This document shows, one piece after another, positions 1 through 64,000 of a stretch of 64,000 bases of DNA (its first letter is position 1; every line of letters starts with the position of its first letter). This DNA comes from Scilla litardierei. Lineage: Eukaryota > Streptophyta > Magnoliopsida > Asparagales > Asparagaceae. Location of the stretch: positions 358,025,486 through 358,089,485 of the forward strand of contig CM061142.1 of NCBI GenBank assembly GCA_030789695.1. Reading direction: 5' to 3'. The position numbers were made by a program, and so were the translations under genes. The notes under the pieces were generated by a model. That model had not been told where the DNA came from. It saw nothing but the letters and a program-made list of their open reading frames with translations, and searched no databases.

Positions 1-2
1 AT

Positions 3-2270
3 GGGGGAGAATTTGAAAATAATTCTTTTACCAAGTTTTGTAATGAAAATGGCATTACACACAATTTTTCTTTTCCTTGTACCCCTCAACAAAATGGAGT
101 AGTTGAAAGGAAAAATAGAACTTTACAAGAATGTGCTAGAACAATGCTTTGTGATAGTAATCTACCAAAATATTTTTGGGCAGAAGCTGTTGCAACTGCC
201 TGCTACATTATGAATAAAGTTCTTATAAGGCCATTGCTTAATAAAACTTGTTTTGAATTATTTTTTAATCGCATTCCCCGTGTATCTTATTTTAAAGTGT
301 TTGGATGTAAATGTTTCATTCTCAATACTAAAGATGCATTAGATAAATTTGATTCTAAATCTGATGAAGGTATTTTTGTTGGGTACTCAACACGTAGCAA
401 AGCCTACAGAGTATTTAACAAAAGAACTTCAACAGTTGAAGAATCATTACATGTCACATTTGATGAAAATCCTTCATCTAATTCTCCCATCATCATTGAT
501 GATGAAGAGAACATATTTCCTTTATCTAATTCTTTAGATAATATTAATCTTGATGAAATTGATGCTACTAAACCCTCTGTTGAGTCTGTTTCAGATAATG
601 CAGATCTTCCTAAGGCATTTGCACAAGTTCCAAACCATCCATCAGAATTGATCATTGGAGATATTACAGATGGAGTAAGAACTCGACGTCAAATAGAACA
701 AATGGCGCATTGTGCTTTCCTCTCATCCATTGAACCAAAGAACATCAATGAAGCATGCAAAGACAGTTCTTGGATCATTGCTATGCAGGAAGAACTCAAT
801 CAATTTCAGAGAAATGATGTTTGGGAATTGGTTCCCAGACCAACAGATCATTCAATTATTGGTACCAAGTGGGTATTCAAAAATAAATTGGATGAATCAG
901 GTCAGGTAATTAGAAACAAGGCACGATTGGTTGCACAAGGTTATAATCAAGAAGAAGGTATTGATTATGATGAAACATATGCACCAGTTGCTCGTCTTGA
1001 ATCTATTAGGATGCTTTTATCATTTGCATGTTTTAAAGATTTTAAACTATTTCAAATGGATGTCAAAAGTGCTTTTTTAAATGGTTTTCTTAAGGAGGAA
1101 GTTTATGTTGAACAACCTCCTGGTTTTATTCATGAAAATTTAGAAAATCATGTTTTTAAATTGAAGAAAGCTTTATATGGTCTTAAACAAGCACCTCGTG
1201 CTTGGTATGAAAGACTTAAAAGTTATCTTTTAAATTCTGGTTATTCTATTGGTAAAATTGATTCAACTTTGTTTATTAAAAATATAAAATCTGACATCAT
1301 TATTATTCAAATATATGTTGACGATATTATATTCGGTTCTACTAATGAAACTCTTTGTTTAGAATTTTCTAAGATTATGCAGAAGGAATTTGAAATGAGT
1401 CATATGGGCGAACTCAACTACTTCCTTGGACTTCAAATCAAACAAATGAAGGAAGGTATCTTCATCCATCAATCAAAATATTCCAAAGAACTCATCAAGC
1501 GTTTTGGTTTAGCGACTTCTGCTGATAAACATACTCCAATGAGTACATCTACATCACTAGACAAAGATTTAAATGGTAAGAGTGTTGATCAACGTCTTTA
1601 CAGAGGTATGATTGGCTCTTTACTTTATCTAACTGCTAGTAGACCAGATATTATGTTTTCAGTATGCTTGTGTGCACGTTTTCAGGCAGATCCTAAGATG
1701 TCACATCTTACTGCCGTAAAACGAATAATTAGATATGTTAAACATACTTCTGATTTTGGATTATTTTATCCTAAAACTAGCACATATGATTTATTATCAT
1801 ATAGTGACGCAGATTTTGCTGGTTGCAAATCAGACCGAAAAAGTACCAGTGGTACATGTCATTTTCTTGGACATGCTTTGGTCTCATGGTTTAGCAAAAA
1901 GCAAAATTCTGTTTCATTATCTACCACAGAGGCAGAATATATTGCCGCTGGGTTAGCATGTGCACAAATATTATGGATGAAACAAACTATCTCATATTAT
2001 GGTATTGAGTGTTCCACATGTCTTATAATGTGTGATAACACTAGTGCAATTAATTTGTCTAAGAATCCAGTTCATCATTCACGCACTAAGCATATAGATG
2101 TCCGTCATCACTTTTTAGATGATCACGTACAAAAAGGAGATATTGTTTTGAAGTTCATTTCCACTGAACATCAGATTGCCGATATCTTAACTAAGCCTTT
2201 GAAAGAGGAATCTTTCATTAAAATTAGAAGAGATTTGGGCATTATCAGTGAATCTGAATTTGTCATATGA
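3..2270 (+). CDS. Copia pol polyprotein, 3' part: integrase C-terminus, reverse transcriptase, RNase H
   Basis: The reading frame is open from base 3 to the TGA at 2268-2270, with no internal stop. The first codons encode the end of the integrase core, including [17 protein letters not shown], which contains the catalytic glutamate of the DDE triad. The integrase C-terminal domain follows ([12 protein letters not shown]...GIFVGYS). Reverse transcriptase starts near [12 protein letters not shown] and has [32 protein letters not shown] and the catalytic YVDDIIFGS. RNase H shows [19 protein letters not shown] and [10 protein letters not shown]. This enzyme set reverse-transcribes element RNA in virus-like particles and integrates the cDNA. 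The intact frame suggests a fairly recent insertion. The true start is upstream of the window; the first in-window ATG (144) is internal. Confidence 0.95.
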
Positions 2271-3306
2271 TGTTTTCCAATTTTAGTGAATTTCTGGAAT
2301 TTTCTTATAATTTTTTTTGATAATAAATTTTCTTAGTCGACTAATGTTTTGTTTAATCGACTAATATATCCAGATTTCTTTTACCTATTTTTTTTCTGTT
2401 CCTATCTATTAGGACTGTTCAATATACCCTATCTTCGGACATTGTTCTTTCTTCTATGACTTTAGTTTGTTCACAATTTTTTTTATCTTAAATTCTTACC
2501 TGCCAAAGGGCATTTTTTCTAATGTCAGCCGCATACCTTGCCTTGGAGATTCCATTAGGCCACTTGTCTCTTTGTCATTCGGTCACAACATTGCCTAGAA
2601 TCCTGCACTTCTCTCTTCTCTTGGATTAATACCTTGTCATCATGATGCCTAGAATCCCACACTCATCTTGGAAATTGGCTTTTACAATTTCCTTTTCCAA
2701 CGCACTCTAGGCCACGTGTCATGTTTTCATTCGGCCACCTCTTTGCCTAGAGATCCGAAATTCATCTCCCCTTGGAATGGGAACCCACATTTATTCCATC
2801 TTGGGGTTTGCATTCTTTTTAAATATTTTTTTTGAAAGAGTTTTTTTCAACAACCCCATTCATTAGTTTGACCAATCTTCATAAAAGCCTTCAATGAATC
2901 TCACCCACTACCGCACTTACCAACGCCTATTTTTAGTTTTCAAAAATTTTAATTTATTATTTATTCTTTTAAAATCAAAATCCGAACGGTTGAGCGTTAG
3001 ATTTTTTTTCGGTTGTCTTAGTCGACTAACCAAACTCTTGGCCGACTAACTCGGTTTTTTAAACCGTTTCCGATCTAACTTCCGTCTTTTCGCATTTTAG
3101 TTTCTTCTTCCTCCCGCCTCTTCACATATTTTTGAAAACTTTTCAGTTCTCTCTCACCCATTCAGTTTCTCAAACTGCTCAAGAACTGATCATGGCACCC
3201 ATTCACTTGGATAACTACTCCCACTATTGCCTATTTATTTTCGGAAATTTCCCTTCATTTCTTTTATCCCAACCGAACCCTCTCTTCATCCTCATCTTCT
3301 TCTCTG
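2271..3306 (+). other. Untranslated internal region of element A between pol and env-like ORF
   Basis: AT-rich and without a credible ORF. It carries two of the five 20-bp-spaced palindrome pairs of this element (2333-2364 and 3018-3049). A pyrimidine-rich leader with TTCCTCCCGCCTC near 3105-3120 precedes the downstream ORF. Confidence 0.6.
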
Positions 3307-4542
3307 ATGGCTCTTCCTCAATTCCGTGATGCCGTGGCCGAAAATCGCTTCAACGCCTCCGCAAATGCAAAGTTCCATCCTGAGCGCTTCATCGATTACA
3401 ATGCTCTTGCTTCCTTCAATATTCTCTCTATCCTATCCGCAGCCGGCCTCGAGAAGATCTAGGCACTCGGGAACAAGGAACCCTACTACCCCCTTCTCGT
3501 CCGCGAATTCTACGCCAATCTCGAGCCATGCGTGGTTGGTCGTGATACTCACATTCTCTCCCGTGTCAAGAACCTCCCAATTTGTCTCACTCTTCGTCGG
3601 ATCTGTGAGTTGATTGATCTTCCTCCCCATTTTTCAGGTTCTCTCAATTTTACAATGACCGATCCCCGTATCCTAGCAAAAATCGCAACCCCTTGGGTCC
3701 ATAAACTTTCTGCTATTCATTTCCACCCCCCTGCACGCATCATTCTAAAGGTTATAGTCTCCAATCTTATGCCGAAAGGCGGCTCCTTTAACTATCTTTC
3801 CAACGAATTGGAGCATTGCCTTTATGCGGTGATGGGCGGTTTACCTATTAACTGGGGTTTTGTGATCTTGCAATCCATTCTTCGACCGGTTCAATCTCAT
3901 ATCTATCATCCTTCCTTTATAACCTTGGTCCTAAAGATGTTTTGTGTCCCTCTCGATGGAGAAATTGCCGTCTCCAATCCTTATAATATCAACATCATCA
4001 CTTTGCACAATATGCATTTGGATCTTCCGGACCCTGAGGAATCCGATGCGGCCAATAGTGATGATGATGATGCCGATGAAGATCCCGAAGAAGACCCCGT
4101 AGAAGACCCCACTTCAGCCGATCCCGACTATACTCCGACCCAAACCACTTACGTCCCCTCCTCTACACCGAGTTCATCCCGTGGTTTCCGTCGTTTTGTT
4201 AAGAAATAATGTGTCCACAAGTGTTTTCCAGAGTGCCGCACCAATCCTAGATCCTGTCCCCTAAAGACCCCACGGACATCCTCTACTCCTCGCCAAACCA
4301 ACCTGTCTGTTCTTTCCGGCCTTAGGGAGGATGTTCGGTCTCTTCACGATACGGTCACTACTGGATTTAGGGAATTTCGGTCAGCCTTGACTGAACAGGC
4401 TCACGTTATCGACCAAGTACAACTCAATCAGAGCAAGCTTGTTTCTGCACTTGAGGCTCTAAATGTAGTTGCTCCAGAGGAAACACCCCGTCGTAAATCG
4501 CGACGTAATTCTCAGGACTATGGCTCCCCTTCCGGCTGTTAG
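3307..4542 (+). pseudogene. Env-like / putative plant retrotransposon ORF downstream of pol, two in-frame stops
   Basis: One frame runs from ATG 3307 to TAG 4540-4542 (about 411 codons), interrupted by in-frame TAG at 3460-3462 and TAA at 4207-4209 but not frameshifted. The conserved core (VREFYANLEPC, LPICLTLRRICELIDLPP, HPPARIILKVIVSNLMPKGG) resembles the 'putative plant transposon protein' domain found downstream of pol in Sirevirus-like elements. After it come a long acidic stretch (DDDDADEDPEEDPVEDP), a Ser/Thr/Pro segment, and a C-terminal part with heptad-like spacing (LREDVRSLHDTVTTGFREF) suggesting a coiled coil. I see no obvious signal peptide or membrane helix, so 'env-like' describes position only. 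Function is unknown. Confidence 0.75.
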
Positions 4543-4917
4543 ATTGTGGCGACAGTTGCCGTTGTTTACTCCTCCGTTGTGTTGTTTACTGTATTTTGGT
4601 TTGCTGATGTCGGATACTAGGTCGTATGTAGATGTGCTGATGATCTTTTGCTGTTGTTTTTTCTTGTTGCATAATGGTTTTTAGATGTGTTTTGTAATCG
4701 GCCATAGGGCCTTAGTCCTAGGTATGTGGGAATGTATGTTTGCTAGTCACTTTGTATCCTTTCTATATATGTTCTGTTTAGTAAAGCTCTGTTTTGTTCT
4801 GATTCGTAAATATTATGTTCCCTGTTTCGTAATCATTCTGTGTTATTTTTACTCTTAGTCGACTAACATGTTCCTTAATCGACTAATTTTATTTTTCCCC
4901 ATCTTTTTGTCAATGAC

Positions 4918-5069
4918 AAAGGGGGAGAATATTTAGGCAAATTCTAAGGGGGAGCATACATATTTTTTTATCATATAACTGAGTATAGCATATGGTATGG
5001 TATCTGCATATAACTGAATATGACACTTCATTTTTTTATAAATATTTGTCATCATCAAAAGGGGGAGAA
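4918..5069 (+). promoter_or_regulatory. Multiple polypurine tracts of element A
   Basis: Three tracts with the core AAGGGGGAG lie at 4918-4927, 4946-4954 and 5058-5067. The last ends two bases before the LTR TG at 5070 and is the likely plus-strand primer. Repeated polypurine tracts are a known Sirevirus trait. Confidence 0.85.
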
Positions 5070-6419
5070 TGTTGGGATTTCATAATCCCATGTTCACTTT
5101 CCTATTCTATTCCATATGATTTTGATGTGACAATTATTATTATTGCTACTCACTCTATCTATGCAGATATGCAGATTCCTAATATATCCACGCTTGGACA
5201 ATAATCACTTGATAAGGAATCCCTGCACAAAGGCATTTCAAATACTCACATGAAGCTCAACATACATATCTACGGAAATCTACGGACTGATGTATTTTTT
5301 ATATTTATAGATTTCAGAGCCTTGAAAATGAAATTCATCTAAGTCCTAGGTTCCTAATAACATATCCTACCAACCCTTTTTCAGACAAGTCAAAATTCAC
5401 GTTTTTCTGTCTTAGTCGACTAAGGCATACATTAGTCGACTAAACATTTTTTTCTTCGAATTTTGGCCTGAAAATTTCTGAGTAGTCTTCAGTCAACATC
5501 AGAAAGTTACCGTTAAAATTTCAGTCAAAAATTCCAAGTTTGACTTTTAGTCGACTAAGACTTTCTTTAGTCGACTAATGAAATTTTGTGTCCGTTTTTT
5601 CTGAAACTTTCCAGACCGTTTCTGAACGGTAGGAAACTCCTTTTCCCCCCATTTTCCCTCAGAATAACTGCCCAAAAATACTATAAATAAGTGGGCATAC
5701 CCCTCATTCTTTTCACACAACTTTCTTCTCTCTTTCTTACTAGAATTGTTGATTCTAAGCAATCTTGCCTTAGTTGCTCTTTTCTTATTTGCAAGAAGAA
5801 ATCCATAGATTTCTCTCTTCTTATAAGAACGGAAGAACTTCAAGATTCTTAATCATAGATCTTTTGGAAATTGAAGTTTTCTTCCTTGGAGCAATTTTGA
5901 TCTTTTTCAACATCAATTTAGAAAGTTGTTTGTGTTCATAATTGTAAGAAGATATCGATTGATCTCTCTCTTCTTTTATGAACCAGAGAACTTCAAGTAT
6001 TGTTCTTCATTTCATATTTTATACATCTTGAAGTCTCTCTTTAAACACCATCCTTGAATTTCATTCTAAATTCATAACAAGGCTATAGGTGTTTTTCTAT
6101 TTCTTATTTAACAGGTTTTGAATCTCTGTTAGAGATTGTACAAAGTTTGGGACACGGGGAGTGTCGCCATTTTTGTAAGTTTGCGCTTACGGGGCAAGTG
6201 GTTATAGTGGATTGAAAATCTCTACGGGGTAGAGGACTGGAGTAGGATCACAAGGATCCGAACCAGGATAAATCTCTGTGTTTGCGATTGATTTAATTTT
6301 TCCGCACTTGTCATTTTATTTTCATTGCCATCTTTGCAAATATTACTAACATCTTATTTGCAACATTTTTTAATATACACTATTCACCCCCTCCCCCTCT
6401 AGTGTATTTGATCCTTACA
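5070..6419 (+). repeat. 3' LTR of element A
   Basis: It begins TGTTGGGATT directly after the polypurine tract and ends GATCCTTACA. A short inverted repeat (TGGGATT / AATCCCA) lies at the 5' edge. TATAAATA at 5682-5689 is the likely core promoter. Two pairs of a 12-bp palindrome lie about 105-270 bp upstream of it. The downstream part has the GGATCCGAACCAGGATAAAT-type block seen in Sirevirus R/U5 regions. Confidence 0.9.
5412..5578 (+). promoter_or_regulatory. Palindrome array of element A: TTAGTCGACTAA pairs at exactly 20 bp
   Basis: Perfect 12-bp palindromes at 5412-5423, 5432-5443, 5547-5558 and 5567-5578 form two pairs, each with a 20-bp start-to-start register and an unrelated 8-bp spacer. 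The array ends about 104 bp upstream of the TATA box. Three more pairs with the same 20-bp register lie in the internal region (2333/2353, 3018/3038, 4855/4875), where the second word is slightly degenerate. Confidence 0.85.
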
Positions 6420-8052
6420 GGCTAGAATTTCACAAGGATGGACATCAAGTGGAGCATTACCAAAGTTTGGAACTTGATGAAGATAATATCATCAAGAGGC
6501 GCCAAAGCTTGGAAGATGATGGGGAGCATCAAGGCATCAAGAGCTTGAAGCCTTAGAATCTAGGAGATGCAAAATGTAATTTATGTAATTTCTATTACTT
6601 GCATTTCTATTTTTTGAGTCTATGATTTTGTAATGCCTTGATAGATGGTCACTTATTCATGCTTATGCATTAACCATCTTAGTGAGCCTTAGGATTTTCA
6701 TAGAAACCATTCCAATAGGTTCCCCATGCCAAATAACTCAATTGGGGTTTTTGGCCTTCTAACAGGCGACTGCTGAAGGCAGAACATGCAATTGGGTGAT
6801 CTCCAAGCGCCTGGCAAACTTCTATAACCGACTGTTATGCACAGCTCAAGTCAACTTTTTCTTGACTCTTTATTGAGCTTTTGTTGCAGGCGACTGAAGT
6901 TCATTTGACAGGCGCATGTCTACCAACAGGGCCTTGAACTTTGTTCTTCAGTCATTTGAGTGCCAATGTGTGTAACTTGTCCTTTTTGGGCACCAATCAA
7001 TTTTTTGTGACAGCCGACTGATTTAGAGTTTACAGTCGCATGTCTATCTTCAAGCACCTTGACTTTGGTCATCATTCATTTGAATGCATAAGTGTGAACG
7101 TTGTGTTTTTCCTGCTCCATTCCATCCCATGTGACAGCCGCCTACTGAAGTATATTCAGGCGCCTGCACAGTGTACATGCACCTATGTAGTCTTCTACAG
7201 TCGCCTGTCCTGGGTCAGATTATAGCTGTTGGAAATTTTCTAGACATTGATCAGTCGCTTGGGGTGTCTTCTACAAGCGCCTATCTAAGATCTTTTAGCC
7301 CAAAATCTAGCCGTTGCAAATTTGTTCATTTGGCCTTTTTGCTTGGTTTTGAGGGGTTATTGTGGCTTCCTATATATAGGAGATGGGTTAGTTCTGTTAG
7401 AACTCTTGGTTAACATTGAATGTCTTAGAGAATCATTAAGCCACTCGTATTCTCTCATTTACCTCTCATGGGCACTATTCTCTTCATGCATTGAAGCTTG
7501 CTCAAGGGAAATCCTCCAAGTGAAATCAAGCTCATCTCAACACTTGGAGATTCTCTTCCATGTCTTCTTCTTCATATTGAGTACGTTCATCTCAAGGCAA
7601 AGGTAAGAGTATTTAATTCATCTTTTTGAAGTAAAAAATTAACTTTCTTTGTAAGAGTTTCTCTTTGTGAGGGTTTAACCCTAACTTTCTTTATAAGAGT
7701 TAGTTTCTCTCTTTGAAAGAGATTAACCCTTGTGTAGGGTTGGTTGGTTGTGTACTCTCTTTGTGAGAGTTTGGTACTCTCTTTGTGAGAGTTCATATCT
7801 CTTTGTGAGATTGTATTCACTACCTTGTATAGGATCATAATAAATATTTAGTGTTGCTAGATGTACCTAAGTTGGAAAACCAGGGTAAAATATTTGTGTT
7901 AACGTTTGCTTGATTGTGTTGTTTAAATTTCTCTTGCACTTATAATTCCGCATTTGCAAGTTTAATTTTTAATTTCACAATTATTGCGATTATATTCACA
8001 CCTCCTCTAGAGTGTTTGTTGTTAGTATTGCAAGGCATACATGGTCCTTACA
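6420..8052 (+). repeat. 3' portion of a second Sirevirus-like LTR (element B), interrupted by element A
   Basis: The sequence ends CATGGTCCTTACA at 8052, like the LTR end at 62706 (GGGTCCTTACA). It has TATATATA at 7371-7378 and a palindrome array upstream of it. The array block 7011-7052 closely matches the block at 61310-61345 of element D, so the two LTRs are related. No primer-binding site follows, so this is a 3' or solo LTR. Its 5' part is not visible; element A probably inserted into it. Confidence 0.75.
6763..7283 (+). promoter_or_regulatory. Palindrome array of LTR B (CAGGCGACTG / CAGTCGCCTG), 22-bp register
   Basis: Related words start at 6763, 6804, 6825, 6887, 6909, 7011, 7033, 7135, 7157, 7176, 7198, 7252 and 7274. 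Pairs 6887/6909, 7011/7033, 7135/7157, 7176/7198 and 7252/7274 are all exactly 22 bp apart; 6804/6825 is 21. The array ends about 88 bp before the TATA box. Confidence 0.8.
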
Positions 8053-8635
8053 CTTCTGAGCTGTACCTATCAACAAGGGGAAAGTTCTCATTTGACCAAG
8101 GATCATCAGGTACATAATCCAAATCACTTCCCTGGAAACTGTCGGTCTCTAAGGAATTCGTGTTTTTGGGATTTATTCGTTCTTCCAAGACAAGGTGCTC
8201 GAATATCTCCGCAAATGGGATGTTGGTGGCGAAGAAGTACGTCCTGTGAATATCAACTTGTACATGATTCCCTTTTGAAATGTTTTTGGTGTCGGCATAG
8301 TATTCCGAGATGAATTCTGAAAGATGTGGTGCGAATGGATCCATTGACGAGATGAACACTAGGCCGCTGCACATGGCTTCATTCACAATGTTATTCAAAT
8401 CGTCAAGAAAGGATACCTCATTTGGTGTATCATAAGAGTTGGCTTATGGAATGTCCTTGATGTAAGAGGAAACCGTATCCTCTTCAATGCTGGCGTGGAC
8501 GTCGTTCTCGAGAGCACCTAAGTGGATCTGCTCTGCAATATAGTTTAGAATTTCAAATTCCTTTACGTCAATAGCCATGAAGACCAGAGAACCAGTAGAT
8601 CTGATATGGTTCAGCATACCACCCAATGCATACTA
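8053..8635 (-). pseudogene. Broken coding segment after the Gypsy primer-binding site (gag-like position)
   Basis: One minus-strand frame runs from a TAG at 8633-8635 to the junction at 8053, with one internal TAA at 8444-8446. Its peptides include LGGMLNHIRSTGSLVFMAID, KEFEILNYIAEQIHLGALEN and PDDPWSNENFPLVDRYSSEV. I do not recognise a conserved domain. Its place just after the primer-binding site and leader suggests the N-terminal part of a Tat/Athila gag. An unrelated captured gene cannot be excluded. Confidence 0.45.
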
Positions 8636-9978
8636 GAATGGATCCTCCTCTCCATATGGATCCTGAAAGGGAGTGCTTTGCCGACACAATGCAGCTTTCC
8701 AAATGTACGATTGGCAAATAAAGATAGGCTGGAAAGGAATGTATGCACAAGAGAAATATAGTAACCAAGAAAATAAAATAAACAAGAAGTATGGAAGGTA
8801 GAATGTTGGTGGAACCAGCACTCTCCGTCTCCAAAATAAAACTAAATGTTGCCTCCCCAGCAACGGCGCCAAAACCGTGTTCGGCTCCGGATTTACACCC
8901 GGAAGCACGACTCACCGCAAGTGTACTATGGTGTAGTATAAATGAAAAGTGTTGAACTCTGATGGGGCAGTCATTATGTGTTAAGTTGTTCGGGAGTGAG
9001 AGAATACATGGTTAGGGGTTGTCTTAAGAGAAATTGTTGTCACGACGATTGGTTTCAACAAGTTTTAAAAGATCTAGGGCAACGGGAATACCCGCTAGGT
9101 CGTTCAGGCTCGAACACTTGGTTGAGAATCCTATCGTTGAATTATGAGTTAGGGTGAGAGTGTCATATCTGAGAATGAGAATGAGTAGTCAACCACCATT
9201 GAGCTACACGTCTAACGTATTTCAATGTGTCACCGCACTTTCGTTTGGCTTCACACATAGATATGTGCATTACGCTTGACATAATTCCCATGTCACAACC
9301 CGCATCCATTACCATGGGCTATGGTTGGGACACTACACTATATTGGCTCTAGTAGTTTGGCTACTATCGTAGGGCACCGGCTAGAGAATTAGGTTTTAGT
9401 AGTGACCCCTAGTGCACGTGCCACTCTCGTGAGCACAAGCCCTAGAAAGTGACTACAAAACCCTAAACTGATTCATACGGATTTCCCTAGAACTGGAGTT
9501 GTTCTCACTGGTCTCCACTTCTAGGGCTAATCCCCCAAAATCTGGGTTCAATCGATTATATCGTAACCCTAGGTTCATTCAACTAAAGGCAACCTAGCAT
9601 TCGATCCCTAAGATCCTAGGGGTTCATACCTAAATCCTAGAAACGCACTACTCAAGCATGGTTATGGAAATCATCGCAAAAGCAATATAAAAAATAGCAA
9701 GAGACTTTGCAAGCCTGTGAAAATGGTACCAAAAGATAGAGAATCACAAATAACACAGAAATATATTAAAATATCTAAAATCTGACCGTTCACAAGAGAT
9801 CGAAACGTAGCAAAAGATCCAAAATTTCTTCGTTCTCCAAGGTGACGGCTCACAAAAGTTGCAGAAATTAAGATCCATTAAACCTAATTAATCGTTATCT
9901 TTTATGCATTCACCGATCCCAAGAAAGTAGACCCAAAATCTGTTTAATATCCAACAACTTAAAGGCTGGCAATATGGC

Positions 9979-10301
9979 GCTTGGTCAATCGCGGCCTAGC
10001 GCCCAGCCGAGCGCCCCTTCGATGCTCCATCTGGGCAGATTTGGCTTGGAAAGTGGCTCAGTCGAGTGGGATGGCTGCTCGGCCACAGCACCCTCGCTTG
10101 GCCGAGCGACCTTGGTGCTCGGCTGAGTTAAGGAGACAGAGATTTTCAGAGATTTTCAGTCAGTCAAGGGGGTCGCTCATCCCGAGCAGTTGAGGCGACC
10201 GGCTGAGCGACATTTTGCCAATCAGCTTCCTTTTTCCTTCACTCTCTTGCGTCTCTTAATGATACCAGCTCGGCCGAGCGAGCCATGTCACTCGGCCGAG
10301 C
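9979..10301 (-). promoter_or_regulatory. Palindrome array of the Tat/Athila-like LTR (GCTCGGCCGAGC), 21-22 bp register
   Basis: GCTCGGCCGAGC-like words start at 9979, 10001, 10056, 10077, 10096, 10117, 10175, about 10197, 10268 and 10290. Spacings within groups are 22, 21, 19, 21, about 21 and 22 bp. On the minus strand the array lies upstream of the TATA-like box at about 9900, ending roughly 70 bp from it. Confidence 0.75.
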
Positions 10302-10610
10302 GGTCTGGATTTTAGCTACATCCAGATCAGCTCCTTTACTTCTCTTCTTTCTTTCTCTCTTGTTCTCTTCTTCTTTTTCTCTTCTCCAGCAGCTCCAGCT
10401 CGTCAAGCATGATGCCATTGATGCTCCGGCATCGGTGCTCGTGTCCATCGTCAAATATATCTCCAAATCACTCCAAAATTCCTGAAAATCCACAAATTGA
10501 TCCGAGAATCAATAATATCATGAAATACGCAATAAAATACTTAAAAGTGAACTGCAAGCGATAAAAATGCAATGAAATGATGCATGAAAATGATTGAAAT
10601 TATGGACACA

Positions 10611-10960
10611 TCAATAGTTTCGCAAGCCTGTAGAGAAAATGAATTATTTGAACAACGTGTCACATGAGTATTGGGGAAGCGGAGTCTCGGATGATCCCAA
10701 CTTGGCATGCTCCCTAGGGTATCATGTATATTTGATAAGCGGTAGCCTCCTCTTGGCGGGGGCATGCTTCAGCTCATGAACTTGGCATGAGCTTGAGCTT
10801 GGTCTTTGCTCCAAACATTTGGCATACAACTCGATCCGACATTCGATGCATCTCAAGGCAATCCATGCTAGGCACTGGTGTAATCTTGGTGTGATTTGTG
10901 CTGGACCGATGATGCCCATGTCTTGCCTGCTTGATTTATGATTGGGCAAAGCTCGGACGG
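10611..10960. other. Unassigned 350 bp between two LTRs
   Basis: I see no ORF, repeat or recognisable domain here. It is probably the pre-insertion host sequence or remains of an older element. Confidence 0.4.
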
Positions 10961-13506
10961 TGTCATGCCCTGCTCTTCCAAATACGGGAGACACATTGTG
11001 GACGAGGCCGCCGTAGTATTCAGACACTGGGCTTCGAGCCCCTAACCTCCAAATACTACTAGGCTTTAATTGTGGTTAGAATAAAATTATCTAAGCAGGC
11101 CACTACGATATACTAGAAAAGTACAGAGAGTAAGAAATATAATGCTCCAACAGAATTTAAAACCGTAAGTGCTGAAAAGTAAACAGTGATGAACATCATT
11201 AAACAAGATACATTATACTCTCTGTACAAGTACCAATGGTACCAAAAGTACAACAAAAGGGGTAGAAAAAAAGGGAAATCCACCCTCAAGAAACCCCAAA
11301 AAGTGTCCACACCCTTACACACACTCCCGAGGCTAACCCAGGGAAGTCCAGGTGGACCAACTCTCCATCTGATGTCTCTAGCTATACCTGAGGAGAGGAA
11401 GAAGTATAAGTCTGAACACGTCCTGACTTCGATGCAACTACCTCAAGACTTGAAAGTGTACATGTGATACGTCAACGCATGACCCCGTAGAAATCCTAAC
11501 TAAGCTAGGTTGGACCCAGTTTAAAACCGGATTACCTATCTAAGGTTGGTCTAAAAGTGAGAGGCCAACAGAATATACATAAGTATTCATATCAGAGCAT
11601 GCAAGCATAGAAAAGAAACTGAGGACATGACAACATAATGGCAGCATTTGTAAATTAACAACAGTTATAACAAATTATCAGCTCACATGTTTGGGAATCC
11701 GTGTAACTAGTAAGACACCTTTACGGAGCTGGACTTAACCCAGGGTGAGTGAAAAGTGGTACCTCAACCAGCGGCATGAGCACTGGAGGGGCCTCTCGTA
11801 ACTCCTCCATTGGGTGTGAGAAATCTCGGTTTTTCTGTGGAAAACAGAGCAACCCATCATTTACCGTCATGGTGCATCACGAGTACACCACCGGGCTCTC
11901 TAACCATGTCTACTCCCCGTGCTGGTTGCCAGGAGACTGGGTAGAAATCATCATAAGTGTCCACTCCTTAAAAGCCTACTGTTTACACTTTTCCCCCCAA
12001 CCAAATCTAGAGCTTCACCCATTTCTGAATGAATTGAAGACTCCAGGCTTATTTTCTCATCTCACTCTGATTTCAGTTATTTCTTAGTTCTTTCACTTTG
12101 GTACATCATACTCATATTCATCCTCATTTTGATTTCACAAATTTCATTTGCATTAGTGGTCTCAGTACCACATATCATGTTGTCATTTACCTCACTTCTC
12201 AATTTTAGATTCATATGGAGACTTGTATAAATAAACATGCTGCAACATAAATAAAACAAGTGATTTTTCTACTATATTGCAACATGGTTCATAACATGGA
12301 AATTAAAAAATTTATTTAATTCAACATATTTAATTTTGCAAGTAGACAGATCATAGTTTACAATCATAATTAGTCCTCAATTTGGCAATTATATGCAATC
12401 AACCAAGCTATAAAACAATTACTGTCAGTTCTGAAAGAAAACAAAACTGAGAAAATCAGAAAACCACACGACCGTATGGCCAAATCCATACGGCCGTGTG
12501 GATTTAATAAAAGAGGCTGTGAGATCCACATGGCCGTATGGTGAAATTCATACGTCCATATGGAGTTTGGTTAGCTGAAGGAAAGCATACGGTCGTATGG
12601 GCTGATGGCCACATGGCTGTATGGATAATTCCATACGGCTGTGTGGATCAAATGACTAAACATACTCAAAAACTCACGCGGCCATATGGAAAATTACATA
12701 CGGCCGTGTGGATTTAAAACTTGAATAAAGTCGTATCAAAAAAATGACCACACAATCGCACAACTCCTTATTGATCAAAATAACGACCACAAGGTCGTAC
12801 AGGGTAGGCCATACGGCCGCGTGACGCATGCTGTCGAAATCGACAACGACGAAATTAAAACAAAAACATGATTAAACTAAATCCTAACTAGCTTCTTTAG
12901 GATTCTACCTTACACAATCCACCACAGAATCTGGGGCCCTTCTTAGTCCTAAAAGACCCTCTGATGCTAGCTCCCCCCTTCTTCTCCAAGAGTTAACGAA
13001 CTAAGTTCAGGTCGGGCTGACGGGTTTGTTAAGACATCGACAGCAAGGGTTGGTACGAGAGGAAGACTTGAGAGAGAGATTGATTTCCCTTTGTTTTTTC
13101 CTTTGAGTTTCTCTCAGTTTTTGCTGTTATGATCCCCCTCTTTCCACCTCAAGCTCCCTAAGATCACTCTAAGCTTGACACCGCATGCTGGTTAGGTGAA
13201 AGTCACCCTGGATTTGCCACCAACAAGGTGGCGGGGGCTTAATAATAAGATTTTAGATTTTTAATTCAAATGACATACTCCATATACCATTATACCTTGT
13301 ATTCTACATCGTAATACATCTTAATACAAGTATTCTTATCCAATACTTGTTTTATATCTTCTATTATGCTTTATAAAAATTTATAAAAATAATTCCCACT
13401 TCCAGAAATTAAAAGAAAATAGTGGACATACCCCCAAATTTTATACGCATGTATTCATTCCAAAAATTCGTATAAATACGTGTATATAAAGATTGGGGTC
13501 ATTACA
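10961..13506 (-). repeat. Probable solo LTR (Gypsy), 2546 bp
   Basis: The left end is TGTCATGCCCTG and the right end GGGGTCATTACA, that is TG...CA with partly inverted termini. The first 60 bp resemble the start of the Gypsy LTR at 14086 (TGTCACGCCCCGC...CCAAGTATGGAAGACG), so it belongs to a related chromovirus-like family. Flanking 5-mers are GACGG (10956-10960) and GACAG (13507-13511), an imperfect TSD. No internal region adjoins it. Orientation is inferred from that similarity. Confidence 0.65.
12464..12825. promoter_or_regulatory. Palindrome array of the solo LTR (CCATACGGCCGTATGG), 22-bp register
   Basis: Sixteen-base words based on CCATACGGCCGTATGG start at 12464, 12486, 12526, 12548, 12585, 12609, 12631, 12674, 12696, 12787 and 12809. 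Intervals inside groups are 22, 22, 24, 22, 22 and 22 bp. Several copies keep only one half perfect. I could not place a TATA box relative to this array with confidence. Confidence 0.8.
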
Positions 13507-13755
13507 GACAGTGCCTGGGGCAAACGATCACATCCAATTTGATTTTTATGAAGCTCCTTATAATTGTCAAACAAATTCAAATGTGGAAATTGTGAAAATT
13601 TTAAGGAAATTCGTAATGAAAATGGGGGAAAAATTTTCTCTGTCCTCGTCTTCCAAGTTCAATCGGAACTCGACGAAGCTTAGTCGTTGCTTGTTTGCGT
13701 AGATCGGAGTTTTAACGTAGAATTTGAGTGATGCATATTGTCGAGTAAATGGCAG

Positions 13756-13962
13756 TCAACTCTTCATCTTTACCTGTGTAATGTCTAAGGTCACTTGCTT
13801 GTGGTTCATCGGCTCCATCATGAAGAGCCTCCTCACTTTCTTGCAATAATCCCCAAAGGGAGCAAAGACCATGTCGCAGGGGTCATAGAGTATGATGTTG
13901 GAGGCCAAATGTCGAGTTGTGAATGCATGATAGGAATACTTGGCATCGATAATATAATGCAC
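13756..13962 (-). pseudogene. Cytochrome P450 fragment (CYP71-like N-terminal region)
   Basis: The minus-strand peptide contains FTTRHLASNIILYDPCDMVF followed by APFGDYCKKVRRLFMMEPMN. This is the plant A-type P450 block normally written F(A/S)xRPxxxAxxIxxYDxxDIVFAPYGDYWRxxRK, which precedes the C-helix (the WR residues are C-K here). No haem-binding or ERR motif is present and the similarity is only about 45-60 residues long. It is a gene relic between a solo LTR and another LTR. Host enzyme function is lost. Confidence 0.75.
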
Positions 13963-14085
13963 CCTTCTGATGATGTGAAGTTTGATAGGCTCATATTTTA
14001 CACTTTATTCCTGTATTTTTCCATCCCATAACGATTGCTCATATCGCGATTTTAACAATTATATGACGCTTTTACGATATACTTC

Positions 14086-16742
14086 TGTCACGCCCCGCTT
14101 TCCAAGTATGGAAGACGAGACGTGAGGAGGTCCGCTCAGACATGGAGCTGTGAAGCTGTAGTCTGATAAGCGTCTGTAAAAATTTCAAATAGTAGCAGGT
14201 CATTTGCATTGCAACGAAACAACAACAATGATAATAAAGCAGACAAAAGAACATCCACCAACAAAAACCTCCAGAAATTATTCTAACATTACAGAGAAGT
14301 CACAAAAGTACAAGTCTGAACAATAGGCCTAAAGCATGGCCGAAACAAAAGTAAGGAAGGTCAGGTGCTACGCACCGAAAGCTAACTGCAACTACTAAAA
14401 GTGACAACTAAAAAGACTCCAGGTGAGACTAGGACTGGTCACCAGTGTCCTCGACCTCGGTCTCTGCAGGTACCTCGAACTCAGCGTCCACAAACTGCTC
14501 GTCCCCTGCAACTAACTTTGACTCAGAACTTGACATGTGACACCTAAAGAGAAGAGGGCACATGTCAGCAAAAGTCTCCCAAAAGAAAGCGGAGGACTTT
14601 TGTGCAAGGATACAAATAATAAAAGACGACTAACAGTTCTAAAATAATGAAATGAGTTGACCTGACATTTAAGAATGCAACAGTTAAAGATGACATGATG
14701 CACATGCATGCACGTTGTAGCAGAAACTACGAAAAACACCATTTCATGAATCACGATCACTATCCTCTCACATTGTGCAAAGGATTTACTCCTTACAGCT
14801 GAAGGAGCAGATCAGGCATCCTTCTACGCTGCGTGACAGCTTAACCCTACCCCTCCACGTGTCTCGAGCCAGGGTTTCCCAAGTATGTGAGCTCGCTTCT
14901 GGATCATGAGCCAGGAAGTGTTTTTGGGTTATAGGGTTGTGCCCGCAAAGCAGGTGCCTAGCCTCAATAGTTACAATAAGTGTAGCGTGTGCTATGCAAT
15001 CGAGATGAAACATTTCGATGCATGACATGACATGGCAATAAGCAGTTAAAGTGCGTACCATTAATTGAAATTAAACATGACATGGCAGCATGAATGAAAG
15101 CATGTAAAAAGTGTCGGATCTAGCTTCATTGTCAAGCTAGATCTAGTAAAGGCGTCTAGGCGACTATCATTTCATCGCCTAGTCTCTTTTACGCTACTGT
15201 ACAAAATGGCATAAGACGTGGCCTAAATAAGCACTGGCAAATATCACTTGCCTGAACCACTACACAGAAGTCACTATCAACCAGCGTATGATAATCTACC
15301 TATGTGCTCACAACGCAGTCCAGCATACAGTCACAATTTATTATTCTTGATTAGTTAGTTACAAAAGCGATCAGAGACTACGATTTTTAGGTTGATTAAC
15401 AGGCAAGGTGGGGATTCCTACGGAGATAGACTTACCTCAACACGACATGAGAGCTACTCTGACGTCAGGTAGTGACGTCAGGGGTTGGATTCCGGTATCG
15501 TGAACGGTACGGAACGACGGGTTCTCTGTTGATAAATCACGCGCTGAATTAAGTTCGTAACAACAGAAATAGCTTTTTAACAATCCTGTTAACGTCTAGT
15601 GAATCAATTTTTTAATTAGGTTTGCCATCTCGTAACGGGGTCCATATCATATTATTAATGGTACTAGCACGTTATCTAGGTTAACTAACAAGATATAAAA
15701 CAAGTTTGTGACGTTATTCCTAGCAACGGAAACTAGCTAAAGCTAGGAAGTTAAGCGTACGAGTTATCAACTATCATTTAGCATGCCATCATCAATATTA
15801 CTAGGTCCATGGTTGTGTATTAGCGCTGTCCAATAATTAATAGTAAACTGAAATCAAATTTCAGCGAACGATACTAACCGTGGTGAAGAGATGATCCCAC
15901 GAAGCTACCGGGATAGCGTCGCGAGTTGGCTACGGCTAGAGGGACGTCTTTACGTGTGGACATCGGCTAGAGGGTGATCGTGCGAGAGGACATCGATTGA
16001 AGGTTGCTGAACGGCTCGAGGAGAGGTCGACAACCGTCGGAGGGCTGCCGTGCGTCGCCGTGGGGCGAAGAAGCTCCGCTGCCGTAAAACAGCGGCCTGG
16101 TCGCTGCTACATGCAGTTTCCGACGAGGTGGAGGGCGGAGAAGAGCTGACGGGATCGGGGGTTGGCTGGACGTCGCTGGGGCGACTGCCGTGCGACGGAC
16201 GGCAGACAGCTCGGGATGCTTAGCGGCGCTGCCGTCTGCTACAGGCGCTGGGCGAGAGATCCGGCATTTGGTGCTGCCGTGCGTCGAAGGGGAGGGTCGA
16301 TGGGGGTCTGGCGAGGCTGACGGCGTGGGGGAAGGCCGTAGTAGCGTCAGGGAGAGGAGACTATGTCGGGGAGAACGAAGTCGGAAAATTTTCAAGGAGA
16401 TGACAATGCGATGAGAGTTGCGCTAAAGAGCAGCTCGCGTGAAAAATAAATTAGACCTAGGCTTCATGCGGGTTTAATAGGCTAGGGTTTTTGCTATATA
16501 GAGGTTGGTTTTGGTGCACTTAAGAGGGTTGAGGGTGTAGTTAAAGAAGGATATGAGAGTATTTTGGGTGGTGACAAGAGGACGAGAGATTTGTTGTTAC
16601 GTATGAGGGATTTGATTCCCGTTCGCTAAACAACAATGGGATATCACATCATAGGGTTCTGATACAAGAAGGGTCCAAAATAATTACGTCTACGAACAAG
16701 AGTACGTGCACGAAAATGTACGATCGAAAACTGACCGTGACA
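14086..16742 (-). repeat. 3' LTR of the 14086-23697 Gypsy element
   Basis: 2657 bp. On the minus strand a TATA box (CTATATAG, 16493-16502) lies about 245 bp inside. It is followed by a GC-rich transcribed segment (about 15960-16420) with spurious ORFs. A pair of TGACGTCA palindromes (15460-15467, 15473-15480), canonical plant bZIP sites, is present here but degenerate in the partner LTR. Confidence 0.88.
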
Positions 16743-16785
16743 TCCTACCCACCTTAGAATAAAGTCCGTCCTCGGACTTTCTAAC
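16743..16785 (-). promoter_or_regulatory. Polypurine tract region of the Gypsy element
   Basis: The minus strand reads GTCCGAGGACGGACTTT, then AAGGTGGGTAGGA ending at the LTR edge. The first part contains an inverted repeat (AGTCCG...CGGACT). Confidence 0.65.
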
Positions 16786-17779
16786 TATAAATATATCTAG
16801 TCACTCTAGTAGCTGCCCCAATTATATCCCATTACAATTCAATCAAGTATAGTCACTACAAGTGCTTATATATGCACTAGTTAGTCAAACATTAATACGG
16901 TAAACATGTATACATGTGCACACTATATTCTTATACATATCATAGACAGTCTAATTCACACACTTACTTCAATCATTCATATAGTCACGCACATCCCTTA
17001 TATAACTATCACTCACTTATCACATAACCATAATACTTATACTTACATAAGAATATAGTTCACACTAGCAATTACAATCATAGGACTCACGTACATATAA
17101 CTACCTATGAACAAACAAACATGGATGACTAATCCCTATATCTCTTAGTATACATCAAACATTAAACATATCAACACATGTAACCACACCACACACTATT
17201 AAATCATGGTTATTATATCTAATATACATTCGCCCCTACCATAATCTCACAAATATATAGGTATTCAAATGCACGCAGATGCTTCACCATATATTCACAT
17301 CACATACAGTCCTATAACTATTAGCAAGGCACACCACCCATATCATAATTATCAGTATCTATAACTAAGCACATACTTACCCGTGCATGGTGTACACCCA
17401 CACACGCTAATATAACATTCTTTCATACCACTACATAATTAGCACATTCTACACATCAAGCTTAGCTAACAGATATACATTCAACCTATAAATCCTTAGT
17501 AAATAACTGTACTACCTGACCAACACCTATAACTATATAATGGTATAGCCACCCACAATCGTGTGCGTAACACAACCAGACACAACCAATCCTATCACTA
17601 TACATATATCATCCATTACTATATTCATAGTACTATACGCAAACCACAGACATATGTAGCAATATACTTAAAGTATACCCACTCAAGCTTGAGTGAAACT
17701 CAAAACCCATGTAAGAATACTCTACATACATAACACGATACTTATACCTGCATCAACACAACACTCATATATATATATA

Positions 17780-18156
17780 GGGCAATCTTCGGGTGAGAAA
17801 AACCCGTGCGAAAGCCGTGCGAAAACTTTTTTTTTTATTTTTTTGAATTTTTTTTCAAAAATTCTTTTTTTGATGTTTAATCCATACAATTATATACCCC
17901 AGGGAAAATAATGGGTGAACCCGTTGGGGATTAGAGCACCCATCCACCCGTTACAAATTTAACGGTCTCAAAACGTGCGAATTTGATGAAATGCCTTGAT
18001 CGAAGGCCAAATGACATTATTTCTCAACCATTATTTTTTGAGGGGGGTATAACAACATATAATGAGGGTGGGAAAAAGAATTTTTGAAAATTTTTTTTCA
18101 AAAAAAAGATAAACACATTTTCACACCGTGCGAAATGTTCTCACATGAAGATTTAC
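17780..18156. mobile_element. MITE-like element in a TA microsatellite
   Basis: Inverted ends AATCTTCGGGTGAGAA (17784-17799) and TTCTCACATGAAGATT (18138-18153) match at 14 of 16 positions and enclose about 370 bp that carry GCACGG/CCGTGC motifs. TATATA runs flank both sides, as expected for insertion in a TA repeat, but they prevent a clear TSD call. Confidence 0.5.
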
Positions 18157-18193
<37 letters not shown>

Positions 18194-18720
18194 AACGTAA
18201 CCACACACATACCATAATATCAATCACACTTAATATTTAGTCAGGTAACACTCACATAATTCAATCACTTTACATACCATAATAATATTACAAACATCAA
18301 CACATGAATACAATTAAATACATCATCTTAAGCAAGCATACATCGTATAGTCACATACATATAATGTACACACCAAAGCAATTTACCTATAATTAGTATA
18401 CTAACACATATACTTATCCATACATAGTTAAGACATACAATAATCGTGTACACCTCGCGGTATACACGCACAGACACAACATCTCGTAAAGGCAAGCAAT
18501 ACAAAATAACTTATAATCCTATTATCATATGTATACCTCACATATTCATCTAGTAAGCACATATCTACGTACGAGCACACGCTCACACATACTAACACAT
18601 AGGTCAAATGATAGGCATGCACATTTAACCATAAGCACCCTGTTATCATTACACCTAACTTGCACATGGCTCACTAGTATATAATTTCAAGCATTCACAA
18701 GTATCTTCAAACTACACACA

Positions 18721-18727
<7 letters not shown>

Positions 18728-18800
<73 letters not shown>
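18728..18800. repeat. (GT)n microsatellite
   Basis: An uninterrupted GT run of about 36 units; CA/TA-rich sequence surrounds it. Confidence 0.97.
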
Positions 18801-18802
<2 letters not shown>

Positions 18803-19099
18803 TCCAATACAATTTCCAATATATATTTACAGACATTCCTAAAGTGGTATAGCTATCCACACTTATATAACTAACATCATTCATACAACTTCACACATAT
18901 ATCATGAATAACACTGGATATTCATACATAGCACAAGAGACACTCATTAATATCCTAAAGGGAGCACACTCATACACAAGTGGTATGCAGGGTCCACACA
19001 CTCTATCTATACACATGCACCACGACGACATCACAACAACCAATGGGCCCACTACTAACTAGAGTTGACATAAGCAACGACAAGCACTAGTAGGGTGAC

Positions 19100-20290
19100 T
19101 AAGCAAGAGAGAGGAAACCAAGATTAAATAGCGTAACGAAAGATTAAATAGCGTAACGAAACGAGATCGGAAGAAGCAGGTTCATATAGGGCGAGGATAA
19201 GGAGATAGCTGGCTGGGTGGGACAAAAATATTGCTCTAAATAATTAAATAGATGAAAGAAGGATACGTGTAAAATGTGGTATCATATATATATATACTCC
19301 TAAAAATATGTAGAAACGGCGAGCCAACGGTAAAAATTTTTAAAACACGGAAAAAGTGTTGAGACAAGGAAATAATGAGTAGGGTGAGGCAGTGATCGCG
19401 TTGTAAATGAAAATAGGTTTATACAAAATTTTTGAAATATGAGCACGATGAACATAGATCTGATATATAAAAATATTAAAGTTATATTTAGCTTAGAAAA
19501 TATTCTAAAAAGTATGTACGGTGAATGGAAAAATAATAATAAACTTAGTAGCGTTGAAATGAGAGGAAAGATATATTGAATTATCAAAAATGGTAATAAA
19601 GTTTTAAAACCGAAATATGAAGGATCTAGATCAGGAAATGATTATGAGATGGTAATTTTAAAGATTTCAGCTAAAAATTTCGAAATTCAGAGAATGTAAG
19701 GAGTCTAAATGCATTCTAAATGTTTTCAAACAATTTTAAACCGGGAGAGAAATTTCAAAACAGATAATATTGAAAATATTTCTCGAATGGTCAGGATAGT
19801 AATAGAGAAGATTTATCGATTGACAATGAACGTCATGGAGAGTCACGTGATTCGAAAGGAAGGAAGTGAACCAAATAAAACGTAAATATGAATGGGAAAT
19901 AATTTAATGAATCTGCTACGTTGGAAATCTATGGTCATTAACTCATGGTGTAAGGATTAGGAGAACGATAGAAACCAGGGGTTCTAATTTCCGGGCCGAC
20001 TGAAGATTAGGAGGAACTTAACACTAAGACTTTCTAATGAGCTAGAATATAATAGAGACCTCAGGGAAAGGTCCTAAGAGAATCAAGATCATGTTCTGCA
20101 GGGCCCGAAATTGATGGACTCTAACGACGACTAAAGAAAAAAACTCTGGGAATCCAACATGATCAGAGATGGGTGAGAGGGTACCAGGGTATCCTAAGAA
20201 GAGTACGATTAAATCTTAACGAAGGTGTCTGACTATAAAACCGAACGTCTATCTAAGTCTTCTAATCAAAACCGATTCTAGCAACCAAGG
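19100..20290. other. Purine-rich, C-poor interior segment
   Basis: Composition reverses relative to 16790-19040: the plus strand is A/G-rich and C-poor. I see no gene. It lies 3' of the zinc-knuckle ORF in the element's own orientation. Confidence 0.5.
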
Positions 20291-20296
20291 TCTAAT

Positions 20297-20887
20297 CTAA
20301 CATGAAAGATCAACTAATGAAAAGTAAAGGTTAGTCTGAGGATTACCTGCAACATCTCCGTCCTCAACCTCAACCTCTACTGCAGTCGTCGTGCAAGCTT
20401 GTCTCCTAGGCTGAACAGCCTGCTGAAATGCCTGCTTCTGGGGTAGAAGAGGCGCTCCACGTCCAGCAGCTACCAGTGCCCTCCGTAGTTGAACTCCGAC
20501 TGGTGCTTTCCACGGATGCTTAGCTCTCGGACAGTCCTTAAAGGTATGCGCTGCGTCGCCATATATCAAGCGCTGGCCAAGCTTCCCCCTGCACTGTTCC
20601 TTCACATGACCAGTCTTGCCACAATGATGGCACACCTTCCGACTAGGCACAGCTACTGGTGCTCGCTGCTGTCGGCTAGCAAGAGGGCAATCCTTTGAGG
20701 TATGCAAAGTGCCGCCACAAATCAAGCACTCGCCCAAGAATCTCCTGCACTGCTCCTTCTCATGACCAGCCTTGCCACAAAAATGGCACATTTTTCGACT
20801 AAGCCCACCTGGCCTCTTAAACTGTGCAGACGGATTAGACTTCAAAGCAGGTCTAACCACAGCTCGGGTAACACGTCTTCCAGCCAT
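20297..20887 (-). CDS. CCHC zinc-knuckle ORF, gag remnant of the Gypsy element
   Basis: 196 codons on the element's sense strand. Three intact CX2CX4HX4C knuckles are at residues 34-47 (CHFCGKAGHEKEQC), 54-67 (CLICGGTLHTSKDC) and 86-99 (CHHCGKTGHVKEQC). A fourth at about 106-119 has lost both N-terminal cysteines. Knuckles 3-4 repeat 1-2 at a 52-residue offset, so the pair was duplicated. Such knuckles bind RNA in gag nucleocapsids. The ORF starts only about 140 bp from the LTR, so the matrix/capsid part of gag is missing. Lys/Arg-rich, Gln-rich and acidic tails surround the knuckles. Whether it is translated is unknown. Confidence 0.7.
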   Translation of the reverse strand: MAGRRVTRAVVRPALKSNPSAQFKRPGGLSRKMCHFCGKAGHEKEQCRRFLGECLICGGTLHTSKDCPLASRQQRAPVAVPSRKVCHHCGKTGHVKEQCRGKLGQRLIYGDAAHTFKDCPRAKHPWKAPVGVQLRRALVAAGRGAPLLPQKQAFQQAVQPRRQACTTTAVEVEVEDGDVAGNPQTNLYFSLVDLSC

Positions 20888-21028
20888 CTAAGACAAGGAA
20901 ACGTTCAAATTAGACTTAATTATGACTTGGATGTTATGAATATTTAATTGGATGTTGTTTATCATTTTTATTGTTCCGATATTTCACGGATGCAAAGAGG
21001 AGGACTTGCATGGGCACCCAACAAAACC

Positions 21029-23697
21029 TGTCACGCTCCGCTTCCCAAGTATGGAAGGCGAGACGTAAGGAGGTCCGCTCAGACGTGGAGCTGTGAAGCT
21101 ACAGTCTGATAAGCGTCTGTAAAAATTTCAAATAGTAGCAGATCCTTTGCATTGCGACGAAACAACAACAACAATGATAATAAAGCAGACAAAAGAACAT
21201 CCACCAACAAAACCTCCAGAAATTATTCTAACATCACAGAGCAGTCACAAAAGTACAAGTCTAAACAATAGGCCTAAAGCATGGTCGAAACAAAAGTAAG
21301 CAAGGTCAGGTGCTACGCACCGAAAGCTAACTGCAACTACTAAAAGTGACAACTAAAAAGACTCCAGGTGAGACCAGGGCTGGTCACCGATGTCCTCGAC
21401 CTCGGTCTCTGCAGGTACCTCGAACTTAGCATCCACGAACTGCTCGTCCTCTGCAACTAACTCTGACTAAGAACCTGACATGTGACACCCAAAGAGAAGA
21501 GGGCACATGTCAGCAAAAGTCTCTCAAAAGATAGTGGAGGACTTTTGTGCAAGGATACAAATAATAAAAGACGACTAGCAGTTCTAAAATAATGAAATGA
21601 GTTGACCTGACATTTAAGAATGCAACAGTTAAAGATGACATGATGCACATGCATGCACGTTGTAGCAGAAACTACGAAAAACACCATTTCATGAATCACG
21701 ATCACTATCCTATCACATTGTGCACATGGTTTACTCCTTACAGCTGAAGGAGCGGATCAGGCATCCTTCTATGCTGCGTGACAGCTTAACCCTACCCCTC
21801 CACGTGTCTCGAGTCAGGGTTTCCCAAGTACGTGAGCTCGCTTTTGGATCACGAGCCAGGAAGTGTTTTTAGGTTTGGCATAGGGTTGTGCCCGCAAAAC
21901 AGGTGCCTAGCCTCAATAGTTACAATAAGTGTAGCGTGTGCTACGCAATCGAGATGAAACATTTCGATGCATGACATAACATGGCAATAAGCAGTTAAAG
22001 TGCATACCATTAATTGAAATTAAACATGACATAGCAGCATGAATGAAAGCATGTAAAAAGTGTCGGATCTAGCTTCATTGTCAAGCTAGATCTAGTAAAG
22101 GCGTCTAGGCGACTATCATTTCATCGCCTAGTATCTTTTACGCTGCTGTACAAAATGGCCTAAGACGTGGCCTAAACCAGCACTGGCAAGTATCTCTTGC
22201 CTGAACCACTACGCTGAAGTCACGATCAACCAGAGTCTGATAATCTACCTATGTGCTCACAACGCAGTCCAGCATACAGTCCCAATTTATTATTCTTGAT
22301 TAGTGAGTTACAAAAGCGATCAGAGACTACAATTTTTAGGTTGATTAACAGGCAAGGTGGGAATTCCTACGGAGAGAGACTTACCTCAACACGACGCGAG
22401 AGCTACTCTGATGTTGGGTAGCGACGTCAGTGGTTGGAATCCGGTATCGCGGACGGTACGGAATGACAGGTTCTCTGTTGATAAATCACGCGCTCAATTA
22501 AGTTCGTAACGACAGAAATAGTTTTTTAACAATCCTGTTAACGTCTAGTGAATCAATTTTTTAATTAGGTTCGCCATCTCGTAACGGGGTCCACATCATA
22601 TTATTAATGGTACTAGCACGTTATCTAGGTTAACCAACAAATTATAAAAAAAGTTTGTGACGTTATTCCTAGCAACGGAAACTAGCTAAAGCTAGGAAGC
22701 TAAGCGTACGAGTTATCAACTATCATTTAGCATGCCATCATCAATATTACTAGGTCCATGGTTGTGTATTAGCGCTGTCCAATAATTAATAGTAAATTGA
22801 AATCAAATTTCAGCGAACGATACTAACCGTGGTGAAGAGATGATCCCACAAAGCTACCGGGAGAGCGTCGCGAGTTGTCTATGGCTTGAGGGATGTCTTC
22901 ACACGTGGACAGCGACTAGAGGGTGATCCTGCGAGGGGACAGCGACTGAAGGTAGCTAAACGGCTCGAGGAGAGGTCGACAACCGTCGGAGGGCTGCCGT
23001 TCGTCGCCGTGGGGCGAAGAAGCGTCGCTGCCGTAAAACAGCGGCCTGGACGCTGCTACTGGCAGTTTCTGACGAGGTGGAGGGTGGAGAAGAGCTGACA
23101 GGATCGGGAGTTGGCCGGACGTCGCTGGGGCGACTACCGTGCGACGGATGGCAGACAGCACTGCTGCAGCGGCGCTGGGCGGTGTTGCCGTCCGCTACAG
23201 GCGCTGGGCAAGAGATCCGATGATTGGTGCTGCCGTATGTCGGCGGGGAGGGTCGATGGGGGTCCGACGAGGCTGACGGCGCGGGGGAAGGTCGGAGTAG
23301 CGTCGGGGAGAGGAGACTAGGTCGGGGAGAACGAAGTCAGAAAATTTTCAAGGAGATGACAGCGCGATGAGAGTTGCGCAAAAGAGCAGCTCGCGTGAAA
23401 AATAAATTAGACATTGGCTTCATGCGGGTTTAATAGGCTAGGGTTTTTGCTATATAGAGGTTGGTTTGGGTGCACTTAAGAGAGTTGAGGTGTAGTTAAA
23501 GAAGGATATGATAGGATTTTGGGTGGTGAATAGAGGACGAGAGATGTGTTGTTACGTATGAGGGATTTGATTCCCATTAGCTAAACAACAATGGGATATC
23601 ACATCATAGGGTTCGGATACAAGAAGGGTCCAAAATAATTACGTCTACGAACAAGAGTACGTGCACGAAAACGTACGATCGAAAACCGACCGTGACA
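21029..23697 (-). repeat. 5' LTR of the 14086-23697 Gypsy element
   Basis: 2669 bp, colinear with 14086-16742. TATA on the minus strand is at 23449-23458. The sequence immediately following on the minus strand (GGTTTTGTTGGGTGCCCATG) does not match a primer-binding site I recognise. Confidence 0.88.
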
Positions 23698-23702
23698 ACT
23701 TC

Positions 23703-24990
23703 ACTATTGGAGCCACGAGCGCTTACAAGCGTGCCGGATCATCATTAACGATGATATCAGAGAGCTAACGGCACTAGAAGATGAGTAGAAGAAGAAGGAA
23801 GGCGAATGAAATGACGAGGAAGCGAGAAGAAGGAGAAAAGAATACTGAAACAGGCTACTCGACCCAGTGATGCAGCTCACTCGACCGAGTGGAGCAGCGC
23901 ACTCGACTGAGTGGAGCTGACACGTCCAATCTAGCCTGAGGAAGAGCCGTAATGTACTCGATCGAGTGGGAATTTCCACTCGCCCGAGTGAGAAGCCCAC
24001 TCGACCGAGTGGAGATAGAAAATGTGAAGAAATTCTTCGACGCTTCTCTGTTTTAAAGAGGATCTGTAGTAGGTCCTACTCGACCGAGCAAGAATCTCAC
24101 TCGACCGAGTGAGAAGGCTACTCGGCCGAGTGGTCTGAACTTCCAGAACGCTATAAATCCCTATTCTCTGTAGATTTCCCACTCAACCGAGTGAGCAGTT
24201 CACTCGGCCGGGTTTGCAGCTATTCAGGGGGAAATCTGTCAGGATTTTCTGAACTTTTTGGGCGGCTATAAATACCCGGTTTTGTGGGCAGCCCAAAGAG
24301 AGACTCTTTAGAATAATTTCCTTAGTTTTAATTAGAGTTCTATTTTTCTTTTGGCGAAATAATTGGAGAGAAGGATCTAAATTTCTTATTCTTGAAGCTT
24401 GTATTCAAAAATTGGTTTGTCTAAAGTCTCCCAAGATGATATTTTTATGCTATATTTGTCTCTAATTCTAAGTTTTGTGATGAATTATATTGCACATATT
24501 GTTTCTATTGTGATTTCTATGATGAATTGTGAGTAGTCTCTTTGCTCCAGGGCAAAGGGATGAACCTTACGGATCTAAAGTATGATTTGTGAGATCTATT
24601 GAATTGCTATATCGCTAAACTTGTTAATGGTTAGATTGTGATTGATTTACTACGGATAGCTATGGATTTCTATTAGATCTTGAGCTCGAGAGAGGATATT
24701 GACCTAAGGGAAGCCCTAGATATTCGATTTACATCTATAACCGAGATTCCCTAGAATTGGTGTGTGAGAGCGACCAAATCTAGCATCTTTATTATATTTC
24801 TATAATTATATTCGTTTGTACAACGGTAAAACAGATACGAACTATCTCGATCTAGATTCGAACTTAAGTTGCGCGAGAGCAACCTTGAGTTGGAATTGAA
24901 TATTATTGTTGATCTTAATGCTAGTAGTTTGTACTAGGCTTGCGCGAGAGCAAGGCTCTAGTTTAGATTACTATAGTCTTGCATAGAGTG
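23703..24990 (+). repeat. Tat/Athila-like LTR segment with palindrome array
   Basis: Plus-strand TATAAATA at 24267-24274 (and TATAAATC at 24152) lies downstream of an array of ACTCGACCGAGT palindromes. The block CACGAGCG...GCCGGATCATC (about 23712-23742) resembles CACGAGCACC...GCCGGAGCATC in the minus-strand LTR ending at 10610. The Gypsy element 14086-23697 interrupts this LTR; the LTR start is probably TGATAGGCTC at about 13983, left of that insertion. The 3' end is not certain. Confidence 0.6.
23857..24213 (+). promoter_or_regulatory. Palindrome array ACTCGACCGAGT, 21-22 bp register
   Basis: Words start at 23857, 23879, 23901; 23956, 23978, 23999; 24078, 24099, 24120; 24181, 24202. Intervals are 22, 22; 22, 21; 21, 21; 21. 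Three consecutive groups hold three sites each. The array ends about 54 bp before the TATA box at 24267. Confidence 0.85.
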
Positions 24991-25050
24991 AGAACATGCG
25001 TTGGTTCCCAATTTAGTTGCGACAAGTTCACCCTTAATCAAGAGTAGTAA

Positions 25051-25532
25051 TATGGAAACTCTGCTGCAGTTGCCTGAGGAGAGTAAATCTACGAAATGGC
25101 TTTTGTCTGACCAGACATTACTCAAGACTATATGGACGAAATGTCGAATTCCTTGCTTACCCTTACCCTGTTTTTCTTCTTCTTGAATTTTATCTCGTCT
25201 TTGTAGGTATGGTCGGGCAAGAATACCAGGTTGCACCAGGTATGCGGGAGGCACTTGTAGCTTCCATTCGAGAAGCTGAAAAGGATTTGCCTTTCCCTCA
25301 AACGAGTCTCTTGGAAGGTGGAACAAGTGAAGCTGCCGAGGGCCTATCCCGGGTGGTTCATGAAGGTCCCCGGTCGACCCAACCGCTAAAGAGGAAGAAG
25401 AAGCACCTCTCAGTTGAGGTTGAGAAGGTCGAGACCAAGAAGAAGAAACCGAGGAGAAAACTTGTCATTACCGACTCAGATTCGTCTGAGTCAAATGACG
25501 TCATTATTCATACAGACGACACTAAATGTTGA
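25051..25532 (+). pseudogene. Possible remnant of a Gypsy antisense-ORF protein (Transposase_28-like)
   Basis: The peptide STKWLLSDQTLLKTIWTK resembles TIDVLLSDHNLRKTVWPLG in the antisense ORF at 49617-51748. As there, a pyrimidine-rich intron-like stretch ending TTTGTAG (25207) follows, and then an open frame (25209-25532) whose C-terminal half is very Lys/Arg-rich (KRKKKHLSVEVEKVETKKKK). I cannot assign a function. Identification rests on one short peptide plus the shared intron position. Confidence 0.45.
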
Positions 25533-26650
25533 CGGCTAGGTTCGACCTTCCAGTAAATATTGGCCGACGAAGGCTCCTTCATTGAAGTGGACCCTCACCG
25601 GTTAAGAAGTATGACCTGCGAAGAGAAAAGCCCAGGTTGTTGATAGCTAGGACTGAGCTCCTTGGTTGACGGTCGACCTACCTTCGCCATGTCTCCATTG
25701 GTCTGCATCATACGAAGATCGTCAGGGGGTTGAGGCTTAGGCCCGACCGATTCCCCTCCAACGCTCAAGTTAGTTCCGAGTGGAAGAAAAGTAAAGAGCA
25801 AAATAAAGAGTAATTTAAATTTTAGTATGACACTTAGCCTCTGTAAGAATCTGGTCCCTTTCTTCATTGTCCCATGGGCTTTTTATCTCCTCCTCTGATG
25901 GCCTGTAACTTCCTCCATAAATGTAGCCACTAATAGCTCAATTAGTAGCCATTGAAATGGTCATCATGGAGTATAACCACCACCATCAATCTAGCCATTA
26001 ATTGCTCAGTTCATGACTATTGAAGTGGGCTAAGATGAAGTTGTAACCGTCCGTCATTAATGGATATTTGTGAGGGAAGTGGAGGTTTGACTCATTCAAC
26101 CCAAGAGTAATGGGCCGTGTCCTGTTAGATTGACTTGGTAAAGGTCTATCTTGCTTGGCGGGTCACGGAACTATTGGGCCGAGACGTATCGTTCTCAGTG
26201 GGCCTTGCTCTTCAGGTAGAAGTCAACTTCCCCCTTCGTGGCCCTGACCCATGTATCAACAACTCCTCTAAACCCGTCTACTCTGGTTGGGAACTACTCT
26301 TTTCCGAACTTACACTATTGAATCGTGCCTACATGGAAAGATATAAACTTTAAAAGACTGTTAATAATAAGACACATGCTGAACAAACATGAACTCGTTT
26401 TAGTTGGCTATGAAATTAGGCTAATTTGAAATTGAACACGAGTAACACAATAGTAGCACAAATCTTTCCTACCAAAACTACACGTGGCGGTAATCAACAA
26501 TTAAATTGGATCCACATTAAAGCATCAAAATTAGGTTATTAATGGTTTCACATCCGGTCGTGGGAAGCTACAACCTTTATACTAACAAAATGACGTGATT
26601 ATTAGACAAACAATTTGGGATATATGTTTTTAAAAAAAAATAAAAAAAAA
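25533..26650. other. Unassigned intergenic sequence
   Basis: No ORF with recognisable similarity. It contains several GGTCGACC/GGCCGA-rich stretches that could be old LTR remains. It ends in an A-rich run (26627-26652). Confidence 0.4.
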
Positions 26651-27558
26651 AATTACGTAGCGGGCGGGGGCTGGTCCCGGGAAGTTGCCTGGTCCCCAAA
26701 ATTGTTTAATGGGAATTAGTTGGAAAGGGGGGACCACAGCTCGTCCTCTCCAGTCGGCACCAAGCACCTCTTTTAGGACAACATTGCTCTCATTATTTTT
26801 CCCTCATCTCTCTCTCTCTCTAAATCCTTACCAGTAGCAGCAGAAGGTGCAGAAGCCGCAATTAGATCTTTAGGCTGCTAGGTTTGCAGCTCTGCCTTGT
26901 GACCCCGTCGTCTTCTCGCCAGGAAAAAAAAACAGAGATAGAAGGAAAAACCTAACAGAGATACCAGAACCTCATCTCAAAAAAGCTGACCAAAATCAAC
27001 ACCCCCTCCCTCCCTCTCTCCATGTTTCTCTCAAGGATCGCTAGATAATAGGGCCAAACCCGAGCCCATACCGCTCTCTATCCCTCTCCCACCCCATGAA
27101 AGCCGGCAAATTAACCTAGCAATTATTAGACCCCTGAGGCCCTGTTAAGAACACAGCTGAGAGTACCGAGGTAGGGAGAGATAGAGAACATCCAGTTTGC
27201 AAAGCGGGGTAGTACTCTGATATATTGGTTGTTGGTGTGTGATGTCGTCCTTTGTTTGTTCAGCAATCTGAATATATTGTCCCTTAAAATATACTGAGGA
27301 TGAGGTACGCCTGTGCTTTGTGTAGTTGAACTATTTTTCTAGTCCACTCCCTCCATGATCCCTCATACTCACCACTTCCAATAGCTTTCTAAATATAGCA
27401 TCATCGCCCCTTTTCCCTCCCAAATTAAACAGCTCTCCCTAGCTCCCTCCCACTCTCTATCTAGCCTTTATTATATGCATCGTCCCCTCTCCCCTCTAAT
27501 TTCATCTCGTCTCTTTATCTCTCTCTTTCACCCAGAATCGACCATTTGAGGAAAAAGA
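26651..27558 (+). promoter_or_regulatory. 5' region of the BELL homeobox gene
   Basis: Pyrimidine-rich CT tracts (for example 26809-26822) and poor coding potential are consistent with promoter and 5' UTR. A possible 5' UTR intron could run from GAG|GTACGC (27305) to CACCCAG|AATCG (27536). This is inference from splice-like sequences only. Confidence 0.4.
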
Positions 27559-30321
27559 ATGGCCCATCATCACCAGCAAGCTTACGGGTACGTCGACTTC
27601 TCCCCCGGTGGCAGCCACGGCTCGTCCTCGGGGATGCAAGGTCTCGAGGCGAGCCACGGCGGGATCTTTGAGTTGCAGGCGGGGATGGAGATGCTCGGGA
27701 TGCCCTCCAGGGGTTTCTTCCCAAGATCCGAGGGCGCCTCTCCAGGCAACGGCGGCTCTCATCCTCTGGCCTGCCCTAACGATAACTCGTGGCAGCAGCC
27801 AAGTCGGGCTTTCGACGATGATCCCGCTCTCGATCGGCCAAATATCCAAGGGCTTTCGCTCTCCCTCCCGCATCCTGATCGACCGTCCCATGGTCAATCG
27901 ACTGGATATGACCATCATCCTCATCAGCAGCCGGGGGCGTCAATGGATGCGAGGTTCTATCAAACGTTTCAGCTGCGGAGCTCCATGTATTTGATTCCGG
28001 CCCAGGAGTTATTGATGGAGTTCTGCAACCTTGGATCCGGCAACACCCCGAGACAACAAAGGATGAAAGAAGGAGAGTCGTCATCTTCTTCATCTCCTTC
28101 TTGGACTCACTCCGCTCTCTTCTCCATGGATGTTTTGGAGCTGCAGAGGCGCAAAGCTAGGCTGCTCTCCATGCTAGAAGAGGTCAGCAGTATTTTTTTA
28201 ATAAAAAATCTGCTTCAATCATGAGGCTGAAATTATGAATAGTGGTAGACCCTGACATTTTATCTGATTGTTTTGCATAAAAAGAAAAAGGTTTAAAAAA
28301 GAGAGAGAGCGTAGTGGGTGTGGGGTTGAGTTCAATTATTAATGCATGAAGGGAGCGAGGGGCAGAAATTACTATAAATGTAAGGCGGAGGATGGGCGGG
28401 GACAGACTGATATTTTTGGGGCATCCCATTTACTTTTAGAAACCTCTATTCCTTTGCCCCGAATTGGCATCTATCTAGCCTACGACCCCACCTATCGATC
28501 AATCTAAACCTATTAGCTTAGCCCCACCGACTGCGTGCTCTGTTTCTTCCTCTTCCATTTCAATTTTCATCCTCATGTGACTTTTATTTTTGCTCTGCAA
28601 AATTCTTCATCTACCATTGCTCCCAAATGCTGCAATCTCTGATGCGTTTGCCCCACAAACATGAAAAATAATTGTACTAGAACTGCTACCACATTTATAT
28701 ACGTACAAGCTCAATAATCCAATAGAACTTTCGTTCACTATTACAACAGCGAATTACTTGTAGCTTACTATGTACCGTGATGCCATCAATTTAACAGTGT
28801 TAATATTCATCTTTTTTTTTTGAGCTCAGGTCGACAGGAGATACAAGAGGTACTGCGAGCAAATGCGGGCGGTGGTCGCGTCGTTCGAGGCCGTGGCTGG
28901 GCAGGGATCGGCGACGGTCTACTCGGCGTTGGCATCGAAGACCATATCGAGGCATTTTCGTTGCGTGAGGGACGGGATCGCGAGCCAGATCCAGGCGACG
29001 AAGAAGGCGATGGGGGAAAAGGACCCGGCTGCAGCGGGGGGCACGAGGGGAGAGACGCCGAGGCTTAAGCTCCTCGATCAGCGTCTTCGGCAGCAGAGGG
29101 TGTTTCAGCAGGGCGGAGCGTTGGAGAGCCCGCCGTGGCGGCCGCAGAGGGGGCTGCCGGAGCGTTCTGTGTCCATTCTTCGGGCCTGGCTCTTCGAGCA
29201 TTTCCTTCATCCGTACGTAGCTCTCGCTCATTAATTTCTTGAGTTGTTGCTACAAACATTGGCACGCTTAGTTTCATATGACTGAACACATCACTGGATA
29301 TTACCTAAATTACTAGCTGACTTCATTATAACATTCTCTCATGTGAATCAAGATATCTATGTGGTTTATACGTTTTCAAAACCGTAGTTATAATTTCTTT
29401 TAATTTTATAAATAAACACTGGGAGGGACATATAGGAGGGTGCGCGGAGGTCATGGCTTCTGCTTAATTTTTTTGCATTTCCCTTTTCGAAGCCATTGGT
29501 TGGTTGAGAGTGTGCCAAGGAATCTTAATAGTAAGCGAAGTCTAAGTTTAGGCAGAAGAATTTTTTTTTGTTTGAATGAAACATTAGTTAGAAAGTGCCG
29601 GTTAAAAAACATATTGTTACCACCTGACTGCCCTTTGGCCGAGTGGTATGTCTCCCCTCCCAGTAGCCTTAGTTGCCTTAGGTCGCGAGATCGAATCCTG
29701 CTTGTTGCTTTCCGATGTACCAAAAAAAAAATATTGTGGATTGGTCAACTTTTCTTCTATTTGTATAGAATATTTGATATAGAAATTTATATTGTAGTTT
29801 AACTAGTCATATATAACCCGTCCGGGCGCAAATGCGGAGAGAAGCGGTCGCCATAGTGAAAAATATTGCTTTAATATTAAATAATATTTCAATTATTTGT
29901 ATTGATTATCTATTGGGTGAAGAATAAGACCAAGTGAGTGAATAGTGAAATCTATTTTACTCTTCACCCGCCAGTGACTAGTAAAATAAAATTTTACCGT
30001 TCACTTATATATATATACTAGTAATTGCCCGTGCCCGAAGGGCACGGAGGCAGTCGTCACCCGGAAGCAAATGCGGAGAGAAGCGGTCGCCAAAATGAAA
30101 AAAGTATGGATATGTGTGAGAGGAGGGTCGGGGGGCAAAAGGAGGGAAAGTATGGACTAAAATGAAAAAAGATCACCAAAAGCACACCCCAAATTCAAGC
30201 CCACAACCCCACCCAACCCCCATGGAGCCCCTATTGGCGTCCCAGTCAGCAACCCAAAATATGACTGGGACAGAAATGCCACGTAGGACAAAACTGCCAC
30301 GTATGACAAAGTCGTGAATTG

Positions 30322-30385
<64 letters not shown>

Positions 30386-33300
30386 ATGGGTGGGAGAGAG
30401 AGACGGAAGGGCCAGTTGGGGCGATGAGCACCAGCGAGGGGGTTCTGAAAAGCGATGCCCAATGGCGACACGGGCAACAGGACTAAGAGAGGGTGACAAA
30501 GATGATAATGGATAGCGATGAGTGACGACTAAGGAGTACGAGTAGAGGCAACATCGGTAATGGGCATGAAGGGTCAGTGAATGACAAGCGGCGATGGGAG
30601 ATGCGGTGAACAACCAGTGAGAGAGAGGGAGATAGACTATAAAGATGACCTACTAAGGGATGACAAGCAACAGTGGCAAGCTAATATGGTGATATTTGGT
30701 GTTTTGGTATTTTAGAATATAAAGGTCAAAAGTGAACAGTTCTAGTCACGTAAAAAATAGTAGAGTTTAAACTTTTTAACTATAGGCAAGCAGAGATTTC
30801 ATTATTGGCTAGCTGACCTATATGATAACACACACATTATATTTGTAGTTAAGCTACATATACATCTCGAAAAGTTCACTCTCTCATATTTTTTACCTAA
30901 TATTGGTGTTGAGGTTTTAGAATGTAAATATTAAAATGACCAGCTTAGATCATTTGAAAAAATAATACAGAGTGAACTATTCAAGTGTGATATATGTAGC
31001 TTAACCACATATGTCATATTTTTCCTATTTTTTGTGTGTATGTGTACACTGGGTAATATATGGCATATATCGCTAGGCCACACATGTCATTTAAAAAGTT
31101 CACGCTTTACAAAATGAGTGTTGTTAATTGCACCGCATGATTTTATGAATTCACCGCAGGTCCGCGTCTATGATAAATACACCACATTGATATTCTTGTC
31201 TTTCTTAAAAATCAGTCTTATTTCCAATTTTAACACCACTACTTTATTTCCCAATTTAAATTTTAACCTTGAAACACACCACCTAAGTATAACAATCGGT
31301 AATGAGTTCATCTGCCGGCTCTTATTCTCTCCAAACCCAAAGCTATAACCTTACAGAGTTTATCGGAGGATATGTTCCAGTAGTGATTGGTAATTTGACA
31401 AATTATCATATTGTCTTCCGAAGTGGCCATATTGCAAGAAAGTACGAGGATATCATAGAGAAATCAAAGGCAATGTCAACATGGTGACAAATGATGATAG
31501 AATAAATAATCTATAAATGCACAAGTCGAATATGTATTTGAATGCCTTCGGAAATTTCATGTAGAAAGGAAAGACTAAAGAGGGATACTTAAGAGTTTCA
31601 TCAATGTGCTTTCAAAGCCATCATGCTTCCAACCAGCAACGATTAACTTCAGTTCTGTCTCTACACGCTCGCGTAGTTCGTTATTCCAGTCTGCAAGCAT
31701 CGTACCCGCAGCTTCGGTGAGTACCGCCATACTTTTCTGCCTTGTACTTTCTGAAGGATGTTCCAATATTGTTCCTTTGGGCGGTTCCAGTACATGGTAT
31801 GAGGAGGAAGAAATTTCTAAACCGCAAGGAGAAACATCTGTATTTAGCTTTTGTGAAGACGAGCCTGGTTCCAGTACATGTTGACGAGATCCCTTGGCAT
31901 GCATCTGCTACACTATAGCAATCAGAAGAAAGATGGCAGTCAAAGGACAACCAGGAGAGTGTTGTGTGTGTCTCTGTGACTGTGTGGGTTTGCGGTTTGG
32001 GGGTTGAGGGGGTGGGCATAAAATTGGAAATAAGAGTGTGTTTCAATAAAGACAAAAATATCAATGCGGTGTATTCATAGGTAAGGTGAATTCAGATATC
32101 CATGCTGTGCAATTAACAACACTCTTACAAAATAGTCTGTAGGATATGCTCTTTTAATTTTGATGTTCATCTTTTAATACCTTAAAACATGAAATATTGG
32201 ATGAAATCAAAGCTTTGTCTTTATCAATATATGTTTGACAAATATTCTATTGTTTTTTAAAACTGTAATCTAACTAATATCATTTTCTCCTATACTCTTG
32301 CTGATGCCATGATCTGTCAACCATTTTCTGCTTGCTAATTGATGATGCTGTTAAAACTATAGTAATTACGCTTTCCGTTGGAGGAGAAGAACATAATCTG
32401 ATAAACTGCAACATTCGCCATACATAGCTCGATTTAACTTTTATAATGGTTTGTGATTTAATTATTCTAGTGTTTTGTAATTTAAATTGTAAAAAAGTAC
32501 AGTTGAGAATATAGGCTTAAATACAAACCCAAACAAGCCCTTTAACTTCTTGCTTCAACTATGTAGATTCTAGCAAATATTGTAGGAGAATAAAGTACTA
32601 CTCAATCCATCATCTGTAATGAGTACTTTGCAAACAGATTCGGTAAATTTAGCTTCAATATTCAATCAATGGTCACTATATAATGGGTTCTGTGCAATTT
32701 CATATAACTTGCATCGCCAAACTTACGCATCAATTGCTTGACGAACAGGTATCCCAGCGATGTCGACAAGCATATTTTAGCTAGGCAAACTGGACTATCC
32801 AGGAGCCAGGTGCGTCTGCGTCCAAAATCTCTCTTTCAACAACTATATTTTACCCAAAAAAATTATTCAACACTATAATGTCTTTCATTAGTCTTCCTAG
32901 GAAACTAGAAGTTTCAATATATAAAAAGATGATAAAGTAGTACATTTGAAGACTAATTAATGAACTTAATTATATTCGGTTAGGTTTCCAACTGGTTCAT
33001 CAACGCGAGGGTCAGGCTGTGGAAGCCAATGGTTGAAGAGATGTACTTGGAGGAAACAAAGGAGCATGACATCGATCAGTCGTCGAATGGGTCCGGATGC
33101 GAGCGCAACGACAACAACAGCCGGCCAGACGGAAACCCTAACCCTAGCGAGGCGAACTCGCATCTGCAGGCAGACCAGAAGCCCCGGGTTCCGTCTGCTG
33201 TTCACGTTCACATCGAATCGGGCTCCCTGACCTCCATCATCAGCGGGGGCGGCCGGCGTAATCCCAACGGCCCGAGGAACGATAATATCGGTGTCGTGGA

Positions 33301-33571
33301 CCTGGACTTCGCGGCGTTCAGTCAAGAGTGCAGCGGCAGCCAGAGCTTCAGAAATGGGGTGTCGTTGACCCTGGGCCTCCAGCAGCACACCGGAGGAGGG
33401 ATGGGCCTGTCATTTTCGCCGACGTCTCATCAGCAGTCGGTTTTCTACTCGAGAGAGCAGATGGAGGATTGCCAGCCGGCCCAGTTATCGATTTTAGACG
33501 GAGATCAAGGGCAGAACCTGCCCTATATGAATTTGATGGGGTCCCAATTGCTGCATGATTTGGCTGGCTGA
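27559..33571 (+). CDS. BEL1-like (BELL/TALE) homeodomain transcription factor, 4 exons, 551 aa
   Basis: Exons 27559-28182, 28830-29212, 32749-32809 and 32984-33571 join in frame at GT-AG borders. The 61-bp third exon, coding homeodomain helices 1-2, is typical of plant BELL genes. In order: an N-terminal ZIBEL-type motif (LSLSL, residues 99-103); a SKY-like box ([16 protein letters not shown], about 141-156); a BELL domain (about 189-262, [18 protein letters not shown]... to ...[11 protein letters not shown]); a TALE homeodomain (about 312-374) with PYP at the loop and [17 protein letters not shown]; and a C-terminal ZIBEL motif (GVSLTLGLQ, about 481-489). BELL proteins heterodimerise with KNOX proteins and bind DNA in the nucleus to control meristem and organ development. 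No frameshift or stop is present, so it appears functional. Intron 2 (3.5 kb) is packed with transposons. I do not assign a specific BLH number. Confidence 0.95.
29618..29730 (+). mobile_element. tRNA-derived SINE in BELL intron 2
   Basis: Pol III box A TGGCCGAGTGG (29636-29646) and box B AGATCGAATCC (29688-29698) are spaced like a tRNA promoter. The element ends in ACCAAAAAAAAA. The 7-bp target duplication ATATTGT occurs at 29611-29617 and 29731-29737. It has no tRNA cloverleaf, so it is a SINE and not a tRNA gene. Confidence 0.85.
29802..30110 (-). mobile_element. Two Helitron-like 3' termini in the same orientation
   Basis: On the minus strand one terminus reads hairpin (CCGTGCCC gaa GGGCACGG, 30029-30047), then CAATTA, then CTAG at 30018-30021 followed by T. 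This is the Helitron 3'-end pattern. About 216 bp to the left a second, weaker copy (CCCGtcCGGG hairpin, CTAG at about 29803) is found, and both share GCAAATGCGGAGAGAAGCGG just inside (29828 and 30067). The 5' TC ends were not located. Confidence 0.6.
30325..30382. repeat. (TA)n microsatellite in BELL intron 2
   Basis: A pure TA run of about 29 units, next to a region that resembles mobile-element sequence. Confidence 0.97.
30815..31020. mobile_element. Fold-back (MITE-like) element in BELL intron 2
   Basis: Left-arm blocks TAGTTAAGCTACATATA and AGTTCACTCTCTCATATTTT (30845-30890) recur inverted at about 30965-31015 (AGAGTGAACT, TATATGTAGCTTAACCACAT). This gives a stem of about 60 bp with mismatches. 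A related direct copy of part of it lies at about 30690-30770. Confidence 0.5.
31116..32124. mobile_element. Mutator-like element (MULE) with 9-bp TSD, possible Pack-MULE
   Basis: The outermost inverted ends are GAGTGTTGTTAATTGCAC (31116) and its complement ending at 32124. The similarity continues inward for about 130 bp as long diverged TIRs. The target duplication TTACAAAAT is exact at 31107-31115 and 32125-32133. Long TIRs with a 9-bp duplication are diagnostic of the Mutator superfamily. The interior has no transposase, only a 109-codon frame, so it is non-autonomous. It lies in intron 2 of the BELL gene. Confidence 0.88.
31575..31904 (-). pseudogene. 109-codon frame inside the MULE, possible captured gene fragment
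   Basis: The minus-strand frame encodes [20 protein letters not shown] followed by a charged stretch with [20 protein letters not shown]. The composition is protein-like and unlike the AT-rich TIRs. I do not recognise the family. A fragment captured from a host gene (Pack-MULE) is the simplest explanation. Confidence 0.4.
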
Positions 33572-34030
33572 CTAAATCAGTGTTAGGGAAGACGACCTCG
33601 CTCTGTCATGAGTCTCATGACCTCCTCTTGTGGCCGGAAGGGCGTCGTTTTTTTCACACACAAAAATAGTGATTGAGAAGGTTCTGAATTGGGACTTACT
33701 AACTAAAGTACGTAATTGATATTTGTGTATAGTTTTGTAGTAGTTGTATTATGTTGTGGGTTGCAGCCTCATGTGTGTTTTTAGAGAGCGTGTGGGATGT
33801 GTGATCTGTGTTTGGTTTGATAGGCATCCTTGATACTACACATAATACATCTTTCTCATTTAATGCCAATGTACAATATTCAATTTGATCGGCCTTTTGT
33901 CACCTGCATTTGGCTTTACTTTGTGAAAATTATTATGATCCATGTATCTTCTCTAAACAAATCTTCCTCCTTGAGTGTTATAGATTGCCAACTTTCGTAT
34001 AATTATGAGTGCAGACATTCTATTTAATAG
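33572..34030 (+). other. 3' UTR and downstream flank of the BELL gene
   Basis: AT/GT-rich with no ORF of note, up to the LTR edge at 34031. It probably includes the BELL 3' UTR and polyadenylation region; I could not choose a signal with confidence. Confidence 0.5.
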
Positions 34031-34454
34031 TGGTCCTGACAGCGGAAATCAATTTTGAGTTCTTATCACATATAGATGGTTACTGAATCAGAAGGCAAAA
34101 AAAGGGAAGTGCTAATTTTATTTATGTACAATTGTAAAGTTTTGATGAATTTCATAAAGGTTGCTGCACCATGATTCAGACATGCATTACACACAACAAA
34201 ATTTTAAAGGAGAGTACAGAGAACTACTATTAAATCACAAAGATATATATATTCTTCTTCTCTTGCTTTCTAAAACAGAATTCAATTCCTTTTATAAACT
34301 CTTCACACAAAACATGTTCTTAAATGCAGTGAAAGCAGAATACTAAACATCAGACCCTTGGTTACCAAACTCCTAAGAACTCCAAAAGACATGTAACCTT
34401 CATCATTTAAAAGCTAGACTTTAAGAAGACATTTATTTGAAAGATCATGCACCA
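34031..34454 (-). repeat. 3' LTR of the degenerate Copia element
   Basis: Minus-strand start TGGTGCATGATC follows the polypurine tract. The end ...TCAGGACCA gives 4-bp inverted termini. The size (424 bp) suits Tork/TNT1-type elements. Confidence 0.75.
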
Positions 34455-34508
34455 CTACTTGCCCCTTTAACTTCTCATTTAATATTTCAATAAAAACTGG
34501 GTTTGAGT

Positions 34509-37500
34509 TTATTCTTTAACAAATTCCTCCTTTAAACTCAAACATTTTACATCCTTCATTCCAAGCATCATCTTTAAATTTTCAAACAACACTGTTGGTA
34601 GCGGCTTTGTAAAGATATCAGCCACTTGGTCACGACTTGCAACGTGACTCATTCGCACATTGCCTTCCTTCACATGCTCCTGAATAAAATGAAAACAAAC
34701 ATCTATATGCTTACTCCTCTCATGGTGCACCGGATTCTTTGCCAACTCAATTGCTGATTTGTTGTCGACTAGTATCTTGGTTGCCTCGTGTTGCTGGAGT
34801 TTTAATTCATATAGTAAATTTCTTAGCCATATTGCGTGGCACACACATAAAGATGTTGCCACATACTCTGCCTCACATGTTGACCATGTCACTATTTGCT
34901 GCTTCTTTGATAGCCATGTGAAAGCCGTATCTCCCATCTAAAACACATATCCAGATGTGCTTTTCCGATCATCTACATCTTCGCACCAATCACTATTGGA
35001 GTAACCCACCAGTTTGTCGTCATTTCTCTTTGAGTAGAGTAACCCGAGTGATTCTGTTCCTCGGATATATCGCAGAATCCTCTTAATAGCCTTCAAATGC
35101 AAGTATTTCGGCTCCTCAATGATCAGACTCACTATGCCGACACTATATGCAATGTTCGGCCTTGTGCATGTGAGATACAGTAGACTTCCAACCAAACTCC
35201 GGTATTTGCTTGCATCCACATGATCTCCTCCCTCAAACTTAGAGAGCTTTGTACCGAGTTCCATCGGTGTTGTTATTGAGTTGCACTCTTCCATCTTATT
35301 CTTCTTCAAAATGTCTTTTGCATATGCCTCTTGTGACACAAATATTCCAGATTTTCTTTGTCTAACCTCAAGACCGAGGAAGCATTTCATCAACCCCAAA
35401 TCTGTCATTTCAAACTCCCGAGTCATAGCCTCTTTAAAAACTTTTATCATCTCCTCATTATTCCCCATGAATATAAGATCATCAACATAAAGAGCTACAA
35501 ACAAAAACATAACTTCTGCTTTCTTTACGTACAGTGCATGCTCGTAGGGACATTGTATGCACCCATTCTCCTTGAAGTAGGTGTCGATCTGGGTGTTTCA
35601 TGCTCGAGGTACTTGCTTCAGCCCATACAACGCCTTTCTTAACTTCAACACTTTACTTCCTATCTGGCCTTCGTGTATCCGGGTAGTTGCTCCACATATA
35701 CTTCGAGCACACCATTTAAAAATGTTGACTTGACATCCATTTGATAGATCGGCCACTTAAATTGTTCCGCTTGGGATATAAGAAGTCTGATTATGTTCAT
35801 CCTCACAACTGGGGCAAAAACTTCGTCATAGTCGATCCCCGCCTTTTGTCTATAGCCTTTCGCAACTAGTTGTGCCTTATACCTTTCTATCTCACCATGG
35901 GTATTCATCTTCTTCTAATATACCCATTTTACTCCTATGGGTCGATGTCCTTCTGGCAGCTCTACCAAATCCCAAGTTTCATTTCTTTCGATCGCCCTTA
36001 TCTTGCAGCTTGCCATTTCTTATCTCTCACCGCATCTTCAAAATTAATATTTTCAGTATCAGCCAAAAGACATACCAGCTGTACTTCGCTTGTCGACTCG
36101 TATATGTCTTGTAAACTTCGCATCTTCGGTAGTCTCGACTCTTCTTCTTCATCGGATGTTTGAGTAATCGATGGTGTCATTATCGGTGCAGCGGTTGATG
36201 GTTCTCCATTTTCTACCTTTTGTGTCACCACCTTTTGGTTGTTCCAATCCCATGAACTTTCTTCACTTACCTACACATCTCGGCTCACAATCACTTTCTT
36301 TTCAATTGGGTCGAATAATTTGAAAGCTTTTGTTTTCTCGTCATACCCGATGAATACATACCTCTTGCTCTTATCATCTAGTTTGGTTCTTCTTTGAGCT
36401 GGTATATGTGCATAAGCCACACTACCAAATACCTTAAAGTGAGATACGGTCGGTTTATGTCCGCTCCAAACTTCCTGCAGTGTTTGATCCCCCCAACTTT
36501 GCATGTGGGCACCGGTTTTGCACATACATGGCACATTGCACTGCTTCTGCCCAAAAGTCTTTCGACATGTCTTTGCGCTTCAACATCGACCGAACCATAT
36601 CAAGAATAGTTCGGTTCTTCCTCTCGGCCACACCGTTTTGCTGAGGAGAGTAAGGCGCGGTTAAGAATCTCTTGATCCATTGTTCCTCGCAATAGCTCAT
36701 GAAGGCGGTTGACATGTACTCTCCGCCTCTATCTGATCGTAAGGCCTTGATATAAAGATCAGTCGTCTTCTATACTAACATCTTGAATTTCTTCAACATC
36801 TCGAATGCCTCAGACTTTTCCTTCAAAGTAAACCCACGTTTTCCTTGTATAATCATCAATGAAAGTAATGAAATACCTCTTCTCGCTGAATGACTTTTGT
36901 GTGATAGGGCCGCATATGTCGGTGTGTATCAACTCGAGTTGCCTCCTTGCATGATATTCGGCCTTCTTTGGAAAAGTATTCCTCACTTGTTTGCCGAGTA
37001 CACACACCTCACAAAATTTCTTGATGTAATCCATGTCTGATAGCCCGTGTACCATATCCTTCTTTGCTAACTCTTGTAGGCCGTCGTAATTAAAGTGTCC
37101 GAATCATAGGTGCCACAGCGAAGCTTTATCCTCCATGTTGACTTGCAAACACCTTTCTCGCACATTCCTCAAGTTGAGTCTGAACATTCGATTCTTGGCC
37201 ATATCCACCTATGCAAGCAACCGAACATTTTTGTCCTTTAGATGCATCATCCGGTCTTTCATGAAAACCGAATATCCCATCTCCACTAGTTGACCCATGC
37301 TCAGGATGTTACTCTTCAAGTCAGGCACATAATAGACATCCTCAATAGATCCAACTTTACCATCTTTTTGAGAAAAACATATTTTATCTCGCCTTTTCAC
37401 TTGAACCTCTGACGCATCTCCAAATGTCATGTGCCCATCCTCTATCTCTTGCATCTCCACAAAGAGGTATTTGTGCCTGCACATATGATTACTAGCGCTG

Positions 37501-38416
37501 GTATCAAGATACCACACCGTGTCACCTTCCGAAGCGATGTCTTTGTAGGACATCATGAGTACACCGTCGTCTCTTGTCTCCTATTCTGCAATTAGATTAG
37601 CATTTTCTCTTACCTTTTTCTCAGAAGTGCACACTTTTGCATAGTGCCCATACTTGTCGCAGTTGTAGCAAACGACATTTGAATAATAATCTTTTGCGTA
37701 GTGTCCATACTTGCCGCAGTTGTAGCACTCGACAATTGAATGATTTGACCGGCCGCCTATCCCACGGCCACGTCCTTGACCATGCCAATTCTGTTGGCTT
37801 GGCTGACCCGTTTTCTTCGAAGTTGTTTCCATGTCTTTGGCTTTCGCCACGACCTAAGCCACGACCTCCACGGCCACGTCCCCTTCCTCGGTTTTGTTGT
37901 GCGTACATCGCCTTGTCCTCCTTGATAGTTGCTTTTGCTTGTAAGGCCTCCTTAAGCGTCTCTTGTTTCTTCTTCTTCCATTGTTCATTTGCTTCAAGAG
38001 AACCAGCTAGACCATTGACTGTCAGCTCTTTCAAATTCTTCGACTCCTTAATTGTGCAAACAATGTACTCGAAATTCTCGGTCAATGACCGTAGAGTTTT
38101 ATCCACCACCCTTGCATCGGTTAGGGTTTCTCCATCGTGTTTAAGTTGATTCACCACGGTTTGCACACGCGCGATGTAGTCAGATATTCCTTGCGACTCC
38201 TTCATCTTCATGTTTTCCAACTCGCCTCGAAGAGTTTGAAGCCGCACTTGTTTAACTTGATCGACATCCTTGAAGACCTTCTCCAAAGTGGCCCACGCTT
38301 CCTTTGAAGTTGTTGCACCGGCAATTTTCTCGAAGCCCGACTCATCCAACGCTTGGAACAAGACGTAGAGAGCGATCTTGTCTTTCATACGCGTTTCTTT
38401 CAACGCCTTTATCTAA
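34509..38416 (-). pseudogene. Copia gag-pol remnant with multiple stops and frameshifts
   Basis: Recognisable in order on the minus strand: a UBN2-type gag segment (38403-37860, SKEAWATLEKVFKDVDQVKQ); two zinc knuckles (CYNCGKYGHYAKDY, which has lost its last Cys, and CYNCDKYGHYAKVC intact); a protease site WYLDTSASNHM where the usual DTG reads DTS; the integrase zinc-binding end (FCEVCVLGKQ); the integrase core (PYSPQQNGVAERKNRTILDM); RT parts (YKAQLVAKGYRQKAGIDYDE, YVDDLIFMGN); and RNase H (DWCEDVDDRKSTSG, STCEAEYVAT). The frame changes between most blocks (for example near 37850, 36715, 35910, 35510, 34938), so no polyprotein can be made. Confidence 0.92.
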
Positions 38417-38419
38417 TTT

Positions 38420-40840
38420 TGTAACGACCCGTATTCGTCAATACATCTATTTACGTATTTCACGTATTTTCTCATTTCAAATGTATTTTATAATGGTTAG
38501 TCAGGAGTTTTATATCAAAAGTGATTTCAAAATTATTTATAAAAATATCTTGAAGCATCAAACTAGTTATGGTGTATTTCAGTAAGTTCGAGTTTCATCA
38601 AATACCTCTAAATAATTTTTATAATAACTCATTTTTAATTATTAATGATTTAGCGGAATGAATTAATTTTCTATAAAAACATCATCAAAACGATTTCAAA
38701 CTTCTACAGTGTGATTCTATATTGCTTCAGGGCTCTCCATATTAATTTCGTAATTTTCTGAAATCAAATTGACCTAAAACCCGCAAGCCCGTATTCTAAA
38801 TGTTTTGGCCCAAAACTAGTATCTCCGTAGCTTAAACTTTAAAATGGATCTCGTATTTGTGATCCTCGCGATGATACGAATCTGTGGCTATGTTTTCGTA
38901 ATTTTTCGGAGTTGTATACGAAAACGGGGTTTTATTCCTCCGTTTTTACTAATTACATCCCCTAATGACTTTTTACTCTTACTAATCACTTTTACTTTCA
39001 CCCTATCCCCTAACCTACACCCATCAACCCACCGTTTTTGCTCGTCAGATCCAACATCCCTCTAACACTTCCCCCACACCTATTATCTCCTTCCACCCTC
39101 TTTATTTGGCAACAACCCTCACCAAACCAAATTAATACCATATATTATTAATTCTTAAAACCCTATATAATAAACCCACTCCCATCTCCAAAAATAACCC
39201 AGGACACACACAGCCCTCTCATCTCTCGTTCGAAACCACCACCACCACCGAAACCGCACTCTCTCAAACTCTCTCCCTCTCTCAACTCTCGTTCTCTCTC
39301 CCTAACCCCCGACCCTCCTCGCCTTACCTGTGCTCGGACCATCGCTCGTCATCCTCTGCCTTCCTCCGACAAGGTACCCCCCCCCCCGCGCCGTAGCACA
39401 CACCCCGAATGCCTTACTCTCCCTCTCCCCACGTTCACACCCCTCCGATGGCCTTCGTCGCCTCCGCCTCCGCCCTCCTTCACCGCCGTACCCCAAAGCT
39501 GCCTTCCGCTATTCCGACAAGGCACCAGCCCCACTCTGACGAGCCCTGTAGCGCCCCTACAAAGCCACCCCCACGTCGCCATCGACAACCTCCAAGAGCC
39601 ACGCCTCTGCCTCGCTGGCCTCAAGTGCCGCCCACTCGCTCTCTGCCTCTCTCCCCTGAGCTCCGTCCTTGTCTCTCCTCCGACCCACGGTGCCTCCAGC
39701 ACTGCCGTCGCGGTCCCTCAGTCGACCAGCGAACCCACGGCCTCCCTCAGCTCCCGCCGCTTGCTCTACCCTCCACCGCCGTCATCACGCCTCCCCACCT
39801 GCCTCTCCCTCTCCTCTCTACCCGTACACGCCGACGAACCTAGCGCCGCCGCCGTCTCCGATGGACCACCACCGCTACTCCCCGCTCTCTCTGACTGCCA
39901 CGAAGTCGCCCGCCTCCGAGCACTCCACCACCGCTGCTTGTGTCGACGTCGCCTACCCCTTCCCACCGTTGCCTGACGCTGCCAGTCATGTTGCCTCGCA
40001 CACCGCCGCTGTCAGCCGCACTCCGCCACCGCCGCCCTGTGGCAACCTTCGTCGAGAGCACACAGCCTCCCTAGCCTATACACGTAGAGGATATAGGGTG
40101 ATTTTTCAAAATCATATTTTAATACGTATTTTACAACGTATTTTCGTATAAATACAGGTATAAACATATTTCTATAATTATAAAATATGGGTTTTCTGAT
40201 GAAAAATTGATAATTAATTATGTACGCCTCAGAAAATTACTAGACCAGGCCCAAAAAATCAGAAATGACGTTTTGGAGCCAATGGCGCTAGTTTCATCTC
40301 AATCAGACGAGTATATTTTCCACAATAAATTTTTAAGCCTAAAATTTAAACATGTCGTTTTCATTTAAAAATTCATAACTTCTTATTTTCGCGTAAACTG
40401 ATATATGGATAAAATATATGTTGTAGTACTCTTCGAGACGGTCGTTTTGACAGCACACTTGAAACTTTCTGATATGTATTTCATCCAGAAAAAATGTTTG
40501 AACAATTACGATACCTAATTAATTAAAATTAGTTTTTAAATTGATTTTGAGCTTTTAAAAATTATAAAAATTAACAGTTGCTTCAGAAAAATATTTCCTT
40601 CTTATGTAAAATTATATTCCTCATATCTAGACTGTATAAAAATTTAGAACGCTTTTCGGCACCGTTTCAATCGATTATAAAATCAAAACGATCAAGCTAA
40701 ATATTTAGAAAATAGGGTGTTCTTTAACCGATCGTTTCTTGTGTGTGCGGGTACCGATTCTCGTGCATTAGCACCCTTGAAAGCTCTAGCTCTAGTCCCG
40801 GCTTACTACCACAACCTCGAAACTGTAAGTCACACTGAAT
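38420..40840. repeat. LTR-like sequence (TGTAACGACCCG start) with GC-rich promoter-proximal region
   Basis: It starts TGTAACGACCCGTATTCG exactly at the break in the Copia gag, a terminus common in plant Gypsy chromovirus LTRs. CTATATAATAAA (about 39163) is a candidate TATA box. It is followed by CT-rich leader-like sequence and about 780 bp of GC-rich, Pro/Ser/Arg-coding low-complexity sequence (39300-40080), then AT-rich DNA. I could not find the CA end or a matching TSD, so LTR status is inferred. Confidence 0.5.
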
Positions 40841-41868
40841 TCTAACTTTAGAAATTTAGATAGTGTACTTAATGGAAATACAGCATGCTCGAAGTATGGG
40901 ATCGGTATCATAGTTGTTGAACTTCAAACCATTGCTCAGGTCTGACATTCTCTGTTGAGACTTCTGCCTTGACTTTTCAATAAGCGAAGCTCTTTGGAGT
41001 GTTGTTAATGCCTTTGAATATCTCTGGAGTGAGACCATTATGCATAACTCTATTGGTATGTAAGTCACTTTAATTCTAAATTTAGAAATTCAGATAGTGT
41101 ACTCGTATTAACTTAGGACATGACATATAGCCTCAGAAAAGTTATTGATTTGAACAGATGACTAGAGACCTAACTAAATAGGAAACAGATCAATTGCAAG
41201 AACGACTTTGACTTGAACTCGCGACATTGCCAACTTTCAAATTAAGTGGTTGTTGCACATGACCACCTACTTGGGTAAACTGTGTACTAATTGAAAACCA
41301 CATGCTCGAGGCATGAAATCAACATCTTTGTTGGACTTCTCTTTATCCTTAACTTTTGGTTTTTCAATAAGTAAATCAATCAATGGTCCTGCTTTAACTA
41401 TCATAGTAAACATGGAACATCATGTTGCTTGTCACTTAAACATCATGCATGGACTTTGGTTGCACTTATTGCTTGATTGCTCACGTTTTAATAGTCATAT
41501 CAATTGCTGCATGACATGTATATGACTCATGAATGGTCGAATGGAATATCTTGTGTGGAATATCTTGTGGTACATCTCATGGAATATCTTGTGATACATC
41601 TTGTGGAACATCTTATGGAACATCCCGTAATAAACAGATACTTGATACTCATCACAAACACTTGGGGTTTTGGGGTAACTTATAATTGCGAAAGTGCAGG
41701 AGCGACTAGTCCAGGCTTTGTTGTCACCGTGAGGGTTCTAGCAACCCATCACAGTAGCCGGTGACCAATTCACAGATCACAAATTCTTGAACAGTATTCA
41801 TAGCACAGTTCACCCAGGTAGCACCCGTGGTAAGAGATGGACTCTTGGTTGCTCACTGTATTTCCCTT
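40841..41868. repeat. Unassigned region with imperfect direct duplications
   Basis: TCTAACTTTAGAAATTTAGA followed by TAGTGTAC (about 40842-40868) recurs at about 41073-41102. The following block, with GCATGCTCGAAGTATG and GTTGAACTTC (40882-40925), recurs diverged at about 41300-41338. No gene is seen. Short GGAATATCTTGTG repeats occur at 41540-41620. Confidence 0.5.
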
Positions 41869-42430
41869 CACTATAACAAAACTAGTCATTTACACCTTCT
41901 TAAAAAAGTTGTAATAAGGGTACGACAACTTTTTAATAAACGTTGTAATATGCGAAGTTGTAATAGGTTCGGCTCCTACGACAACTTTTTCTGCATGTTG
42001 TAAGAAAACGTTGTAATAGATAAATATTACAACTTTTAATAAATGTTGTGTAAACTTCTATTACAACTTTTAATAAACGTTGTGTAAAAGTTTATTACAT
42101 CTATTATAAAAGGTTTTGTAAAGGAATATTACAACTCTTTTCAAAAGTTGTGTAAACTACTATTACAACTTTTATAAAAGGTTGTATAAATATATATTAC
42201 AACTTTTAGTAAACGTGGTGTAAACTTCTATTACAACTTTTAATAAATGTTGTGTAAACTTTTATTACAACCTTTATAAAAGGTTGTGTAAAGAGATATT
42301 ACAACTTTTAATAAACGCTGTGAAAACTTTTTTTACAACCTTTATAAAAGGTTGTCAAAACCTCTATTACAACTAATTTAAATAGTTGTTTAAAACTCTA
42401 CTACAACTTTTATAAAAAGTTGCAGAAAAA
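41869..42430 (+). mobile_element. CACTA-like transposon end with reiterated hairpin subterminal repeats
   Basis: CACTATAACAAAACTAGTCA at 41869 resembles the CACTA/En-Spm terminus. About 500 bp follow in which TTACAACTTTTATAAAAGGTTGT-like units (ACAAC...GTTGT imperfect hairpins) recur roughly every 34-36 bp, like CACTA subterminal repeats. I did not find the opposite TAGTG end or a 3-bp TSD, so the element is truncated or its other end lies in unrecognised sequence. Confidence 0.6.
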
Positions 42431-43664
42431 GCACAAAAGTAAAAAAAATTACGCGGTTGCAGCTGTTCCAAATAAACACACACAATATCATTATTAGTTT
42501 TTAGCCACAAAACTAAGAATAAGTAATGATCCTTAATAATGATCCACATGTCAGAAATCTCAAAATATTCCATTATTCCAAAAGAGTCTACATGTCAAAA
42601 ATCTCAAAGTATTTATTAGGCTTCAATTCTTATGTGTGCCCCCCTAATGATGGTCTCCCAGATGCACTCCATAAAATTACAAGTCCTCACTGGTCTTGAT
42701 TTATTAGAGTACTGCTCTCCGGTGCTCAGTCAATTCTACTGCATCCTTCGTCGTGCTACATCAGCTGCTCCATCCACCTATTCATTTGACTACTTCAATG
42801 GTGTGAGAAAACACCTGTAAAGAAAAATACTAACAAATGAATATGGATATTTTCATAACTTTATATCTAACCGAATGACCGCATTAATACAACTAGTGTG
42901 ATAATACTACAAGCATGTCGATGGATGATAATCCTGTAATGTGTGTCGGAATCAAGAACCTGATACCACTGATAAGAACCTGACATCCGATGATTATGTG
43001 GATATGCCTTCCCAGCATGCTAACCAGCAATAGAGATTTGGTTAAAAGGGATAGCATGGATTATAAGGTTAGAAGCTTTAAACCCGTTGCCTTTTAAACG
43101 TATATAGTCCCTGGGCTCGCAGTGAACCTGCAAATATATCCCTATTAAAAAAATTCGAGCCACACGCATCTGCACATCATCGTACAACTGCACGTACATC
43201 TCCGTCAATGTTAAAGAATAGTTTCTACATATTGATATCAGCACAAAATTTCCAGTAGGATTAAAAAAAGTAAACTTGAGGAAAGAAACCAAATCTGATG
43301 CATCAAAATACACATCAAAAGCTACACTAGTTAGTTTAGTTCTCGGCAATAAAAATACCGAACAATCTTCTTATGCTGTCGTCGGGTGAGGACTCGGATG
43401 CAGATTTTTTTGGATAAGAGGACTCGGATGCAAATTTTTCTTTTGTTGGTTTCTTAGAATGCCATTACATAATGATTTCTGTAAGTGTAAGCACCATTTT
43501 CTGATTCACTTGGAAGCAGAAAGTATAAAACAATGTTCAATTGGTAATTTCCAGTATGTCTTTAGCCAACAAAAAAAATTAAGAAGGGCAATCAAATCAC
43601 ACTGAATCATACATGTGCATAGTGTACTATTGTTTGGGCCATTGGCGGCATTTAAGTCTCTTAC
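42431..43664. other. Unassigned; expected location of ABCB intron 3 and following exons
   Basis: A minus-strand frame at 43020-43349 (includes SFLKFTFFNPTGNFVLISIC) looks somewhat protein-like but I do not recognise it. I searched by eye for the next ABCB exon (normally QDIAFFDKET...) and did not find it. Confidence 0.4.
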
Positions 43665-43975
43665 CTTAATATGGTTTTCAAATACAAATTCCTTATTCTC
43701 GCCATATGACTTTCTCCGGTTGCCATCCAACAAGCCACCTCTGATAAATAAAACATCAATACATATTCAGTCGCCAACACTAGCATTTTGCATTTATCAT
43801 GTTCCATGTGGCAGTAATATCAATAGAACTTGACTAACTTACGGAGAAATGACGCCACCCCACTTCCCACAGCTAAGTAGACAAATTCATAGCACACCTG
43901 AAATTATGGGCATTATTAGAAGTGAATACACGGTGCATACACCTACAAATTAATGGACAATGCTAATCGAATAAT

Positions 43976-45710
43976 TGAAGTGCCCTGTGATAGCTACTGC
44001 ACACGTACTAGAGGGGGGGGTGAATAGTACTTAAAATAATCAAGATAGTTATTCCTAATTATTGTGCAAGAAACAAACGACAATGCGGAATTAAACAACT
44101 ATCAACAAGAAATAAACAACGCAAACAAAGTATGTTACTGGGTTCGGATCCACCCAAGTCTCCCCGACTTGTTCCCGGTGATCCTACGTCCCAACCACCC
44201 GGATCCCCTCCGGATACTTGAGTTAGCAACCCTAACTCAAGATTTCCACTATGAAATACTTGTGAAAAACCTTCACAAGTCAAATCATACAAAAGACATG
44301 TGACTCCCACAAACCGGGATCACACCCTCTCTCACAACCGAGAGACACAATTCAAATACGATAGAAATGAAATAAACTCTTACCTTACAAAATCCTATGC
44401 CTTGAGTATACTTACCAAATTAGGGCAATGATGGATTTTGAGGAGAGAATGTCACCAAACCGAATCTCCACCAATACGATCAGCGATCGAAGGCAAGGAT
44501 GGAGGATGGTGACTTTGGATCAAGCTCTTGGCTTGGAAGGCTCACAATGGAGAGAATCTCTCTTGAGGAAATGGCTCAAAGAGTTGAGGGAAAGATTCTT
44601 GTGAGGAAGAGAAAGCTTTAGAATGGAGTTGAATAGCTTCTCTTAGATTTCTCCAAATCTCTAAAATGGCAGCCTTGGATCTTATGAAAGAGCCCCTCCA
44701 ACTATATATATAGGATAGAGGAGAGAGAGAGAGAGAGAAAAACGTATCAAGAGAAACTCCAACGGCTCTTTTCTGAACCCAACTAGTCGGTCAAAGAACA
44801 ACCACCGACCGACTAGTTCATCAACTAGTCGGTCGGTCAATCAATGTAGACCGACTAATGGAAGAACAGCCAAAAAGTCGAAGTACGGGGAAAGACAACT
44901 AGTCGGTCTAAGAAGACTTGTCGACCGACTAGTTTCACAACTAGTCGGTCGGTGAATGATCTTTGACCGACTAACGTCGAAATAGAATAGGTTGACTTCA
45001 AGATGACTTAGTCGGTTTAAGAACAAATGCTGACCGACTAGTTTCTCAACTAGTCGGTCGGTAAACATTCTTTGACCGACTAACTCGAAACAGTAGCTCA
45101 GGCTTAAAATGACTGTACACAACTAGTCGGTCTAAGAAGGATTGCTGACCGACTAGATCGTCATCTAGTCGGTCGATGACTCTTCTTTGACCGACTAACT
45201 GTAGTCATAGAAAGAGCTGAATTAGAGAAGGCAAACTAGTCAGTTTAAGTAGAGTTTCCGACCGACTAGATCGTCATCTAGTCGGTTGGTGACTCTTCTT
45301 GAACCAACTAACATGCACAAGAAGCCGAGGGAAGAAGCGATAGGCTTCGGGAATGTTTCTAATGGCTTCTATGATAATCCTAGCTCTAAGATATGAGAGA
45401 AATGAAGTATATAATGTAAGTCCTACTCAAGGCTTAACATTCTAATCTATGAAGTAAGAAGACTATAAAATAAACCTTACAAGCCGTCTTCAAAGCTTCA
45501 ATCTTCATTCCTCTTGACTTCAATAAAACTCCTTGAGCTTCAACGAAGCTCCAGGCACGATCACGCGTATTGAGAAGTCTTGAGACGTCGCTTTTGATGT
45601 TCGTATTCTTTTGGCGACGATCTCCATAACTGCGCTCACAAATAAGTTAGTATACATTATTTATGTTTGCTCATCATCCAAAACCAAATCCGGGGAATCA
45701 ATACACAACA
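43976..45710 (-). repeat. 3' LTR of element C
   Basis: 1735 bp, minus-strand TGTTGTGTATTG...GGGCACTTCA. The TATA-like run is at 44703-44712, with the palindrome array upstream of it on the minus strand. Confidence 0.95.
44782..45311 (-). promoter_or_regulatory. Palindrome array of element C, five four-site modules (3' LTR copy)
   Basis: Inverted word pairs ACTAGTCGGTC / GACCGACTAGT start at 44782/44807, 44824/44849, 44898/44923, 44940/44965, 45007/45032, 45049/45074, 45122/45147, 45164/45189, 45235/45260 and 45277/45302. Every pair has a 25-bp register, which puts the core CpGs 22 bp apart. Consecutive pairs are offset by exactly 42 bp inside each module, and modules recur every 109-116 bp. 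The array ends about 70 bp upstream of the TATA box on the minus strand. Confidence 0.9.
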
Positions 45711-46540
45711 TTCTCCCCCTTTTTGGTGATGACAAACCAACATAAATAATAATCAATAATAATGATTCAATTGAAATTTACTTACTCCCCCTGCATTGAT
45801 GACACGTTAGTTCCATATTCAATAATATTCATTCGCATCATGCAGACGAGGAAGATATGAAATATGAACCACATATTGATATATAGGATCTAAATCCATT
45901 TTATATCTTCACTCCCCCTGAATCTAACACATCAAATTAGATTCATGGTAAATTCCTTTGAATTATTAATTAGCACATTGTCATTATTATATCTCTCCCC
46001 CTTTGGCATAAGCAAAAAGAGAGGGAGGAGAACAACGACAAAACCAATGGCTAAAAATAACGCAAGGGAGTCGAAGAATACGACCACGGTCCAAAATGAC
46101 ACCAAAGCATGATATCAAATGTAAAATACCGAATGAAAGCAAAGCGTGCCAAAGAGACCAAAGTCGAAAATCGAGAACCGAAATCATCAAACCATCGGCG
46201 AAAATCGGAAAACGAAATCATCAAGACTCAAAACAATTTCACTTATTGAGTTTTGGAACATACTCTCCAAAATCAATAGAATGCATGGAAAACAATTCTA
46301 TGTTTCCATAGAAAGAATTCAATTAAATCCATAAAATCGTCGAACGACGAAATCAACATCAGAGACAAAAATTCCAATGAGAATACCAAATGTAGCATGC
46401 ACGAACATATGGCATACATTAATCTAGCACACTAGGAATCGCATTGAAATAGAGTGATACCAATCATAATATAATCTACCAATGAATACCAATGTGAATG
46501 AAAAGTATGAACATACTTACAACATAAAGCTCCCCCTACT
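45711..46540 (-). promoter_or_regulatory. Multiple polypurine tracts of element C
   Basis: Minus-strand GGGGGAG tracts lie at about 45713-45723 (next to the LTR), 45785-45792, 45911-45919, 45993-46003 and 46529-46537, in otherwise non-coding sequence. Five tracts is a strong Sirevirus signature. Confidence 0.85.
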
Positions 46541-48394
46541 TTGATGCATCACTTAAGCACCAACAACTCCATTTGAATGAAAAATCCTTTGCAAATCAAT
46601 GAGTTGGTAGGGTTGGTATCCCATGGTGAATTTAACCTATGGAATATCATTTTGGTATCCAAAAATCTCTTTGGATCATATGAGTTAGGCAATAAATTTT
46701 GAGAACTAAATTCAAACTAAATATAACCCATTCTTACCACAATTGCTTTGGTACCCATAAAAATGAAATTGAACTTATGGTACCAAGCAATGAAGGGTCA
46801 AAGGGAACTAACCCTTCGGAAACCAAGTCCAAGAGGAACTTGATTTCCCAACATAATCATCATTCAAAATAACATCATTAATAAACGATTTCACATACAA
46901 ATTCTTATTATGCATGCTTGTGTTCTTCGGACCCCAAATGGTGTATGTCTTGGGAGTCCTAATCCTATTGGGAACATGCATATGTTGTTGATTTCTATGT
47001 GATGCATGTCGTGGGTAACCATATGGCATGCGATGCAAAGGTGCATGACGATAATTATTCATATGAGAATGAGGATGAACATATGAATGTGGAGGAACAC
47101 GTGCATGAGTGTGTCTCACATGGTGTGCACGTGCTCGTGGATGCGGAGCATAAAAATCATCATTTGTGCTAACATGTGGGGTAGGATGTGTGTTCCTACG
47201 TGGCATGGTATACATGAAAGCATGACCCTTCTTTGGAGGTCCACCCAAAGTGGGTTTCTTTCCAAATGGGGGCGTGTTCCTAGCGGAAGCACCATTGGTA
47301 GAAGATCTACCCATGACGTGTTTACTTCCACTAGTAGAAGCATCAGAAGATGGCCTAACAAAGGTGGCGGACGATTTGGATGACTCCCCCATCTTATACC
47401 CCAAACCAATGTGATGATTGGCCGGAGGTAAGTCATTTAGGATATCATCCAACTTGCCCTTACCTTTGTTAAATTCATGAATTCGGCCTAATGTGCTCTC
47501 ATGCTTCTCGGTGAGAGAATGCAAAGAAGCATCCAAAGTGGACACTTGCGATGTGAGTGCACAAACACATGATTTGAGATTTTTATTCTCAATACTCAAA
47601 GTTGAGATTTGAGACGTCAAATCCGCTATCACATGTTCATCCGAATCCTCGATATGAACATGCTCAAGTTGAGACTTGAGATTTTCAATCTCATTTCTCA
47701 ACCCATCAACAACGGTGTCGTTGTTGACGAAGAAAGGCTTAGGCGAGTTTTTAAGACTATCTAATTCATTTTTAGTCTTCATAAACTTAGTAGCCATATT
47801 AGAAAACTTATTCCATAGTTGTTCATTGGCTATTCTAAGTTCATCATTGGTTACCTCTTCGCCTTCATCCTCGCTTCCATCCTTGCTTTCATCGGAGGAG
47901 GTGTCTTCATCACGATCCTCTTTGCCCATGAAGCACGTGTGTGCTTTCTCCACTCTTTCATCGTCCGACTCTCCACTTGAGGAATCGGAGTCGGTGAAAG
48001 TGCCGACAAGCCCTTTCTTGTGCTTTCTCGACTTGTCGTGCTTGGATGCCTTCCACTTCCCCTTATGTTTGTAGAGAGGACAATCCGGCTTGATATGTCC
48101 TGGCTTATTGCATTTATAACACACGGGAGTAGAAGCATTAGTCGAAATAAATTTTGATTTACGATTCAACTTACCTTGTCGGAAGAATCGGATGAACTTT
48201 TTTGCCATATCGGCCAAAGCTTCCATGTCCAACTCGTCGTCCGCTTCTTCTTCCGAATCTTCATCATCGGTAGATGGAGCGGCCTTGTATGCAATCACCC
48301 TTTTCTTAGGCTCGTTTTGCTTCAAGTACGACTTCATCTTTTCTTTCATCATGAGCTTGCTATCCTTGCGTACCTCGTATGACATCAAGGTACC

Positions 48395-49306
48395 TGTTTC
48401 AGAGTGTTTTCTCACTACAAAAGCGTTGACCGTGGATAACCCGGTCAACGTGGTCAAGGGATCCGCTTGGGTCCCTCGGGTGTGTTGAGTCGGTGCAGAC
48501 GAGGCGCGAGTCGGAGTTGCGGACGACGTGGGGCGCGTCGGCTTGGCCGAACCGAGATCCTTGGTCGCAAGGGGGGCGAGGGGAAGCCTCGTCCCGGGTC
48601 AAGAAGCTCGGCCTCGGATGGACGTGCTCGGCCTCGGCGGTCGGACGACGAGGGGTAGCCTCGATCGTCCTACTGGTTACGTGGCCGGTTGCGGGGTGGA
48701 GGGGAAGCCTCGGCCCGTGGAAGTGACGTCCTCCTGCGCAGATGAGAACGCTCGTCAAGGGGGCCGGACCTTGGTTCCGGCCAAATCCCCTCCGATGCCT
48801 AAGTCAGATAGTGATCTGAAAGAGGAGGCCCGGCGGAGACGGTTCGACTCGAGTGGAGATCGGAACGGCGTCTACCGGCGCGAGCGAGGGAGGAAGGAGT
48901 TTGGAATGGGGGAACTAGGTCGTTGATGGAGTACCTTAGGTTTTAGTTACCTGAGATCCGGTCCCTTGTCCAGTCGTCTTTCCAGCCCTTTTATAGACCT
49001 CCCGCCGTGATTACCCACGTCGCTCGTCCGCCCTCGATCGTGCCCCCTCAATCCGCCCCCCCATCGCCGCTCCCTGCGCCATGCCAGCACCTCCCCATCA
49101 CGGCCATTAAGTGGTAGCGGGATCAGGGGAACGGTTATCGCTGGAGTGGGCGGGTGACTCGTGCGTTATCAGGGCCGGGTCGGGTTGATATTTGGGGGCC
49201 CTCTATGGGACTTCGCAGGGCGGGCCTGATCACGCAGATGGGCTTCTGATCATTAGTCGGGTTTCTGGGCTCGTGTCTTTCGGGCTTCGGCCAAATAGGC
49301 GTAACA
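48395..49306 (-). repeat. 3' LTR of the Tat-type Gypsy element
   Basis: 912 bp, GC-rich, with TGTTACGCC and GAAACA termini on the minus strand. The polypurine-like tract AATAGGGGCAAT adjoins it at 49307-49318. Confidence 0.95.
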
Positions 49307-49616
49307 ATTGCCCCTATTGGTCGGGTCGATCGGCCTCGGCCGGTTCGGCTCGGCCGATCTGACTTCCGCCGACTTTGACAGGCTCGTCAGTCGATGCCGA
49401 CTCATTTATTGGTCGTCATCATGAGTTGGTCCGTTCGATACTTTTAAGGCGCGGGTTCCGAAGCGCCGTCGGTCCTATGATGCTGTCACGTGTAGCTGCA
49501 AGTCTATCCCCACCGCTCACGGGGCCGTCTTAGGTTGAGAAGCCGAGTGGGTTGTGAGCCGACATCCCGTCATTTTCTTCTTTGCGTTGGTCTCGATCCT
49601 GCCCGAGCTCTGCCTC

Positions 49617-51748
49617 ATGTCGTCTTCCTCTGCCACCGGTTCGGGTCGACCGGAGCGTGACGCTGCTCCTGGCCTGGTGGATAGTCCTCCTTCGGCGATT
49701 CGTCGGCACGGGGGTGATCTTTTGGGGGTGCCCCCAGAGGTCTTGTCGTGGCCCTCGTCTGTTTGTGCCACCACCATCGGGAGCCTGCGCTCCGCCTACC
49801 TTCTTTCGCCTTACTCGGCTCGTGCTCCCGGGTCCGACGAGCGGATCTGCCTTCCCGGTCCCAACGAGGTCGGAATATATGAGAAGTGCTTCCGCTTCGG
49901 GCTTCGTTTCCCGCTCCACCCCTTTGTTGTTGAGTTCCTTCAGGCCCACAAGGTGGGCTTGTGCCAATTCTGCCCCAACGCCGTCGGGCTCCTTGTCGGG
50001 TTCGTCGTCGTCTGCATGCTGAGGGGAGTGGCTCCCTCTCTCCGTCTCTTCGCCCAGTTCTACCGCCTGAGTCACCACCAATCGGGGGCGTGGATTTACA
50101 TCAGCGCCCGCCCGAAGATGACCCTGGTGCTGGGGTTGCCGAGCTCCCTGAAACGTTGGAAAGGGGAATACGTGTTTGTCACGTTCCCGTCGAGTGTTCC
50201 TTTCCCGGTTCGGTGGGGAGCGGCCGGCGCGGTCATCCTCGATCTGGGTGAGCCGACTGCCGCCGAGCAGCAATCGACGAAGGACTTGCTGGCGATTCCT
50301 GCGAGGGAAAGGACGATCGACGTCCTCTTAAGCGACCATAACTTGCGCAAGACGGTGTGGCCCTTGGGTAAGCTCTCCGAGTAGTCGCCATTCGAGGTTG
50401 CTCGGGCTCTTCCCGGTCTCTTACTTCTTCTTTGGGTGTAGGTGGATTCCCTCTCGGTCCTTCTCCCGCCAGCCCTCACATGCAGGCCCCTGATCCGGAT
50501 CCGCGTAGGAGGGATCATGTGCTGGAGGTCCGGAAAAAGCAGCGGTCCGTGCCCTCGACTGGAGGCTCCAAAAGGAAGAAGGGGCCATCCCCCTCTATCC
50601 CCTTGTTGGGGTCTTGCAAGAGGGCCCGTGAGGGGGCCGAGGGAGTTGAAGTCCCGCCGACTGCCGATCAGATCCGCCCTGCCCCAGCTGAGGTTGCTTG
50701 GCCGTGGGTTGGCCCTTCGCCTCTCCCGGGCGGTTCCCTCCCTGATGCCTACGATCGGTATCTGGGCGCATTCCGCTCCAACCCCGGCGAGTTTCCTTCG
50801 TCAGGGGAAGGCCTTCTTCGTCCAAGCTTCCCGGTGGGGGAGGAGTCGGTGTTTTCGAGCCGCGGAGCCGCCGCTCGAGTGGCCGAGAACAGTTGCCTCC
50901 CTCCCGATCGGGCTGCGCTGGATGGGGTTAGGGGTGACTATTTGGCCACCTTCGTAATCCAGGCCGACCAACAGGTAGAGTGTCTCTGCTTGTCCTCCCT
51001 CCAGCTGCTTTCGCCGTCTTACCTTTGTTGCCTTGGTGCAGTTGTCCTCGGTTGGTCTCTCGATGAGGCGCCAATTTACGGCGCTTCCCAAGGCCAAATC
51101 CGACGCCGGGCGAGATCCCGAGGCTCATGGTGAAGAAGGAGAGGCAGGCCAGTTAGAGGAGGTGCGGGTCAGGTCCTTGGAGACCCGCGTAACTGAGCTG
51201 TCCTCTGCCTTGGAAGAGGCAGACCGGGAGAGAGCCCTGGCTCTGACGGCAAAGTCAGAGGCCGAGGCGCGGGTCGCCGAGCTTTTGGGAGATGCCAACA
51301 CGTCCGGGGGGGCGATAAGATCCCCGTCTATGTTGCTGCCTCCGAAGCCCTGGAGCTTTCCGATCGTCTGGAGGCGGCGGAGGAGCAGGTGAAGGCTCTC
51401 CTTGCTCAACTCGGCGAGAGATCCCAGGAGATCGAGAAGGAGAGGGCGGAGCATCGACGCCAGATCGAGACCTTAGAGGCTCGGTTGCGTGGGCTTGAGG
51501 CAGTGGACCCATCCCAGATCGCCCAAGACGCCGTGGCTGAGTACGCCACCTCCTTCGTCGAGACCGCCTTGGTGGTGGCATTCGAGAAGGGCTTCGCCCG
51601 GTGTCAATCCGAGATCCAAAAGAAGTTCCCGCTCTCGGGAGTCAACTTCGAGGATCTCCGAATGCACTCTGACGGCGGATGGAGTGTGGGGGATGGCCCA
51701 AGCGGACCGCCAGCCTGTGGCTCCACGGGTGCCCCTGGAGATGAATGA
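49617..51748 (+). CDS. Antisense ORF of the Tat element (PF04195 'putative gypsy type transposon'), 3 exons, one frameshift
   Basis: It runs opposite to gag/pol, between integrase and the 3' LTR. From ATG 49617, exons 49617-50367, 50442-50974 and 51042-51748 join in frame at GT-AG borders with pyrimidine-rich acceptors. Exon 1 encodes the conserved domain (RICLPGPNEVGIYEKCFRFG, FPLHPFVVEFLQAHKVGLCQ, VLLSDHNLRKTVWPLG). Exon 2 is basic and Pro-rich. Exon 3 is a long coiled coil (ETRVTELSSALEEADRERAL). A run of seven Gs at 51306-51312 shifts the frame, with the downstream frame continuing the coiled coil. Such antisense genes are known in Tat elements but their function is unknown. Transcription would have to start within or near the opposite-strand LTR. 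It survives although pol is deleted. Confidence 0.85.
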
Positions 51749-51855
51749 GGGAGGGGAATGCCCCTCGACCTCTACGTGCGTCTCTCTATTCATCTTTTTG
51801 TTTATCTGGAAAGGAAACAAACTTAAATAAATTTATTTCATAGAAAATGATACAT

Positions 51856-53440
51856 TCATTGAAAGTACTTGCATAAGTGTTCCGCATTCCAGGCGTGAGT
51901 GAGAATCCTCCCCTCTATATTGGCTAGACGATAGGTTGCAGGTCCGAGGACCTCGACGACTTTGTAGGGTCCCTCCCATTTAGCCGCGAGCTTCCCTTTG
52001 CGAGTGGTATCCGGGTTGAAGCCTGCTTTCCAGAGGACCAAGTCCCCAAGGTGGTAGCTTCGGCCCCTGACCCGAGCATTGTAGTATCGGGCCACCTTCT
52101 GCTTCTGGCGGATGATGGTGGCCAGGGCTTGTTCCCGCCGTTCGCCGAGGAGCTCCAGGCTGAGCTCCAGACCCTGCAAGTTCCTGTTCTCGTCAAAGCA
52201 TTTGATGCGGAGAGATTCCTCACCCAACTCGACCGGTACCACTGCCTCGGCCCCGTAGGCAAGCATGAACGGGGTCTCGCCGGTGGCCTCCTTGTGGGTC
52301 GTCCGGTATGACCAGAGTATCCCGGGGAGTTCTTCCGGCCAGCTTCCTTCGGCGTCCTTCACTTTCTTTCGGAGGGGCTCTATGATACATTTGTTGGCTG
52401 CTTCCGCCATTCCGTTGGTCTGGGGGTGCGCTACAGAGGCAAAGAGCAGCTTGATTCCCCATTCCGCGCAGAAGTCTTTGAACCCCGCGGAGTCGAACTG
52501 TTTCCCGTTGTCTGTGACGATGGACCGGGGCACTCTGAATCTGGAGATGATGGAAGTCCATACAAAGCTTTTTGCTTTCTTCCATGTGATGGTGGCCAAC
52601 GGTTCCGCCTCGATCCATTTGGTAAAGTAGTCCACCGCCACAATCAGATACTTTCGCTGCCCTCGGCCCGGCTTAAACGGTCCGAGGATGTCGAGCCCCC
52701 ATTTCGCAAATGGGATGGGGCTCACGATAGGGATGAGCTCCGATGGGGGAGTTGAGGTGTGGTGGGCATACCTCTGGCATTCCTGACACTTTTGGACGTA
52801 GGTTGTTGCGTCTTGTACCAGGGTCGGCCAGTAGTATCCCTGCCTCAAGATTTTCTGTGCAACCATCTTGCCCCCGTGGTGATTTCCGCAGATCCCTTCG
52901 TGAACCGCCCGTAGGACGTAGTCGGCTTCCTGCGGTCCGATGCATTTCAGGTACGGGAGGACATCAGCCTTCGTCCAGCGCCTCCGGTAGAGTGTCCCCT
53001 CATGGATCACATATCGGAGCGCCTTCCTCTCCAGGGTCCGACGCTCGTCCCAATCCGTCGGCACCTCCCCATGAGTGAGGTACCGAATGATCGGATCCAT
53101 CCAGGAGGGATTTTGGTCGATCGCCATCACCTCCCGCTCCTCCGTGCTGGGGGACTGCAGGTTCTCCACGTAGATGGTGCGGCCCAGCTCCTTAGGCGAG
53201 GACGAGGCTAGCTTCGACAACGCGTCTGCCCGTGCGTTCTCCGACCGCGGGAGATGCAAGACTTCCGCGATTTTGAACCTGGAGAATGCCGCTTTGGCGA
53301 CGACATGATACCTCTGCATCGTCTCCTCCCGCGCCTCGTAGTTTCCCAGAAGTTGGTTGACAATGAGCTTCGAGTCACTGAGGAGGTGCACAGATTCGGC
53401 CCCGAGCTCCCGGCCACCAACAACGTGGCAGAGACTTCTT
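51856..53440 (-). CDS. Gypsy RNase H C-terminus and integrase
   Basis: The open frame (first Met 53391, stop 51856) contains the end of RNase H (SVHLLSDSKLIVNQLLGNYE and NARADALSKLAS), the integrase zinc-binding domain (GICGNHHGGKMVAQKILRQG...CQECQ), the DDE core (WGLDILGPF, IVTDNGKQFDS, HPQTNGMAEAANK) and a C-terminal LAAKWEGPYKVVEVLGPATY segment. All catalytic residues appear present. It inserts element cDNA in the nucleus. The upstream RT is deleted and gag DNA joins it near 53440, so it could not be made as part of a normal polyprotein. Confidence 0.92.
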
Positions 53441-54613
53441 CAGGCCTCTATGGCGCAGCCCTTTCTTTAGGGCCGTTTGGACAACAAGGTCGGGGGGGCT
53501 GTTCACGTTCAGCCGCTCCGCGTTGAAGCGGCGCATAAACTGTCGGAGCAGCTCGGTGGGGCCCTGCACTATGTTAAACAAATGTTCAGCATAAGGCATT
53601 ACCTGTCGCCCCGCCATGAATTGTTTGCAGAACAGCTGGGTGAGTTCCTCGAAGCTGTTGATGGAGCGGCTGGGTAGGCTGCGGTACCAGGTTCTCGCCG
53701 CTCCCCTGAGGGTCGAGTAGAAGCCCCTGCAGAGCAAGTCATCATCGGCTCCCTGGAAGGACATGTCACCCTCGTAGTCCATCACGTGGTTTCCCGGGTC
53801 CCCTATCCCGTCGTACTTCCCCAGCGCCGGGATCTTGAATCGAGAGGGGACCCGCGCGTCGGTTATTCTCCTCGACAGAGGGCACCGGTCTCCGTGGATG
53901 CCCCCGGGGGTCCGACACCCGCCTACCTCCAGCTCGTTTGGTGGTGGTGGGGGCACAGGCGCTGGCAGGGCCGGCTCCGCGGCCCTCGCCACACTTGGGG
54001 TCGGCCTGACCCGGCGTTCCTGGCTCCTCCGGTGGGAGCTCCTGCTCCGTCGTGATCGGTCTCTCGAGTGGTGTCGATCGCTTCTTCTGTGGTGGGGTGA
54101 TCGTGGCCGACGAGACGACGTGGTCACCGATTTGTCCCCAGTGCCCTCGGTTTCTCTTTGGCTCCTTTCACGATAAGGGGGGGAGGCACGTGATCTCGCC
54201 TGACGGGAGCCAGACCACGCGGACCGACGCTCAGTGTTCAGTCTTCGGTTCCCGTGGTCATCGACCACAGCGGACCGTAAAAGCGGGGGGCCCCCCGCCC
54301 AACGATGGCCGTCGCCCAACACGTCTCCGTTGGCCGACGCAGCGCCGACGAGCTGCTGTACCGTTGCGACCAACGTCTGGAGGCTCGCGTTGGTCTCTTG
54401 GGCCAGGACGCGGAGTTGCCCCTGCGTGGCTAGTTCCGACCCGCCAGCTTCTTCGGTTGAGGGGGCGGGGCGATTGTCGTCGGGTGCGTCCTCAAGGTTG
54501 CTGTTGGGTGCACCATTCCCCTCTTCCGGGATGGGGGGCATGCGTTTCTTTCCATTGCAGGCTCGTGCCATTGCTGGTGTGGTTTGTTTCTTCGTGGGAC
54601 GGTTCGTTCCCAC
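53375..54613 (-). CDS. Gypsy gag, fused at its end to a deletion junction
   Basis: About 412 codons on the minus strand. The first readable codon is GTG at 54613; the first ATG is 14 codons in. The N-terminal half is low-complexity and Arg/Ser-rich (SDRHHSRDRSRRSRSSHRRS). The retrotransposon gag domain follows (VPSRFKIPALGKYDGIGDPG, TWYRSLPSRSINSFEELTQL, FMAGRQVMPYAEHLFNIVQG). The last about 25 residues come from sequence beyond the deletion at about 53440 and read out of frame relative to RNase H. No zinc knuckle or protease remains. Confidence 0.88.
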   Translation of the reverse strand: MGTNRPTKKQTTPAMARACNGKKRMPPIPEEGNGAPNSNLEDAPDDNRPAPSTEEAGGSELATQGQLRVLAQETNASLQTLVATVQQLVGAASANGDVLGDGHRWAGGPPLLRSAVVDDHGNRRLNTERRSAWSGSRQARSRASPPYRERSQRETEGTGDKSVTTSSRRPRSPHHRRSDRHHSRDRSRRSRSSHRRSQERRVRPTPSVARAAEPALPAPVPPPPPNELEVGGCRTPGGIHGDRCPLSRRITDARVPSRFKIPALGKYDGIGDPGNHVMDYEGDMSFQGADDDLLCRGFYSTLRGAARTWYRSLPSRSINSFEELTQLFCKQFMAGRQVMPYAEHLFNIVQGPTELLRQFMRRFNAERLNVNSPPDLVVQTALKKGLRHRGLKKSLPRCWWPGARGRICAPPQ

Positions 54614-54626
54614 AGACGGCGCCAGA
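54607..54626 (-). promoter_or_regulatory. Primer-binding site of the Tat-type Gypsy element
   Basis: The minus strand reads TCTGGCGCCGTCTGTGGGAA immediately after the 5' LTR, the usual form in this Gypsy group. Confidence 0.85.
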
Positions 54627-55538
54627 TGTTTCAGAGTGTTTTCTCACTACAAAAGCGTTGACCGTGGATAACTCGGTCAACGTGGTCAAGGGATCCGCTT
54701 GGGTCCCTCGGGTGTGTTGAGTCGGTGCAGACGAGGCGCGAGTCAGAGTTGTGGATGACGTGGGGCACGTCGGCTTGGCCGAACCGAGATCCTTGGTCGC
54801 AAGGGGGGCGAGGGGAAGCCTCGTCCCGGGTCGAGACGCTCGGCCTCGGACGGACGTGCTCGGCCTTGGCGGTCGGACGACGAGGGGTAGCCTCGATCGT
54901 CCTGCTGGTTACGTGGCCGGTTGCGGGGCGGAGGGGAAGCCTCGGCCCGTGGATGTGACGTCCTCCTGCGCAGATGAGAACGCTCGTCAGGGGGGCCGGA
55001 CCTTGGTTCCGGCCAAATCCCCTCCGATGCCTAAGTCAGATAGTGATCTGAAAGAGGAGGCCCGGCGGAGACGGTTCGACTCGAGTGGAGATCGGAACGG
55101 CGTCTACCGGCGCGAGCGGGGGAGGAAGGAGTTTGGAATGGGGGAACTAGGTCGTTGATGGAGTACCTTAGGTTTTAGTTACCTGAGATCCGGTCCCTTG
55201 TCCAGTCGTCTTTCCAGCCCTTTTATAGACCTCCCGTCGTGATTGCCCACGTCGCTCGTCCGCCCTCGATCGTGCCCCCTCAATCCGCCCCCCCATCGCC
55301 GCTCCCTGCACCATGCCAGTACCTCCCCATCACGGCCATTAAGTGGTAGCGGGATCAGGGGAACGGTTATCGCTGGAGTGGGCGGGTGACTCGTGCGTTA
55401 TCGGGGCCGGGTCGGGTTGATATTTGGGGGCCCTCTATGGGACTTCGCAGGGCGGGCCTGATCGCGCAGATGGGCTTCTGATCATCAGTCGGGTTTCTGG
55501 GCTCGTGTCTTTCGGGCTTCGGCCAAATAGGCGTAACA
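54627..55538 (-). repeat. 5' LTR of the Tat-type Gypsy element
   Basis: 912 bp, same length as the 3' LTR, colinear throughout. Confidence 0.95.
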
Positions 55539-56190
55539 GTACCCATTAGTTGAGTAACCGTATAAGTTTTCATGTCATTACTTTCCTCGATGGCGAAGGT
55601 ACGCTTCTCCCAACAAGAAGGAAGTCCATCGATTATCTTCGAGACTTTCTCCTTTTGGGTGTAGGTCTTCCCAAGAGCTTCCAACTCGTTCGTGATGTCG
55701 ACGAATCGAGCATAATACTCTTTCATCTTTTCACCCTGCAGCATATGAAATAATTCGAAATCTTTATTCACGACCACGAGTTTAGAATCTCTTACCCGAC
55801 TCGTCCCTTCATGTAAGATGAGGAGGGAGTTCCATATTTGATATGCACTCTTACATGTGCATATCTTATTGAAGTCCTCGGGCTCCAATGCGCATTGCAA
55901 GGTGTTCATTGCCTTGGCATTACTTACCTCCGCGGGAGTCCACTTTGCGAAATCTTGTTCGGAGGGCTCGACGTACTCATTCATCGTGGCTCTCCAAAGT
56001 GAAGCACTCCGAAGGAACGTTTCCATTCGGCATTTCCAGTATCCGTAGTTGGTACCGTTGAAGGAGGGAGGCCTAGATGAAGATTGCCCTTCCAAAACTG
56101 AAGAAGCTCATTGACGATCCTTGAAGACATTGTAGTCGTTGTTTGTCATGGCTTTGACTTTGTAGCTTTAAACTTGGCTCTGATACCAAT

Positions 56191-57919
56191 TGAAGTGCCC
56201 TGTGGTAGCTACTGCACACGTACTAGAGGGGGGGGTGAATAGTACTTAAAATAATCAAGATAGTTATTCCTAATTATTGTGCAAGAAACAAACGACAATG
56301 CGGAATTAAACAACTATCAACAAGAAATAAACAACGCAAACAAAGTATGTTACTGGGTTCGGATCCACCCAAGTCTCCCCGACTTGTTCCCGGTGATCCT
56401 ACGTCCCAACCACCCGGATCCCCTCCGGATACCTAAGTTAGCAACCATAACTCAAGATTTCCACTATGAAATACTTGTGAAAAACCTTCACAAGTCAAAT
56501 CATACAAAAGACATGTGACTCCCACAAACCGGGATCACACCCTCTCTCACAACTGAGAGACACAATTCAAATACGATAGAAATGAAATAAACTCTTACCT
56601 TACAAAATCCTATGCCTTGAGTATACTTACCAAATTAGGGCAATGATGGATTTTGAGGAGAGAATGTCACCAAACCGAATCTCCACCAATAAGATCAGCG
56701 ATCGAAGGCAAGGATGGAGGATGGTGACTTTGGATCAAGCTCTTGGCTTGGAAGGCTCACAATGGAGAGAATCTCTCTTGAGGAAATGGCTCAAAGAGTT
56801 GAGGGATAGATTCTTGTGAGGAAGAGAAAGCTTTAGAATGGAGTTGAATAGCTTCTCTTAGATTTCTCCAAATCTCTAAAATGGCAGCCTTGGATCTTAT
56901 GAAAGAGCCCCTCCAACTATATATAGGATAGAGGAGAGAGAGAGAGAAAAACGTATCAAGAGAAACTCCAACGGCTCTTTTCTGAACCCAACTAGTCGGT
57001 CAAAGAACAACCACCGACCGACTAGTTCATCAACTAGTCGGTCGGTCAATCAATGTAGACCGACTAATGGAAGAACAGCTAAGAAGTCGAAGTACAGGCA
57101 ACGACAACTAGTCGGTCTAAGAAGAATTGTCGACTGACTAGTTTCACAACTAGTCGGTCGGTGAATGATCTTTGACCGACTAATGTCGAAATAGAATAAG
57201 TTGACTTCAAGATGACTTAGTCGGTTTAAGAACAAATGCTGGCCGACTAGTTTCTCAACTAGTCGGTCGGTAAACATTCTTTGACCGACTAACTCGAAAC
57301 AGTAGCTCAGGCTGAAAATGACTGTACACAACTAGTCGGTCTAAGAAGGATTGCTGACCGACTAGATCGTCATCTAGTCGGTCGGTGACTCTTCTTTGAC
57401 TGACTAACTGTAGTCATAGAAAAAGCTGAATTAGAGAAGGCAAACTAGTCGGTTTAAGTAGAGTTTCCGACCGACTAGATCGTCATCTAGTCGGTTGGTG
57501 ATTCTTCTTGAACCAACTAACATGCACAAGAAGCCGAGGGAAGAAGCGATAGGCTTCGGGAATGTTTCTAATGGCTTCTATGATAATCCTAGCTCTAAGA
57601 TATGAGAGAAATGAAGTATATAATGTAAGTCCTACTCAAGGCTTAACATTCTAATCTATGAAGTAAGAAGACTATAAAATAAACCTTACAAGCCGTCTTC
57701 AAAGCTTCAATCTTCATTCCTCTTGACTTCAATAAAACTCCTTGAGCTTCAACGAAGCTCCAGGCACGATCACGCGTATTGAGAAGTCTTGAGACGTCGC
57801 TTTTGATGTTCGTATTCTTTTGGCGACGATCTCCATAACTGCGCTCACAAATAAGTTAGTATACATTATTTATGTTTGCTCATCATCCAAAACCAAATCT
57901 GGGGAATCAATACACAACA
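56191..57919 (-). repeat. 5' LTR of element C
   Basis: 1729 bp, colinear with the 3' LTR. The length difference comes from TA and GA microsatellite units near the TATA box (about 56918-56947). Confidence 0.95.
56991..57520 (-). promoter_or_regulatory. Palindrome array of element C (5' LTR copy)
   Basis: Same ten pairs and registers as the 3' LTR. Substitutions inside core words include C-to-T changes of CCGAC to CTGAC at two sites. Confidence 0.9.
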
Positions 57920-58657
57920 ATAATTACCTTGGAAACTCTATGAACAACATCATGTATATCAGTAGCATCCCCAAAAGACTGGATCAAACTCCCAAATAGC
58001 ACCGTCATGAAGGGCAATGCAGCCCCATTCGCCATGGCTCCGGCTGTGCCGCCGATCATAAGGAGCACATCCGTGGAGTCGGCAAACGCAAACAGCTTGT
58101 AGAATGGAACCGTGTATTGGGCCTCATCCTTCTTCTCCTCCCCACCATCAGCTGCCTCTTTTTATCGCCGGACTAGAATTGCTAGAGGAAGCCTCGTTGG
58201 ATCCATTGTTGCCTTCGGCCATCTCGTCGGTTGACAGACAGATTCTATCCTTCTCTTCTTCCTTCCCCAAAACCATGCTTTTTAGTCTGCCATGAGGAAC
58301 GAACGAGATGAGTAACGAGAACAAGAACATCACTATCATTAGATTGCATTAATGGAACCAAACAAGAGAACAGAAGAAGAAACACGTATCCAAAAATTGA
58401 AGGTTACCTGTTGTCATGACACACAGAACAAATGATAATAGCAAAGAATGCATTGAGGGGGAAAAACAAGAAGCATAAATATAACTAATCATTTGATAAA
58501 GCTTTTAACTAAACTTTATATGGCTTGCAGAGATGAACCAATGATGACCCATCAACAAACTAGAATTAAGTAAAAGGCAAACAAGAAAACTACAGGTGAC
58601 AATGAAATTGATCATCAAAAATCTATTGACGATGAGCATACATTCTGATATGATACG

Positions 58658-58768
58658 GACCACCATAGCAACTGATGGAATAGCAAGCTTGATGAAGTTG
58701 TAAACATCATGCAGTGCCTCCTTCGAGAATCCAGTCCATGTAGTCTTGCACGTAAGCGACAGCCTCAC
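58658..58768 (-). pseudogene. MATE (DTX) transporter exon fragment
   Basis: The minus-strand peptide LSLTCKTTWTGFSKEALHDV continues YNFIKLAIPSVAMV. This is the conserved block of plant MATE efflux carriers (…TWTGFSxEALxDLxxFLKLAIPSAVMVC…) near the first transmembrane segments of the central region. Similarity stops at SVAMV. No neighbouring MATE exon was found. It lies about 430 bp upstream of the ABCB start on the same strand, so it is a separate gene relic. Confidence 0.72.
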
Positions 58769-59055
58769 ATTAATAATTTTTTAAATGTAAATATAACACA
58801 CATATATTGCAAATATCTGCATGGTAAGCGCTGAAAATAATTTGAATAGAGGCCATTGATGATTACATAAACAAATTCAATTAACAAGCATTCCTACGAA
58901 CGATTTCACAAAACTAACCAAGTCACCAACCACAATTTAGTAATCAGTGCATACATATATTCAGCAATCACAAAATGAAAACTATTACTTATCACCTTAA
59001 TTGGTTAAGATCTGGATGTACCTTCCGAAGCAAATATAGTTCAAGGAGTGATACC
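58769..59055. other. Unassigned flank between MATE fragment and LTR
   Basis: AT-rich sequence with no recognised feature. The stretch 58340-58657, on the other side of the MATE fragment, is similarly featureless apart from likely ABCB 5' UTR at 58223-58340. Confidence 0.4.
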
Positions 59056-60913
59056 TGACCGGTGCCCCGTTTACGGTTTGGGCGCGGTGTCGTTTTACCG
59101 CAAGTGCACGGTTAGTGTAGGGTGCGGGTTTATCGAACTCAGGGAGGTGGATGGCTTGAATGGCTACTAGCCTCGCCTAGGTTGTGTGCTAGCTACGCGG
59201 ATAATATGGGTGGAAATGTAGAAATAAAGAGAAGAGATAAAAAGACACGAAATGAATCCCCGCTAACACGGGCTAGAGTATACATGACACTTGGTATTTG
59301 ACTTGACCCAGGGTGAGACATTGCCCCAAAAGGTAGTACCTAGCGTCCATGGCCTGATATTCCGGTCGATGCCTAGTACGCTAGGTCTACCCAGTTTCGG
59401 ACGGTGGGCATTCCCATGTCCATTAACACCTTCCGTAACCGGGAGCATTAAGGCCACAATGATAACTCCCAACATTTCGTCCAAGCCGTTCCCACGTGCG
59501 AGGACTCGATGTCTACGCTAGGGGTGTGAGCTATGTCTAGGGAGTCAACCGCCAAGTTTATTCCCCCTTGGCCCGACGGTCAAAGGCGGTCTTTCTCCCG
59601 CCAATGACAATGAAACACCCCCGCGTAACCGTAATGGCCAAATAGGTCGAATGTGATTTCTAGCAATACATCGAAGCGGATCTTGACTGGACAAGACACT
59701 GGACCCCAATCCCCAACACAACTAGTGTGTTGCCATACAAATTGGACTCAGATTGCTAGAAATCCCCATTGACACATTTCATCAAACACATACCATGCAA
59801 TCAAGTCAAATGAAACAACCCAAGCATCAATCCTCCCCTAACCCGTATTAGGGTTCATTAATACTACTCAATGGTGAAGAACATAAAAATAAGCAACACA
59901 AAAGACATACAAACGTTCACCATCAAGCAAAATAAACACAATACAAAACAATTGTAAACAAGAGAAAGAAATACTTATCTCGCGTTTGAATCTTCAATCC
60001 ATTACAATATTTATTAGAAGATAAAACCTAATCTAATCTAACCTAAAACTCCCAAGAAATGAGAGTGAAGCTGCTGAAAAAAATGGTGGAAGATCATCCA
60101 CAAGTCGTGCCCCAACGTCTCTTTATAAGCCCCCTCAAAGCCCTCACTTTTTGGGTCCACAAACCAAGCAAAACTGTCAAAACAGGCCCACCCGATCGGG
60201 TGGAAGTTCACCCGATCAGGTGGAAATAAACAGAGACTAAACAGCTAAAATTTGGCTCACCCGGACGGCCACCCGGACACCAACCGATCGGTTGATCTGA
60301 AAATCCAGACAGCATCCCATTTCAGCACACAGCTGCGCTCAGAAAATTCTAGAAAAATGTAGAAAAATCGGATTTGGGCATGCGACCTATCGTTAGAAAT
60401 CTAACGAAAATGCCGACGCTAGAAAAATAAAAGAGCACCCAAAATACCTCTGGAATGATAGCAGATCTTCAATGAATGCATCAACAACACGTGAAAGGTG
60501 AAGAAAAGGCCACCTGATCGGTTGAAACATCAACCGATCGGGTGAGCTGCTTTGCATTGGCCATCGGGCTTCAGAAGCTTCAACCGGGCACTGAGGTGAG
60601 CGGGTGGCATGACCGGATCGTCGTTTGTTGATTTTCAGCTTTAGATGAACCGATCGGGTGAGATGTCACCCGATCGGTTGGAATTCAGCTTTAAATAGAC
60701 AGAGAGCTCTGTCGATCTCACCCGATCACTGAACCGATCGGGTGAGCTGCTCTTCTCTTCAGCTCCTATCCAGGTCGGATACGCGTGCATTAACCGATCG
60801 GGTGGCTCTGTCCACCCGATCGGTTGAGGGCTGAAATATGGTTTCTTCGTCGTTTGGCCCTCTGGATCGCGCGCGACTCCTCCCGTTGCTTCGGGGACTC
60901 ATGATATCTTCTT
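59056..60913 (-). repeat. Gypsy (Tat/Athila-like) LTR, interrupted by element D
   Basis: On the minus strand the sequence ends CTTGCGGTAAAACGACACCG...GGGGCACCGGTCA, like the CTTGCGGTGAGTCG... end of the LTR at 8878. TTATAAAG at about 60123-60128 is a candidate TATA box and a palindrome array lies upstream of it. The 5' part of the LTR (beyond 60913) is displaced by element D. No primer-binding site is recognised, so it may be a solo LTR. Confidence 0.55.
60190..60825 (-). promoter_or_regulatory. Palindrome array ACCCGATCGGGT / AACCGATCGGTT, mostly 20-bp register
   Basis: Words start at 60190/60210, 60259/60282, 60512/60532, 60649/60669, 60720/60732 and 60792/60814. Three pairs are exactly 20 bp; the others are 23, 12 and 22. 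On the minus strand the array ends about 62 bp before the TATA box. Confidence 0.75.
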
Positions 60914-62706
60914 TGTTGAGTATTGGACTTCTCCCTATTTGGTGTTAATGATGAGCAAACATAAATACTTGTGACTAATCCCCTATTTTGTAGTTAATCC
61001 ATTACCTAAGCTTATTGTGAAGATCAACTAGCAATGGATGACTCACATACATCATTGAAGGCAAATGACATGAATTGGATGATCGTAGATTGATGATTGA
61101 AGCTCCGTAAAGACTTCAAGCTCATACGATGGAAAGAAGAGATTATTCGTCAATGTAATTTTTTCTTTTATCTCTTCAAGTATGTAGCTTAGAAGTAGAA
61201 CTTTGATGGAGCACTCACACACATCTACACTCTGTCATAGGACATCATTAGACCTTTGTCCTTTGATCCCAATTCAATTCTCTTTTGTTTGTGCTAGGAT
61301 TGTTTATAACAGCCGACTGTTTAACAGTTTACAGTCGCCTGTCTCAAAAACAGTCGACTGTGTTTTGTTCTACAGTCGCCTGTTATGCACAGACTATTAC
61401 AATATAGTTTTGGGCCTTCTCTGATTATTTCGCACAGGCTACTGTTGAACAATTCACAGGCGCCTGTCCTAGTGACAGTCGACTGTGTATTGTAAATCAG
61501 TCGCCTGTCTCTCCTTGCCTAAACTCTATTTGATCTGATTTCTACAGCCAGTCGACTTATGCTGTATATACAGTTGACTGTCTATACTGCAACAGTCGCC
61601 TGTCTGTAAGTCATTTCTTTGACTCAGCTCTCTGGAAATTTCTCTTGCTTTTGACAGTCGTCTGTTTAAGGTTTTAAAGTCGCCTGCTCTGATTAACAGT
61701 CGACTGTATTACTTGAATCAGTCGTCTGTCCAGTATCTTGTGAGATTTCCAGTATTTGTCTAACTTACTTTTCTCTCGGTCAGTCACCTGTCGAAGAAAT
61801 TTCAGTTGCCTATTCTTTTAACAGACGACTGTCTTTGCTTCATCAGTCGACTGTCCACGTGGTAAGTTACCGTTATGAATTCTCACCTACCCTTGCTGAC
61901 TGTGCAACGTTCGACTGTGGATTGTTCAACAGTCGACTTTCGCGAGTTCAGATTATATCCGTTGAGATTTTTCTCACGGATTTCAATTGGGTTTTTGCCT
62001 AAACTGTTTTGCGGATTTGAGAAAGCTATAAATAGAGCTTCTACTATTTCATTGGAAAATTACTCATTCATTGCAAAATCTCTCAAGATTTCATTTCTAA
62101 AGATCAAAGCTCTCAAATCCAAAGCCCTAAGTATTTCCTAATCTTGTTCTCTTGATCTCCAACCTAGAACCAAAGATTGATCTTCTAGGCAATTGGTGCA
62201 GTCAAGAGAAAGGGCTTTCTTCTCTCTTCCAAGAGAGTTCTTCAACACACATCACACTTCTCCTTCAAGTTCTACTTCAAAGCATAGGTGATTGTAAGTG
62301 TTGCTTTCATATTTCATAACTTTCGTTATTTGAATTGTGCTCTCGGTTGTGAGAGTGGTTTTGCTTGCTCCCTGGTTGTGGGAGTTAAGGACATCGATTG
62401 TATTCGATTGCACTTGTAGGGTTGCTACAAGTGGGCTTTAAGTAAACCTCAAGTTAGGGTTCTAACTTGAGTATCCAATGGTATCCGGGTGGTAGGGACG
62501 TAGGATTATCGGGAACAAGTCGGGGGTTGACTTGGGTAATCCGAACCCTTAAAACATCTTTGTGTTTGAGTGTGTTTCTCTTTGGGTCGTTTTTCTATTA
62601 CGCACTATTTGTTGGATTGCATTTTATTTGGCGTAAATTCCTTTAAATTTGCATAAACACTATTCAACCCCCTTCTAGTGTTTTACCCATAGACAGGGTC
62701 CTTACA
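60914..62706 (+). repeat. 5' LTR of element D
   Basis: 1793 bp; TATAAATA at 62027-62034. The array of CAGTCGACTG-type words lies upstream of the TATA box; a U5 block shared with element C lies downstream. Confidence 0.92.
61310..61939 (+). promoter_or_regulatory. Palindrome array of element D (CAGTCGACTG / CAGTCGCCTG), exact 22-bp register
   Basis: Word starts: 61310, 61332, 61351, 61373; 61435, 61457, 61476, 61498; 61549, 61571, 61593; 61655, 61677, 61697, 61719; 61781, 61803, 61822, 61844; 61908, 61930. All eleven within-pair intervals are 22 bp; pair-to-pair offset inside a module is 41-42 bp. Complete modules have four sites and begin every 106-126 bp. The array ends about 88 bp before the TATA box. 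Confidence 0.92.
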
Positions 62707-62720
62707 ATTGGTATCAGAGC
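62707..62720 (+). promoter_or_regulatory. Primer-binding site of element D
   Basis: ATTGGTATCAGAGC directly after the LTR; TGGTATCAGAGC is the standard initiator-tRNA-Met-complementary site of plant Copia elements. Confidence 0.93.
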
Positions 62721-62734
62721 GCAATGTTTTATCT

Positions 62735-64000
62735 ATGTCATCCAACAACAACGTTCCTCCGCCGCTTACGTACAACAATCACGACCGTGATGGAGCATCC
62801 ACACTTTTCGAAGGTCAATCTACGGTACGTCCTCCACGTTTCAATGGTACTAATTTTGGCTATTGAAAGTGTAGGATGGAGACATTCCTTATGAGTGCTT
62901 CTCTTTGGAGAACTCTCCAGAAGGAGTATGTCAACCCACCGAAGAGGATTTCGAGAAATGGACGACTTCCGAGAAGTCCGCCGAAGTCAACAACGCTAAA
63001 GCAATAAACGCTCTTCATTGTGCGTTGGACCCGAATGAGTTCAACAAGATATGCACATGTAAGAGTACATATCAAATTTGGAACCATCTCATCGTTACCC
63101 ACGAGGGAACGAATAAGGTAAAGCTTTCAAAGTTATATGTTGCCGTGCAAAACTTCGACTTGTTCCATATGCAGGAAAATGAGAGCATTGCGTCGATGTA
63201 CGGACGCTTTACCGACATCACAAATGAATTGGAAGCCCTTGGCCAAATCTACACCGAACCTGAAAAGGTAAGGAAGATCATCATGTGGATGACCTCCAAA
63301 TGGGAAAGAAGAGCAATCGCCATTGAGGAGGTCAATGACTTGAAGATCTACACCGTGGTGAATCTCATCGGGACTCTTATGTCTTACGAAGTATGACGAG
63401 ATAACCGATTGAAGATTCGAGCCATGATGAATCCCTCAGAGGCCAAGAAGAAAGCTTTGGCATTCAACGCCAATTCATCATCCTCCGAAAGTGATGAATC
63501 CGAGAACGAGATGGATTTGGGAGAAATGGCCCAAATGGCGAAGAAGTTCCAACGCTTCTTCCGCAAAGGTAAATTTCCCTCAAACAAACGTTTTGAGTCT
63601 ACTAATGCTACTTCCTCTCTTTGTTATAAGTGTAATAAGCCAGGACACATCAAGAGGGATTGTCCAATGCTAAACAACAAAGAAAAATGGAAGGCACCAA
63701 AGTACCACAAGTCCGACAAGAACAAGAGAGACAAGAAGAAAGGACTCGTAGGTACCTTTGATGACTCAAGTGATGACTCATCAAGCGATTCCGATGATGA
63801 GAAGGGTGAGAGCGCCCACATGTGTTTCATGGCACTTGAAGACCCACTCTCGGATGAGAGTGATTCCGACACGGATGACACCGAGGTAACAATGGATGAA
63901 CTTCGTATAGCTAATGAAGAACTTTTTGCTAAATACCAATCTTTAATGATTAAATACACTAGCTTAAAGAAATCAAATATTAGCAAGTTATCCATTCCAT
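62735..64000 (+). pseudogene. Gag of element D, two stops and one frameshift
   Basis: ATG 62735 opens a frame with in-frame TGA at 62864-62866 (codon 44, where relatives have Trp). A one-base shift lies near 62931-62940 and a second TGA at 63394-63396. After it the frame is open to the window end. The UBN2-type domain (EVNNAKAINALHCALDPNEF, EFNKICTCKSTYQIWN), the knuckle CYKCNKPGHIKRDC and an acidic Ser/Asp-rich region are colinear with gag of element C. Confidence 0.88.

What the first reader, a model, noticed from the sequence alone, without database searches (positions are those of the whole stretch)
2333..61939. Unrelated LTR families share one promoter geometry: CpG-centred palindromes every 20-22 bp, just upstream of the TATA box
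Eight LTR families (Copia: 5070-6419, 6420-8052, 43976-45710, 60914-62706; Gypsy-like: 8878-10610, 10961-13506, 23703-24990, 59056-60913) each carry an array of a private 10-16-bp palindrome. The words differ (TTAGTCGACTAA, CAGGCGACTG, GCTCGGCCGAGC, CCATACGGCCGTATGG, ACTCGACCGAGT, ACTAGTCGGTC with its inverse, ACCCGATCGGGT, CAGTCGACTG) but all hold CG at or near the centre, and spacing is almost always 20-22 bp, about two helical turns. In seven of the eight the array ends about 50-105 bp from the TATA box. This fits cooperative binding of a dimeric factor on one DNA face, or a methylation-sensitive switch. I recall reports of conserved non-coding and palindromic motifs in Sirevirus LTRs but cannot verify how far they cover this cross-lineage geometry.
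Basis: partly seen in the sequence, partly recalled or inferred. Interest (0 to 1): 0.93.

Follow-up and report, generated by a model that had tools for sequence, protein, structure and literature searches.

The report
Evenly spaced palindromes in retrotransposon promoters
Jumping genes of both main kinds (Copia and Gypsy) in this plant-like genome carry rows of short CpG-holding palindromes about two DNA turns apart, mostly in front of their promoters, likely docking sites for paired regulatory proteins; such palindromes were known in one Copia group, and no earlier report of the shared spacing or the Gypsy cases was found.

Summary
In 264 kb (window plus an arbitrarily placed 200-kb block of the same genome), 69 of 108 close pairs of alike CpG-holding palindromes lie 19-23 bp apart. 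Non-CG palindromes give 3 of 62, mirror-word controls 10 of 69, dinucleotide shuffles none. Genome-wide, three words occur as spaced pairs at 32,684, 6,073 and 1,209 places against 18, 0 and 0 for reversed patterns. Spacers vary far more than words in 11 of 12 arrays. Words are conserved between elements but not between the two LTRs of one element, which suggests selection.
Corrections: the 16-bp word has no exact copy in the window; strict TATA adjacency holds in 6 of 8; two Copia families are clear relatives; long-range helical phasing did not replicate.
Sirevirus LTR palindromes upstream of TATA were published in 2010 (PMC2829016). New here: Gypsy LTRs carry them, one word occurs in both superfamilies, and spacing is fixed word by word.
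Best reading: U3 enhancers bound in pairs by dimeric factors, identity unknown. RNA hairpins and element-encoded binders remain possible.

The parts
5412..5578 (+). Array A: two pairs of TTAGTCGACTAA (20 bp apart within each pair, 115 bp between pairs) in a Copia 3' LTR; TATA at 5681
   Evidence: Copia RT on the same strand at 1266-1853; polyC integrase-signal-like motif at 6380
2333..2364 (+). Internal pair of the A word, 20 bp apart, before the ENV-like ORF
3018..3049 (+). Internal pair of the A word, 20 bp apart, before the ENV-like ORF piece
3463..4209 (+). ENV-like ORF piece (PF20167) of element A, taken only downstream of an in-frame stop
   Evidence: E 1.6e-20
4855..4886 (+). Internal pair of the A word, 20 bp apart, after the ENV-like ORF
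6762..7284 (+). Array B: CAGNCGNCTG words, 7 of 12 gaps at 19-23; TATA at 7370
   Evidence: lineage unproven (weak alignment to H)
9989..10301 (-). Array C: GCTCGGCCGAGC-type words in a Gypsy-type LTR; only 2 of 7 gaps at 19-23; no strict TATA
   Evidence: PBS TGGCGCCGTTGC on the minus strand at 8860
12465..12823 (-). Array D: imperfect CATACGGCCGTATG words, 4 of 9 gaps at 19-23 (all 22); no strict TATA within 160 bp on either side
   Evidence: same family as L001 and L004; orientation and Gypsy lineage recalled, not shown
23857..24213 (+). Array E: ACTCGNNCGAGT words, mostly in triples 21-22 bp apart; TATA at 24266
   Evidence: lineage not determined
44782..45287 (-). Array F (one LTR): ACTAGTCGGTC and its inverse alternating, CG-CG spacing 22/20/22; TATA at 44713 on the minus strand
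   Evidence: LTR pair 43973-45710 / 56188-57919
56991..57496 (-). Array F2: same array in the other LTR of that element
   Evidence: Met-type PBS at 56177 and gag 55367-56107
60190..60825 (-). Array G: A(C/A)CCGATCGG(G/T)T words, 4 of 9 gaps at 20-22; second site the reverse complement of the first in 3 of 4 such pairs (1 tie); TATA 62 bp away
   Evidence: 81.7% over 1,475 bp to the L009 LTR that has a Gypsy PBS
61309..61940 (+). Array H: 19 sites ACAGNCGNCTGT, spacing 22/19/22 within groups; TATA at 62026
   Evidence: Met PBS at 62709 and copia gag at 62875

Best explanation
The arrays are the U3 enhancer of these LTR promoters. Each palindrome is a site for a dimeric sequence-specific DNA-binding protein with CG at or beside the dyad. 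Neighbouring sites are held 19-23 bp apart, about two helical turns, so that two dimers sit on the same face and bind cooperatively near the TATA box. Each word has its own preferred spacing. Different element families use different words, probably because they use different members or variants of one or a few factor families. Shown: the sites, their spacing, their placement upstream of a TATA box in 6 of 8 window arrays, their recurrence across the genome and in both superfamilies, and conservation of words beyond spacers. Inferred: protein binding, cooperativity, activation, and that the factor is a host protein.
For: Sharp spacing peak with controls (69 of 108 CG-holding palindrome pairs at 19-23; non-CG 3 of 62; mirror words CG 0 of 17 and non-CG 10 of 52; shuffles 0.0 of 0.8). 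Genome-wide spaced pairs: CAGTCGACTG 32,684 places against 18 reversed, with 47 of the first 50 listed at 19-22; ACTCGACCGAGT 6,073 against 0, 88 of the first 100 at 20-23 and 10 more at 41-42; TTAGTCGACTAA 1,209 against 0, 49 of the first 50 at 19-22. Spacers vary while words stay in 11 of 12 arrays. Differences between separate elements: words 98/693, spacers 278/1298 (p=7e-5); between the two LTRs of one element: words 45/625, spacers 56/1148 (p=0.05, other direction); 2x2 p=0.0006. Half-sites vary independently. One Copia element repeats the layout inside: array L010:4603-4955, TATA at 5035, CT-rich run, ORF from 5262. The same word with the same spacing lies in Copia LTRs (H, L009/L010) and in a Gypsy LTR (L021/L023; TGGCGCC PBS next to the LTR, Gypsy integrase on the same strand).
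Against: No binding protein was identified and no binding or expression data were available. C and D lack a strict TATA nearby, and 6 of the 16 arrays outside the window have none within 160 bp on either side. Longer gaps are not helically phased in the genome-wide list. The three words tested genome-wide prefer 22, 21 and 19-20 bp, so one exact phase is not kept. The arrays also fold strongly as RNA, which fits a rival. Many arrays are related, so independent cases number about 14. Spacing from listings rests on the first 50-100 places, all on contig C1. Word calling favours conserved copies; the conservation result held whichever of the two sequences defined the words. The simpler CpG-CpG test is not specific: parts of the window without these arrays also exceed shuffles at 19-22 (398 against 315.5, sd 12.1) over a broad range. 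The share of LTR families without arrays was not measured.
Confidence: 0.6

Rival explanations
1. The palindromes act as RNA (or extruded DNA) hairpins: neighbouring copies pair into stems with loops of about 10 nt, feeding small-RNA silencing or serving an RNA function of the element.
For: All 11 arrays folded (of 24) are more stable than the mean of dinucleotide shuffles, z -1.5 (B) to -13.8. Maize Sirevirus palindromes are reported as small-RNA hotspots (passages in PMC10760457 and PMC5311732; the primary paper is not held). CCGATCGG modules are inverted 22 to 0 (6 ties), D 3 to 0, and F throughout.
Against: No covariation within sites (p=0.99) or between paired sites (p=0.14) over 13 arrays, though the second test is blind to a uniformly inverted layout. 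For ACTCGACCGAGT the direct layout, whose stem has two central mismatches, occurs at 6,073 places and one stem-perfect inverted layout at 1,276 (the other inverted order was not searched; high-copy tandem families swell the direct count), with similar spacing (42 of 50 listed at 19-23). Over all modules counted 44 are inverted, 41 direct, 37 ties, and L004, a relative of D, is 0 to 2.
Confidence: 0.17
2. The factor is encoded by the elements themselves, as VANC proteins of Arabidopsis VANDAL transposons bind private tandem motifs and undo silencing; each family's word then matches its own protein.
For: Mostly private words per family. Candidate extra ORFs exist: PF20167 beside the A word pairs, the ORF behind the L010 internal array, an antisense PF04195 ORF at 49539-50381 in another Gypsy element. 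VANC targets often form tandem repeats that vary between related elements (abstract of PMC5735166).
Against: One word occurs in both Copia and Gypsy elements. In element F no such ORF was recognised in the two ORFs of its own that were scanned. The ENV-like piece found no homologue at E<=0.001; no DNA-binding test was made.
Confidence: 0.15
3. The arrays are CpG-methylation switches or miniature CpG islands, and palindromy and spacing follow from dense symmetric CpG.
For: CpG observed/expected higher in the array than in flanks in 21 of 24 arrays (two of them only marginally), equal in 1, lower in 2. Bousios 2010 described the Sirevirus clusters as CpG islands.
Against: The longer flanking words and word-specific spacing are not needed for CpG density. 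No C-to-T excess at word CpGs between the LTRs of one element: 9/235 in words, 9/135 in spacers, 4/231 in flanks.
Confidence: 0.05
4. Simple tandem duplication of a roughly 21-bp unit with no selection.
For: L002:2535-2925 is such an array (spacer identity 0.88).
Against: In the other 11 of 12 arrays tested spacers are far less alike than words; words are conserved between elements but not between LTRs of one element; mirror-symmetric words show few such pairs at 19-23 (10 of 69; 6 of 75 gaps).
Confidence: 0.03

Closest known systems
Repeated motifs (RM boxes) of Sirevirus LTRs, Bousios et al. 2010, PMC2829016 (passages and sections 9, 10, 19 seen)
   Same: Palindromic words private to each element, many copies, clustered in the upper half of the LTR upstream of a TATA box, CpG-rich, extra copies before the ENV gene. 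Elements A, F and H match this; A and L008 have the internal pairs.
   Different: The paper calls them Sirevirus-specific, absent from other Copia elements, with a CGG-CCG core (one exception), and the parts read give no spacing. Here they occur in Gypsy LTRs (C, G, L009, L021), several cores are GTCGAC or CGATCG, and spacing is mostly 19-23 bp.
Palindrome clusters of maize Sirevirus LTRs as small-RNA hotspots (Bousios et al. 2016; not held, known from passages in PMC10760457 and PMC5311732)
   Same: Palindrome-rich regulatory LTR region. [quoted passage not shown]
   Different: No spacing rule and no Gypsy arrays in the passages seen.
VANC / VANDAL anti-silencing motifs of Arabidopsis, PMC5735166 (abstract and outline seen)
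   Same: Family-specific short targets, often in tandem repeats, of a sequence-specific protein.
   Different: VANDAL elements (DNA transposons, recalled) with a known element-encoded binder; here LTR promoters, palindromes, and no binder known.
U3 activator boxes of plant Copia elements such as Tnt1 and Tto1 (recalled; Tto1 13-bp element seen only as a reference title, symmetry of Tnt1 box I as a mention)
   Same: Short cis-elements in the LTR promoter.
   Different: One element at a time; no shared geometry across families that I know of.

Membership tests
Sirevirus RM boxes (PMC2829016) | Palindromic repeated word with dyad symmetry | tested here: met
   F is palindromic only as alternating inverted words
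Sirevirus RM boxes (PMC2829016) | At least 8 copies per element | tested here: met
   B 13, C 8, D 10, E 11, G 10, H 19 in one LTR, mismatches allowed; F 18; A 4 in the LTR plus 6 internal
Sirevirus RM boxes (PMC2829016) | CGG-CCG core signature | tested here: not met
   C and D hold CGGCCG and E does in part; A, B, H (GTCGAC) and G (CGATCG) do not. The paper itself lists one exception, Tnd-1
Sirevirus RM boxes (PMC2829016) | Cluster shortly upstream of a TATA box | tested here: met
   6 of 8 window arrays; not met for C and D
Sirevirus RM boxes (PMC2829016) | Extra copies 5' of the ENV-like gene | tested here: met
   A: 2333/2353 and 3018/3038; L008: 6152/6173 and 6523/6544 before an ENV-like stretch at 7009. 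L010 has an internal array before an ORF not shown to be ENV. Not seen inside element F
Sirevirus RM boxes (PMC2829016) | Restricted to Sirevirus (Copia) elements | tested here: not met
   C by PBS, G and L009 by PBS and homology, L021/L023 by LTR pair, PBS and Gypsy integrase
Sirevirus genus (elements A, F, H) | Copia coding domains | tested here: met
   copia-type gag in F and H; RT of A matches a Copia RT at 40%
Sirevirus genus (elements A, F, H) | 5'LTR/PBS junction CA/ATTGG | tested here: met
   F and H (heptamer as given in PMC2829016); A has no 5' LTR in the window
Sirevirus genus (elements A, F, H) | PolyC-rich integrase signal and multiple PPTs | tested here: inconclusive
   polyC-like motif in A and H by pattern and in F by eye; repeated PPT-like words in A by eye only. 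No phylogeny was built
VANC-like anti-silencing system | Element-encoded protein that binds the motif | not testable with these tools
   candidate ORFs only

The most novel reading that the evidence does not exclude
Plant LTR retrotransposons of both superfamilies have converged on, or traded by U3 exchange, one promoter grammar: paired CpG-dyad palindromes 19-23 bp apart, with a small interchangeable vocabulary of words, each with its own exact spacing, read by cooperating dimers of a diversified host factor family. The arrays are movable promoter cassettes that elements can also place in front of internal genes.
Probability: 0.35. Interest if true: 0.8.

Novelty: new variant of a known kind. 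Interest (0 to 1): 0.62.

Why it matters
To my knowledge what turns plant LTR promoters on is known for only a few model elements. If many large families in a genome use one spacing rule with swappable words, the words can be read as addresses of the factors that drive or restrain retrotransposons, factor screens become simple (paired words as bait), and LTR U3 function could be annotated from sequence in large plant genomes. The word shared by Copia and Gypsy elements points to a common host factor and makes the host-against-element question testable.

Tried and rejected
Simple tandem duplication: rejected for 11 of the 12 arrays tested. Chance spacing: rejected; the CpG-only version is weaker, since array-free parts of the window also exceed shuffles. 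Long-range helical phase at 10.4 bp: seen in 36 gaps of 14 representative arrays (p=0.0008; gaps of 45 bp or more p=0.02; odd-turn subset 14 of 22, p=0.006) but not in 35 distinct intervals of a genome-wide listing (p=0.33); not claimed. For one search, 14 of 24 called arrays were kept, one per related group; B and L010a were dropped for weak likeness to H, the other eight as close relatives or second LTRs. In one search the D family entered three times; one search repeats the test with one comparison per family; without the poorly aligned L021/L023 pair the LTR-pair counts are words 31/510, spacers 37/1011. In one search the 35 intervals were picked by me from the listing: rows with a site in between and repeats of one spacer family were left out. 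CpG decay as a methylation sign: no excess. Half-site covariation: none; its between-site part has no power against a uniformly inverted layout, so orientation was counted instead (which leaves out F, L001, L010b and L023). Non-CG palindromes have an excess of their own at 42 bp (17 pairs), not followed up. IMG/VR scans with two proteins gave no relative. ENV-like ORF homologues: none. Searches use the same sequence and are not independent. A genome-wide non-CG control word (CAGTTAACTG pairs) was asked eleven times and never answered; the non-CG control is therefore local. Pair searches for ACCGATCGGT and CTCGGCCGAG did not complete either. The idea that methylated CpG mimics T in a MYB-type core is recalled and untested.
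Full report
What was checked. The window (64 kb) lies in a 3.68-Gb genome, at G000:C13:358025486-358089485, and holds LTR retrotransposons of plant type. The eight arrays were located by exact words and by degenerate scanning. Seven of the eight words occur exactly; CCATACGGCCGTATGG does not in the window but occurs 236 times genome-wide against 0 for the pattern read backwards.

Is the spacing real? In the eight window arrays 51 of 85 adjacent gaps are 19-23 bp; placing the same number of sites at random in the same spans gives 9.8 (sd 2.9, maximum 22 of 5,000). Family C is weak on its own (2 of 7, p=0.14). An unguided search for arrays of palindromic 10-mers found 8 in the window (6 with CG; 27 of 55 gaps at 19-23) and 26 in an arbitrarily placed 200-kb block (17 with CG; 61 of 150 gaps); mirror-symmetric control words gave 3 arrays (0 of 9 gaps) and 17 arrays (6 of 66). 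Three of the block's CG arrays (word CGTTGCAACG) do not follow the rule, and that search missed F and found D only by another seed. A model-free test on window plus block took all pairs of alike near-palindromic 10-mers 11-60 bp apart: of 108 pairs holding CG, 69 lie at 19-23, none at 17, 18, 23 or 24, with a second peak at 41-42; of 62 non-CG palindrome pairs 3 lie at 19-23; of mirror-symmetric words 0 of 17 (CG) and 10 of 52 (non-CG); shuffles give 0.0 of 0.8. The 69 pairs fall in 31 one-kb bins. CpG-CpG distances alone peak at 22 in these LTRs (z 10.0), also at 4 (z 7.8, CGNNCG words) and less at 18, 20, 24-26 and 42; but array-free parts of the window also exceed shuffles at 19-22 (398 against 315.5), over a broad range, so that test is less specific.

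Genome-wide. CAGTCGACTG-N(0-30)-CAGTCGACTG: 32,684 places against 18 reversed; of the first 50 listed, 39 are spaced 22, 7 spaced 20, 1 spaced 19, 3 spaced 39-40, none 21. ACTCGACCGAGT: 2,965 + 3,108 places against 0; of the first 100, 88 at 20-23, 10 at 41-42, 1 at 31, 1 at 39. TTAGTCGACTAA: 1,209 against 0; of 50 listed, 49 at 19-22 and 1 at 29. The listings all come from contig C1, and the tool calls its counts lower bounds. Each of these words keeps its own preferred spacing within the 19-23 band.

Not tandem duplication. Within arrays word identity is 0.67-0.89 and spacer identity 0.24-0.58 in 11 of 12 arrays tested; L002 is a true tandem (0.94/0.88).

Selection. Between separate elements of one family (four comparisons, one per family) words differ at 98/693 positions and spacers at 278/1298 (p=7e-5); between the two LTRs of one element, identical at insertion, words differ at 45/625 and spacers at 56/1148 (p=0.05, in the other direction); the 2x2 gives p=0.0006, and the result holds whichever sequence defines the words (fuller set). 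Words are thus kept while elements multiply and not kept afterwards.

Lineages. A, F and H are Copia elements that look like Sireviruses. C has a Gypsy-type PBS. G is 81.7% identical over 1,475 bp to an L009 LTR, whose element has LTRs 97.6% alike and a TGGCGCC PBS. The L021/L023 element has LTR stretches 87-92% alike, a TGGCGCC PBS next to the LTR and Gypsy integrase on the same strand, split by an interval of about 10 kb; a Copia gag with a Met PBS also lies inside (L023:3796-4487), read as a nested insert. Its LTRs carry CAGNCGNCTG words mostly 19-22 bp apart, like the Copia elements H and L009/L010; likeness to their LTRs is confined to the array region. B, D and E are unassigned.

Placement. 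TATAWA within 160 bp on the promoter side: 6 of 8 window arrays; of the 16 arrays outside the window, 10 have one on one side or the other, orientation being unknown for most. In one Copia element of the block a second array (L010:4603-4955) stands inside the element, with a TATA box at 5035, a CT-rich run and an ORF from 5262. Pairs before ENV-like stretches occur in A and L008. This agrees with the 2010 report that Sirevirus motifs also cluster before ENV.

Mechanism. Independent half-sites, fixed neighbour spacing, and direct and inverted layouts at similar spacing for ACTCGACCGAGT (6,073 direct; 1,276 in one inverted order) fit pairs of protein dimers on DNA better than stems in RNA. But CCGATCGG modules are inverted 22 to 0 (several of those arrays are related) and the 11 arrays folded are stable as RNA, so a hairpin role cannot be excluded. 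An element-encoded factor is a serious rival. Long-range phasing is unresolved: p=0.0008 in 14 families, p=0.33 in an independent list.

Literature. PMC2829016 was read in passages and in sections 9, 10 and 19. It describes palindromic, high-copy, CpG-rich motifs upstream of TATA in 13 Sireviruses, says they are absent from classic Copia elements, and found no common binding factor; its comparison is of Ty1/copia elements, and the parts read give no spacing. The 2016 maize paper is not held. Passages only were seen of PMC10760457, PMC5311732, PMC5738225, PMC11656987, PMC6911290, PMC10794571 and PMC11963269, and the abstract and outline of PMC5735166. Searches for palindrome arrays in Gypsy LTRs or for a spacing rule listed none that I recognised; several lists were capped (15 of 69, 15 of 101, 15 of 24, 12 of 32), and the library lacks most subscription journals.

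Verdict. A real pattern that recurs genome-wide. A new variant of a known kind.

Noticed in passing
window 49539-50381 (+): Antisense ORF with a PF04195 domain in a Gypsy element whose gag and integrase lie on the minus strand (48395-55538), as reported for Retand elements (passages of PMC11963269).
   Followed up: partly
L010:4603-5822: Internal palindrome array, TATA box, CT-rich run and extra ORF between pol and the 3' LTR of a Copia element: looks like a second, internal promoter.
   Followed up: partly
arrays F/F2, L009/L010, L009 pair, L021/L023: The array region differs more between the two LTRs of one element (101/1773) than the LTR flanks do (44/1832), as if it mutates or converts faster.
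   Followed up: no
CCGATCGG arrays (G, L006, L008, L009, L017, L018); ACTCGACCGAGT arrays (E, L002): Orientation of the slightly asymmetric word within a module differs by family: inverted 22 to 0 (6 ties) in CCGATCGG arrays, direct 17 to 0 (5 ties) in ACTCGACCGAGT arrays here, though genome-wide one inverted order of the latter also occurs 1,276 times.
   Followed up: partly
L011:4553-5019, L012:1889-2355, L020:8532-9009: A different repeated palindrome, CGTTGCAACG, with gaps of 13-16 bp and over 100 bp; does not follow the 19-23 bp rule.
   Followed up: no
window 24151 and 24266: Element E has two TATA-like boxes, one inside the array (by eye), as if the promoter unit had been duplicated.
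   Followed up: no
window 14085-16742 and 21028-23697: A 2.7-kb direct repeat, 93.4% alike, perhaps LTRs of another element; no palindrome array was called there.
   Followed up: no
window plus block: Non-CG palindrome pairs show an isolated excess at 42 bp (17 pairs), source not looked at.
   Followed up: no
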